A DNA stretch of 64,000 bases from Terebella lapidaria (lineage: Eukaryota; Annelida; Polychaeta; Terebellida; Terebellidae), in NCBI GenBank assembly GCA_949152475.1, contig OX424566.1, positions 28,496,423 through 28,560,422 of the forward strand. The letters are read 5' to 3'. The notes under the pieces are model-generated. The model was not told the origin of the DNA. It saw only the letters and a program-made list of their open reading frames with translations, and did not search any database. Each line of letters starts with the position of its first letter. The first letter of the stretch is position 1. Shown piece by piece: positions 1-64,000 of the stretch. Made by a program: the position numbers and the translations under genes.

Positions 1-107
1 ATCCATTTACGTGCTTGAAGTGCCGATCTTCCCACCTTTCAGGTCATACATACCAATGCCAATCCTTATGCCGGCTTACATATTGGTCACCTCCTTACGC
101 ATCCTTA
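1..107. other. unassigned edge sequence
   Basis: This stretch has no gene. It contains degenerate versions of the CCTTAGGC / GGGTCACCTCC words that become a regular minisatellite just downstream, so it is probably the decayed edge of that array. Confidence 0.4.
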
Positions 108-440
108 TACGCATGGGTCACCTCCTGTCCTTAGGCCTCCTGAAGCATGGGTCACCTATCCACCTTAAGCCTCCTTAGGCATGGGTCACGTTCCCACCTT
201 AGGCCTGCTTAGGCATGGGTCACCTCCACACCTTAGACCTCCTTAGGCATGGGTCACCTCCCCTCCTTAGGCCTCCTTAGGCATGTGTCACCTCCCCACC
301 TTAGGCCTCCTTAGGCATGGGTCACCTCCACGCCTTAGGTCTCCTTAGGCATGGGTCACCTCCCCACCTTAGGCCTCCTTAGGCATGGGTCAACTCCAAT
401 ACTTAGGCCTCCTGGCATGGGTCAACTACCCTCCTTAGCA
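108..440. repeat. 34-bp minisatellite
   Basis: Tandem units contain GCATGGGTCACCTCC and CCTTAGGCCTCCTTAG. The word GCATGGGT (or GCATGTGT) recurs near positions 111, 144, 179, 213, 247, 281, 315, 349, 383 and 415, a spacing of 34 bp through the centre. About ten copies are present and they are partly degenerate at both ends. The short reading frames downstream (about 500-775) show no recognisable protein. Confidence 0.9.
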
Positions 441-1210
441 GCTATACACTTCCTTGGGCTGGGTCATTAGGGTCATTAGGGTCTAGGGTCATTAAATCTG
501 CTTGTCTTGGCATGTGTTGTATGTATATATTAATTTACGTGCACGAAATGTCGATCTTCCCACCTTGTTCCATGTCATACATGCCAATATCCCTCCTCAG
601 GCGGGCTTACATACCCCTTCCGAGGCTGGTTTACATACCCCACCTGCGGCTGGAATCCTGTACCCATTTTCCAAACATGCAGATTTTAATGATATTAATG
701 CACCCAAGTGCCTATGATCATCATTACCGCTTCTCTAGGTATGGAAAATATGTATATACTCACTCATGTGCATGAAAAGTGAATCGGTCAAGGGTAAATA
801 GATGTCTTTGTTCTAACAACATTTGCGTGTCAACCGAAGCTTTCGAGTGTGATTCAAATACTACCCCGGAACCGCATGTTCTCAAATTCGGAAATTTCAA
901 CTTTTTTCTTGCTGTAGATAATGAGAAATGCTGTTAATGAAAATTATTGACACCCAAATAATGCTTCTATGCTGAAATATATTTGAAACCCGCATATCAC
1001 AAAGGTATTTCATCACAATGCATGACATGCCCCGTTTCGTAAGACTTTTTGAGAGTTATCTCAGAAACTCAAAAAATGAAAACAAGTTTGAACCAGTAGC
1101 CATCTAAAACTATGCAAGAACAATAATATATGTCATATTTGTTGACAAATTTTACAATCTGAGAGAGTTATAACAATTTTCAGGAGAGGTCGCCTTTTAT
1201 GGGTACGATC
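441..1210. other. intergenic, no gene recognised
   Basis: Only short open frames without recognisable similarity are visible, plus a few imperfect repeats of CTTACATACCCC around 600-640. I see no RNA gene or promoter that I could support. Confidence 0.4.
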
Positions 1211-1212
1211 CT

Positions 1213-1276
<64 letters not shown>

Positions 1277-2480
1277 GTATTTGATAAAGCACCCACACTA
1301 GTAAAACAATTCTTAGGTGCTGTACATAAAAAAAGTTGTAAACAAGATAGAAATAAGTATAATATAAGAATAAAATGTTGACTAGATTACAGTCTAATGA
1401 CTAGATTACAATTAAGCACCAAATGCTGCCTGGAAGAGATGGGTTTTCAGAAGTCTTTTAAAACACGTTAGAGATTTAGAGTCCCTGATGTTGCTAGGTA
1501 GGCCATTCCAGAGTGTAGGTGCGGCAACACTAAATGATGAGGACCCATACGTCTTCAGCCGACTCTTTGGGAGATGGAGTGTTGTGGTACTTGATGATCG
1601 AAGGATCCTGTTTGGATGATGAACTGAAATCAGTTCAGTGATGTACTCAGGCACGAGTCCATGGAGAGCTTTAAAAACGATGATCAGGATCTTGTAGTGG
1701 ATTCGATGTTTAACTGGAAGCCAGTGAAGTTTGTGGAGTACCGGAGTGATATGGTCGTACTTGGAAGTGTTAGTTATCAGACGGGCCGCACTGTTTTGAA
1801 CATGTTGCAGACGACTTACTTCATAGTCAGATATCCCGTATAACAGTGAGTTGCCATAGTCGAGGCGTGATGTTATGAAGGCATGGACAACGGTAAGCAA
1901 AGCATCATGTGATAAGAACGGCTTGAGAGACCTAATATTTTTCATGTGGAAGTATGATGCCTTACAAACCGAAGTGATGTGGTCAGACATGCGGAAGCAT
2001 TGGTCGAAGACAACTCCCAGGTTTTTGACTTTGTCACTGGCTCTGACCTCACTATCTCCAACACTCAGTGTTGGCTGGTTGTTGAGAGCAACTTGGTGAG
2101 GAGTGGTCACATACAGCACATCCGTCTTGTCGTCGTTTAACTTTAGCCAATTGCAACACATCCACGAACGAAGTTCATCAATACAGCGTTCCAGAGTGCT
2201 TAAGGATGTGTCATACTGTTCACTGTTGCGCAAGTCCAGCGCCAGATACAGTTGCGTATCGTCAGCATAAAGGTGAAACTCTACACCATATTTTCGTGCA
2301 ATGCTGCCGATTGGACGAGTGTAGAGAGTGAAGATCCGAGGGCCCATCACAGAACCCTGTGGGACACCGAACAAAAGGTCGATGTTATTGGACATGGCAG
2401 TTCCGACCGAGACTTGCTGTGATCTGCCATTTAGGTAAGATCGGAACCAGGACAGGACGCTGCCGGTGAGGACAGGACGT
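1211..2480 (-). mobile_element. 5'-truncated non-LTR retrotransposon (CR1/L2-like) with (ATT)n tail
   Basis: On the minus strand a frame open from about 2477 to the stop at 1412 encodes the C-terminal half of a LINE reverse transcriptase. It begins with the pre-palm motif WFRSYLNGR, then GVPQGSVMGP and the catalytic box YADDTQLY. The usual C-terminal region of marine-invertebrate CR1/L2/Jockey-group elements follows (LQHVQNSAARLI, LHWLPVKHRI, PTLWNGLP). There is no endonuclease or N-terminal RT, so the copy is 5'-truncated at about 2480. About 135 nt of 3' UTR follows the stop and ends in a (TAA/ATT)n run at 1212-1276, which I read as the microsatellite tail of the retroposon. The RT-coding part has no frameshift over about 327 codons, so the insertion is not very old. 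Confidence 0.85.
1212..1276. repeat. (ATA)n microsatellite
   Basis: About 21 uninterrupted AAT/ATA triplets. It lies at the expected 3' end of the minus-strand LINE fragment, so it probably arose from that element's tail. Confidence 0.95.
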
Positions 2481-4880
2481 CAGTGATGTCAGTCATTCTT
2501 TCCTGTGACCTTGAAATTTAAACATGACGCATCATCGCCAATCTACGGACGTCATCGTCCAGAATGAGGCATCATCGCCAATTCAAGGACGTCATCGTCC
2601 CAAATGAGGCATCAGCCAATCTAATGACATCTTCGTCCAGAATGAGGTCCAGAATCATCGCCAATCTAGGGATATCATTCTCCAGGCTGTCGCATCATCG
2701 CTAATCTAAGGGCATCATCGCCAGTCAAATGACGTCATCGTGGCAATCTAAGAACATCATCGATATCTAAGATATCAGACAGTTTGTGCTCTGACCCTGA
2801 CAATAAGGTCAAAATCAAATTCAAGGTCATCAGAATATTCAGTGTATATCATTTTCTATATGTCCACAATTGGTTCCCAAGCTATGAAGTCAATAGAGAA
2901 GCAAGATATTAGCCATTTTGTCCTTGGAAATGAGGTCAAAGGTCGAATTCAAGGTCATGGCAATATTCAGCATATATCATGTTCTATATGTTCGCAATTG
3001 ATTCCTAAGTTGTAAAGGCGATAATAAGCGAGATATCAGTCATTTCTTCCTGTGACCTTGAAATTTAAACATGAGGCATCATTGCCAATCTAAAGACGAC
3101 ATCGTCCAGAATGAGGCATCATCGCCAATCTAAGGACGTTATCGTCCAGAATGAGGCATCAACGCCAATCTAGGGACATCATCGTCCAAAATGTGGCACC
3201 ATCGCTAATCTAAGGGCATCAGCACCAGTCTAATGACGTCATCGTCCAGAATGAGTCATCATTACAATCTAAGAACATCATCGTCAAGAATAAGGCATCC
3301 TCAATATAGGGACATCATCGTCCAAAATGAGGCATCATCGCCAATCAAGGGATATCATCGTCCAAAATGTGGCATCATTGCTAATCTAATGACATCATCG
3401 TCCAAAACATGAGGCATCATCGGCAATCTAAGACATCATCGTCCAAAATGAGACATCATCGCCAATCTAAGGATATGATCGTCCTGAAAGAGGCATCATC
3501 GCCAATCTAAGGACATCATCGTCCAAAATGAGGCATCATCGCCAAAGGACATCATCGTCCAACATGAGGCATCATCGCCAAAGGACATTATCGTCTAAAA
3601 TGAGGCATCATCGCCAAATTAAGGAACATCATCGTCCAATATGAGGCATCATTGCCAAAGGACATCATCGTCCAAAATGAGGCAGCATCGCCAAATTAAG
3701 GAACATCATCGTCCAACATGAGGCATCATCGCCAAAGGACATTATCGTCTAAAATGAGGCATCATCGCCAAATTAAGGAACATCATCGTCCAATATGAGA
3801 CATCATTGCCAAAGGACATCATCGTCCAAAATGAGGCAGCATCGCCAAATTAAGGAACATCATCGTCCAACATGAGGCATCATCGCTAATCGAAGGGCAT
3901 CATCGCCAGTCTAATGACGTCATCGTCCAGAATGAGTCCTCATTGCAACCTAAGAACATCATCGATATCTAAGATATCAGTCATTTTGTGCTCTGACCCT
4001 GAAAATAAGGTCAAGGTCAATTTCAAGGTCATCAGAATATTCAGTGTATATCATTTTCTATATGTCCACAATTGGTTCCCAAGCTATGAAGTCTATAGAG
4101 AAGCAAGATATTAGCCATTTTGTCCTTTGATCTTGAAAATGAGGTCAAAGGTCGAATTCAAGGTCATGGCGATATTCAGCATATATCATGTTCTATATGT
4201 TCGCAATTGATTCCTAAGATGTAAAGGCGATAATAAGCGAGATATCAGTCATTTCTTCCTGTGACCTTGAAATTTAAACATGAGGCATCTTCGCCAATCT
4301 AAAGACGTCGTCGTCCAGAATGAGGCATTATCGCCAATCTAAGGACGTCATCGTCCAGAATGAGGCATCATCGCCAACCTAATGACATCATCGTCCAGAA
4401 TGAGGCATCATCGCCAATCTAGGGACATCATCGTCCAAAATGTGGCATCATCGCTAATCCAAGGGCATCATCACCAGTCTAATGACGTCATCGTCCAGAA
4501 TGAGTTATCATTACAATCTAAGAAAATCATCGTCCAGAATAAGGCATATTCCTCAATATAGGGACATCATCGTCCAAAATGAGGCATCATCGCCAATCAA
4601 GGGACATCATCGTCCAAAATGTGGCTTCATTGCTAATTTAAGGACATCATCGTCCAAAACATGAGGCATCATCGTCCAGAATGAGACATCATCGCCAACC
4701 TAAGGACATCATCGTCCCGCAAGAGGCATCATCGCCAATCTAAGGACATCATCGCCCAAAATGAGGCATCATCGCCAAAGGACATCATCGTCCAACATGA
4801 GGCATCATCGCCAAAGGACATCATCGTCCAAAATGAGGCATCATCGCCAAAGGACATCATCGTCCAACATGAGACATATA
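2480..4880. repeat. complex satellite with about 1.2-kb higher-order period
   Basis: The basic unit is about 40 bp (ATGAGGCATCATCGCCAATC, then TAAGGACATCATCGTCCAAA) and is repeated dozens of times with many small changes. It is interrupted at two places by a block of about 300 bp that starts near ATATCTAAGATATCAG (2763 and 3964) and carries TCAAGGTCATCAGAATATTC. The two blocks are 1201 bp apart, giving a higher-order unit. A shortened unit (ATCGCCAAAGGACATC) has expanded further at about 3540-3880 and 4760-4870. Short open frames here are products of the repeat and not genes. Confidence 0.9.
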
Positions 4881-5319
4881 TATATATAGGAAATTATATA
4901 TGCCCAATATTCTTGTGAGCTTGAATTTTACCTTTGACCTCAATAAACTGAAACCGTTACAAAAGCAAAGTATATCTTTGACAGTACTAGTCAGTTCCAT
5001 TCTAGTTTCATATCATTGTATATTAAGCCCTAACACGATCGACTTACGTAGAGCAAGTTTCAGGCGTGAATGATGTGCAATTATTCTCATGACTTCATGA
5101 CATTGCCTTCAGCTTACATATAACTGTCTTTGGTCCGGTAAGCGCAGAGCCCTATGGCTCTATTTTTTGTGATTTCGTGATTACATTTGGGCCTCCTTAG
5201 CACCTTCACCCCTGGATACGCCCCTACACTTCGATGGGACCACCCCACGTTATGTACAATATGTTCAGTGCCTTTCCATCTCCCAAAAACCAACACGAAA
5301 CAACCGATATCATATCGCT
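4881..5319. other. intergenic / 3' flank of the GT31-like gene
   Basis: No gene is seen. About 4905-4945 resembles the GACCTTTGACCTCAA repeat family seen in the large intron near 24-25 kb. The rest is unique sequence downstream of the minus-strand gene. Confidence 0.4.
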
Positions 5320-5325
5320 TTTATT
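5320..5325 (-). promoter_or_regulatory. possible poly(A) signal of the GT31-like gene
   Basis: TTTATT on the plus strand reads AATAAA on the minus strand, about 70 nt beyond the stop codon of the galactosyltransferase-like gene. The position is typical for a metazoan polyadenylation signal, but a hexamer alone is weak evidence. Confidence 0.45.
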
Positions 5326-5392
5326 TCGAATCGAACTGACACACAAATACAAAGATATACAACAGGATATAATACAGCGAAACAATAATTAT

Positions 5393-6709
5393 TCACAAGT
5401 GACAGCGCCCAGAGGAGAGAGCCTCTGTCACTTTTTTGTAGAACCTGTGGTGCTCACTAGGGCTTACATTGAAGATAAAGAAAGACTTGGCATAGTGACA
5501 TTCCACGTCCGACTTGAGAATGCGCATCATGACAAACTGCTCTGAGTTTTTGGGCGTTATGCCGGCTTTGGCGGCAAGCAGACCAATGTAGGCGTCCTCT
5601 ACGGCTACCGGAGTCACGCCAGACTTGACCTCATGCAGGCGCCTGAAGGACTGGAGCGAGAAAAAGTACTCGGGCGCTTCGATCAGATCAGGGAAATATT
5701 TGTCTGGAAAGTCGTCCTCATCGACGTAGCCAAAGTCCTCGGGGTCGCGGATCGGAATGTCCTTGCGCAGAAGTTTGCCCATGTAGACTTCGGGGAGAGC
5801 CAGGTCAGTCTTGGGTAGCGTATTTTGGATCCAGTGAAGGATGGCTGGAATGTTGTGGAAGATCTTCTCCTTGGTTTTGAGGATGTAATGCGGCCGACAG
5901 GTGTCCGTGAGGACATTAACTATCCAGTCCATTGCCAACATGAACTTACGAGTGCCCTCATGGGGACTATCCACAAAGTCCCCTTGTAGGATGTCTTTGT
6001 TCTTCAGCGCCTCCTGTGTGATGTTAGCATTGTAGTTGAAGTGGGGAACACCCGTCACGAACATCGTGGCCCAGAGTTTGCCGCGCTGCTTGATGTCCCC
6101 AGCCGACTGTCGGCCCCACGTGTTACGAATTGCATTCCTCTCCATGGCTTCCACTACCGGGCTCTCGTGGACAATCAACAAGAGGATCTCCCCTTGACAA
6201 AGCAAGGTCTCGTCCGGCTGTTTTAGGACTGGCACGGGGTAATCCTTTGGTCTCGGGGGACCGTAGATGTCCTTCATACGGTTCTCCACCACGTGCTTGG
6301 GGACCTGGTGAGCGTTCGGGTCAAATTCAGGCATTTCCAGTGGATCTTTTCCCGCCTTATTCTTTTCTACGACCCGCTGGAACTCCTCGTGCTGGGGGTC
6401 TGGATCGGGAGCGAGTGGGAACATTTTCTGCACGTGGAAGCGAGGGTTGACCTCCGGCACGTCGTCCCATTTGGTATCGACTTGACCTCCGGTATGACGT
6501 TCCTTCTGGTCTGTGCCTTGGAAAGCATGCGTCATGACGTACACGATAGTTGCTATGACGACGATCCAGCCAAGGAAAGTGGGTCGCCCACTGCGCCGAG
6601 AGTAGACCACCCCGATCACCTCGCGGACCACCGCCACTGGCAGGGAACTCCTACCTCCCTTCGCGTCGTCATCCTTTTTGTAATCCGAACTCTGCAGTAA
6701 CTTCCTCAT
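5393..6709 (-). CDS. GT31 beta-1,3-galactosyltransferase-like protein, probable pseudoenzyme
   Basis: A single uninterrupted frame of 438 codons. It has a basic cytoplasmic N-terminus, one membrane segment (about residues 45-63, FLGWIVVIATIVYVM), a stem region, and a lumenal domain of the Galactosyl_T (GT31) fold, which is the topology of a Golgi type II glycosyltransferase. Family landmarks visible are RNAIRNTWG (about 190), the acidic block GDFVDSPHEGTRKFMLAMDW (about 240-260), YILK (about 275), and VEDAYIGLLAAKAGI near 370, which matches the family ED-x-Y-x-G motif. After YILK the family normally has DDD, the DxD site that holds Mn2+ and UDP-sugar. Here it reads TKE (YILKTKEKIF). NIT and NVS are possible N-glycosylation sites. 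Members are usually 300-420 residues, so length is normal. The fold assignment is firm, but activity is doubtful. The gene lies divergently from the lipocalin gene, 1.66 kb between start codons. Confidence 0.85.
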   Translation of the reverse strand: MRKLLQSSDYKKDDDAKGGRSSLPVAVVREVIGVVYSRRSGRPTFLGWIVVIATIVYVMTHAFQGTDQKERHTGGQVDTKWDDVPEVNPRFHVQKMFPLAPDPDPQHEEFQRVVEKNKAGKDPLEMPEFDPNAHQVPKHVVENRMKDIYGPPRPKDYPVPVLKQPDETLLCQGEILLLIVHESPVVEAMERNAIRNTWGRQSAGDIKQRGKLWATMFVTGVPHFNYNANITQEALKNKDILQGDFVDSPHEGTRKFMLAMDWIVNVLTDTCRPHYILKTKEKIFHNIPAILHWIQNTLPKTDLALPEVYMGKLLRKDIPIRDPEDFGYVDEDDFPDKYFPDLIEAPEYFFSLQSFRRLHEVKSGVTPVAVEDAYIGLLAAKAGITPKNSEQFVMMRILKSDVECHYAKSFFIFNVSPSEHHRFYKKVTEALSSGRCHL

Positions 6710-8371
6710 GTTTTATACAAGATATTTCAAGTTTTTAAAAGTATTTGGATTTCAAAATATGTGTGTTTTAGGAGTATGTGCCTTTAGAAATATTTGCAAA
6801 TACTAGGCATTGTTTATTCCATTAGAAATCCATGTTTAGCATCATCTACGTATTAGATCCAGCTCATACTCTAACATCCACGTGTCAGGGGGTGATGTGG
6901 CTATAGCATAACATCTGGCATGGAGTCTTGTCTCAATGATTTCAGTCTTGACTTCTCTTCATTATAACATCCACCCCCGCCCCCCTCATCACAAAATGTG
7001 CTCCACCTAGATTCAGTAACTTACCCATTGCAATAGATCAGCTCCCCCCCCGCCTCCTACAACTTACAGACATCTTCATTCCCATTGTAAGAATGCGAAC
7101 GTGCCCAAGTCGTCCACACGCATGGCTAAAATCACTAATCAATTATACCGCTCCTCGCCAGGTCTACACCTGACAGTGCCCATCTAATGAAGTCCATACG
7201 TTTATAATGTGCGAAGAATCAATAATGCTTCTGTTGTGGTAACTGGACATCTGGTCGCATAAAACATCCGAGTTTTCACTTTGCTACATGTATGGCTTAT
7301 GTATGCTCATTCTGGGATTAATATTCAGTAATTACATAAGATGTGTACGTTTTATACACCATAAATACAATACTTTTCCTGCAAAACCATTAAATCATTT
7401 ACAAAATAATAAGGATTCTAAAAGAAATCCAGTAATTAACAGAAGTCACTACAACATTCCTTCCATGCACATATACTTTTGTGTGCTCCATGAATTACAA
7501 GTGAACTCGCACTGACGGGTTCCCAATGTGGCATCACTTACGGCCAGACGATTGCTTTTGAGACTTTCGCTGTGTATTGTCATTGTCGTGAGAGACAGTT
7601 TGTGTCTTTCCATATTGTGTTTGGAAGAGAAATATCTACTGCTGATCAACAATTCATCATAGTTGAATCTAGAAATCTACTCACTAATGTTTGGACAAAG
7701 TAAGAAAACATTGAGCCTTGACAATGGTTAATATTTGACATTCGGGACATTGTTCAAGGTTGTGTGATTTCACCTACGCTAATTACATGTATATTGAAAA
7801 TCTATACTGGGTGTAATGTACGGTATCCAAACAATAGATCCATCGATATAGAATATGTGTAACAAATGGTATGTTATCTCTGCGTGGTATGATATTGTGA
7901 CCATCCAATGATTCTGAAGTGGACAATCAACTATATCAATGGAACTCATAAACCTGCAAGGACTATATGCTATGAATAACGAGTATGTCTGTTGTTTGTC
8001 AATATAATTTAAATAATTAGGTCGAGGAATAATTACATTATTTCTTTGAGTTCCCCTCAAAGGTCAACGTTGTCTACAATTTGGTTATATAGGAGAGTGT
8101 AAAATAGATGTATCGACGGGTTGCCATATATATGACTATTATCCATCCCATCTATTACGTTGAGATAAAGATGACAAAGTCTTCACAATCGAAAGATAGT
8201 TCGGTTGAGTGTACATCTGAAAGTATTTTAGCTAGACTAGTGCGGAACAGATCATAAAAAATATTGCAGATGACAGACATATAATATGCTACTTTTGAAT
8301 ATCAGCGAATTATTGGTCAGTTGAAAACGTGATTGAAGTGAGTAAAAATTGTCACCAAAGCCGGTCCAGAG
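6710..8371. other. divergent intergenic region
   Basis: This stretch lies between the start codons of the minus-strand GT31-like gene and the plus-strand lipocalin gene, so both promoters and 5' UTRs should lie here. I see no clear TATA box or CpG-rich stretch that I would commit to, and no coding exon. Short frames on both strands show no recognisable protein. Confidence 0.5.
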
Positions 8372-9675
8372 ATGGGCCCTGTGAGCAAGTGGACGGGACT
8401 ACTCATTCTCACGGCCATCTCGTTCACTTCGGTCAGTGGGCGGCCTCGACTCGAGAAAAGCTGCCCCGTCAGTGATATACCTCTTCAGGAAAATTTTGAT
8501 CTGAACCGGGTGAGATATCAAACTCATACAATTACTGATATTACAAGTAATACAAATGTGGTTATGCGTTATGAAATCAATAATAATTATCAAAATTAAC
8601 CAGCATTAAATTTTGAAGGTCATTATTTGAAAAAAAATTAAAGCGGCACTCTCATAAAAAATGTTTTGTTTGCTTGAATGCGAGTGTAGGCCTATGGATA
8701 TATTTTTATGTGTACATGTATACTTTTTATGTGTATAAGTTGCAAAAATAGTACTTCTATGACTTATTTTGATTATCTCAAGAGAATTTGATTCCTTGAT
8801 CGTTATTTGCTTTGATGAAAGAGAAAACATTAAAATATTCGTTGATCGACAACTCCCAAGTTCCGTTCTGCAGTTTGCCGGGATTTGGTATGATATCGCC
8901 TATGTGGACGCAAGACGTCAAACGTCTAATTTGACGTCAGTCGTCAGTGCGTATGACGTCACTGACGGCGAGCTGATACACATTGAACGGGGCGGATACA
9001 GGTACATGTAATTGTAACAATATATGCCATAGATTAGACAATAAATTATGCGCTGGCATGACAACGGTTATAATTTTAATTCTGTAGGTATATTATAGTT
9101 TGAAACATCGATGTTTCCAGGAATGACCGATGCATTCCGCCCCAGACTACTACTGGTTGGCTGGACAGAGGGGCAAAAATACTCGTGGACACCATGGGCT
9201 TGAATGGAACAATAGAAAGAGGTAATTAATAGGCGCGTTTTTCAACCTGACCAAGTCTAGGCATTCTTTTGGTCAAGATGGTGGGTATATCTGGTATGTA
9301 ATGTGGCCAACAACTACATTGTTTAGGCCTAGGCCTAAGCCTACTAGGCCCAAGCCTACTAGGCCCTACCTTAATTGATCAATAGCCGGTAACACACAAA
9401 AAACAATTTTGAGCTAAATTAAAATAATTTAAATAGATCTATGCATTATATTCCAGTTTCCGTGATGGTTGTCTCCACGGACTACAGCCAGTACGCGCTT
9501 CTGTTCGCGTGTACTCACGTCGACAGCGACGGGCAGTGTCGTACAGGGGATGAGATTGTACACGTCATCAGCAGAACGCGTCACGTGACTAGTGACGTCA
9601 TGTACCACGTGGACTATCTCCTGATGGACAGGCTGTGTTTGCTGCCAGAAGATTTGAAATATATTACGCAAGATA
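8372..9675 (+). CDS. lipocalin domain 1 with signal peptide
   Basis: Exons are 8372-8509 (signal peptide and exon A, KSCPVSDIPLQENFDLNR), 8874-9001 (exon B, FAGIWYDIAYVDARR), 9121-9221 (exon C, RCIPP) and 9457-9675 (exon D, VVSTDYSQYALLFACTHV, SDGQC, VISRTR, RLCLLPEDL). The signal peptide is about 23 residues and shares its exon with the first Cys of the domain, so exon 1 equals an ordinary exon A whose upstream half was replaced by a secretion signal. The TDY motif and five cysteines are present here. The sixth Cys lies in the next mini-exon. The C-D intron holds a short GGCCTA/AGGCC palindromic run near 9325-9365. Confidence 0.88.
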
Positions 9676-12600
9676 GTACGTTATTATTTAATAATATTTT
9701 GGGTTCATCAACATTTAATCCTTCTGAGGATTTCCTTTAGGTGGCAATATATATATTGAAGATATATCTTTTTAAAATGTTCCTTTATGTCGCTAATTGG
9801 AGAAAATAATCTCCAATTAATTTGGTCAATGTTTAATTAACAGAATCGTGTGCCCCTGGTCTTGACAATGTCTTTACAGACACGGACATGATGGCAGGTA
9901 TAGATCTAGGAATTTATATTTGAGTATCGTGCAATTTAGACCCAAGATTTCGTATGTCATCATTCACTGGTATAATTTACTAGCATTTAACATAGAAACT
10001 TTCGCTTACTAGTATATTTCTTGCTCCAGATGAAGGAGTGACTGTGGCAAATGAGAAAGGTTAGTGCAAAAATGCTTGATATAGGCCTAGACCTGTGTTT
10101 TTTTCTGATCTTTGTTCGATTAATATTGAATGATGTTGAAAGTTGTCATCTATATTCTACACGCGGGTCCAAAACTGACAGGTTTTCTGTGTACCAGGTA
10201 AGTATATGATTTTTACGCGGGAAAACTGACCGCCGATTACCATGGTGATTGTAGGTGGCGCTGTATATTCCATGAGCTATGTACAGCGCTAGCACGCGGG
10301 ATTGTCAGGAACTATTTTCGCCTTAAAAAGTTATCAATTGAAAATTCAATAATGGCAAATGACCAGGCAGGGACAGGAAAACTCACGACAATATTACTTG
10401 ACAAAGTATTGATTGGACAAGGTCAACACAGTTGCATAAAATGAAACGATGTTCTCAGCATATTAAATGCGCGCGAAGCTCTTTTACGGCCGATAATCGG
10501 GAAAATGTCCTCATATTTTTTTTGGCGGGAAATTCACGATTCTGCATGTGTTGAGTGTTCCTACTGCCACTTTCTCGCACATTGGTAATATATCGGATCG
10601 ATCGTCCTTATGTATTGAATGCATTTTGAAGACAATTTCCATATTTGAGTGACCGATAAAAATATATTGTTGATGCATATTATTGAAATGTTTTATGCCT
10701 ATGTTTGATACATATGGTTGCCACTTCATGCTTGTTCCATATAGCGAAACTCAAACACAAGGCCATTTTCACCAGTACCTTAAGATGTACTGATGTATAG
10801 AACGGCCCCTTGAGGCAAAATGCATGGGGACAAAGATTATCTTTGTATTCTAAACATTGAAATCTGAGGTCATACTGTAAACCCCTTTAGTTTCGCGGCC
10901 GTTTAATTTCGCGTTCTCAGGATTTGGACATATTCGCGGCCGTTTAATTTCGCATTTTCTGTAACATGCATATTACTTGTATCGCATTACAGAGGTGTTT
11001 TCCAATAACATACTCACTACGCAACTCAACAATTGACAAAAAACTGACATGAACACAATGGTATCTTCATTATATCTTCATTTTATATCTGTTATATCTT
11101 TATTTTTTTTTACTTTAAAACATGAATTAAATACAAACAGTCCCAGTACAAAATAACTAAGTACATTTAAACTAGGAATTGTCTACTTGCTTCGTTATGT
11201 TAAATATACATAATTTGTTCTTCTGTTTTATACCACGCACATTGCAAAGTCAATTTCCGAATCAATAGCCAATTCCACCATGCTGATTGGGCTATTGACA
11301 TTCCAGGATGCTTAATATTAAATATTCGCGAATTGAAATGTGTGTGGCCAAAAAAATTCGCGTCCAGAAATTTTCGCGTTTTTGGTGAAAACGCGAAAAT
11401 CGCGAATATTAATGGCCGCGAAAAATTTACATTTAAACTAGGAATTGTCTACTTGCTTCGTTATGTTAAATATACATAATTTGTTCTTCTGTTTTATACC
11501 ACGCACATTGCAAAGTCAATTTCCGAATCAATAGCCAATTCCATCATGCTGATTGGGCTATTGACATTCCAGGATGCTTAATATTAAATATTCGCGAATT
11601 GAAATGTGTGTGGCCAAAAAAATTCGCGTCCAGAAATTTTCGCGTTTTTGGTGAAAACGCGAAAATCGCGAATATTAATGGCCGCGAAAAATTAAGGGGT
11701 TTACAGTAGTTCTATGGTGCATCTTCTAGTGACCTTGAACTTGACACTTATTAGATGACCTTTGAACAGTGGTCAGTGACATGTATCCAATGGGGAAAAG
11801 GAGTATTCTATAAGTTTGGTTTTAATGATTTATGAAAATGCATGGTATTCTGTTTGGGATTAATTCATTGATTGCATGTGACCTGACTTAACCTACCTTG
11901 GTCATGGAAGTTAATACAGAGAGTGCATGACACAATTTTCCCCCTAAATAATACATGATTTGTTTCTATTACATTCAGTCTGCCCGTTTTCTGGAATTCA
12001 GGAATACAGCGACTTTGACATTAACAAGGTTTGATGACAAAACTGCCTATGTTGCATCTGTGTCATATCTTAAATTAATATTTATGTACATATACATAAT
12101 AGTTTTCTGTGACTGATATTGCAGTACATGTGAATTTGAATATGATAGCCTAAACGGCTACACTTAACGTGTAATAACTTCAATTACCATCACAACTAAA
12201 TGAACTGGAACAGTACCTACTTAAATCATGAAAATGCTCATGTTAGAAATCCTAGTACTTGCATGTTTCTCCTCAGTTTGTGGGGGATTGGTACGTCTTG
12301 GCCTCCTACCACACAAATGGTACGGCTGTACACTCGGGACATTCAAACTTAGTTAGAGTCGGACCAGATGCAATTGACTCCTACTTCACGGGGGCAAGGT
12401 GTGTGACAAAATTATTGTACAGTGTTGGAAGAAAGATACTGGTGTATAAATGTGAAAGTTCAGAATGTGTATGACTGAAGACTTTAAAAATATTATCGAG
12501 AATCCATAGTTATTGTTATTTTGTGTGAAAAGTACAATATCTGTATCCAAATATTCATAATTTTGGTATCAAACAAAGTATTTGTGTAATATGCTTTTGG

Positions 12601-15600
12601 TCGATGAAGACATATTAATGATTGTTGTCACAGAACCACAGAGAGCTGTTTCCCAACTTTCAAAGGGACCTTTCGGAAATATGCCGATAGACCAGCGACT
12701 TTCTGGTTCAAATATTCACATATCGAAGGTAAAATTGTATGTACATGTAATCACATTATGCATGTAACAGAACTGAACTGTTTTTTAAAAATTGTGCAAA
12801 AATTTCATGAAAAATTGCTGATAGATCTGCGACTATTGAAAAGTGATGATTTTAGTAAAAAAAAAAAAACGTATTGTGTTCATTGTAGGTAGAAATTACT
12901 TGCTACATATTTCCACCTTTGGCAGGACAATTACGAATCGTACACATGACGAAGGACCGGCAGTTTATCCTGGTCACACACTGTGAGAACTTGGAGGATG
13001 ATGTTTGTGGGAAGATGATTGTAAATTTGAGTGGACGAGGGGTCGATCTCCCGGCGGATGTCATGGACGAGATAGCAGAACACCTCGATCAACTCTGTAT
13101 CACACCCGATCAGCTCGTCAGAGTGCCGCACGATGGTGTGTGTTGTTTGCCGCCGAAAAAAATGGTATCACTCAGTATCTTCATGGAATAGATTGCAGCA
13201 TATTGCTGTGCTTCTTGCAGAAATTTATATGGTACCGGTAGTCAAAACTACCATCCTGAATACTTTATCCATGTATGTGTATGTCATTGAATGAAACTAC
13301 TTCAGTTATCGACCTATTGTACATATTCAGGCCTATTTCAGCTCACATTTTTGTACTACTCTAGTGCAAGATCTATAAATTCGTTATTATTCCTAATTTG
13401 CTTGCAGTGTATTGTAAAGTGGAGTTGACTGAGACCGTTGACTGTAAGTTTGAAAACCTTCCTGCTCAAGCAGTTGTGGACTGGGATAAGGTAAGAAGTT
13501 TATGTTTTTTCATATGGGCTATGTATGGAAGGCGCGAAGCGACATTATGAGTTACGCTTTGCGAATTACAGTTTACAAGTTGCATTTTACGACTTATGAA
13601 TTTGAAAGCTACCTTACAAGTTACATTTCACGACTTACAACCTACGTTTTACGACTTACGTCTTATGAGTTATGTTTACTAATAGTTGTATCCCCGAACA
13701 AAATTTGGCAGATACTATGGAATTGCATCTGTCGTGCCGCCCCCGCACATATTTTCTTGTGAACTGGTTGCAAATCTGACCTGATTCTGATCAAATTTGA
13801 TAAGAACAGTGTGTCTTATGATGAGAGCACGACACCTATCTATGGCAACCAAATTCACCCATTGGTGAGACATGGCTACTTATCTCGAAGCTAATGATCT
13901 ACGTATGAAAGTATAGTCAATAAGTATATTCGTATAAATCATAACACGCTTGTTAATTTTCTTCTCGTGTGGCACCAAGATGTGCATTCTGGTTGCATTC
14001 GGTGCAACCACTGCCCAGAACTCTAAATTGTGTCACCAACAGCGAAACTAGTATTTCATTCTGTGATACAATAGTACGGCCGCAGGCTACACAATGAATC
14101 GTAAGTCGTAAAATACATGTCGTGTATTACATCATGCCGTACAATGAATAAAACTCGTAAGCGTAAAGCGTAACTCGTAACACGTAACTCATAAAACATA
14201 ACTCGTAAGACGTAATGTCGCTTCGCGCGTTCCATAGGCTATACAATGACTTTCAAATAGTGTGACCTAAACTCCTTGGTTGTTTCATGTTTTAAAATAT
14301 GTGTAATTATGCACTCAGTGGTCAGGAACCTGGTATGGTGCTGCCCGATCTCATCATGTTGAAAGCTGGACTCTCCAAGTTGAAAAATTGTCTGACAGTT
14401 TGCTAAACATAGACGGACTTCAAACTGTGTAAGTGTAAATATTTTCATCAAAAAATTCTCCCTGAGTTTGCATTTTTGGTAAATTTATGTGAACGTCATT
14501 TTGCTAGTTGGTTGGTTCACATTGGTTACTAGTAGTTTATGCCTTGTGGCGTATGATATTTGCAAAACTGCAATATTCTGAATATTTTAGGGACGGAGAA
14601 TGCAGAGAAGATTTCCTCGTCACTTTGCAAACTGATGGAACCAGTGGGAATGTACAAGTGTATCACGGAAAAACCACCGGTCTTTATTGAAATTCTTTTT
14701 GTGGTGATATGACTGACAAATATGTGGTTTCAGTTCCAGTAATATGAGCCAATATATGTTAATACAAAATCATTTCTGTATGGAATATCATGCCTATGAT
14801 GAATATTTATTTTAATGCAACATCCTCATGCGAAGCTAAATCTATGTGCTTCCAAATGTCGAAAATCATTGAATCACACTGAAATTTATGAATAAATAGA
14901 ATTACAATAAAAGTTCTAATTTATATTTTACATACAGCGCTAGGGAAGATTGTATACACGGACTATGACGTGACGGTTTACTACGAGTGTCAGAGACTGA
15001 GGGAGGATGGGGTCTGCAATGAGGGAAGTGGGTCCGTATCGATACTCAGTCGAACCCCAGGACACAAAGTCAACCGCTTCATGTACAACACCATGTTGGA
15101 GAGTTTGTGTGTGGATCCTGTGGAATTGCAGCCCACTTCGTCAGAGGGTTTGTGGGCAGTCCGATTTAAAAAATCTGGTCAATTGAGACAAAAAAAAATG
15201 ATTTGTAGGGGGTGGGGGGGGGGGATGGGGGGAGGAGGGGGAGGGTGGAATTAAATTATTCTGTACATATATTCACATAGGGCTCAATTTTATTGTTGTA
15301 AGTATATTTTAGGGTGGCTTGCCTGCACATTTTTCAATTAAATTTTACATTTAATATTTTTTTTCAGTTGTGTGTGAGATAAAACGGAAATGTAAAGTTG
15401 ACGACATTGATGTCGAAACACGACTGGACATGAACTCGGTACTCTTTAACATTTATTAGTCATTCAATATCACTCGTGGACAATGAAGATCATTTCTTGA
15501 ATAAGTTCTGCTGTGTTATGTAAATGTTATGAATTTTGGGATATTAATTATCATATAAATGTATATATATTTTGTAGTTTTTGGGCGAATGGCACACGAT

Positions 15601-18600
15601 AATAATTGAGAAACGGAATGAAGAGAGGGGACACAGTCACTACATGATCCAGACGACTGAGGGTGACGGCTATGCTGTCTACAGCGCATTCATGGTGTAC
15701 GAAATAATACAAACCTTCCAAGCTTGTATCTTGCTGACCTAAATTTCTGAAATATGTTAAGATTGCAAGTTGTTGAGTAAATGAACCTATACTGTGAGTT
15801 TTCAAGTACTGTTTTTATTCTTCAGGAATGGTGTTTGTAGTGAAACTAAGCGGAGGGCTGTTATTTATCCCATTCCTGGCAAACCCGGGGAATTCACTGT
15901 CGACAATGGTCGATTCACTGGTATGTCATTGGCAGAGCTATTTTATACAGTAATAGAGTGAAATAACAACCTTTCTTTGGTAATGTATGTTTGCTAGTGG
16001 GGATGAACTGATTGAATTAGATTTTGCTAATAATCATGTGTGAAGACAGATGATAGAAAAATACAGGAAGAGCTTTTTTTAAAAAAAAAAAAACATTTCC
16101 CTACATGTTCAAGGTCACATGAAGGTTGTGTACCAAGTAGCGGCCTATGCTTTGATTTACTTCTGCAACCACAAGCTATCAGACGGCATGTGTGATCCGC
16201 AACAGGAGTTCACAGAAATGTGGGCTCGGGAGCGCATATCCCAAGTGTCCCCAACGTTCATCACAGGTGCAAAACAGATACTGAACTTGGCGTGTTTACG
16301 GGAGCAGGACGTGACCGTCTCAAAACACGGTTTGTGTTTTCACATGTAAATGGGATTTTTTTTGGTATTTGAATCTAAATTGAAAGACCAGGTTGAACTA
16401 CAGTAGATCCTGTGTTTTAAGACCACTCAAGGGCCAGAGAAAAGTGGTCTTAAATGACAGGTGGTCTCTCATGTCAGGTTTGTATCTTGAACATGACAGG
16501 CAAGTTTTTGCTCCAGGCAACACAAAACCATTCCCACACACGGGAATTGACCTCACTGTAAGTGGTCTTACGAGCTTTAACATATTTTTGGTCACTGTCA
16601 CATCCGGATTGCCACGATTGCATGATACGTTCCCGGTCAGCGATTATGTTCTGAATTTGGGTTTTACCAACGTTCATGGCTTCAGCAATTTTACGACCAC
16701 TTTTGCCACTGTCGGACATTTGGATAACTTTGACACGATCCTGCAGGGTTAGACATTTTCGTTTACGTGAATCTGCCATTGTTGCTGTGTATCAGGTATT
16801 TGATAAATTGTAGATAAAACCATCGTTATTTATAGTGAATGCGTGGTGATAAACTGTGAACGTGTCACATTAATTGATCTGCTCAACCTTTCAAGGCAAG
16901 TGAACTGCTATGAACTGTGCGTGTAGATCTAACGATCTGTGACCAGCCGTGTCATGCCGTGATTAACTCGTGAATCCGCTAGGCTGTGAAAACAAGCTTT
17001 GATTTCCGAGCGTGGAATGCTGTGTGTATTCATGCGCGCAGTGAGAAGTGCTTTTGGCAGACTTATGGACTCGATGTAGTTTCTCACAACTTGTTGCTGT
17101 CAGCGTGGAATAAATGACACTTTGAACTTTCTGTATTGAAATTTCACAATTCATTACTTTATTTCTTATAAACTACTAACATATATCTGCAAAAACACCA
17201 ATCTCAATCGGCCTACTTTATTTTTACATTAATGTGCCCAGCGCTTGTGCTGTGTGATTCGGCTGGCTGCCGTGCCAAAAACGATAACTAGAGTCTATAT
17301 TTTCTTGCCCGTGTCTATTTATTTATTCATTCTGATCTTCATTAAAACGATGACTGTTTGGCTACGTGTATCTAATGATCCATGAGGGTTCTATGTACAC
17401 AGATCCAATCAAGTGTGAGGCAGATTGTTATCATAAGCATGAAGGCTGAGTGGAGGGGGGGGGGCGGTGTTTTGACAGCTGTTTGACAATGCCAGGGATT
17501 TTGTTTGGGCGAGAGAATTCACATCTCCCTCTGTTTTCGATCATGCGATGATGCGGTCTGGTGATCACCGGCCCAGCTTACCGGCCGGCCAGTGGTCGTA
17601 AAAAAACAACGACCGGCCAACTTTTGACCGTTATGTTGTGGCCGCTGGTCGCGTTCGTCAGGTGGTCGCTCACACCAGGGAATTTAACATTGAAATCAAT
17701 CCGTCCTTGCAAAAATGGTCTTAAATGCCAGGTGGTCTCCCAAAACAGGTGGTCTTTAACACAGGATCTACTGTACATGTATTAAGATTTTCATTTATTT
17801 TGGAAAAAGGCACATGTGATCTTGAGATGACCCCTTATCTTCTGAAAATGAGTGACTTGTCCATAAAAGAAGGTCTAAAAGAATCCCAGGTGAGGATATT
17901 TGGTCAAGGATCACTTCAAAAGCAAATTTGACTGAATGTATCATTTACACAATATATGTTTTTTGTAAAAATTTGAATCCATGAACAAGATATGCTGTAT
18001 AACCCTGATGGCGGGTTACTTTATGTACTGTTCAGATGCTTGGTCAGTGGTATGAGCATGCTTCATCTCGTCCTGACGATACTTACTCCTCATTCAGACT
18101 GAACATCGAGGAGGGAGAGACTGGACAGATAATTGTCACAGTGGGCGGAGCTAAGTAAGCATTGATTGTCATAGTGGGCGGAGCTAAGTAAGCTCTGATT
18201 GTCGTAGTGGCCGTAGCTAAGTAAGCCTCGATTGTCATAGTGGGCGGAGCTAAGTAAGCCTTGATTGTCACAGGGGCGAAGCTAAGTAAGCCTGGATTGT
18301 CACAGGGGCAGAGCTAAGTAAGCCTTGTTTGTCACAGGGGCGAAGCTAAGTAAGCCTTGATTGTCACAGGGGCAGAGCTAAGTAAGCCTTGATTGTCACA
18401 GGGGCGAAGCTAAGTAAGAATTGATTGTGAAAGTGGGCATACGAAGTAAGACTGATTGTCACAGGGAAGGAGTTAGGTAAATATTTATTGTCATAGTGGG
18501 CGGAGCTAAGTGAGCATTGATTGTCACAGGGGTGGAGCTAAGTGAGCCTGGATTGTCATAGTGGGTGGAGCTAAGTAAGTATTGATTGTCATAGTGGGCA

Positions 18601-21600
18601 GAGCTAAGTAAGCCTTGATTGTCACAGGGGCGGAGCTAAGTGAGCCTTGATTGTCATAGTGGGTGGAGCTAAGTAACATTGATTGTCGTAGTGGACGGAG
18701 CTAAGTAAGCATTGATTTTCATAGTGGGTGGAGCTAAGTAAACATTGATTGTCATAGTGGGCGGAGCTAAGTAAGCCTTGATTGTCACAGGGGTGGAGCT
18801 AAGTAAGCATTGATTGTCATAGTGGGTGGAGCTAAGTAAGTATTGATTGTCATAGTGGGCGGAGCTAAGTAAGTCTTGATTGTCACAGGGGCAGAGCTAA
18901 GTAAGCATTGATTGTCATAGTGGGCGGAGCTAAGTAAGTATTGATTGTCAAAGTGGGTGGAGCTAAGTAAGCTTTGCTTGTCATAATGGGTCAAGCTAAG
19001 TAGACTGATTGTCACAGGGGCGGAGCTAAGTAAGCATTGATTGTCATAGGGGCAGAGCTCCATATATAAGCAGTGTGTTATTTCGGAGGTGGAACTGGTA
19101 AATGCAATTTACTAATATTTCAGTGGAGAATCAAGAAGTCATTGAACATGTTGAATTCACTTGAAAGAATGTCATCTGATAAGATGAATTCCTGCTGGAC
19201 ATGAAATATGTACCACAAATATTTTTATCAAGGAATGGGGTATGTTTCACGCCCGTTCGCATGCACTCAACCTCTCAGCTTGGAGCGGGGGATTATGATC
19301 TTCAGTTTGGGAAACATCAGAGTAAGTGAAATAAAAAATTGCTCTCAAATATTTAGTGTTCAATATTGAAAAAGAATATAAACTGGTGTTCTTCATATTT
19401 TCCTGCTGCAAAGAACGTCTGGGAGAATGTATCTTCATATTCTCTGTCTTGTAGGACATTTCCATGTTCTGTACAACAATGATGACGCGATGGTGTCATT
19501 CCTGTGTTCTGACATGGAGGAGGATGGAACCTGTAGGGAAGGCCAAGGATTCTTGTCAGTTTTCGGCAGAAGTGAAAAAGTCAAGACCTTCAACCGGGAA
19601 CTCCTTATTTACATAGTGGAGAAAGTTGGCATCAACCCGAATAATATGCTTCCAGATAGACAGGATGGTGTGTATGATGCAAAAAATGGTGCAAAATTTT
19701 TGCAATGTCATATATCAGCCATGGTACTAAAACTTGGAATTTAAATAATTCTGTATAGGTCCAATTTACATGTGTGTAAATTGAACTTAATTTTAAAATA
19801 AAAAAATGGATCTAAATAACTCAGCAATGGAGAAGTTAAACACTTTGTATCAAATGTGTCTTTGTAGTTTCCTGTGACTTGGACATTACATACTCAGAAT
19901 GTCAAATGGATAGCATGCCAGTCCTTGGGAACATAGATATGGATAAGGTATTTGAAAAAAAATGAGGTTGAAAATAATCAACTGCATGATTTCTGCCAAT
20001 TGAATCAATCAATACTCATGAAATATCGATCATTTAGATTTCTAGATAAACCTTGAATTTTTCCTACATTTTGTTGAAAATTTCAACAGTTTACAGGTGT
20101 ATGGTATCCGACACACACGACAAACAATCCGTGGAGCTTTGAGTCTTCGATCGTGGAACTCCACGTAGACGAGAATCAGGTCCTTCATGCTGACTTCCGT
20201 GGCGCAATGTAAGTTTCTCCGTCCAGGTTTAATTAATATCTTAAAACGATAGAAATCAATGAAAAAATGTTTGCTTGGAGATAGAGATCATTCTCAGCCC
20301 AACTCAGTACAACTGACAAATTATCTCTCAAAACTGCAGTTTCAGGCAGTGTTGAAAATGTGTTGGAAAATGCTTACTGATACTGAATTTCACCTGATTT
20401 AAACTTGTCTTTCATACCCTCATTAACAAAAACAATTTGTTCCTGCTGAGAGAGATTATACCAGTATTCTATTTACCAGACTGGGACATTGTTTACCGAC
20501 ATCTCGAGTTGTGCTCGCTAGCCGTGGCACTTATGATGGTGACATGGAGATCAACTATAGGACCGGCAGTGGTATGAGTGGGGAGACTTAGTTGTTTGAT
20601 ATTTTCTTGTACGCTTATCAAATTTTTCTGGTTATGGAATGAGAATTATATTATGGCATGCCATTAATATTAACCACATTTGAAAGTATGCGTAACCAAA
20701 CATAAATATAGTGATAACATTTTTGTCAATGTAATAAATATTGTTGCATCAACATAGTGTCAAGATTTGATAATAATGATAGTGTAAGTTGAATGCAGAG
20801 TAATAAATTTTAACCTGTGTAGCATAGAAACTCTTTTTTTCATGTGGAAATACAAAATTGTGAAGCTTTATTTTCCAACTTTGTCGCCCTAGCAGGATAC
20901 CTGCGGATTGCGTACACAGACCATGAACATGCACTAGTGTATGAGTGTCACAGTCAGCCCAAGGACGGGCGATGTCCAGTGGGTGATATTTCCGCGGAGA
21001 TTTGGTCCAAAGATGGAACGATCGCTGAACGGCTGAAGTTTTCACTGCTCAGACAGCTCAAGGACATGTGCATTGATGAGGATGTCATTGTAGAAGTTGA
21101 CAGAACAGGCGGGATAACAACTTCATTAGGTGGATAACGTGGAATACTTTTTTCATGAGCTTTTGGTCAGGATGATGGACTATGCATGACTTTTGTGAGG
21201 TGTTAAAATTAAAGGACATCTACAAATATGACTCTCTAGATGTTTTAGTCTAGAATATTGAACGTTCAATCTTATTATTCTGTGCGTTGTAGTGTTGCGT
21301 TTTCTATTTTTGTTTATAAATCACTGTTCGATGTTTGAAAATCTACGTTATATTTTCACATTGTGCAGGTGAATGTGGCGTGGATCCAGTGAGGAATTGT
21401 GGGATACGATATGTGCCACTACAAATTGATTTGGATCTGGAAAAGGTTAGATATCTATATGTATGGATGCAAATATATAATATGGATATTAGATTTATCC
21501 CTAATCACATGAATGGAAAGAAATGATGAATTGCCACATTACAAAATACACCACAAATTAATAGCTGAAAAAGACCAGATAATAATAATGTTAATACTTG

Positions 21601-24600
21601 CTTTATCCAAATGATTTCCACTCCTCAGCTGACTGGTACGTGGTACGCACTCAGTACGCTGGAGTACAATGAACAAGAACAACAATCCCTGACCATACAT
21701 CTCACTATGGACATGGATAAAAATCTACTCGTTAGTGCAACAAGTTCCAGGTCAGATCCTAATGTGTAGAAAATTAATATTGGCGTGTCAATGAATGAAA
21801 TTATCCAAATTGTAAACATAATTTATCTCTTGGTTGGTTGTCTTGACATTTTAATGTACTCTGTGCATGTGTATTCTGTACATATACATGCAAAATATGC
21901 TATCCTAATATAGGCAGAGATCTTCATCACAAAACCTAGATTTGTTATGCTAAGCGAGACTTGGCTCTGATTGATTTTATACTCATAAACAGTTAAAGTC
22001 AAGTTTTATCTCAAGATTAAATGTAACTTTTAGTCTTTTCACATTTCAAACCATATTATATTGTTTTGGAAATTTAGGGGGAGTAACTGTTTGGCCCCCA
22101 GAGAAGCCGTCTGGTCGCCCTCGCCCTCTAACAATGCCATGCTTACATGGGAGCTGGAAAGTCACATTGGTAGGTAATATCAGCAAGATATGTAGGCTGT
22201 AATAATGATAATAATTATATGAAGAATTTCTAAATTAAAACAAATTAAAACTTGCATGTATATAGTTATGTTGTACACTGCTATTCCACAAGTAAAGGAC
22301 AAACATTCAAGATGTGTATGTAATATTATCAGTTTAATACTCTCTTTAATACTCTCTGTACTTTATAAGGTGTTGCAAATGATTTTTCCTTTGAAATGGG
22401 AAGCCACTTTTGCTTCTTCTTTCCCAGCCATGGTTCGAGCTGTGCACACAGACTACGAACATTTGCTGCTTTACGAGTGTCACGATATCAAAGACGGAAT
22501 TTGTCGTCATGGCAAGACGTTTGTGACGATTTTTGGCCGGTCTCCTGGGGAAATTCCTGTCGCAATCACAGAATTGTATAAGTCTATTGTTACGGAGATA
22601 TGTGTGAAGGATCGCGAGTTTGAAAAGATCGAACACACTGGTAATGAAAAAATGCCATAAATTAATGCAAATTTGAAAAAAAAACTATGCAAAATTCATA
22701 GAATCTAGAATGAATGTAAACGCCATATTTTTTTCCGAAAATATTCAAGAGGAACAAAAAATATGCATTTGATGAAGTTGCAATAATACCAATTATTACA
22801 AATTTAAATTTGATAATTAAGTATTTTCATAAAAATAATAAATACATGTATTGGTATTTTTGATGACAGCTGTTTGTGATGCCTCACAAGCTGAGACTTG
22901 TCGTGTCGACAACATTCCAACACCGGAGGACTTCGACCAACAAATGGTGAGCCTTTCTCATGTGAGCATACTACTTGCAGTTATTCTGAGAATTGACCAA
23001 GTTATGGGAATTCAGACATTTTCAACCACTCTATCTCAAAGATGAACTTTGTTCAAACTTATCATAATATTGAACCATCACTTCAGAATCCCAAATAACC
23101 AACTGTAATCCAATGTGTGAAGCTGTAACTTACAAGTCCATTCCATTCCATGCAACATGCGAGATGTTACTGCAAACGTTTTAAACATAAATTCAAATGA
23201 CTATTATAATATTGCCCAGCTGACTGGGTACTGGACAGGGGTGTCCTATCTAAAACGTGGCATGGGCCTGGACTCCACACACTACGCTGTCCAACCACAA
23301 GAAGATGGCAACTTCACAATAGTCATGAGGGCAGCAAGGTAAATACATGAATTAATTCTACCGTAATTAAAACCCTATGCTAGCTGAGTTAATTCCAGAG
23401 TCACCCGTGAGAATCTGAATTAATTTGAGAATTCTTGGGTATCAGTGGGTTTGGCATTTTATACAAAACTAATTATTTAATGTTAAATGCAGACGATTGT
23501 TGTATGGGAAAAACAGAATGTCCTCCTCTTTCTGGTGATATATCACAATTGGAAGTGTAACAAATATTGATGAAAATATGAACATTTCAATGACTTATAT
23601 ATAGGCCTTAAAAACGCAAAGAAAATGCAACTCCAGCTAGCCAGAGGTCAAAAGATAATGCAACTCCAGCCGGCAAAGTGTTAATTAAGAAATGTCACTT
23701 TCTTACAGGTCGTATATTAGGAATTCAAAGTCTTTGATTGTAGGTCATAATTTATATGATAGAATTGAAAAATATTGAAATGTATGTTTTTCCTCTTGTT
23801 CAGACATGGTGAATGTCTAGCCGAGAGCACTGGAAAACTCACACCAGACCCTGATAGTCCTGGGACGTTCCACATAGAGTATGGGGACCTTGAAGGTAGT
23901 CTACTAACACACCAGTCTAATTAGGGCATTTCGGCACGAAATGCCCTTATGGTTTTGTCTGAGTTTTTTTTTTAGGTTACCGGACCTATGGTCTGATAAC
24001 CTATTGGCATGGCGTTGCGTCCGTCGTCTGTCGTCCGTCGTCGTCGTCGTCCACATTTTTATCTTTTTTGTTTACGGGCGAATTCTTCTGAAATTTTGCA
24101 CAAAAATACTTAAAAATAATTCAGGAAGGAGGTATTTTTTAGTTTTTTGATTTTCGCATTTTTGTCAAAATGGCGGCCGTTTTCGACGAAAAATGCCTGA
24201 TTTTGGACTTTGGTGGCCATTTTCTCAAAATCTGTTCAGTAACTTTTTTTCTTTTTGATACATAACACTCCTCATATGTACCCCTATGATGTCTGTAAAT
24301 TTCGTTGCGCTTGAATCGTTCGAAGTGGGCCATTTTGGCCCAAACTTGGCCCAAATGGGACTTTCCCATGTTAAATTCTCCTATGCTTTATAATGGGACA
24401 CATTATGCCTAATATCTCACCTAATATTGAGATTAGAGACTAGGAATCAATTGTGGACATATAGGAAATGATATATGCTGAATATCCTCGTGACCTTGAA
24501 TTTGACCTCTGACCTCAATTCAAGGTCAGAGCTTAAAATGGCTCATAGCTCGCTTATTATGGACTCTACAGCTTAGGAATCAATTGTGGACATATAGGAA

Positions 24601-27600
24601 ATGATATATGCTGAATATTCTGATGACCTTGAATTTGACCTTTGACCCCATTTTCAAGTTCATAGGACAAAATGGCTAATATCTCGCTTGTTATCGACTT
24701 TACAGCTTAGGAATCAGTTATGAACATATAGGAAATGATATATGCAGATTATTGTCATGACCTTGAAGTTGACCTTTGACCTCATTTTCAAGGTGACAGG
24801 ACAAAATGGCTAATATCTCACTTATTATCGACTCTACAGCTTAGGAATCAATTGTGGACACATAGGAAATGATATATGCTGAATATTCTGATGACCTTGA
24901 ATTTGACCTTTGACCGCATTTTCAAGGTCATAAGACAAAATGGCTAATATCTCGCTTGTTATCGACTTTACAGCTTAGGAATCAGTTATGAACATATAGG
25001 AAATGATATATGCAGATTATTGTCATGACCTTGAATTTGACCTTTGACCTCATTTTCAAGGTCACAGGACAAAATGTCTAATATCTCACTTATTATCGAT
25101 TTTACAGCTTAGGAATCAATTGTGGACATGTAGGAAATGATATATGCTGAATATTCTCGGACCTTGAATTTGACCTCTGACCTCATTTTCAAGGTCCAAG
25201 GACAAACTGGCTCATATCTTGCTCCTCTATTGACTGTATGGCTTGGGAATCAATTGTGGACATGATATAGAAAATGATATACACTGAATATTTTGATGAC
25301 CTTGAATTTGACCTTTGCCCCTTCATTTTCAAGGCCACAGCACAAAATTTCTAATATCTCGCTGATTATTGAATTTACAGCTTAGCAATCAACTGTGGAC
25401 ATGATATATGCTGAATGTTATAGATGCTGAATATTCTCTTGACCTTGAATTCAACCAGTGACCTGGCTAACATCTAAAATATTAAACATTGTCCGGTAAC
25501 CTATCTTCGGCCCTTGGCCTAATTTTTTTTTTTTTTTCTTTCACTTTTGCCGTTTTGGTTTCCGATCGATAAGTTGTGAGTGCCTGAACGGATCTCGTCC
25601 AAATTTTCACCGCTGGTCAGACATATTACATGGAAGACCCCTATTGTTTTTGAGCCGGCTCCGGGGTCCGTGAGGTCCGTGAGGATGAAATCAAAGTTGA
25701 TTTTGAGACTTGGTTTCCGATCGATAACTCAAAAAGTATTCATGCAATGGCTGCAGATCTTTGCATGAAGGTTCATATGCCACCAGGGAAGAAGCCTATT
25801 GATTTTGGGATCAATCCGTTGAACGACCTTTGCCCTAGAACTCGGAAGAATTTACACCATTTCATTTTTGAGGGTTTCATGCATATCTCGGAAACGGTGC
25901 GTGGTAGAGCGAAACGGAGCTCAATTTCGGCCTCGTGGCACTAGACAAACTAGTCTAGGGGGTATTTTGGGTCGAGACGACCCCTGGTGCCGATTTTTTC
26001 TCTGGCGACTCGGCACTTCCTGTTTGGCTGTATCTCGAAAACTGTGCGCCGTAGAGCGAAACGAAGCTCAATTTCGGCCTCCTGGCACTAGACAAACTAG
26101 GCTAGGGGGTATCTTGGGTCGAGATGACCCCTGGTACCGATTTTTTTTCTGCTGACTCGGCACTTCCTGTTTGGCCGTATCTCGGAAACCGTGCGTCGTA
26201 GAGCGAAACGGAACGCAATTTCGGCCTCCTCGCACTAGACAGACTAGCCTAGAGGGTATTTAGGGTCGAGACGACCCCTGGTGCCGATTTTTTTTGTGCC
26301 GACTCGGCACTTCCTGTCTGGCCGTATCTCGGAAACGGTGCGTCATAGAGCGAAACGGAGCTCAATTTCGGCCTCCTGGCACTAGACTGACTAGTCTAAG
26401 GGGTATTTTGGGTCGAGATGACCCCTGGTGCCGATTTATTTTCTGCCGACTCGGCACTTCCTGTTTGGCTGTATCTCGAAAACGGTGCGTCGTAGAGCGA
26501 AACGGAGCTCAATCTCGGCATCCTGGCACTAGACAGACTAGTCTAGAGGGTATCTTTGGGTCGAGACGACCCCTGGTGCCAATTTTTTTTTTTGCCGACT
26601 CGGCACTTCCTGTTTGGCCGTATCTCGAAAACGGTGTGTCGTAGAGCGAAACGGAGCTCAATTTCGGCCTCTGGCACTAGACAAACTAGGCTAGGGTGGT
26701 ATCTTGGGTTGAGAAGACCCCTGGTGTCGAATTTTTTTTCGCCGACTCAGCACTTCCTGTTTGGCCGTATCTCTGAAACGGTGTGTCGTAGAGCGAAACG
26801 GAGCTTAAATTCGGCCTCTAGGCACTAGACAAACTAGTCTAGGGGGTATCTTGGATCGATACGACCCCTGGTGTTCGAATTTTTGTTTTGCTGACTCGGC
26901 ACTTCCTGTTTGGCTGTATCTCGGAAACGGTGTGTCGTAGAGCTAAACGGACATCAATTTCAGCTTCCTGGCACTAGACAAACTGCACTTCCTGTTTGGC
27001 CGTATCTTGGAAATGGTTTCGCCGACTCTGCACTGCGTTTTTGGTCCTATCTCGGAAACGGTGGTCGTAGAGCAAACGGAGCTTAAATTCAGCCTCCCTC
27101 ACTAGACGAAGTAGTCTAGGGGGTTTATTGGGTCGAGACGACCCCTGGTGTCGCATTTTTTTCTCCAACTCAGCACTTCCTGTTTGGCCATATCTTGCAT
27201 CTTGAAAACGGTGCAGCATAGAATGAAACAAAGCTTCGGCCTCCTGGCACTAGTCTAGGGGGTATATTGGGTGGAAACGACTCCTGGTGTCGAAGTTTTC
27301 TTCGATTCAATGTTTCCAATATCTCAGAAACGATGCGTTGTAGAGCAAAACAGGTGTTATTTTCAGACTCGTCGCTCTAGACAAACATGTCTAAAGAATA
27401 TCAGGGATGAAATTTTTCTGCTAATTCAGCATTCTTCATTTTCGTCGATATCTCAGGCACGGTGTGTCATAAAGCAGAATGGACAGTCTATACAAAGATG
27501 CCTAAGGGGTATGTCAGTTAAACTTTGACCACGTTCGTTTTCAGAGTCATCATGGTTCTAGACCTGGTCTCTTAGTTATACGTTAGGCAGGAATAGAGCT

Positions 27601-30600
27601 TCACACGAAATGCCCCAAGGCATCTTTAGGCCTTGATGTCTAGTTACTTGTGTGTACAGGTTCATTTTATATCCAATGTCATCTTTCCACCTAGGTATAT
27701 ATATACATACATATATATGTATTCTTCTGAGGATGGATAGAACATGCATATCTTTTGCCATGTTGTTATGAGATGAAAATTGTATCATTTATTCGTACAA
27801 TTCACTTCCCAGGTGTATACAAAGTGCTGTATTGTGACACAGCCACCCTTGTGATCTACGAGTGTTACCAGGAGACTGTGACTGGTCTTTGTAACCGTGA
27901 CAACATGCATGTCGAAATTTTGACCCGCGACGACCGAGAGGTGGTGCCATCTGTCATGGACACAGTAATGGAGCGAATCAGATCTTCGTGTGTCGACACT
28001 GATCAGCTGGAGTCTTTGTCTGATAATGGTGTGTTGCGTTGACCGTAAGAAAATAATAATGATTTCAACATATATTGAGACAACAATTTCCTGTAAACTT
28101 TTCACTGGCACTTTCAAGTGATTTAATTGGCACTATATATCTATCAGCAAGCAACACTACGGTTACCATAATGGTCCTAATAGTAGTACGGCGAGCCAAA
28201 TCAAGACCTCCTGCAGCAGCGCACGCAAAAATTGGGTCAAACTTGAGGTCAAATTTAAGAAAGTCACTGAATAATATACCTATAGCCTTCAATATCCTTT
28301 ATTATGATCCAAATAACATGGAGCTGTGGATTGGAACACTCCAAGATCTTACTAGAAAGATATGAAGTGAATTACAAGGTTACGAAAGTCAAACATTTTT
28401 TTGAGGAAAAGGGGGGAGGGCACTCTACTGTTAAGGCGCATGCCACTTTTAGGACCAATACAGTTTACCGGTATGTATATTTAGAGAGTTTGGGAAAAAT
28501 ATGTTGGCTATAAGGAGTAGAACAAAATTTTATTCATTCAAGCTCCTAGACATCAGGTTGATATCATACAGAGCTCTGCTGATAGCTGTGGGCACAGATA
28601 CACACAATTACCGGTATGTATCATATTAGTACGTCCGGAGTCTGTATGCATGTAGCAACGATGTGATATTTGTTTTCCAAAGGTTGTGGATTTCAAGGAA
28701 CAGAAATGTGCAAGCCACAGCTTTCTCAGACAACTCCAGGTTTTGATCAAAACAAGGTTTGAATAAACATTTTCAGGGCCACCTGAATAAACCCTTTGCT
28801 TCCTGGTGCTGTCCTGTATTTTGTACTTTTACTTGTAATGTTATATTGTCTCATTCATCGAATAAAATAAAATCATAGTATCATCACACTACCTGAAAAT
28901 CAATTCAGTGAAAGTGTCTGAGAGAATACAAAAAAAAGAAAACATTGCAGATCTCCGGGGCGTGGGTGAGTTTGGCCAGGTGGGGGCGACACCGAGTGGA
29001 GGAAGGGGCTCGTGCGTATGTCGAAATTTTGGCTGGATCCAGAGCAGTGCGCATCAAGTATCGGGGCGCAATGTGAGTGGTGGTGTTTGTGCATATGTAG
29101 AAGTTAATAATATATAATGGTCTTCAAACTGGATACTGTTTATGTGGGATGTTCATGAAACAGAAACATGTTTTGCAGCGATGGGGAATGTCAGACTCCA
29201 GTGACACTGACCTATCATCTGGCAGAATCAGGCAAGATAGGCAGCGTCAACATCGGGGGCAAAGGTAAGGTTTTTCATGCATCAGGGGTAGTCTGAAAGG
29301 TAATAGAGCCTTGATTCCCCAGATCAAGTGTTTTTTTGATTGTTGATACATAGAAAAACTGATCTTTCTCTTTATATAGAATAATGGCAAAGATATTTCA
29401 AAAATTATTTCTGTTTAATTAAGTGTGTCATGTATCTAAGCTAACTATGCTGGATTGCGACCAATTCATCAAGCAGATAAGAAATGTCAAACTAACATCT
29501 CCCACGCAGCTAAGCTAGTATACGCGGACAACGCTCACATGATGCTGTACGAGTGTGCGGGGGAGGACGTGGATGGCCGATGTCGAGCGGAGTACATGTA
29601 TGTTGACCTGATGGTGCGACAGGTGGCGCCACTATCGCGGGCGGCCTGGGAGACAATCCACGTCGTCATGAGGAATATGTGCCTGGATCCCACAGACTTT
29701 GTGGAAACCGATCACTCAGGTACAGTTAGCTTGATTAACTCGGAAAGCCAACATACCTTTAGCATATATATTCTGCATGCATTTGAATTTTTGATTCAAG
29801 AGAGATGGATAATAGTTATGTAGTGATTATGCCCCTCTGCCGGCTGGAGTTGCATTATCTTTTGACCTCTGGCTAGCTGGAGCTGTGTTTTCTTTGCATC
29901 TTTGAGGCCCATGTATAAGTCATTGAAATGTTCATATCTTCGTTAATATTTGCTACACATCCATTTGTGATATATCACCAGAAAGAGGAGGAAATTCTGA
30001 TTCATATGGCAACAATCATGCGCATTTAACATTAAATAGTTAGTTTTGTATAAAGTGACAGAACCCACGGATACCTAAGAATTCTCAAATTAATTCAGAT
30101 TCTCACAGGTGACTCTGAAATTAACTCGGGTAGCATAGGGTTAAAACATAGAAGTTATGCCCATCCGTTCATTCTACTCTCATCAGCAGCCAGTAGCCCT
30201 CAGAAGTAGAGTTATTGGGACAATTTTATGAATGGTAGTAACAGAACTCAACATTCTACATGTATCTTGTTGTTTTTTCAGTGGATTGCCCTCTCTCGCC
30301 ACCTCAACAACCTGAGATCACGTGTGGGATTGAGGATGTTCCTACTGCTGAGAACTTCAACGTACACAGCGTACGGAAATATACTGGAAGCCGGTGGGGA
30401 CCTGAGAATTGGGGATTGGGTATTGGGAATTCTGAAGTAGTAAACCATGGTTTAATACCACATAAAAGTTCCCAATACTCAATTCCCAAGTTTCCATCGT
30501 ATACGGTATTATATGAGCTACATGTATTCTGTAGTAAACCATGGTTTAATGCTGCAGAGTTCCCAATACCCAATTCCCATGTCCCCCACCGGGTTTCCGT

Positions 30601-33600
30601 AGGTTCATAATTATACATGTAGAATGTTTATAATTTCTATTTTATAAAGATGCCAGAAAAATGGCCGAAACCAACAAACCGACATTATCAAAATTGATTA
30701 AAAGAGAAATTTGATGATAATTTGATGATAAAAAAACATGATCAAACTAAGAGTTTGCGGTGATTTAGCACACCGACAGAATATCTCGAAAATATGAATT
30801 TTAAATTTAAAATATGAATTTTTTACAAGCTGTGTGTAAGAACACAAAATTTTTGTTTTGTGCAGTTTACAGGCACGTGGTACACTGTCGTTCGGCTGAG
30901 TGGGACGGGGATTCTCAATTCTGGGGTCGTGAGACTGTCGCTGACCGGGTCTGAGGAGATGACCATGCTTTACTCTGGGGCCAGGTAGGGTGGGGGGAGT
31001 TACCATGGGTATGGTGATTTATATTCTATAATCATTCTGTCTGCTGCAGATGAGGTCGAATGATGAGGACAAATATTTAACAAATATGCCAGTTCTTAGT
31101 TGAAGTGATATTGAAATTTGCAATAAATATAGGCATAAATTGGTAGATTTGATAGAGGAAAATTTTTTCCACCTTTTCTTTCATTATTGTCATTTCAGTC
31201 GGGGAGCATGTATTTCAGTCGGTCGAGCTCTGGGAAAACCATACAACTCCAATGGAGATCTGTCTGACATATCCTTCCCGTACGCTGACCATAGCGGTCA
31301 AGGACGTATCAAGGTCATGTACAATGATGGGGAACATGCTATGCTGTACGAGTGCGCTCTACTGGAGGTGGATGGTAGCTGTAACCCATACAATGTGCAA
31401 GTGGCAATCATGGGAAGGAACGCAAAGGTCTCCGAACAAGAATTCACCAAAATTCGAGAGATTGCGTCAAGATCTTGCTTCAAAGGGAATGAATTTGAAG
31501 CTGTACCTCAAATCAGTGAGTTGTGATTCTTCCATCATGTATTCTCAGCATTAGCTTTGTTTGAAATACATGGGTTGAAAATTTTTATTTCCCGCTCTTT
31601 CTAGACATAGCCAATGTTTTAAATTTAAGTTACTTGTGACCGATCCCTGAGGCCCAATGAGCACTGTCCTCTTGTGGATATTCCTACACAGCCTCAGCTC
31701 GACATGGAACTGGTCAGTGTTTGTTTATGATTTGTTCACTCATAACTTTATTAAACACAAGATAAGATGGCGATAACTCTGTGTATCAGGTGGGTCAGAT
31801 TTATACCAAGTTTTGTACTCCTGCAGGTGTCTGGTACGTGGTTCCACAGATTTGGTCTCCGTGACGATGCAGCATGGGATTCTGGGATACTACACATTCA
31901 AAATGATCGAGGAGATCTTCGTCTGGATCTTGCCTTCTCATTGTCAGTTTCCCAATTTTGCCAGTAATGGTTTGAGTTGTTTGTAATATAATTTTGTGTT
32001 AACATAACATGCATGTAATTTGACTAGTGCTGTTCTGCGGATGAAGTGATATTTTATCCCATCATACAGCAAAGGTGGTTGCGCTCCAACCAGAACTGTG
32101 ATTCTGGCACCAGATGTCGGCAATGCTGCCATTTTTCATGCAGACCAATGTAAGAAAAAGTGATCTATTTGTAAAATGGAATGCACAAATATTCTGTGCC
32201 ATAGTAGAAATGCTCAAAATATTTTTACATGCCAGAATGTAACATATCCTACAACTGATCAACTTCAATACATCGACTTGCTCTTGTTCGTCACAGCACA
32301 ATTACGTATTGTTCATGTGGATGCTGACTTTCTCGTGCTGTACATCTGCTACATTGTGGACCATGACCAGGATTGCCTGGAGGATGCTGGGAAGGTTTTT
32401 GTTCTTTCCCGAGACAGAGAGGATCTCACGACCAAAAATCCCAAGGAGACTCGGGAGGCAGTGCGAGCCACGTGTCCCGAAACAGGGGACTTTGTCCAGT
32501 TGGACCACACCAGTACGTTGGGCAGGGCCGGCAACTTTCCTTTCTACAAATATAATCAAAGCGTTTAAAGCTTTGGAGGTGATATAGGATCCAAAAAAAA
32601 TGAAGCAACATATGTTGCCAACAAACAACTACATCACATATACGTATACGTAAGTGTATATTCTGAGATGTGAGTGATTCTGTATTTATCACTCTTTGCT
32701 GCAGTAACTTGTCCTCTGAACAAGATTGGTTGTCCAGTGAGCTCACTCCCTGTGCATGAAAACTTCGACCTTCGACGGGTAAACCACAGTTTCTCCTTGT
32801 GCAAAGTTCTTTTAGCACACCTTTATATTGTAAGACTGTTTCTTATTCTGAATGTTTGCTCTTGTAATTGAAATAACATTGTGACAGATGAGTCAATGAT
32901 GTTTGTTTTTTCCTCACATCAGTTTACGGGGAAGTGGAATGGACTCGCAGTTTTGAAGGACTCTCGACGTTTGAAGTCACCTGGCTTTGTTGTAACACGC
33001 AAGAAGGACGGAACGTACAAACTTACAGTGTCTCAAGGTGCTTCGAGGTAAAAACGGACAGCTTTGATCTAAATGCTATCATCTTTGTTGTATACATTTT
33101 GCTTTTTTTATTATCAGTCAATCTGGATTGGAACGAGTAGGCAATTTCAATGGTATCATTACTACATTTTATGTACAATTGTTGAACAAACTTTTTTTAC
33201 AGAGATGGTCAGTGCCACGATCTTTTAGAATTGGATCTTCGTCACTATGACAACGGGACTGGGGGTGACTTGACCGTATCCATTGGAAACATAACTGGTG
33301 AGAATTAATGTACCCAATATGTTAAATCCTCTCTATATCTCTAAATATCCTCTCTATATTTATGGTCCGCTCTCGATTTATGGTCCTAATACAATAAAAA
33401 TAACGTTATGACGTTATCGTTTACGTTTTGACGCCGTATCCGCTTTGGTTGTTTATGCATGCATTGCCAATATTTTTTTTTAACCAATGGCGATGGATAT
33501 CAAATAAAAATGGTGAGAAAAAAATATATTTTGCAATTACTACTATATAAATTGCATTCGATGATGACAAAGGGAAACATACCCCACAAACATCATGGCA

Positions 33601-34215
33601 ATGTGATGTAATTAACAAATAACAAAATCGTTGTTTACTGTATCATGGATTCAGAGCTAGTCATACAATATAACTGTTATTAAATGTGAAGTAGAACCAT
33701 TGGAACGATATTAGCATTGGTCAGTCAAAAAGGAGAAAAAATATCCTGGAAACAAATTGCACACGGCACATTATTGGTGAGGTGCGGGATGGGCGAATGT
33801 CTGCTTACACAGCCGTGAGAACTTTTGGAATTGACATACCACTGTGCTGAATGATCAGTTCAAGCAATCTGAACTAAATAATTTATTATAAATAAATTAA
33901 TATAGGCCTACAATGTAGATGACATATATTTTTGAAATATCAATGGATATGCAGGCACCTATTGGTATAGAGTATCTGCCTCATTTAGGGTGCTTTCATA
34001 GGAAAATTAGGCCTATGTTAACTCATCATTTACACCAAAGCAGTCAGTTAATACGATATTTGATGAAAATATTCGCACAGACAAATTAAAATTACATCAT
34101 TGAAATTGCCAAGGAAACTTGCGAAATTGATGTCTCTCAGTCTCCGATCATTTTTGAGGTATACAAACCAACGCAGGACTGTGACACCGCTTTGTGTCTC
34201 TTGCCGATTTGATGG

Positions 34216-34250
<35 letters not shown>

Positions 34251-37200
34251 GGGGGGGGGGGGGATCGGATTTATGGGGATGGGGGGGGGGGAGGAAGGGG
34301 GAGGACTACGCCGGGTCCGACCACTCCTCCTTGAATCCGCCACTTATCTGGTTCTGGCTCAACTTTCAGAACCCCACTAACCGCGTGTTTGATTGGATAC
34401 CCATGATATCCTTCGATCGCACGGCCCCAATTATTTTTATTCGTACCATAGAAGGAAATTTAAAACAATTTGTAAAGCCGAACGATGTCCTTTGCGAGTC
34501 ATATATTTATTGATTTTTGTATCAGTCCACGCGCAAGCAGCCCGAGGAACGGCGGTGCTGTTTTACGTAGAACGTCATGTTGACATGGCAACATAAAAAG
34601 CGGACCATAAATCGAGAAAACTACATGGCCAGTTTTAGCAAAACCATTGCAGTAATAAACAAGCATATTTATGTAACAAATCATCTCACAAACTTAATCT
34701 CTTCACACTAAATGGAGTAACACCATGACAGTATAGAGACACCTGCAAAGCGCAGTGGGCCTGTTATTACTCTCCCGAGGACAGCAACTTTCCACGAATT
34801 CGCCATTTTTAGGACCATAAATAAAGAGAGGACTGTAATACCAAAGTCAATGTCAAGCTGATCATAGAAATATTTGAAGATGGGTTGTATTCATAATTCA
34901 TAAGGTTTGAAGAAATGTCGGAGTGAACAGGTTGCTCGGACCTTACTTCCTCATAATTTTGAACATAATTTGAATATAACTATGAACCTTTTTCATGTGG
35001 ACAGGTTACATGCGAGTGTTGTACACTGACTACGAACACTTGCTGTTGTATTTTTGTGAACGTATTGAGAATGGTGCCTGCTTGCCCGGGCTGGACAACG
35101 TCATCGTGTACGGACGACGTCCAGCTATGGATGTACACTTCCTATACCAGATCACCCAGGGGGTCAACACGGGCTGCTTCACTGCCGATGACTTTGAGTG
35201 GTTCGAAAACGATGGTAGGTGTAATGAATAATGATAGGACATGATATTATTTTGCATAAATCTTAATATACTTTACATGCATTGGGAAATGTAATCAATA
35301 TGTAGCATATATATCTTATGCGAACAAAACATTATGCAAAAAGATTTCCTCACGCAATTTGTAGTTATGACGATATTTTTGCTGTGATATGTTGCAGTGA
35401 AGTGTGATCTGCCTGCTAGACCCCCTTGTAACCTTGATAACCTGACCCAAGCTACCGATGTGGACCACCAACAGGTATCGCGGGCTTCAATACTTCATAA
35501 CCTTTTCATAGAAATTAGTTTGTTTCTACATGTATGTACCCTTGTAGTAAAATTATTGATGTCATTCATATGCACTGCTGAAAATTAGGTGGGAGAGTTT
35601 ACATGGTTGCCATGGTTTTAGTTGCTAGGGGTGTGGTACACAGTATTTGCACGGAGAGATTCAGTTCGATGGGATGCGGGCATCGTTGAGTTTGATCAAC
35701 TTCCAAATGGAAACATCAAGTTGCACTCCACTCTTGTCATGTAAGTGCAGAAAAAAATCCATCGTATCAATTATGGTTCACCAGTTAAATTATGAAATTA
35801 TAATAGTATATTCACCCCCCCCCCCCTCCCCCTGCACCAATTTTTTCACACAAATTCAGCGATGGAGACTGCCAGAGTGGACAGCTCGGTCTGCTAGAAT
35901 CCACAGAGCACCCTGCAGTCTGGACGTTGCACATGGGAACAGCTGATGGTATCCTTGTTAATTTATTTCAACCTAAAAATCGTGATGGATGTATGTCGGT
36001 ACTCAGTATCTGACTAGAATTGCTTATCCACCACTCCGTTATGAGGCAGTTAAAATGAAATTTGGGTACTTGTGAATGGAAATCTCTGGTTGAAAACAGT
36101 AATTCTATAATGAACTGAGACTGTTTATTGGCCATTTGACAACTAATACTCAATATAATGACCTTGTTTCTTTTTCAGTACATATGACCATCCAATACTT
36201 GGATGACGACTTCACGTTAATTCATCAATGTGATATGGTTGAAGACAGGACTTGTTCGCCAGACCATGTGTCAGTTTTTGGTCTTTCGCGGGTCCGAGTT
36301 CCAGAAATGTCGCCTAAGATGTTGAATTTGCTTGGAGATATCGTGTCTGACTCCTGTATGGATATTGGTGACTTAGTTGTCAAGGAATTTAGAGGTAAAT
36401 ATTGCAAACCAATTGTTATACAATATCATCTAAAAAATTAGTCTTGTGCTCATATTTCAAGTATCCGGTTGACATCATGCTAATTTTGAATTCATGAGAA
36501 ATTCACCCATTTATAATTACAGGTCAAGAAAAGTATATCAAAAATGCTCTAGAAAATAACTTTTGCAAAATTTAGTGACATCAGAATTTATGTATGGCTA
36601 TTTAAGACCTTCCTCGATGTTTTAAGCGGTGTGCCCACCACCCTCACCCCCCAGTCCACACTGTGATGTACTGGAGGACTTGCCTCGTGTAGACGTCCAT
36701 GACTGGATAATGGTCAGTATCAGCAGTTTCTCCTGGGTGGCTACTGCCATCACAATAAAATTTGTTATCGTAAAGAAAACTACCAGACATCTAGATCTAG
36801 CATGGCGTTTTAAAGAAAGGCAGTTATGTAAAGAATTTCATGATCATTTGATTGAAATTCCGAAAGAATTTAAGTGACATCAAACGAAATGCCCTAAACT
36901 TGCATGAATGAAGTATGTTCGGCAAAGTAACAATCTATTTTGACCTGTTGATCTGATTGTTTCAATCCGCCCCCCTCCAGTTGACAGGAAGGTGGAATGC
37001 TGTATACAGACTGAAGTCGTCCCTTGTACCAAATTCTGCGTCTATGTCTGTCCAAGCCACTGAGGATGCAGAAATCATTGTATACATGACCGGCTCAAGG
37101 TCAGTATTGTGACCTTGAAGTTTGCATTTTCAAGTCTGATATCTGTGGTATTCTCAATATATATAAATGCGATTATAAGGCTATTATCAGTTCCAGTACT

Positions 37201-40200
37201 ATACTCAAAGTATACTGAGATGACAATCTTTCCATTATTCCAGCATGTTTACTGAAATTGATCTCAAAGAATTGTCAACATGTTCTTTCATAAAAACAGA
37301 ATGTTACAATGTAAGGTTTTTCAGACATGGCCAATGCTCTCCTACTGTAAGGAACATATACACACAAAGTAATGATAGCGACACCATATTTACTGGATTA
37401 ACTGATCAGGGAACAGGTGAATTTGATCTTGGTTAACTTGGATACAAGTATCTTATCTATATTGGTTGACAGAATATTATTGTAAATTATATATTTATGA
37501 CGAACATTGTCACATCCATATGAGTGCTTCCTGTCGAAATGATGTACCTTATCCTTTCTCTAAAGTACTTTATTAACTATGAATGAATGCTGTTTTTCAG
37601 AAGTGACAAGCTTTTTCCTACATATTGATGAGGATAACTTATTGATGGTGTCGTGTTATGGCCACGATGCTGACACCAGCTGTGACTCAAGCCTCACTAT
37701 GGTAACCTTGTGGAGTAGGGGAGATTATCTTTCTGATCGTGAGGCACATGATGTTATCGAGAAGGCGGCCCACGGATGTTTCTCGAAGGATGATTTCGAA
37801 ATGGTGTCGAGAAAAGGTTTGATTGATAGAGTAGATCTATTAGTTACTGTTAACAATCTTGAGAATAAAGTGTAAGGAAACAAGGGTGGATGAGCAGTAA
37901 TTTTCTAAAATTTAAATTCAGTTGCTAATTTTGGTGTGGTTAATTCCAGAGACATGTCATGTTGTGCTGCCAAACATTTGCCGAGTTGAAGACATCCACA
38001 CTCAAGAAGTCGATCAGGAACAAGTAAGAGATAATTTAGCTGTCAGTGAAATAAAACTTGAAATTCAAATATTTCTACATAAATTTAATAGATTCAATGA
38101 ATATACTCAGGCAGAACCTGTGTTTACATGCATCTAAATTTGCATTTCACATTTATTCATCTCACCTGAAAAAGACCATCCTGTAATCACAGTTTAAGGG
38201 CCAGTGGTACGGAAGATATGTACTCCGTGGGAGACCAGACAAAAATGCCCTGAAAGTATCCTTTGAGCCTCTGACTGGTAACGTCTTCAAGCTTTGGCAA
38301 GTCTATCACAGGTAAGAACTCCCAGTAAACGTTGCCTAATATCAACGTATCCGGTATAGAGATGAATGAAGAGAATCACAGTAATTAACTGAACACAGCA
38401 TACAATTAAGAATAATATAAAATGTTGCTTTCTGTAAACATGATGATCACAATATCGCATGTATGTGCATGAAACACCCAGTTTTATGTTTTCAAGTCAT
38501 GGACACTGCCATCAGAGCAGCTCTGTCTGGAGCACTGAGGACGGGACATCAACACTTAGATTCGGCAAACATGAAGGTATGCAGTCACTTTTATAATTCA
38601 CAAATTTTATAACTGAATACATGTATATGACATTGACATTTAATTATACAATATTTAATTACGACCGGTATCATGCTATCAAACTTTAATATTTGATATT
38701 AATATTGTTCTCATCAGGAAAATTGAAAAAAAAAAAAATCGAAAAATCATGTCTGATTTCACAAAAGTTGGTAATTCGCCCGAATGATAATGAAGAATCA
38801 TATTAATTTTCACTGATCAAAATAATGCATCTACAGCTATAGTGAAGATAGTGTACACTGACTACACGTATGCTATACTGTACGAGTGTGACCGCATACT
38901 GCCGGATGGATCATGTGACCCCGCACACCTGCACATCGCAGTGTTCAGTCGAACCCTGACCGTCTTCCATGGGAGTGAACATCAGCTCTTCGCCAGTATT
39001 GTTAGGAAACTCTGTGTGGAGTTTGGGGATCTGGAAGAAGTCAGGCATGATGGTTTGTATAAAAAAAATTGAGTGAGATTTATTTTGACAGCGAAATGGA
39101 ACAACATGAAAGTCATTATAATTAGGAAATATGGTCCAATAAAGCTGTGTATTATTCTATACTCGGCTTTATGGTTAAAACATACATCATATTTTTGTGA
39201 GGATGCTGCCAAAAATTTTCTATTAAATGTAACTTAATACGCAGTCATTAATATATAATTATCCTGTGAGGCTTTTCATAGAAGTCAACATATCCTCACT
39301 ATCAGATGGTTACAGTTCTGTGTGTTTTAGAGTCATGTGCCATCGAGACATCATCAGCCATGGCTTGTGAAGCTCAGGACCTGCCAACACAACAGGACTT
39401 CAGTCCAGAACAGGTGAGTGCAATTTGTTGCTTTGTTTCAACACACCAGAACGGTGGTGACCCGCACATATGACACCTTTCGGCAACGACATTGCCTACT
39501 CGTACAAACACATTTATTTATGCACGGACAGTTCTAAAATTTTTTCAGTGATTACAAACTTTTTAATGATTAATAAGTTCTGCATCAAGAATATTCTGAT
39601 AAGCTTCATACAAAATCAATTAAAATTCCTCCTATTAAAATAAAGAAAAGCCAGAACATTTTCAAATATATTGAAAAGCTGAATACATGTAGAAGTTATT
39701 GAATGTTCCTTCTCTTCTCAGTTCACAGGGACTTGGTATGCACTGTCAGCTCTGAAGGGATCCAGTGCCTTGGCCAGCTTGGTTCTAAGGGTTATCCAGA
39801 ACCCTGATCTGACATACAGCCTGCTGCTCACTGGGGCTAAGTATGTATAATTTGCTGGTATATAGATTATCTGATACAGCGATCCTTTTTGAGTACCTTT
39901 GATGAAAGTCTGCGAATCTGCCAAAACAATATCAATGCTTGGAATGTAAAGACTGGAAAAGCCATCAAATGTTCAGATTTATGAATGTTTATGAATTTTC
40001 TATGGTGTTTCTATAGCCGGGAAGCCTGCCTACCTCCATCAGAAGCTGACCTGGTTACATCTACTCTGGAGCCGGCTGATCTCTCCGTCTCCACAACCAG
40101 TGGACAAACAGGTCAGAGTGATACTGCAAATCTATAAGTTGACACTGAAGAGTGACTTTTCGCAACAAAGTTCGGATTTAAGTCTGATAGATATTGAAAG

Positions 40201-43200
40201 CATAAAATTCTATTCTTTCCTGTGCATTTATATGCGTATCATTTCTCGATTTCTTTTTGACCCCCCCCCCCCCCTCCATCCAGTACGACTGCGAGTTGTA
40301 TACACCGATCAGTTGTACACCCTGTTGTACATGTGTCATCGTACACTAGCGGATGGCAAGTGTACACCGGGGTTTGCCAGTGTTCTCGTACTTGGCCGTA
40401 CACTCAGCGTACCAGCTGGAGTTATGCGTAAGATGGCCGCTATTGTGGATGATGCATGCTTGGAGGGGGACAATTTCATCAGGATCAGCCACAGAGGTGT
40501 GAAAATAGAACAACTCCCAAATTTCTGAATCAGTTAATATGTTTGCATAAAATATTTGAGTCTATAAATAATAGAATGTTGAATTTTTGGGTCCGATTTT
40601 AATTTTGAAGGTGATTCGAATTTAGTTACATTTCAAGGGTGAAAATTTGTACGGTACTTTAATTTTGTCATGTTGTATATTTTGACCCCTCACAGTTCAC
40701 TGTGAGATACCACAGGCAGTGCAGGTTCCCTGTCGGACTCACAACCTGCCAGTTCAGAACAACTTTGACATGGAAAAGGTCAGCAAAGATGCCGGTTTGA
40801 AGTTGCTGGAGCATTATTGGCAAAATATGATTATCTACATTTTATTGCGAGAAGAATAGGGCATTCGTTACACCTTGTATTTTGTATTGTATATTCCCTT
40901 TCTAGTTTTTGGGCACATGGTACAGCACATATCGCTTAGTTCGCAGTCACGTTTGGGACACCTATGTCGTCAGGTTTGAGAGGGGTGACCACGGATACTA
41001 CAGAATGTTCTACACTGGTTCAAGGTGAGGACATCACGACAACAAAATAGTATTATTTTATTTCAAAGAGTATGAAAGTACTGTCGAAATTCTCTAGTCA
41101 CTTTATGTTACATGTACAATCTGGTACCAAAAAAAAATATCAGGTGTAAAATCTGGGGTTGATTTACTTTGATATTATCTTGATTAATCCATCGATATAT
41201 CAGTGAAGAATTCCCATGCATATTGAGGCATGTTCAAAAAGAATATCTAGGTCTGGAGTCATGAGAATAGGACTAGTGTTAGAAATGCATTTTGTAGGGA
41301 AGATGTGTGTCAGCCGACCATGACAGCTGAGATAACTGCCCCTAGAGATGGTCAGGCTGCCTGGACCATAGAGAGACCTCATTTCATTCGTAAGTTAACT
41401 CTTTACCTGCCATTGACGTGTATACACGTCATGGATAACTAGCTTCCTATCCTCAGTGACGTTTTTTCACGTCACGTAATTCATGGCGTGAATACTCACT
41501 GACGTATATATACGTACACGTGGTGCAGTCTCGTATCCTCAATGACGGATATTTACGTATGTAAGTATGGTTCTGATTTGCTTGGATCTATAATCCTTCA
41601 TTAACATCAGCCAATCACAAAGCAGTTTACAAGTATACCTGACCAAACTGACACCCTACGTCTTCATTTGAATATGTTAATTTCCTTATTTGGAGTATGG
41701 AGCATGCCCGCATTGCTCATTTGCATAAACTTGTCAAAACTCAACTGACAGCAGAGTCGAGCACACACTTTCCCCGGCTTTGATTCCACTGGTAATAGCT
41801 GAGTATACAAGTGATAGATATTTGTTTTAACATCTCCATATGTTCCTTTAATAATGTAGAGGGGCAATTATCTGAGGGAGATGAAAAGCCAGTGGATAAA
41901 AGCAATATTTGGGCTGTGCCGGCGACTGTTGCGCAACTGACACTTGCCGGTGTCTGATTGTCAGACCAGCAACAGGTGCTCGATCGGGAGATCGAGATTG
42001 TGACTGTGAGAACGTCGTTTCTCTAAGACAAATTAGATTGTTTGCCAAAATAAGCTTGATGGTGTGTTTTTATCTTTCTATGAAAACAAATAAATGTCTC
42101 ACATCTGGCGAAATCCTTTCTTCAGTGATGAAAAACCATGCACTGCTCGGCAAGTTTTTCTTGTGTTTACAACCCCGTGGTCACGGTGTTGTGGGCCCCG
42201 TGAGACGCTCATTTGCATACACGGCTTTTATGGTGAGGGAGGGGGGGAGGGGTCAGCGTATTAGCCCAGTTGCAACACTGCAAGTAGGGAGAATCTTTCC
42301 TATCATCAGGAGTTAATAACCGATAAATTCGTTTTATTTGAGGTTATCAGTTCATTGGACTCGTGAATTTTGATGATTCCGTTCAATTTTGTTTTGCTAC
42401 TAGGCCATATCATTATATTCATCACATAAGCCATGTGTTTATCTTTGTTTGCCCGTGATTTTTCGGGTGATTAGTGATACATGTGGAAATGATTTCTGGG
42501 TCCATCTGTCCATCTGTCAAGTTTGTGGGCACCCGAGGCCGACCGCCGTCCTGGGTTATTTTCTCGGGCAATCACGTAACAAGCTTGCTAAATTAAACAA
42601 TTAGGCGACATCAGATATTCTCTAAGTTGAGTAGTCCCATCATTTATGTTTATTCAGGATAAAAACATTTACATTTGGAAAGTTCAGTATAATATTTCAC
42701 CTGAAAATTATGCCGCCAATTTTTGACAAATGCTTGTGGCGGATTTCTGATTGGCTGAGACCTCTGTGTTTCCCGCCCAGTTGTGCAGCCTGTTGAAATT
42801 TTTAGGCGGTCATAAACCTGATGGTCATGGAATGGTTGGTGATCAAGAAATAAAATATCAAATACAATTGACAAAAACATGTATTGTTTTCTGTCTATAT
42901 TGCTTAGTATGAATCTGTCAGCAGCAGAAGCGAAAAGGAACTAAACAATCCACACAATCGGGCAAAGAATGAATGCAGGGCCGCTCGCGACTATAGCCAT
43001 TTTGGTGCGACTGTAGCTAATTTATTGGTCTAAAATCTTGATAATCTCGACGGAAAATTACAAGTATCCAGACCAAACCATGCAACTTGTATTTTTAGTG
43101 TATAATTTGTTCATATAAAACACCATAGAGCCACGATACTGTGTGTAAGAATATTGTGAACTCCATTTCAGTTTGGCCAAGTTTGCTGCCTTGAATAGCT

Positions 43201-46200
43201 GTTAAAAGCATGTAATCCTATAGACTGATAAAACACGCGAAAATAGTAAACTTTTCTCACTTATAAATACAGCTCAACACGTTATAACTATACTTTTAGC
43301 GAACTTCAGACAAAACTATATGCATGCATGCATCTATAATTGTTGGCGGTAAGCTTGTGCTGCCACCTATAATACACAAGTGCTGCCACCTACATGTGAA
43401 GTGAAACCAGAGCGCCGCCTGTCGAATATATATTGTCTGTCTGTTTGTATTTGTTTTGGCGCAATTAAAAGAAAGTTTTCGTGAATGTGTGACCCGGGAT
43501 GTGTGACTGAAATAAAACTTTAAAATATCAAATAAGTTGCGACTTGAATTCTTAATTAGAATGGCACAACAACAAGGAAACTCAACAGGTTATGGGCCCA
43601 GACAACGGCTGATGTTTGATGGAGACAGTGCCAGGTATGAACTTTGGGAGGTCAAGTTCCTCGGATACATGCATCTACAGAAGTTACGCGATGTAATTGC
43701 TCCCGCCAATGTTGACGCGGATGCCCCAGATGCTGGGAAGAATAGTGACGCTTTCGCTGAACTAATCCAGTGCCTCGATGATAGGAGTTTGTCCCTAATT
43801 ATCCGAGACGCGAAAGATGACGGGCGAAAAGCATTGAAAATCCTCCGGGAACACTATTTGGGGAAGGGCAAGCCTCGTATTATTGCCTTATACACTGAAC
43901 TGACTACCTTGAAAATGTTGGACGAGGAGTCAGTGACTGATTATGTGATCCGTGCCGAGACAGCTGCAACATCCCTGAAGCTTGCCGGGGAGACCGTCAG
44001 CGACAGTCTGCTGACAGCCATGGTCCTTAAAGGTTTGCCTGCTGAATACGAGACTTTCTCCGCTATTGTCACACAGCGAGATAAGGAGCAGACCTTCACG
44101 GAGTTCAAGGTGTCGCTACGAAATTTCGAGGAGACTGAGAAGTATCGTCGAGCTACATCGTCCTCGAGTCAGTATGAACACAGTGTGATGCACGTAGATG
44201 GACGGCTGCAACAACGTCGAAGACAGAACGAAGATGTGAAAGTCGTGTGTTACTCCTGCGGGAAGTTCGGACATAAGTCGTATGAATGTAAGGAGAAGAG
44301 TCCGAAGACAGTGACCCCGAGACGGACTCGTTGGTGTGAGAACTGTAAGTCGTCGACACACGACACTCGTTACTGCCGAAAGACAGACAGCGCGAAGTCC
44401 CACAACAGTCAAGACGAAGTGACAGATGATCACAATTTTGCTTTCAGAATTAATTCTTGTAACACTGTAAAACGACATGGTTTACTGGTGGATTGTGGTG
44501 CCACCACACATATTGTCAATGACAAATCTAAGTTTCTGCATTTTGATAATGAGTTCAACCCTGCAGGTCATGTTATTGAGCTGGCGGATGGTAGTAGGTC
44601 GAATTGTGCCGCAGGAAGAGGTGATGCTGAAGTATCATTGTATGATGTAACAGGCAAATTACACAATGTTACTTTACGAAATGCTCTGTATGTCCCTACT
44701 TATGATCAAGACATATTTTCTGTTCAAAATGCAATTGATAATGGGGCATCAGTGAAGTTCACTCCTGATTGTACGAACTTGAGAGCCCCTGATGGTACTC
44801 TATTTTACATTGAGAAGGATGGCAGGTTGTACTATTTGAACAGTGCTGTTACTGGGAATACTAGCTCACATACAGTTGAACACTGGCATAGGATCCTCGG
44901 TCATTGTAATGTTGCCGATGTGCTGAAGTTAGAGAATATTTGTGATGGCATGAAAATTACGGATACTAGTAGAAATGTAAAGTTTGAATGTGACACATGT
45001 ACCCTGGGAAAAATGTCTCAGTACAGGAACCGTGACCCAGACGAACGTGCTTTGAGTCCACTTGAATTTGTTCACTGTGATTTGGCCGGCCCTGTTTCAC
45101 CTACCGCTAAAGACGGGTTTAAATACGCTATCTGTTTCATAGATGATTACACCGGTGCAATATTTCTGTATTTTCTCAAGGCCAAAAGTGACACTGTAGA
45201 AGCAACTAAAGCGTTCTTGTCTGATGCAGCACCCTATGGTAAAGTGAAACGTCTTCGAACAGATAATGGTACAGAATTTATGAATAAGGAGTTCAAATCT
45301 TTGTTAGTAGAGAACCAGATTTGTCATGAGACGTCGGCCCCGTACTCGCCACATCAAAACGGCACCGCAGAGAGGTCATGGCGGTCATTGTTCGATATGG
45401 CTAGATGTCTACTGTTGGAATCAAACTTGCCGAAGTCGTTGTGGACATACGCAGTCATGTGTTCGGTTTATGTTCGGAACAGGTGTTATAACCGTAGAAC
45501 AGGGAAAACTCCCTATGAGCTGTTGATTGGTCGTAAACCAAACCTTTCTCACATGCATGTATTTGGTACTATATGTTTCTCTTATGTCCAGAACAAAAGT
45601 AAACTGGATGCTAGGTGTGAAAAAGGTGTGTTTGTCGGATATGATAAAAGAAGTCCTGCTTATCTTGTATATTTTGCTGCGAGTGGAAATGTACGAAGAG
45701 TCAGATGTGTAAAATTTTCTGAGAAGCCTGTGTGTGATTCAGGTGATGTGACTGGTGATGATGCATATGGTGATAATGAGGTCAAGTATGAAGCTGCTGG
45801 GAGGAATGAAAATGAAAATGTTCAGAATGTACCAGAGGTTCAAAATGTTGACAATGAAGTTGACACGAGGGTTCAGGGCAGAGACCGTAGGAGGCCACAA
45901 TATTTGGATGATTATGTGACAAAAACGTCTGATGAAAATGTAACTTGTTCTGTTAACTATGTAGATTACTGCTACAAGGCAGCCCCAATCACATATCGAG
46001 AGGCAGTTTCTGGTTCAGAACAATGTAAATGGCAGGTAGCCATGGAAGAGGAGATGAAGGCTCTATGTGACAATGAGACTTATGAGTTGACCCCCTTGCC
46101 AGAAGGTCACAATCTAGTGGGGGGAAAATGGGTGTACGCACTCAAAGTTGGTCCGAATGGTGAAGAGAGGTACAAGGCCAGATATGTTGCCAAGGGCTAT

Positions 46201-49200
46201 TCACAAGTGGAAAATGTTGACCATTATGAAACCTTCTCCCCAACTGCTAGATTTACATCTATTCGTATGCTTATGCAAGTAGCTGTGCAGGAAAACATGT
46301 TGATCCATCAGATGGATGTCAGTACAGCTTATCTAAATGCACCAGTTGATTGTGAACTGTATGTTGAACAACCTGAAGGTTTTGTACAGGGAGGTGCAAA
46401 TGGTGAAAAGCTTGTATGTAAACTAAGAAAATCTTTGTATGGACTCAAACAGAGTGGCAGAAACTGGAACAATGTATTGCATTCACATCTGCTTGATGAA
46501 AAGTTTGAGCAGTCACTTGTTGACCCATGTGTGTATAGCAGAATTATTGGGAATAGTAAAACAATTGTGATTGTCTGGGTGGATGACATAATAGTGGCTG
46601 CTAAGGATGAAACTGATGTCAAAGCAGTGAAAGATTCACTTTGTCAAAGGTTCAAGATGAAAGATTTGTCAGTGTTGTCATGGTTTCTTGGAATTGAGTT
46701 TAAGTGTATGGAAAACTGTATTATTATGACACAGACGAAGTATGTGACAAAGTTATTGCAAAAGTATGACATGGTTGATTGTAGGCCGAAGGCCAATCCT
46801 TGTGAATTGTCAGCTAACAAACTCAGAATGGAGGACTCGACTGAGCTGGATAACCCTGAAATTTATAGACAGATAGTTGGGAGTTTGATCTATTTGATGA
46901 CAGCAACAAGACCTGATATTAGTTATGTAGTTAATCTTCTATCACAGTACATGTCAAAACCTACTAGAGCACATTTAGGTGTTGCTAGGCATGTGTTGAA
47001 ATATCTGAAGGGAACATTGAACTATGGTTTGAAGTTCGAAAGAGCACAACAGTTGAGGTTAATAGGTTACTGTGACTCCGATTGGGGAGGTTCTGAGGAC
47101 AGAAAAAGTATTTCTGGTTACGGATTTCAATTGTGTGAAAATGGATCTCTAATTTCATGGAAAAGTGCAAAACAGCAGTGTGTTGCATTATCTACTTGTG
47201 AGGCGGAGTACATCGCAATGTCAGTAGCTATACAAGAAGCGAAGTTTCTGACGCAACTGATGATAGATTTGCAAGTGTTTGAAACTGGTGTGATACTGTA
47301 CGTTGATAACCAAGGTGCTATTGCGTTAGCAAAAAACCCTGTGTATCATAAAAGGTCTAAACATATTGACATCAAGTATCACTACATAAGATTGGAAGTA
47401 CAGAAGGGAACTGTTGAACTTATGTATGTACCTACAGAACAAAATTTGGCCGATGTGTTCACAAAACCAGTGTCGAGAATGAAGTTGAATGAATTGTGTA
47501 TCATGATATGTTATGAGATATAACTGTTCGGTAGCTCAAGCTTAAGTGGGGGTGTTGGCGGTAAGCTTGTGCTGCCACCTATAATACACAAGTGCTGCCA
47601 CCTACATGTGAAGTGAAACCAGAGCGCCGCCTGTCGAATATATATTGTCTGTCTGTTTGTATTTGTTTTGGCGCAATTAAAAGAAAGTTTTCGTGAATGT
47701 GTGACCCGGGATGTGTGACTGAAATAAAACTTTAAAATATCAAATAAGTTGCGACTTGAATTCTTAATTAGAATGGCACAACAACAAGGAAACTCAACAA
47801 TAATCTCTGAATGCAATAAACATGTAAATAAAAATCACTGTTAGCGTCAAAGTGAGCCCTCTGGCATGTAACCCCAAAACGTCATTTAGCAGGGAACCCA
47901 AAAACGTCATATAGAGCGCATCTAGTCAATGACGTACGGCAGGTAAAGAGTTAAGGAGTCCTCTCCATCCTTACCATATTGGTCTGGCAGATGCTCTAAT
48001 GCAAGATATTGAGAGAATAGCTGGGGAAATCATTAATATAATACATATGCAGTGTTTATCATGTGTTTGAGTTTATGATTTTTTAAAAAAATAGTCTAAA
48101 TATGATGTTCACTATAATATAAAAGCATGCTGTAAGGAATGACGTAAGTCATAAAGTGAAGAACAAGACAACATTTTTCCTGAAGAAGTAGGTGTTTTCT
48201 ATTAGGACCAATGCGGTATGTTGTAGAAGAGAAGAGAGCCATACAATATGGATTGGTACGCAATTTCAGAACATTCTCGGATACTTCGCACAAACTACAA
48301 GTATGCAATCGTTCACTCTTGCGACCATCTCCTTGACGACGGGTCATGTGACCCAGACCACACCTACTTTGACGTTCTGAGTCGTAGCACGGAAACTCCT
48401 CCGGATAATGTCCAAAAGGTGCTAGAGTACTTCATCAAGAAAGCTTGCTTCCAAGTTGGAGACCTTAGACGGTCTGAGCACTCAGGTATGTTAGTTTAAC
48501 GTTTATTTGTGTCATAAATTTTAACATTTCATTGATAGCTGTGAAACAATTTCGATGAAGGTAACTTGAGATGCAAGAAATTATGTTTGAATGTGAAAAA
48601 TAATGTTTGAATAATAACTTTTCTGTAGTTGAATGTGATCCATCAGCATCGTTCGAGAGGGATTGTACGTGGAAAAATTTGCCGGTCGTTCAGAACTTTG
48701 AGCCAAAGAGGGTGAGGAATTGCGAGTAAATGTTCCAGATCATTGGCAGAGAAAAATGTTTTTCAATACATAAAATATACATGTACATGTAGCCTCAACA
48801 ACATCAGAGGTAGTGACAGTTTTTATAAAGTTTAATGTTATAAAGATTATTTTGTGACTTATCATGCTTATAGGGATGGTTGAACAATAGTTTGCAGGTA
48901 CCTGGCACACGTATGCCAAGCTGAAGGGTCGGGCTCCCTTTGAGTCTGCCTCGATGTTCATCACAGTCCAGCCAGATGGCAAAATGCTGATGTTGCAGAG
49001 AGCCACAAGGTTGTTGAACTACTTTGTTACTGCATAAAAATTATCAGTGTTGTTGATGGGCATCATTGCAGCTTGTCAGGAAATTTATTTGACTTCAGTG
49101 CTATATGCTATCTTGTTCATCCTGAACAGTTTAAATGAGCTGAATAACTTTGAATAAATACATAAAAATACTGAAAACAACATCTCTGAGAAAACATCAC

Positions 49201-52200
49201 TTTATTTATGTTCCTATAAGTAATAGTACCTGATAGTTACTATAAGTTTATTGACATAAAAATTGTTAAAGAAGTAGGCCGGGGGCAATTGGTCAAAAAG
49301 AACAATAAAATGTCCAAAAAAGATTAAAAGTCCATTAAAAACTTCTATGTTCTGCTAGGGAGGGTCAGTGTATGGCCCCAGTCAGTGACATTCTGATACA
49401 AGCTGAGGCTGACAACACGGCACACTTCGTGCTCAGGGAGTATGCTGGCTCCAGTGAGTGACACAAAAGCTTTTCTTAAATACAGCGCTTGTTTCCTGGA
49501 TATTTTGATCTAGCAGTATCACTGGGTGGGAGCTTGCCCATGATTCTTGACGAGTCAACTCGGTAAAAATCTTTCCTCGCAGGGGCAATGCTCAGCAAAA
49601 ATCTTTAATCACAGGGGCACCTGAAAGCCCATGCGACAGAAGATTTTTGCCGAGCAAAGCCCCTGCAAGGAAAGATTTTTACCGAGTTGACTCGTCAAGA
49701 ATCGTGGGCAAGCTCCCACCCAGTGAGTATAGTTGCTCAAACTGTAAGACAAAATGACCTAAAACTGGAGATAATGTTGTGTGCTTATATTTTGGAGAGG
49801 GAAATATATACTAAAAAAATCTTCGGTTTTCCGGTTGCTTATGACAGCTTGAAAATGTGTCAAATATTTTCATCTCACAGTGCACATCCGGATTGCCTTT
49901 ACGGACTACAAAACTGCTGTCATAGCAACATGCACTCACATATCAGAGGATGGAAGGTGTGCCCGTCTCCATGGTGATGTGTTTGTTTACACGCGAGGGG
50001 ATCCACCCTCGGAGCTCGCTAGAGCAGACATGCGGCACGTCGCCCGCGGAACCTGCCTGGATTTTGATGACATTGAAATCACCAAGAAATCAGGTGAAAT
50101 AATCAATTCATGTATCGCATACATTGATTGGACTAGATGCACAGGATTTTGCATTGTCGTGAAAGGAGGGTAGATGTTTATTGTTTTCAGGCTGGATCAG
50201 AGAAAGGTGCAGGATTCAGAGGATATAATTATGTTTAATGGTTTTCTGATTTCCATAATATCGTAGTGTGGTTTGGGGGGATGGGTTGTAGGTGTGGAAG
50301 GATGACACTCGAGTTTTGATTCCAAATTTATTGTGTAATCCAGCTGTTACAGTAGGCTGTTGTCAGTGATCACAAAATGACACGAACTTCGAATTCGCCC
50401 GGGTGACATCGATGATTCGATTTCTTTAGCATCTTACTGACTGTCCGCTATTAGTTTTAATATTCCATTGTTAGGGATAACTTGCCGGGGCCGACGTGAT
50501 GTTAGGTGCGACACCTCCGTCCACACAGAACCAAACTAAAAGAATTTTGAATTTTGAAAAGGACGCCAAGCCTGGTCTGATCTTACGTGCTATATGGTCA
50601 AACCAATCACAAAGTAGAACAGATCCAAACTGGCGTTTGTGGGTGGGACTATGGTCCCAAATAAGGTGATCCAGAAAGTGTTGCTATGGCAACAAGGACA
50701 GAGGATAGAGATTTAGGGAAAATGTCCAAAACCATGAATATTCGAAATACCAGACAAAGGAATTACTGAACAAGGGATCACCTCAAAATTTAGAAAAGTG
50801 GAAACAAGTTTAAAACAGTTGTAACTCACCAAGTTCACAATAATACAGATTGTGACATAGAATAAAGATGTACTACTTAGTACAATGGTAGTAACACAAT
50901 ATAATAATCATATAGATATTTTAGTTTAAACAATAATTGATCTTGATTGGCAATTGATACCTCATTGGACAGATATCGAATTTCAACATTATGATATTTG
51001 CCCCCTTTTTAAGCTTAAAATCTCCTGATTTTACACACAGGTTGGATATACATATATGTCGGGCAGCTTGTTATTCAGAATACAGAAATGCATTCAATAC
51101 TCTACTACTACAACAACTTTCAACAGCATTGTTAAATGCAATACCAGCATTACAATTTCATTCAATTTCCACATTATGGTTATATGCATCCATCTTCTAT
51201 CTCATATACCATGGTACAAACTTTTCATCAAACGTACTTGTTCAGCTGCTCAAAGGTCACCTATGCTGCATAGAGTACAATGTATGAACATTTGACGGTT
51301 AGAGGTTAATAAGACAAAAGACATTGTTACCATGTGACAAAAAAAAATCAAGATAATAAAATGAATTTTGTTGGCCGTCCTAAAAATACAAATTAAAATT
51401 GGTACAATGACATGTCCACTTACACCCTATAATAGGACTTAAAATTGGTATACCTGCCTATTTTGGTATCAACATGTAAATACAAGGACTTATACAGGCA
51501 TTTGATTTTCACAGACACAATGTCTTGACCAGAGAGGTAAGTAATGTACCTGGTTTGTGATACCTGTACTAAACAATGCGTACATGCGTATCATATCTTA
51601 ATAGGCCTTCAGATGGCCATATACCATGTACCTACGTATGACACAAGGTCTACAAATGATTCATACAAAATGCAAAATACAAGGTGGGTTCAGTCACCTG
51701 TTTTGACCGTAAGCTATTCTACGTATTTTTTTTGTAATTTTGTTTGTTTTTTTTTTTTTTTCTTATACAAATATCATTCTAATCTTCCTACGGCGTTGTT
51801 GTTGCCTTTGGTTGCCGATATTGCAGCTGTCAAAGTCGTCAGAACGTTTGACAGGTCCACGTGGTCACCTGTGGTTGTTGTTGTTTTGGTTTGGTCCGCG
51901 GCCTGTGATTGGCTGGGTGTGACGTCATCCGCCTCGTTGTCGATGGGGCTTCCCTCGGCCATTACGCTTGTTGGCTCCGGCACGGGCACTGTTGTTTCAC
52001 GTGTCTTCTGGCTTCTAGTGTTCATATTTGCTGCTATTGTTGTTGAATTTTGATAGTTCTTACTGTCTCTGATGTATTTTCAAAAGTTTTGTCTTCGCTA
52101 GATATTGAAGAAGATCGGCTTCGAGTCGAGTTGAGGGCGATGTTCGAACTTTAGTACAGAGGGCGGCTAACGGAACAGCCAGTCCATTTTCACTTGCGGT

Positions 52201-55200
52201 TTGGCGCGCGTGCCTCCAATGATCACCCACTGATTAAAATGGCAATCGGCCGTCCGGGCGGTCGTAAAAACAGTTATAATCCAGACTCTTACTCGTTTTT
52301 AGGCAGATCCAGGTCGAACGGATGCTCCACCAAATATCGTAGTGTGGTTTGGGGGGATGGGTTGTAGGTGTGGAAGGATGACACTCGAGTTTTGATTCCA
52401 AATTTATTGTGTAATCCAGCTGTTACAGTAGGCTGTTGTCAGTGATCACAAAATGACACGAACTTCGAATTCGCCCGGGTGACATCGATGATTCGATTTC
52501 TTTAGCATCTTACTGACTGTCCGCTATTAGTTTTAATATTCCATTGTTAGGGATAACTTGCCGGGGCCGACGTGATGTTAGGTGCGACACCTCCGTCCAC
52601 ACAGAACCAAACTAAAAGAATTTTGAATTTTGAAAAGGACGCCAAGCCTGGTCTGATCTTACGTGCTATATGGTCAAACCAATCACAAAGTAGAACAGAT
52701 CCAAACTGGCGTTTGTGGGTGGGACTATGGTCCCAAATAAGGTGATCCAGAAAGTGTTGCTATGGCAACAAGGACAGAGGATAGAGATTTAGGGAAAATG
52801 TCCAAAACCATGAATATTCGAAATACCAGACAAAGGAATTACTGAACAAGGGATCACCTCAAAATTTAGAAAAGTGGAAACAAGTTTAAAACAGTTGTAA
52901 CTCACCAAGTTCACAATAATACAGATTGTGACATAGAATAAAGATGTACTACTTAGTACAATGGTAGTAACACAATATAATAATCATATAGATATTTTAG
53001 TTTAAACAATAATTGATCTTGATTGGCAATTGATACCTCATTGGACAGATATCGAATTTCAACATTATGATAATACCTTACATACTGTATATATGCTCGT
53101 ATTGGAGATCACAACACTTATGATCTCATTTGCCAGTTGGCAGCACATTGTCTCCACACAATATTTGTAATTTTGTGTATTGGCTCAACTTCAGATTGTG
53201 CAATGACACATGTCAACTGTCCAGTGGCACAAATTCCAAGACAGTCTGACTTGAACCAGGAGAGGGTTAGTACATGTATTATCTGCTAAACTCTTATGAA
53301 GATTGAAGGGCAACTCATGGAAATAGATATATTCAAACTTATTTACTAAGATATTTTCACTGTATAAGGCTCTTCGACTTGCAGTTTTTTGGCACCTGGT
53401 ATCTGGTGGCTCGTCTTCGTAACACGGGATTGTTTGATTCAAACGTCCTGCGAATTCAAGCGTCTGGGACGGGTAGTACTGAAGTCTTGATGGCTGCTTC
53501 ATAGTAAGTATATATATATAAGATATGGTACAACAAGCTAAATCAACTATTGTGATACTTATTATTAAATAAAAAGAAAAGATTTATAGTTAATCATGAA
53601 CTTTTGACGTATTATAATGTCAATACAAGTGATCATTATTGCTGCAGTAAAGGCACCTGTTTTCCTACCGGAAGAGTTGACTTCACGCCATTGGGCAGCG
53701 ACGGGTGTGACTTCCTGATCCATCGAGGAGCTATGAAACGTTTGTATTTGAAATTAATTAATATTTGAAATTAACTTTCATGGATTTGATTGATTTGAGA
53801 TGAAAACAGAAAGTGCTACATATAGATCTCTCTGATAATGAGCATACAAAACTCATCAGCTCAATTTTTTCCCAGCCGATCTAGTAGTAGGTAGTTTATT
53901 GACACTTTACGCATCACTTAACATTCAAAACAATGATTTACTTTTACAGTGTACATGCGAGTGATGTATACGGATTACACGGACAGCGCAGTGATATTCT
54001 CCTGTCGTCTGACTGCCGCTGACGCGCCTTGCCTCCCTGGCACTGACAATGTGTTCGTCCTGGCTCGCTCTCGTGGGATAACCTCGCAGATGCTTGGGGA
54101 CGCAGTGAGACATGTGGAGGGCGAATGCTTCCTCAGGGACGACCTTGAGTGGATCCCCAACGAAGGTGAGTAACGAGAATATTTTGATTGTAGAGAGTTT
54201 TTCATACACTGACTTATTGTGGTTTGTCCATTTCATCATTTTTCATGCGATGATGGAGAATATGAATTGTGTTCTGGTTGATTACTAAGTATTTACATGT
54301 CATGTATATACGAATCTTTGTTGTTCTTTGTTTTACGTCTAGGTGAATGTGAAATACATCAGGAAGGTAGACAGAGCTGTCTGATAGAGAACCTGCCTGC
54401 AGCAAAAAACCTTGACCTGAACCAGGTCAGTGATGGTAACGATGAAAATCCTCCAAAATTTACAAATTCACCCGAATGAATTCAGAGAAATCATCATCAT
54501 ATTCTTCCAAGTATACACTTTTCAAATCTAGGTGACAGGGACTTGGTATGCAGTAGTGCAGCTCAGAAGCTCAGCAAGCAGCTGGGATTCTGGAGTGTTG
54601 CGTATTGACCAGCTGGACACAACACGAATCAGACTGATGTCCGTCACTGCAAGGTGAACTTTGTATATGCGGAAAAGTTGTGGTATTGAGTGAAATTGTG
54701 AAAAGAAAAAGCATCTTGCAGCAAAATGTGATCAATCTAATACTTATGAATAAAATAAATTCCAAACATTTATAATAGATTGAATTATATAAAATCATAG
54801 GACCTGACATGAATTTGGTTCAAATTTGCAATGCTTAGGGATGGTTCCTGCCTCTCACCCATGTCTACCATTGCCACTGTAACCGAGCATCCACACATTT
54901 GGAAACTGGAAAGGGAATTTACCCCGAAAGGTAGTTGATACATACATAATTAGCATTCTTGATGTGGAAACCAATTGCTTCAGGCGGCATTCTGAAATGG
55001 GCAGTTCACATAGAGTCCTATGCACTATAAAAATCTGACAACAAACAGTTCTTACTTCAGCAGTAGAAAAGTAGGAAAATAATATCATACGCTACTTTCA
55101 TTTTTTCCCAGCCATGATCAAGGTGGTGTTTGCCGGTGACAAGTACCTTGCACTCTACCGATGTAGCCACGTAACGGCAGACGACAGCTGCTCGCCAGAG

Positions 55201-58200
55201 GGCGGAGTGGTGGTGATTCTCGCCCGATCGCAAATCGTCAATGAGGATGACTTGCGGAGCGTCATGGGACAAGTCAGTCAGACGTGCTACATGCTCGGAG
55301 ACTTCATGTGGACTAGTCGGGAAGGTTGTTTTTCATCGGCTGGAAAACATTTCGGGATATGTTGAAATTTTACTCCATTTATAAGAATTAATAAACCATT
55401 TTAGGGTATTTACGATCCTTGTTCATCCCACAATTAAGGTAGTGTCTATTTAAATAATTCTTGAAGAAAGTTGTGTATTTTGATGGCAAAATTGTTGCAT
55501 GAGTGTTTTTGTGGTTTTTCAGTTGAATGTCAGATAGTTGAACCAACCTGGGACAACTGTGCCATATATGAACTACCACAACATGAAAACTTCAACATCT
55601 CTCAGGTTTTGATTTAAGCCTATTATTTCTGAAGTGCTGGTCATCTGTGTATTGAATTCTACTTTAGATTTGTCTGTTTTGAGAAGAAAATCTGTACTCC
55701 ATTTTTATTATTTCTCAAATACATCTGAATTTCTAAATATTGACTCTGAATATTCCAAATCTAGATATTTTAACGATAACTTTCCACAGATCCTAGGCAC
55801 CTGGTACGGCGTCTGGTATCTCTCGGACACACAGAACATACAGAGTCTCATGTTACACCTCAGCCGTGCTGAGGGTGGCACTGGGATTGTTACCATGGCA
55901 ACAGGCTCCTGGGATGGAGTCTGTATCCCAGCATGGACACAAACACTGATCAGAGTTGGGGACAGTGCAACTTTCTCAGGGGAGGTCAACGGAGAAATGG
56001 GTGAGCTCACTGGTTCTTGAAATGACAAATTACATCATAGATTGACTATTTTGTTTACATATATTTGTCAGTACATCTAGTAAGTAGGATATACACCCTT
56101 CTTGATTTTTTGCACAGAGCTATAATAAATCGTAAAATTTAAATATCATAAAATTGAACACCAAAGTATAATTCAAAGAGAAAAAAATATGAACAATCAG
56201 CTGTATGCTATTCCTGTTGCTTACATCCCTGACCCAGTTGCCATTCGGATACACTGGGCTGACCGGCACACAATGGTAGCGACCCGGTGCCGGGGAGCTC
56301 TATCAGACGGCACATGTCCGCCAGGCTTCTCTGCACTTGTCGCGTTTGGTCGCACGGTGACACGAGGGCGTGAGGTCCGAGCGAAGCTGCAGGGCGTTCT
56401 TGAGGGGGCTTGTGTCAGTGTGACTGACTTCCTAAACGTGGATCATACTGGTGAAAAAATACACTTGAAAAACCTGAAGTGATTTTTGCAGAACCTGAAG
56501 TGATTTTTTGCAGAACTTTTACCTAAAATTAAGACCAGTAATACTCTGTAATATTCTGATACAAATATTTATTATTGACCAGGAGTGTACAATTGCCTTA
56601 CAGTCCAATGTGGGATGAGTTTCCAGCAAGAAGAGTGCAAAGTTGACAACATTCCAGTTCAAGAAGAGTTCAAGCCAGAGCAGGTGACGTTTTTATGCTG
56701 AATCAGTCTTTGAAGTCTATATTTCTACTAACTTTAACCTATATTCTGAAAAAAAAAATACAGACTGACACGAACAAAACAAGTTTATATTGATGTTTTA
56801 ATCTTTCCTTCAATATATGATCCTTAACTCAGGTGAATTAATATATTGTACATATAGATGTCTGGAGTGTGGTATAGTCAATACATTACCCAAGGATGGT
56901 CCGGCTACAAAGCGGTCAGAATCTACTATGAAATCTTTGGGAGCAACATCATAGTTCACTACAGCTACACCATGTCTGTGTAAGATTGACACGGGAGATT
57001 GAATAAGCATAATTTTGAATGCCACACTGTGAATCATGCTATTCTTTGTGTGGAAGTTATTATTGAGATATACTGCTGTTAGTTGGGAAAAATGCAGGAT
57101 CATGTTTCGTCTGTTTCAGAGATAGACCCTGTAATGTACGGAATGACATGTTGATAGCGGATGACAGCACACCAGGGATCTACAGGCACAGGGCTCCTCA
57201 AGTTAATGGTATTTAATTGAGGCATTTCGGCAGAAATGCCTTTATGGTTTTAACAGAATTTTATTTTTTTAAAAAGTCTAACGGGTATTAGCCTTTGACC
57301 TTGACCTTAAATTTTTCGCTGAGTCGGCATTTTTCGTTTTCATTGATATTTCGGAATCCGTCTGTCGTAGAGCAAAACGGACGTTATTTCCGGACTCATG
57401 GCCACAAACAAATATATCTGAGGGGTGTTAAGGATGAACTTTGACCTTGACCTTAAATTTTTCTGCCAAGTCAGCATTTTATATTTTCGTCAATATCTCG
57501 GGAAACGGTGGTTTGTACAGCGACATGGACATTATTTTCCGACTCTTTAAAGATGTCTAAGGGTATTAGAGATACACCTTGACCTTAAACTTTGTCTGGG
57601 GTATTAGGGGTGCACTTCGACCTTGACCTTAAATTTTTTGCAGTCTGCGTTCTTAGTTTTCGTTGATATCTCGGAAACGATGTGTCGTAAAAATGGATGT
57701 TATTTTCAGACTCGTCTAGAAAAATTTGTCTATGGGGTATTAGGGATGCACTTTGACCTTGACTTTAAATTTTTTCGCCGCGTCGGTATTTTTCGTTTTC
57801 CTCACAAAAATGGTGCATCATAAAGTGAAAAGGACATTATTGTTGTACTCGTCACCCTAGACAACATGTTCAATGGGTATTGAGCATGAACTTTGAAATT
57901 TTTTTACTGTGTCGGCATTTTTCATTTTTGTTGTTACCTCGGAAACGGTGTGTCATAGAGCGAAACAGACCCTGACCCGAATTTTTTTTTTATTTGAATC
58001 AGCATTTTGTTTGTATGTTTAGTATCTCAGATGGTTTGTCATGGAGGAAAACGGACTCATCACTCATGGCAAACATGCTCTAAATGTTATAAGGAAATGC
58101 CTCTAAGGCATCTTTAGGCCTTGACAGGTTTCTGACAGTAATTCGCAAGAACAGAATTTTGTTTTTCAAAACAAAATATAACTATTTTCAGGACATGATG

Positions 58201-61200
58201 TGTTGAAGCAAAATGTATTGCATAATTTACAACTATGTATAGCTGCATCTCTCTATTTACAGCAATAGTTAAGATCCTGCATCTCTGCCAGCAGTACATC
58301 GTGTTTTACGAGTGTAGCGGTGTGAATCCTGATGGAACCTGTCCGCTGAACCTAGCGAACATCTTGGTTGGCAGTCGGGATCCTGGGGAAATCCCAGAGT
58401 CGGAGAAACCCATGATTCACGAGGCTGTGCAGGAAGCTTGTGTGGAGGTCGCAGATCTTGTGCCAACTGATCATTCCAGTGCGAACAAACTTATGTTTTC
58501 CCTTCAGTGTGACAAACAACGGATTGTGTGTGATCCACAGTGAGACATAGATGATAAAATGAATTTGAAGCCAATTTTAAGAAGCAAATTATCTATTGGT
58601 TTTCTTTCAAATTACTTGTGTCAGCATAAGGACAATAGCCGTAATACATAACCACATATACACATAATAAATACATAATACATAGAAAAGGATGATTATT
58701 TTCCCAGCGGAGTGCTCCTCTCCGATTCCCCTGGAGTTGGACTGTGATCCAGGAGAGCTGCCCATGCAAGAAGAGTTTAATCTTAGCAAGGTACCTGGCA
58801 ACAAGCTTGTCATGTCTCAAATTGGACATTCATGACCATGGTAGAATTCAAATAAATTTGGCAAAAATTCCACAGGAATGCAACAGGTTAACTCAAACTG
58901 CATCAGATTTGGGATGGAGTCTCATCATAATTCCAACCCGATTAAACCATGTATTCAAAGTCATCCATTGACAGATTTGCATTGTATTATATTTTGAGTC
59001 ATGATAGAAACACTAATATTCCACAGTGTCATGTAGTCTTGATATAAAAATATCTCATGTTCTGCAGATGACAGGTTCGTGGTATGCAGCTGCCAAACTG
59101 AAGTCGACACACACCCAGGAATCCATGGCGATTTATTTGAGAGAACACAGTCGATACTTCGACCCACACGGCAACGAATGGGAAAAGTACGCACACGATG
59201 AAAGACGTAGATGGCATCAGCAATATAGAAGATACGATCCACATGGTCGCTATGGTGATACTGGTTACCTTGGCAACGAGTCTCGTGAAAGTTCACACTC
59301 TAGCAAGTCGAGTTCAGGGTCAGAGTCAAGTAATGAAAATAATCAAGGACATGGGTCTTATAATAGCTCCCAAGAAGATAGTTACCAAAGTGGCTCGCAT
59401 GAGGCACATGGAGACCAACATGTGCTTGGTTACCATAGTAACCATGCACACAAAGGCTGGAGTGACGAAACATCAGTACATCTCTCAGTTACCGGTTCAC
59501 GGTGAGTAGTCAGGTTGATACACTTATCATTCTAAAAACGATATGATAATATAAAAATCATGTGTTGTTTGTATTTTCATGTATACCGTTATATTCTTTG
59601 TCATAGAGTTGATAGTTTAGAGTTGAGTGAGACACATTTTTTTCAAGTTCAACTGCCAGAGTTTAAAAAGTTTAACATTTTAATATGACAAGGAAATATT
59701 TGTGCATGTCATAGTTTAAAAGGAAGAGATAAAGAAATATTAATAACACCGTGTTCAAGGGATATGTATAATCCTGAAGGTTGACACAGTGTTTTGAGGA
59801 GGCCTTGGAGGGTCATGTTTTGAGTGGACAGAACGGCAGAACCGCCAAACTTGTCATCCAGTATCAAAATTTCACTTGTAAGTCTCACTCTGGTGGCTAT
59901 TTATGCTCCACTTTCAAAAACTATCCAATCCCAAGTTCTTCTTAGGACTTGTTCAAATATTTCTTCAAATACATGAATAATTGTGAAAAACAAGCTGATT
60001 GCTTCAACACACATGAACATAAGAGCGTAATAACCTAAGGATGATAAGATGACACCCAACTCTCCTTATACATATAACTTCTCCCCATGTATACAGTTGG
60101 CAATCTTTTCCCATTATATTGCAGCCAATGCCCGAGTGCTATACACAGACTATACGGATATCTCACTGGTGCACCACTGTTACCGAGTAACGCCACATGG
60201 GGAGTGCATTCCTGGTCACTCAACGGTCATCCTCTACACACGAGACCAGGAGATTACAGGGGCGAGAATAGCGGAGAAAACCGCGACTGCTCTCCGGAAC
60301 AGAGGAGAACAGTCGTGTCTGCTTCAGGAACATTTTGTACCCATTGAAAAAACAGGTGAGTAGTGATAGGTGCATCAAAAGTTTATGAGTAAAGTTTGAT
60401 ACACATACGAAAAAATGGCTCTCCATTGTGTCAAGCCAAAAAAATTGGGGAAAGCAAACTACTGTAGTGACAATTTGGGTCGATTTTTTCAGTTGATAGG
60501 TGCCCGTTTGAGGAGCAAGTTCCAACTCAATGTAAACTACACAACTTGCCTGCGGTGCCGAACTTTGACATCAGGAAGGTATTAAACCTTCAATTTTATG
60601 CTTGGCCACTGTCTATAACCAGTTTTCAATAACATAAACATCATGAAAATAACAAATAAAAAGTTAGAATCTGACATCTTTTTAGTTAATTTGAATTTGT
60701 ACTGAGTTGAATATTGTATACATGACCTGTGTCGTACAGTTCCTGGGCCGTTGGTACGCGGTATACAGAAGCACACACGGCGTGGGTCGCTGGCTCTCCA
60801 TGACTCTTGAGTTCGAGCAAAGTCCTACCGGAGACTACATGGCCTATTACACAGGCTCCACAAGGTTTGGCATGTAAATAAGATTTAAAAAAAAGACATG
60901 AATCAATCCTAGATGGGAAAATTTTCTTGAAAAAAAATCCAATTTAAAAATATTCTGCTGATATTTGGAATATGACAAGTTTGAATCATATAGTATACTG
61001 TTTGCATATTATTTATGTTATTAAACCTTTTCTATTCTCAGTGAAGGAAAATGTACGAAGACCATGGCAATGAGACTGACGCTGTCAACAAATGGCCGAA
61101 GTTACTGGAGAGGGACAAGTACCAGTACTGGAGGTGGTGTGATTGAAATACAGTGGTCCCTTGTAAAATAAGACCCTTAGAAATCGACTTCTCAGACCAA

Positions 61201-63674
61201 TTTAGCATGTAGCTGAACTTTTTTTTCTTTGCAAAAAGGTAAATCAGATGGATATCATGTATTATGAGCACAAGGTAAATTAATTAACTTGTAGAACAAT
61301 GCATAATACCGGTAAGTGCTGCTAGTTTTTACACGCTGTCTTTTCTGTTAATTTCCCTCAGAGGAGACGATCACACGCGTGATGTACACAGACTACCGAT
61401 ACGCAGTGATGTACAAGTGTTTCGGTGGCGTGCGGGCGGACGGTTCCTGTGACCCTGAACACGCGTACGTCGACATCATGAGCCGTCAGAAGTATGCACC
61501 ACCATCTGACGTCATGGATACTCTCAGAGATGTTGTCCGACATGCTTGCTACAACAATGGAGACTTCATACCTGTTAGACCTGAAGGTAGCAATTCCATA
61601 ATGAAAGTTTGAAAAATTTGTGACAAATAAGATAAATTCATTCAAATTAAAGATTGTACAATTTTTATGGTCAAAATTAAAGTCTCCCCCAAATATTATT
61701 CAGGTAGATCTATTACATCGAATGAAATGTACAAATGTGTGTAAAAATTTCATCAGCCATGTGTTGCTTACAAAATAAAGCATATATGTTTTTGTTTTTC
61801 CGAATCTTATTTTAATTTCACTAACATTACATATATCCATGGTATCTGCAGACACCTGTGAGGTGGCACATATGGTCAGTCGAAGCTGCCCGCTATCTCA
61901 GATGCCGGTCGTGTTGAACTTTGACCTGGACAGATTCGCAGGCACCTGGTATTCCTTCGCCCAGTTTGGTGGTTCATCGAATCTCAACTCAGTCACATTG
62001 AACATTCAGATAAATAGCGATGGGCAGCTTGAAGTAATCCGAAGGGGCTCAAGGCAAGTGTCAATATATGTAATCTAAAGAAAGGCTGAAGCCTGGATCT
62101 TTGACAAACAACTTGTGATTTAAGAATCTAATTTTTAAACATTAATTGTGAATAATATGGAAATTATTCGTGAAAGTCAAAAATTAATAAATTTGGAATA
62201 GTTCACAATTCAATCAAACAACAAGGTGTCACACAATATGTACAACATGTCATTAAAAACATAAGCAATTTATTTTCCTTCAATATGCTAGAGCTGACCA
62301 GTGCCTCACTCCAGTCACACACAAGCTGCTGTCCAGCAACGATCGTCAAACAGCGGACTTTGAAGCCCAAGGCACAAATTTCAACGGTAAAAAGAACCGG
62401 ATAATGGGTTATTGGTGAAGAGAACATTGTCAACTTCACTATGAGGGAGTTAACCAACAGTGCAATAATTTGAGTTATCGTGAAAATTTGCCTGAATCAT
62501 ATCTCCGGCCTCTTAGTGAGAAAAGACATAATTTCAAAATTCAGTAGTCTGAAAATCACATAAAAATGTTGAATAGCAGAAAAAAAGTAGAACAATTTCT
62601 AACAATATCCATTCAAATCTATTCTAATTATGATATCTTCACAGTTCACGTTCGTGTTTTGTACACGGATTACGACGTGGCGCTAGTCGCCATGTGTTCA
62701 CTGGAGCGTAACGATGGTGAATGCCAGACTGGTCATGGTTCAGTGATCATGTACACACGTGGTGGGTCGATTTCTGACTCGGCTAAAATGCAGATGTTCC
62801 GGACAGCCAACCAGGCATGCCTCTCGGAACGAGACTTTGTGCCGATGAAATCTGGTGGTGAGAAAACAATTTCATCCGAGTTCTACTTCGACTTTATTTT
62901 TTCGTTCTCATGGCACTAAAATATTTTACTTCTACAGTGAGCTGTCAGGCTAGGAGGGTTTACTGTCCATTAGAATCCTTACCTACACCAAAGAAATTTG
63001 ACATTAGCAAGGTGGTTCTCAATTCATTTGTGGAAGCTTTCTAACAATAAAACTAAAGAAAAATTACTTCATTTTATAATGGTTTCTTCATCAGTTTTAG
63101 ATAAGATCTTATCTTTGAATATAATGAAATGAATTAAAGTAGAAAACTTATCAGATTTAATGAAATAACTTTAAATCATGCAGTTTTCCGGGACTTGGTA
63201 TAACGTTGCCCGCATGCGTAATACTGGTGACTGGGACGCTGTGACCTTGAGAATATACCTAGGAGATAATCACATGTTCATGGCTGCGATCACTGGCTCA
63301 AAGTATGTTGGAAGTATTCACGTATTCTACTGACAGAATGAACCCAACAGAATGAGTACTAAGTATATATCAAATATATGTCGGCTAACATGATTACATT
63401 GTGTTCCTAGTAATCAATTTCTCAGTCAGATCTAAAATTTAAAAATGACTCACTAAATTATTGACGAGTGATAACTAGATCTAGGTTAATAGACATGGAA
63501 CTGATGCCAAGGATAAAGCATAGTTCCGAGCAAGAAAAAACAATCCAATCTTAGAACTTCAAAAACCAACTCGTTACAGGAATGGAGCTTGCATGGACAC
63601 ATTCATTACACATATGATTCGTTATGCTGGGGGAAACGAAGCAGATCTGTATTTTGTCCAGGACAAGAGAATTC
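8372..63674 (+). CDS. giant secreted polylipocalin, 26 RBP4-type domains (3' end beyond window)
   Basis: This is one gene assembled by hand from 102 exons, 13,417 coding nt. It begins with an ATG in good context (purine at -3, G at +4) and a signal peptide (MGPVSKWTGLLILTAISFTS). Lipocalin domains of about 164-176 residues follow, each matching vertebrate retinol-binding protein: x-C-x-V-x-x-(I/L)-P, NFD, G-x-W-Y, a mid-domain Cys, (V/Y)-T-D-Y, YxC..DGxC, a conserved Arg strand, and a helix with Cys. The standard unit is exons A (50-89 nt), B (usually 119 or 122 nt), C (80-101 nt) and D (usually 210, 213 or 216 nt). Introns lie in phases 0 (A-B), 2 (B-C), 1 (C-D) and 1 (D-A). All junctions stay in frame and I found no stop codon. 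It is presumably a secreted multivalent small-lipid carrier, but the ligand is unknown. The last exon in the window is exon C of domain 26. Individual splice sites are predictions. Confidence 0.92.
9844..10059 (+). CDS. two mini-exons, linker between domains 1 and 2
   Basis: Exon 9844-9897 (54 nt) encodes SCAPGLDNVFTDTDMMA and supplies the last Cys of domain 1. Exon 10030-10059 (30 nt) encodes about ten residues (DEGVTVANEK). Both are symmetric phase 1-1 exons with good AG and GT borders, so either can be skipped without a frame change. Nothing similar separates any other pair of domains, where one exon A supplies both flanking cysteines. The linker is acidic and probably flexible. The very small second exon is the least certain part of the model. 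Confidence 0.65.
10875..11706. mobile_element. MITE with TA target duplication and internal tandem dimer
   Basis: It starts CTGTAAACCCC and ends GGGGTTTACAG, flanked by TA on both sides (10873-10874 and 11707-11708), as expected for a Tc1/mariner-type non-autonomous element. Words such as TTCGCGGCC and TTTAATTTCGCG extend the inverted repeats. A 266-bp segment (11163-11428) is repeated almost perfectly at 11429-11694, including inner 3'-TIR sequence, so this copy is a partial dimer. There is no coding capacity. It lies in the intron before domain 2. The preceding intron part (10060-10874) shows nothing I recognise. Confidence 0.8.
11979..13135 (+). CDS. lipocalin domain 2
   Basis: Exons are A 11979-12028, B 12277-12398, C 12634-12728 and D 12926-13135. 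Exon A is the shortest of all (50 nt) and carries a single Cys (VCPFSGIQEYSDFDINK) because the preceding Cys is in the mini-exon linker. B reads FVGDWYVLASYH and C reads RTTESCFPTF. D has lost the TDY motif (IVHMTKDRQFILVTHC), and DGxC is reduced to DDVC. The helix Cys is kept (DQLCITPDQL). Confidence 0.88.
13408..15147 (+). CDS. lipocalin domain 3
   Basis: Exons are A 13408-13490 (VYCKVEL then VDCKFENLP), B 14319-14428 (WSGTWYGAARSH), C 14591-14679 (DGECREDF) and D 14938-15147 (KIVYTDYDVTVYYEC, EDGVC, SILSRTPG, ESLCVDPVEL). B is 110 nt, shorter than the common 119 nt, so one or two inter-strand turns are trimmed. The donor after exon C (G|GTCTTT) is weak compared with the others. The A-B intron carries a fold-back MITE. 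Confidence 0.88.
13515..14238. mobile_element. fold-back MITE in domain 3 A-B intron
   Basis: The left end has GGCGCGAAGCGACATTATGA. The right end has TAATGTCGCTTCGCGCG, then TTCCATAGGCTAT, its reverse complement with small changes. Both arms are built from short alternating words (TTACGACTTAC, AACTCGTAA), giving long inverted arms around a unique centre. No open frame of note is present. Exact ends and target duplication are not clear. Confidence 0.7.
15368..16329 (+). CDS. lipocalin domain 4
   Basis: Exons are A 15368-15438 (VVCEIKRKCKVDDIDVETR), B 15578-15696 (FLGEWHTIIIEKR), C 15826-15920 (NGVCSETKRR) and D 16114-16329 (KVVYQVAAYALIYFC, SDGMC, LACLREQDV). The aromatic after G-x-W is His instead of Tyr and the TDY motif is replaced by QVA, so this is one of the more diverged copies. 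All six cysteines are retained. An unusual WARERIS segment occupies the position of the conserved Arg strand. Confidence 0.88.
16401..17773 (-). mobile_element. non-autonomous pogo/Tigger element with transposase remnant
   Basis: The element is 1373 bp, bounded by CAGTAGATCCTGTG and its inverse CACAGGATCTACTG and flanked by TA on both sides. The inner TIR carries repeated GTGGTCTTAAATG words. On the minus strand 16779-16474 encodes about 90 residues resembling the N-terminal helix-turn-helix part of Tigger transposases (RKRKCLTLQDRVKVI, GRKIAEAMNVGKTQIQNI, then VWEWF). The frame then runs into the TIR, and the DDE catalytic domain is absent. The element lies in the intron before domain 5, only 36 nt from the exon A border, so it supplies most of that intron. 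The remainder (about 16,790-17,570) shows nothing else recognisable. Confidence 0.85.
17810..19667 (+). CDS. lipocalin domain 5 (helix Cys missing)
   Basis: Exons are A 17810-17889 (TCDLEMTPYLLKMSDLSIKE), B 18036-18154 (MLGQWYEHASSR), C 19233-19321 (KNGVCFTPVRMH) and D 19455-19667 (HVLYNNDDAMVSFLC, EDGTC, SVFGRSEK). The second Cys of exon A, normally the first of this domain, is absent (YLLKMSDLS). The helix Cys is also absent (VEKVGINPNN in place of xxxC-x-x). In RBP4 these two cysteines pair (C4-C160), so both partners of one disulfide have been lost together. The B-C intron begins with the splice-site minisatellite. Confidence 0.87.
18124..19062 (+). repeat. 32-33-bp minisatellite built from an exon end plus its 5' splice site
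   Basis: The unit is ATTGTCATAGTGGGCGGAGC followed by TAAGTAAGCCTTG. The first copy is the real 3' end of exon B of domain 5 (coding ATTGTCACAGTGGGCGGAGC then TAA, donor GTAAGC at 18155). About 28 further copies follow in the intron, each carrying the same GCTAA|GTAAG donor context. Units beginning CACAGGGG also resemble 3' splice sites. Use of any downstream donor would extend exon B through an in-frame TAA in the GCT-AAG-TAA frame. Reverse-strand frames with TIKAYLAPPT-like repeats are simply this array read backwards. Confidence 0.92.
19868..21129 (+). CDS. lipocalin domain 6
   Basis: Exons are A 19868-19947 (VSCDLDITYSECQMDSMP), B 20090-20208 (FTGVWYPTHTTNN), C 20480-20571 (LGHCLPTSR) and D 20896-21129 (RIAYTDHEHALVYEC, KDGRC, KDMCIDEDV). 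Exon D is 234 nt, longer than the usual 210-216, because the normal donor position (ACA|G) reads GGCGGG rather than GT and the next usable GT is at 21130. The result is a seven-residue extension (GITTSLG) of the inter-domain linker. Confidence 0.86.
21369..22640 (+). CDS. lipocalin domain 7
   Basis: Exons are A 21369-21445 (GECGVDPVRNCGIRYVPLQ), B 21629-21750 (LTGTWYALSTLEY), C 22078-22169 (SNCLAPREAV) and D 22428-22640 (RAVHTDYEHLLLYEC, KDGIC, TIFGRSPGEIP, TEICVKDREF). This is one of the copies closest to the consensus, with an intact TDY motif, DGxC and all six cysteines. SRDPNGLP in vertebrate RBP4 aligns with GRSPGEIP. Confidence 0.92.
22870..28028 (+). CDS. lipocalin domain 8
   Basis: Exons are A 22870-22946 (AVCDASQAETCRVDNIPTPEDF), B 23220-23338 (LTGYWTGVSYLKRG), C 23804-23895 (RHGECLAES) and D 27813-28028 (KVLYCDTATLVIYEC, VTGLC, RSSCVDTDQL). 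The G-x-W motif is followed by Thr rather than Tyr, TDY is CDT (an extra Cys), and DGxC is TGLC. The C-D intron is 3.9 kb and almost entirely repeats. Confidence 0.88.
23371..23676 (+). repeat. interspersed repeat, inverted partner at 29835-30142
   Basis: About 306 bp running from AACCCTATGCTAGCTGAGTT to AACTCCAGCCGGCA. It is present in the opposite orientation at 29835-30142 with scattered differences. Recognisable shared words are AGAGTCACC, GATATATCAC and ATGAACATTTCAATGACTTA. No terminal inverted repeats or coding capacity are obvious. The copy lies in the domain 8 B-C intron. Confidence 0.8.
23922..27636 (+). mobile_element. 3.7-kb GGCATTTCGGC-family repeat with internal tandem arrays
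   Basis: The 5' end is a hairpin, GGGCATTTCGGCACGAAATG, followed by CCCTTATGGTTTTG. The 3' end is GAAATGCCCCAAGGCATCTT followed by TAGGCCTTGA. Inside, 24,450-25,480 holds about seven units of about 130 bp (GCTTAGGAATCAATTGTGGA, GACCTTGAATTTGACC). 25,850-27,260 holds about nine units of about 145 bp (CACTTCCTGTTTGGCCGTAT, GACGACCCCTGGTG). Open frames in the second array are repeat products. Related copies lie at 57,219-58,124 and 63,722 to the edge. It starts 26 nt after the exon C donor of domain 8. Confidence 0.75.
28683..29719 (+). CDS. lipocalin domain 9
   Basis: Exons are A 28683-28756 (GCGFQGTEMCKPQLSQTT), B 28951-29072 (ISGAWVSLARWGRH), C 29179-29264 (IDGECQTPV) and D 29510-29719 (KLVYADNAHMMLYEC, VDGRC, LMVRQVAPLS, RNMCLDPTDF). 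Tyr after G-x-W is Val. Exon B is unusually rich in Arg and Gly. All six cysteines are present. The intron before it (28,029-28,682) shows no recognisable repeat. Confidence 0.9.
29835..30142 (-). repeat. interspersed repeat, inverted copy of 23371-23676
   Basis: Reverse-orientation partner of the repeat in the domain 8 B-C intron, here in the D9-A10 intron. It starts CTCTGCCGGCTGGAGTTGCA and ends GGGTAGCATAGGGTT. The divergence between the two is visible but modest. Confidence 0.8.
30282..31515 (+). CDS. lipocalin domain 10 (C-D intron lost)
   Basis: Exons are A 30282-30370 (VDCPLSPPQQPEITCGIEDVP), B 30866-30984 (FTGTWYTVVRLSG) and a fused C+D exon 31199-31515 (317 nt, RGACISVGRA, then KVMYNDGEHAMLYEC, VDGSC, SRSCFKGNEF). 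The frame runs through the usual C-D junction without a stop, so the phase 1 intron is missing here, precisely or nearly so. TDY is NDG. A fold-back MITE lies 12 nt into the A-B intron. Confidence 0.9.
30383..30602. mobile_element. fold-back MITE in domain 10 A-B intron
   Basis: The left arm reads GGAAGCCGGTGGGGACCTGA then GAATTGGGGATTGGG. The right arm ends CCCAATACCCAATTCCCATG then TCCCCCACCGGGTTTCC, its reverse complement with few changes. Each arm also holds GTAGTAAACCATGGTTTAAT, itself nearly palindromic. About 220 bp, with no coding capacity, able to form a long hairpin in the pre-mRNA. Confidence 0.75.
31630..32512 (+). CDS. lipocalin domain 11
   Basis: Exons are A 31630-31712 (ITCDRSLRPNEHCPLVDIPTQ), B 31827-31942 (VSGTWFHRFGLRDD), C 32070-32149 (KGGCAPTRTV) and D 32297-32512 (RIVHVDADFLVLYIC, DQDC, RATCPETGDF). 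B is 116 nt, three less than the usual. TDY is VDA and DGxC is QDC. An alternative reading of exon A upstream of 31630 is not needed to keep the frame. Confidence 0.88.
32705..35214 (+). CDS. lipocalin domain 12
   Basis: Exons are A 32705-32778 (ITCPLNKIGCPVSSLPVHEN), B 32923-33047 (FTGKWNGLAVLKDS), C 33203-33297 (RDGQCHDLLE) and D 35005-35214 (RVLYTDYEHLLLYFC, ENGAC, NTGCFTADDF). Exon A is very close to the RBP4 N-terminus (CPVSSLPVHENFD). Tyr after G-x-W is Asn. The C-D intron (1.7 kb) holds a candidate DNA transposon. Confidence 0.91.
33349..34831. mobile_element. candidate non-autonomous DNA transposon
   Basis: The left end carries CCTCTCTATATTTATGGTCC then GCTCTCGATTTATGGTCC. The right half carries GCGGACCATAAATCGAG (34,598) and ends GGACCATAAATAAAGAGAGG (about 34,812-34,831). 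These form inverted pairs, so the 1.5-kb interval behaves as a TIR element. Its interior includes the GT microsatellite at 34,210. No transposase frame is visible, and I could not find a convincing target duplication. Confidence 0.55.
34209..34262. repeat. (GT)n followed by a G-tract
   Basis: About 14 GT dinucleotides run directly into a G-run of about 17 (34,246-34,262), with a second G-run near 34,280-34,290. It lies deep in the domain 12 C-D intron. Confidence 0.95.
35398..36394 (+). CDS. lipocalin domain 13
   Basis: Exons are A 35398-35474 (VKCDLPARPPCNLDNLTQAT), B 35622-35740 (LLGVWYTVFARRDS), C 35860-35948 (IDGDCQSGQL) and D 36179-36394 (MTIQYLDDDFTLIHQC, DRTC, SDSCMDIGDL). TDY is LDD. 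The exon B acceptor used is TTTTAG|TTG. A nearby GCTAG would break the frame. The NFD block of exon A is changed to TDV. Confidence 0.88.
36627..37816 (+). CDS. lipocalin domain 14
   Basis: Exons are A 36627-36712 (AVCPPPSPPSPHCDVLEDLP), B 36981-37099 (LTGRWNAVYRLKSS), C 37325-37416 (RHGQCSPTV) and D 37601-37816 (FFLHIDEDNLLMVSC, DTSC, AHGCFSKDDF). The linker between the two Cys of exon A is proline-rich (PPPSPPSP), unlike its neighbours, and may hold the domains apart. Asn follows G-x-W, and TDY is IDE. Confidence 0.87.
37950..39052 (+). CDS. lipocalin domain 15
   Basis: Exons are A 37950-38023 (ETCHVVLPNICRVEDIHTQE), B 38193-38311 (FKGQWYGRYVLRGR), C 38497-38576 (HGHCHQSSSV) and D 38837-39052 (KIVYTDYTYAILYEC, PDGSC, RKLCVEFGDL). 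Exon C is one of the two shortest (80 nt), removing part of a loop. Motifs in exon D are near consensus. Confidence 0.91.
39331..40496 (+). CDS. lipocalin domain 16
   Basis: Exons are A 39331-39413 (ESCAIETSSAMACEAQDLPTQ), B 39722-39840 (FTGTWYALSALKGS), C 40017-40111 (REACLPPSEA) and D 40284-40496 (RVVYTDQLYTLLYMC, ADGKC, LVLGRTLSVP, DDACLEGDNF). The exon D acceptor follows a C-run of about 16 (from 40,260), an unusually pure polypyrimidine tract. All six cysteines are present. Confidence 0.91.
40696..48485 (+). CDS. lipocalin domain 17 (interrupted by nested transposons)
   Basis: Exons are A 40696-40778 (VHCEIPQAVQVPCRTHNLPVQNN), B 40906-41024 (FLGTWYSTYRLVRS), C 41298-41389 (EDVCQPTMTA) and D 48270-48485 (RILRTNYKYAIVHSC, DDGSC, KKACFQVGDL). 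The C-D intron is 6.9 kb because a piggyBac-like element holding a Copia element is inserted just after the donor. Removing 41,399-47,950 and one TTAA leaves an intron of about 325 nt, similar to others in the gene. Confidence 0.9.
43341..43587 (+). repeat. Copia 5' LTR
   Basis: 247 bp with TG...CA ends. It contains the probable start codon of the polyprotein at 43561, so the first nine residues (MAQQQGNST) are encoded by the LTR itself. The LTR ends exactly at a codon boundary. Confidence 0.95.
43561..47523 (+). CDS. Copia Gag-Pol polyprotein
   Basis: The frame has 1320 codons counting from the ATG at 43561. It stays open upstream to 43537, but without an ATG. Order of parts: Gag with two CX2CX4HX4C knuckles (CYSCGKFGHKSYEC near residue 230, CENCKSSTHDTRYC near 260); protease with DCGATTH near 310; integrase with an HHCC-type finger (HWHRILGH ... 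CDTC) and DDE residues in HCDLAGP, LRTDNGTEF and NGTAERSW; reverse transcriptase with QMDVSTAYLNA, LYGLKQ and the catalytic box VWVDDII; and RNase H with CDSDWGG, STCEAEY, VDNQGAI and LADVFTKPV. No stop or frameshift interrupts it, and Gag and Pol are in one frame as in copia-type elements. The RT box is WVDD rather than the common YVDD. It could be active, but this was not tested. Confidence 0.95.
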   Translation: MAQQQGNSTGYGPRQRLMFDGDSARYELWEVKFLGYMHLQKLRDVIAPANVDADAPDAGKNSDAFAELIQCLDDRSLSLIIRDAKDDGRKALKILREHYLGKGKPRIIALYTELTTLKMLDEESVTDYVIRAETAATSLKLAGETVSDSLLTAMVLKGLPAEYETFSAIVTQRDKEQTFTEFKVSLRNFEETEKYRRATSSSSQYEHSVMHVDGRLQQRRRQNEDVKVVCYSCGKFGHKSYECKEKSPKTVTPRRTRWCENCKSSTHDTRYCRKTDSAKSHNSQDEVTDDHNFAFRINSCNTVKRHGLLVDCGATTHIVNDKSKFLHFDNEFNPAGHVIELADGSRSNCAAGRGDAEVSLYDVTGKLHNVTLRNALYVPTYDQDIFSVQNAIDNGASVKFTPDCTNLRAPDGTLFYIEKDGRLYYLNSAVTGNTSSHTVEHWHRILGHCNVADVLKLENICDGMKITDTSRNVKFECDTCTLGKMSQYRNRDPDERALSPLEFVHCDLAGPVSPTAKDGFKYAICFIDDYTGAIFLYFLKAKSDTVEATKAFLSDAAPYGKVKRLRTDNGTEFMNKEFKSLLVENQICHETSAPYSPHQNGTAERSWRSLFDMARCLLLESNLPKSLWTYAVMCSVYVRNRCYNRRTGKTPYELLIGRKPNLSHMHVFGTICFSYVQNKSKLDARCEKGVFVGYDKRSPAYLVYFAASGNVRRVRCVKFSEKPVCDSGDVTGDDAYGDNEVKYEAAGRNENENVQNVPEVQNVDNEVDTRVQGRDRRRPQYLDDYVTKTSDENVTCSVNYVDYCYKAAPITYREAVSGSEQCKWQVAMEEEMKALCDNETYELTPLPEGHNLVGGKWVYALKVGPNGEERYKARYVAKGYSQVENVDHYETFSPTARFTSIRMLMQVAVQENMLIHQMDVSTAYLNAPVDCELYVEQPEGFVQGGANGEKLVCKLRKSLYGLKQSGRNWNNVLHSHLLDEKFEQSLVDPCVYSRIIGNSKTIVIVWVDDIIVAAKDETDVKAVKDSLCQRFKMKDLSVLSWFLGIEFKCMENCIIMTQTKYVTKLLQKYDMVDCRPKANPCELSANKLRMEDSTELDNPEIYRQIVGSLIYLMTATRPDISYVVNLLSQYMSKPTRAHLGVARHVLKYLKGTLNYGLKFERAQQLRLIGYCDSDWGGSEDRKSISGYGFQLCENGSLISWKSAKQQCVALSTCEAEYIAMSVAIQEAKFLTQLMIDLQVFETGVILYVDNQGAIALAKNPVYHKRSKHIDIKYHYIRLEVQKGTVELMYVPTEQNLADVFTKPVSRMKLNELCIMICYEI
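43588..43601 (+). other. Copia primer-binding site inside the coding frame
   Basis: GGTTATGGGCCCAG follows the LTR without a spacer. It matches the complement of the initiator tRNA-Met anticodon arm over 14 nt. It is translated as part of Gag (residues 10-14), so the primer site and the protein constrain each other. Confidence 0.85.
47553..47799 (+). repeat. Copia 3' LTR
   Basis: Identical by eye to the 5' LTR over 247 bp. It begins directly after the polypurine tract AAGTGGGGG (47544-47552). Confidence 0.95.
48629..50093 (+). CDS. lipocalin domain 18
   Basis: Exons are A 48629-48711 (VECDPSASFERDCTWKNLPVV), B 48891-49009 (FAGTWHTYAKLKGR), C 49359-49453 (REGQCMAPVS) and D 49881-50093 (RIAFTDYKTAVIATC, EDGRC, RGTCLDFDDI). 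His follows G-x-W. The C-D intron contains a hairpin MITE and the following D-A intron a 2.8-kb LTR element. Confidence 0.91.
49520..49725. mobile_element. hairpin MITE with 5-bp target duplication
   Basis: CACTGGGTGGGAGCTTGCCC at the left is the exact reverse complement of the right end GGGCAAGCTCCCACCCAGTG. The arms continue inward (GACGAGTCAACTCGGTAAAA with its inverse), leaving a short centre. AGTAT flanks both sides (49515-49519, 49726-49730). 206 bp, in the domain 18 C-D intron. Confidence 0.85.
50260..53070 (-). mobile_element. short LTR retrotransposon (non-autonomous), minus orientation
   Basis: Direct repeats of about 734 bp (50260-50993 and 52336-53069, offset 2076) look identical by eye and enclose about 1.34 kb. 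ATAATA occurs at both outer borders (50255-50260, 53070-53075), allowing a 5-bp target duplication of ATAAT or TAATA. On the minus strand, next to the right LTR, TTGGTGGAGCATCCGTTCGA resembles a primer site complementary to a tRNA 3' end (…GCTCCACCA). A short frame follows at 52025-51774 (NTRSQKTRETTVPVPEP…, about 83 residues), plausibly a Gag start, then a stop. No protease, RT or integrase is present. LTR termini are not TG...CA, so exact borders are uncertain. Confidence 0.7.
53195..54165 (+). CDS. lipocalin domain 19
   Basis: Exons are A 53195-53265 (DCAMTHVNCPVAQIPRQ), B 53385-53503 (FFGTWYLVARLRNT), C 53648-53739 (KGTCFPTGRV, then GSDGCDF) and D 53950-54165 (RVMYTDYTDSAVIFSC, DAPC, EGECFLRDDL). 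Exon C has an extra Cys (SDGC) in addition to the conserved one, giving seven in the domain. The exon C donor is AAAC|GTTTGT, weaker than average. Confidence 0.9.
54343..55324 (+). CDS. lipocalin domain 20
   Basis: Exons are A 54343-54425 (GECEIHQEGRQSCLIENLPAAKN), B 54532-54653 (VTGTWYAVVQLRSS), C 54839-54930 (RDGSCLSPMS) and D 55112-55324 (KVVFAGDKYLALYRC, DDSC, SQTCYMLGDF). TDY is replaced by AGD. All six cysteines are present. Confidence 0.9.
55523..56450 (+). CDS. lipocalin domain 21 (B-C intron lost)
   Basis: Exons are A 55523-55605 (VECQIVEPTWDNCAIYELPQHEN), a fused B+C exon 55790-56000 (211 nt, ILGTWYGVWYLSDT … WDGVCIPA) and D 56238-56450 (RIHWADRHTMVATRC, SDGTC, VAFGRTV, EGACVSVTDF). 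The usual phase 2 intron between B and C is absent and the frame passes straight through. TDY is WAD. The exon is rich in small residues around the missing junction. Confidence 0.9.
56604..58478 (+). CDS. lipocalin domain 22
   Basis: Exons are A 56604-56683 (VQCGMSFQQEECKVDNIPVQEEF), B 56858-56979 (MSGVWYSQYITQGW), C 57120-57208 (DRPCNVRN) and D 58263-58478 (KILHLCQQYIVFYEC, PDGTC, GSRDPGEIP, QEACVEVADL). The TDY position is LCQ, adding a seventh Cys. GSRDPGEIP is strikingly close to the SRDPNGLP loop of vertebrate RBP4. The C-D intron is mostly a GGCATTTCGGC-family repeat. Confidence 0.9.
57219..58124 (+). mobile_element. GGCATTTCGGC-family repeat, 0.9-kb copy
   Basis: Starts GAGGCATTTCGGCAGAAATG then CCTTTATGGTTTT. 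Ends GAAATGCCTCTAAGGCATCT then TTAGGCCTTGA. The interior carries degenerate tandem units with TTGACCTTGACCTTAAATTT and TCTCGGAAACGGTG. Same orientation and same intron class (after exon C) as the copy at 23,922. It begins only 11 nt after the domain 22 exon C donor. Confidence 0.8.
58708..60355 (+). CDS. lipocalin domain 23 with His/Ser/Gly-rich insert
   Basis: Exons are A 58708-58790 (TECSSPIPLELDCDPGELPMQEEF), B 59068-59501 (434 nt), C 59780-59877 (LTQCFEEALEG) and D 60125-60355 (RVLYTDYTDISLVHHC, HGEC, EQSCLLQEHF). Exon B starts normally (MTGSWYAAAKLKSTHTQESM), inserts about 100 hydrophilic residues rich in His, Ser, Gly, Tyr and Asn (RYDPHGRYGDTG, SHSSKSSSGSESS, HEAHGDQH), then returns to the usual strand end (VHLSVTGSR). 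The insert falls in the loop after the first strands, at the open end of the barrel. Exon C is predicted with acceptor CTGAAG|G, less typical than others. Exon D is 231 nt, 15 longer than usual, before the helix Cys. Confidence 0.87.
60493..61586 (+). CDS. lipocalin domain 24
   Basis: Exons are A 60493-60578 (DRCPFEEQVPTQCKLHNLPAV), B 60740-60864 (FLGRWYAVYRSTHG), C 61042-61133 (SEGKCTKTMA) and D 61362-61586 (RVMYTDYRYAVMYKC, ADGSC, RHACYNNGDF). B (125 nt) and D (225 nt) are both slightly long. All six cysteines are retained. Confidence 0.91.
61852..62857 (+). CDS. lipocalin domain 25 (A-B intron lost, GC donor)
   Basis: Exons are a fused A+B exon 61852-62053 (202 nt, DTCEVAHMVSRSCPLSQMPVVLNFDLDRFAGTW is split only in other domains; key parts SCPLSQMP and FAGTWYSFAQ), C 62292-62386 (ADQCLTPVTH) and D 62645-62857 (RVLYTDYDVALVAMC, NDGEC, NQACLSERDF). 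The phase 0 intron between A and B is absent. The donor after A+B is AG|GCAAGT, the classic GC-AG class consensus. GT alternatives nearby break the frame. Two in-phase donors compete after exon D (62854 or 62857). The better consensus is GTGAGA at 62858. Confidence 0.9.
62938..63674 (+). CDS. lipocalin domain 26, partial
   Basis: Exons are A 62938-63011 (VSCQARRVYCPLESLPTPKKF), B 63184-63302 (FSGTWYNVARMRNT) and C 63580-63674 (KNGACMDTFI … DKRI, donor C|GTACGC). Exon D is not in the window: the intron is entered by a GGCATTTCGGC-family repeat that continues to the right edge. The gene therefore extends beyond 64,000 by at least one exon. Confidence 0.88.
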
Positions 63675-63721
63675 GTACGCTGCTATCAGTGAACATCCTA
63701 AGAAAATTTTGGAAGTTAATT

Positions 63722-64000
63722 AAGGCATTTCGGCAGAAATGCCTTTATGGTTTTAGCAGAATTTCTTTTTTTTTTTTTTTCTTCTTCCGCCACTTTTGGT
63801 TTCCGGACGATAACTTTAGATTGCCTTGATGGATCCTCGTCAAATTTTCACCACAAGTCAGAAATGATATGTGGAAGAACCCTATTCTTTTTGAGCCGGA
63901 TCCGAGGTCCGTGAGGTCCGTGAGGATGAAATCAAGGCTAATTTTGAGACAGTTTCCGGACGATAACTGGAAAAATATTTACGCAATAGTTGCAGAACTC
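63722..64000 (+). mobile_element. GGCATTTCGGC-family repeat, 5' end
   Basis: AAGGCATTTCGGCAGAAATG then CCTTTATGGTTTTAGCAG matches the starts at 57,219 and 23,922. The following GTCCGTGAGGTCCGTGAGG, shared with 25,660-25,690, shows that this copy is of the long subtype. It starts 47 nt after the exon C donor of domain 26 and runs off the window. Confidence 0.85.

Follow-up and report, generated by a model that had tools for sequence, protein, structure and literature searches.

The gene and its module structure

The window, by which we mean the whole stretch of 64,000 nucleotides of Terebella lapidaria DNA that was analysed (G000:C13:28496423-28560422), is DNA of the animal type with introns. 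On its forward strand, positions 8372-63674 are occupied by what was modelled as the first part of one large gene. The model of this part, obtained with a spliced-profile aligner, comprises 100 exons, 13,336 nt and 4,445 codons with 0 stops, and encodes one signal peptide followed by 26 RBP4-like lipocalin modules, of which 25 are complete and the last is cut short. When the downstream genome sequence was added, the full modelled gene extended over 105.4 kb (window coordinates 8372-113793; G000:C13 28504794-28610215) in 171 exons. The predicted protein has 7,601 residues (849.9 kDa), with 43 lipocalin domains (D1 to D43) followed by three antistasin-like repeats and a stop, and contains 19 N-glycosylation sequons. 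No internal stop was present across the 7,601 spliced codons; the frame ends at 113793, beyond the window, and an AATAAA is found at 114063. An initial sequence-only reading had proposed 102 exons and about 4,470 codons in a single open chain with 26 domains, still running at the window edge. The single chain was retained and the gene does continue past the edge, while the exon and codon counts gave way to those above and 26 domains proved to be a lower bound. Stop codons between domains, which that reading had named as evidence against itself, were absent from the modelled chain.

Each module is encoded by four exons, A to D. In the consensus, exon A has two Cys followed by LP-x-NFD-x-K, exon B has F-x-G-T-W-Y, exon C has D-G-x-C and exon D has R-V-x-Y-T-D-Y...C...D-G-x-C...R...C. 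The intron phases follow a fixed cycle (A 1-0, B 0-2, C 2-1, D 1-1), which was not forced by the aligner but was used in some choices made by hand. Fused exons, which mark intron losses, were observed three times in the window (C10+D10, B21+C21 and A25+B25) and twice downstream (66314-66512 and 73184-73476).

All modules of the window lie on the forward strand. D1 (8372-9675; exons 8372-8509, 8874-9001, 9121-9221 and 9457-9675) starts with an ATG at 8372 followed by the hydrophobic stretch LLILTAISFTSV, so that the signal peptide and the first lipocalin domain share this module. It is followed by D2 (11979-13135), whose single leading Cys was assigned to two positions, C174 of D1 and C4 of D2, and by D3 (13408-15147) and D4 (15368-16329). 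An open frame at 16384-16749, outside the model, contains a PRL..FPVSDY stretch that recalls the first exon of the gene, which made it a candidate for the start of a second gene. D5 (17810-19667) is without C4 and C160, and its first exon (17810-17889) was picked by hand among candidates. The last donor of D6 (19868-21129) is ambiguous, being either GC at 21109 or GT at 21130. D7 (21369-22640) precedes D8 (22870-28028), which has a 3.9 kb intron with two satellite arrays. D9 (28683-29719) has a weak first exon, D10 (30282-31515) has its C and D exons fused (31199-31515), and D11 (31630-32512) is the last module before the putative seven-domain blocks described below.

By its periodicity, D12 (32705-35214) would open the first of these blocks, which continues with D13 (35398-36394), D14 (36627-37816), D15 (37950-39052), D16 (39331-40496) and D17 (40696-48485), the last with a 6.9 kb intron (41390-48269) that holds a copia-type element, and would close with D18 (48629-50093). 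The second block would run from D19 (53195-54165) through D20 (54343-55324), D21 (55523-56450, with B and C fused at 55790-56000), D22 (56604-58478), D23 (58708-60355) and D24 (60493-61586) to D25 (61852-62857), which has fused A and B exons (61852-62053) and the only GC donor that the model uses. In D23, exon B (59068-59501) was merged by hand from the three pieces of the automatic model, and encodes a mid-domain insertion of 108 residues that is rich in His, Ser, Gly and Tyr and is without Cys. The first three exons of D26 (62938-63674) lie in the window and the fourth at 65954-66172, outside it.

Reliability of the gene model

To build the model, exon motifs from open frames were used as seeds for four small exon profiles, and a looping domain profile was then placed on the genomic DNA with introns allowed in any phase. 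The aligner penalises stops and requires AG acceptors and GT or GC donors; the open frame and the splice letters are therefore partly obtained by construction. As a control for the frame, the window exons were read in the two alternative frames, which hold 185 and 291 stops. The GC content by codon position was 0.546/0.422/0.521, compared with 0.364 in the introns. The aligner score on 8.3-64 kb was 2,336 nats, against 10.3 for the reverse complement of the window, 9.5 for the first 8.3 kb and 8.2-9.3 for four shuffles, although the window score is partly circular because the profile and seeds come from the window itself. The downstream extension, which used 80 kb of genome sequence past the window, is a better test. 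The stretch from 62.6 kb onward, of which the training set held only the last exon of D25 and the first three of D26, scored 1,265 nats compared with 7.6-10.4 for the nulls. The nulls that were scored with the 43-domain profile gave 7.6 for the 18.3 kb up to window position 8300, 9.5 for 114-144 kb and 10.4 for the reverse complement of 154 kb.

Several exons were adjusted by hand. In the window, three stray exons of the automatic model were removed, one of them ahead of D2 and two ahead of D19; exon 1 was lengthened to its ATG and C26 was lengthened. The first exon of D5 was replaced, and some exon choices used the phase cycle as a criterion. Downstream, manual placement was used for B42, C42, C43 and the antistasin exons. 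The exons considered uncertain are the first of D2, D5 and D9, C22, B42, C42, a small exon at 107855-107887, C43 and that of antistasin repeat 2. Fourteen introns exceed 1 kb, the two longest (9.8 and 8.7 kb) being downstream at 75937-85686 and 92944-101684.

Similarity of the domains to RBP4-type lipocalins

The lipocalin signature motifs were inspected in all 43 domains. The G and W of the GxW motif (SCR1), which the sequence-only reading had noted in every domain of the window, are present in 43/43, and the SCR3 Arg is present in 42/43. The SCR2 motif is more variable, with an exact TDY in 16 domains and the Asp column retained in 32. The recurring cysteine pattern of RBP4 was also confirmed, as all six RBP4-type Cys positions are filled in 42 of the 43 domains, with one Cys shared by D1 and D2. 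The exception, D5, has lost C4 and C160 together, which is exactly one pair. When D5 is set aside, 21 of the 24 complete domains of the window have exactly six Cys and three have seven, with the D23 insertion excluded. The numbering and pairing of the RBP4 disulfides were taken to be C4-C160, C70-C174 and C120-C129, the last being presumably the one distinct to RBP4, and from the Cys positions three disulfides per domain are predicted. A third disulfide is named as a distinct feature of RBP4 in an excerpt of one report (PMC8420045).

A profile of 24 of the 26 window domains (the insertion-bearing D23 and the incomplete D26 were excluded) was searched against the PDB. In the best 60 of 193 matches, 17 retinol-binding protein sequences were on top (3e-16 to 4.7e-14), with AMBP next (7e-10). 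D30 alone matched the bilin-binding sandercyanin (3.7e-4) slightly ahead of RBP4 (9.1e-4). Single domains gave weak matches to Pfam, with PF08212 in 7/24 and PF00061 in 7/24 at E up to 0.1. The first member scored 24.1 bits for PF08212 against a cut-off of 24, or 23.8 with the signal peptide kept; of six domains scanned alone, none reached the cut-off and two had no match. A search of the protein collection with 24 domains gave 1,079 candidates, and no E value among them was 0.001 or lower. In the human RBP4 sequence, position c.111 is presumed to precede F-S-G-T-W immediately, and the A/B intron of the worm modules has the same placement. Intron 2 of RBP4 comes directly after c.111 (PMC3506607), in phase 0.

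Proposed linkage of the modules into one chain

The distribution of Cys codons connects each module to the next. Exon D ends before the last Cys of its domain (C174), and the following A exon opens with that Cys in phase 1. Accordingly, 40 of the 42 later modules have two Cys within the first 30 residues of the first exon, being the last of the preceding domain and the first of their own. In the downstream fused exon 73184-73476, the last Cys of the preceding domain follows directly. The first exon of D1 has one Cys because there is no preceding domain. Two modules deviate: in D2 a single Cys has to do for both domains, and D5 has lost its own pair. Since the last Cys is encoded by the first exon of the next module, the modules are tied into one chain and, D2 apart, no internal module resembles a gene start. 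A gene boundary between window modules was considered and is disfavoured by the phase-1 donor that ends all 25 complete D exons of the window (GT in 24 and GC in one, where a GT 21 bases further along could be used instead).

A signal peptide, and hence secretion, is predicted from hydropathy and from reading of the sequence. A 19-residue hydropathy scan missed the signal peptide and was replaced by a 12-residue scan, in which the signal peptide scored 2.18 and was equalled at one other place, a barrel strand of D31. The gene model thus supports the proposal of one chain with one signal peptide and tandem RBP4-type lipocalin domains. The linkers between domains are 5-15 residues long. The protein contains no run of four basic residues, and no cleavage motif was found in the 40 linkers examined, both RX[KR]R motifs being inside domains. 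The short linkers without cleavage motifs argue for an intact string.

The end of the lipocalin array is marked by a different type of repeat. Domain 43 ends at 110466, and the next exon encodes its last Cys together with the first antistasin-like repeat. Repeats 1 and 3 matched PF02822 with E values of 5.5e-8 and 2.9e-7 (33.6 and 31.3 bits against a cut-off of 21.2), and repeat 2 was recognised by pattern only. A hydrophobic C-terminus resembling a GPI signal was not found by a crude hydropathy test, the best 12-residue segment in the last 45 residues scoring 1.08.

Periodicity of the array

Pairwise identity between domains ranged from 11 to 36% with a median of 21% (903 pairs, full gene), and recent tandem duplication was rejected on these values. 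Within the window, similarity showed no decay with distance (rho -0.09, p 0.11). In the full gene, similarity showed peaks for domains 7, 14 and 21 places apart (z 4.8, 3.8 and 2.7), and the observed mean for multiples of 7 was reached in 0 of 20,000 permutations. Of the periods 2-12, only 7 stood out (z 6.5, next 0.9). In the window alone the block period is weak, with p 0.015 for lag 7 and p 0.27 for the maximum over 17 lags. The per-domain values place the 7-period in D12-D39 (4 x 7), limits that were read off these values afterwards. All 28 values are positive, the low ones being D14 (0.02), D21 (0.05) and D35 (0.01); D2, outside the block region, has 0.19. Identity within the same class was 26.9% (42 pairs), compared with 22.4% between different classes in other blocks (252 pairs). 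Domains 12-39 resemble a block of seven domains present in four copies. The array probably grew through the copying of whole four-exon modules, always within the same phase frame, with D12-D39 arising by repeated duplication of the seven-domain block. Deeply divergent domains with near-constant cysteines, constant phases and an 11 + 4x7 + 4 layout would preserve in this gene the history of a giant repeat protein's growth.

Other lipocalin loci and neighbouring features

Elsewhere in the 761.6 Mb genome, Pfam Lipocalin was matched at two places, on C2 and on C11. From its translation, the C2 match reads like an FABP exon. The C11 match is a two-domain RBP4-like gene (G000:C11 20752136 to ~20762290), in which the D exon part of a domain matched RBP4 at 1.8e-15 with a query lacking the third exon. 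It shares with the giant gene the A-B-C-D exon phases and the supply of the last Cys from the next exon, here a candidate last exon (x-C and stop), and differs in having only two domains and its own signal peptide, with one Cys in the first exon. Both ends of this gene are hand-picked candidates.

On the reverse strand, 5393-6709, just upstream of the giant gene, is a one-exon beta-1,3-galactosyltransferase-like frame (PF01762, 1.1e-21), and 1412-2395, also reverse, is a reverse transcriptase frame (PF00078, 1.5e-10) that is probably a LINE remnant. The copia-type retroelement in the intron of D17 (43537-47523, forward strand) has one long frame with gag, integrase and reverse transcriptase, and flanking repeats are suggested by a short translated stretch that occurs at both 43353 and 47565. 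Mini- or macrosatellites were seen at 18132-19059, 24405-25451, 25884-27195 and 3071-4877, with units of ~33, 134, 147 and 36-40 bp, respectively; three of the four arrays sit in introns of the giant gene. Within one intron, 50481-50666 and 52557-52742 have an identical 62-residue translation, forming a direct repeat around ~2 kb that is possibly another mobile element.

In the wider assembly, contig sizes (28-101 Mb for C1, C2, C11, C13 and C17, and 28 kb for C18) suggest 17 chromosomes. The mitochondrial contig C438 (15,973 bp), with genes named from their translations, has the order nd4L-nd4-(gap, rRNAs presumed)-nd1-nd3-nd2-cox1-cox2-cox3-nd6-cob-atp6-nd5, which we take to be the annelid ground pattern and which points to an annelid. 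atp8 was absent among its frames of 90 residues or more, and a TA-rich simple repeat at ~4190-4605, between atp6 and nd5, is the likely control region.

Proposed function and alternative explanations

The locus is probably one gene for a giant secreted, multivalent chain of RBP4-type lipocalins, for which the best-fitting role is that of a carrier or sink for hydrophobic small molecules. If the predicted exons are spliced as modelled, the product would consist of a signal peptide, 43 RBP4-type lipocalin domains and three antistasin-like repeats, with no clear membrane anchor. Each domain would fold as a small barrel with three disulfides, the last Cys coming from the first exon of the next module. 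The resulting rigid, disulfide-held string of pockets could gather hydrophobic small molecules outside cells, candidate ligands being a pigment, a retinoid, a fatty acid, haem or a dietary lipophile, by analogy with polycalin and chlorophyllide in the moth midgut. For the antistasin-like tail, a role as a protease inhibitor that guards the chain is possible.

A division of the array into two or more adjacent multi-domain genes, split inside a long intron, appears unlikely. Such a split could be accommodated by the 14 introns of more than 1 kb, some of which hold satellites or the retroelement, and the C11 gene, with its own signal peptide and candidate terminal exon, indicates that such ends occur in the same genome. 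A further point is D2, which follows a 2.3 kb intron (9676-11978) and has a one-Cys first exon like that of D1, but in the model this exon is without a signal peptide. True first exons, as in D1 and the two-domain gene, combine a signal peptide with one Cys, whereas the modules after the introns 75937-85686, 92944-101684 and 50094-53194 open with the extra Cys in phase 1. The only other segment as hydrophobic as the signal peptide lies in the D31 barrel. Decay of the array into a pseudogene, to which the retroelement and satellites in the introns might point, is scarcely credible given 7,601 codons that can be spliced without a stop, the many stops in the other frames of the window exons, and the raised GC content of the codon positions relative to the introns.

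An intact chain is assumed above, and the layout of small carrier-fold repeats behind one signal peptide is also that of the nematode polyprotein allergens. Cutting of the protein after secretion into carriers of one or a few domains is nevertheless improbable, considering that the linkers lack basic cleavage motifs and that the domains, at 11-36% identity, are unlike repeats that multiply a dose. It is rather less doubtful that the protein is mainly structural, in mucus, tube or cuticle, with the barrels serving as beads and ligand binding being secondary. This possibility, still well short of an even chance, is favoured by the size, the secretion, the His/Ser/Tyr-rich insertion of 108 residues in D23 and the Cys-rich antistasin-like tail. 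On the other hand, few spare Cys are available for cross-links in the window domains, the sequences are diverse, and low complexity is confined to the D23 insertion.

Starting from the secreted carrier or sink, a more far-reaching scenario can be put forward tentatively. Annelids, independently of moths, may have invented the largest known lipocalin polymer, a secreted sponge with 43 RBP4-type pockets. Its working unit would be the seven-domain block with seven pocket types, present four times, which would hold several ligand specificities in a fixed stoichiometry beside protease-inhibitor repeats. With a gene of this kind, it would become testable whether many pockets on one chain bind many different ligands.

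Comparison with known systems

RBP4-type barrels are best known from vertebrates. The worm domains are similar to RBP4 in that it is their best PDB match, their six Cys occur in RBP4 order and the A/B intron is apparently placed like its intron 2. RBP4 differs in being a single domain, and in the alignment the worm domains have a shorter segment ahead of the TDY strand.

The nematode polyprotein allergens consist of tandem lipid-binding units behind one signal peptide, have another fold and are cut at basic sites. The tandem arrangement behind one signal peptide is shared with the worm protein, but the fold differs and basic cleavage sites are missing from its 40 linkers. The analogy to these allergens drawn in the sequence-only reading thus fails on processing.

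The closest parallel is polycalin, also known as pentadecacalin, chlorophyllide-binding protein or P252. The following comparison is with its published descriptions. In Lepidoptera, polycalin has many lipocalin-like domains in one protein; that of the moth Plutella has 15 lipocalin-like structures encoded by at least 49 exons (PMC10145054). Polycalin is described as a midgut binder of chlorophyllide A (PMC11762215), and a signal peptide and a GPI site were reported for the Spodoptera protein of 1,113 residues (PMC5220377). Judged by title or the start of the abstract, 28 of the 29 papers listed for polycalin deal with insects, pests or insecticidal proteins, and the remaining one is a review of legume lectins. 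No annelid tandem lipocalin was found among the literature matches listed, which does not prove its absence from print; a leech lipocalin is the subject of one paper (PMC6476756). The supposition of the sequence-only reading that no such polymer had been described was wrong, and since polycalin has been described, the kind is already known.

The worm gene shares with polycalin the tandem lipocalin-like domains in one multi-exon gene. It differs in having 43 domains compared with the 15 described, in the RBP4-type six-Cys domains and antistasin-like tail, in its end without a GPI-like hydrophobic stretch as opposed to the GPI site reported in Spodoptera, and in belonging to an annelid instead of a moth. 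Relative to the literature found, its new features are the size of the protein, its RBP4-type domains, the block of seven domains, the antistasin-like tail and the occurrence in this phylum. By this analogy the worm protein is most likely of the polycalin kind, on a much larger scale. If true, the known range of tandem lipocalin chains would grow from 15 domains to 43 and would take in annelids as well as insects.
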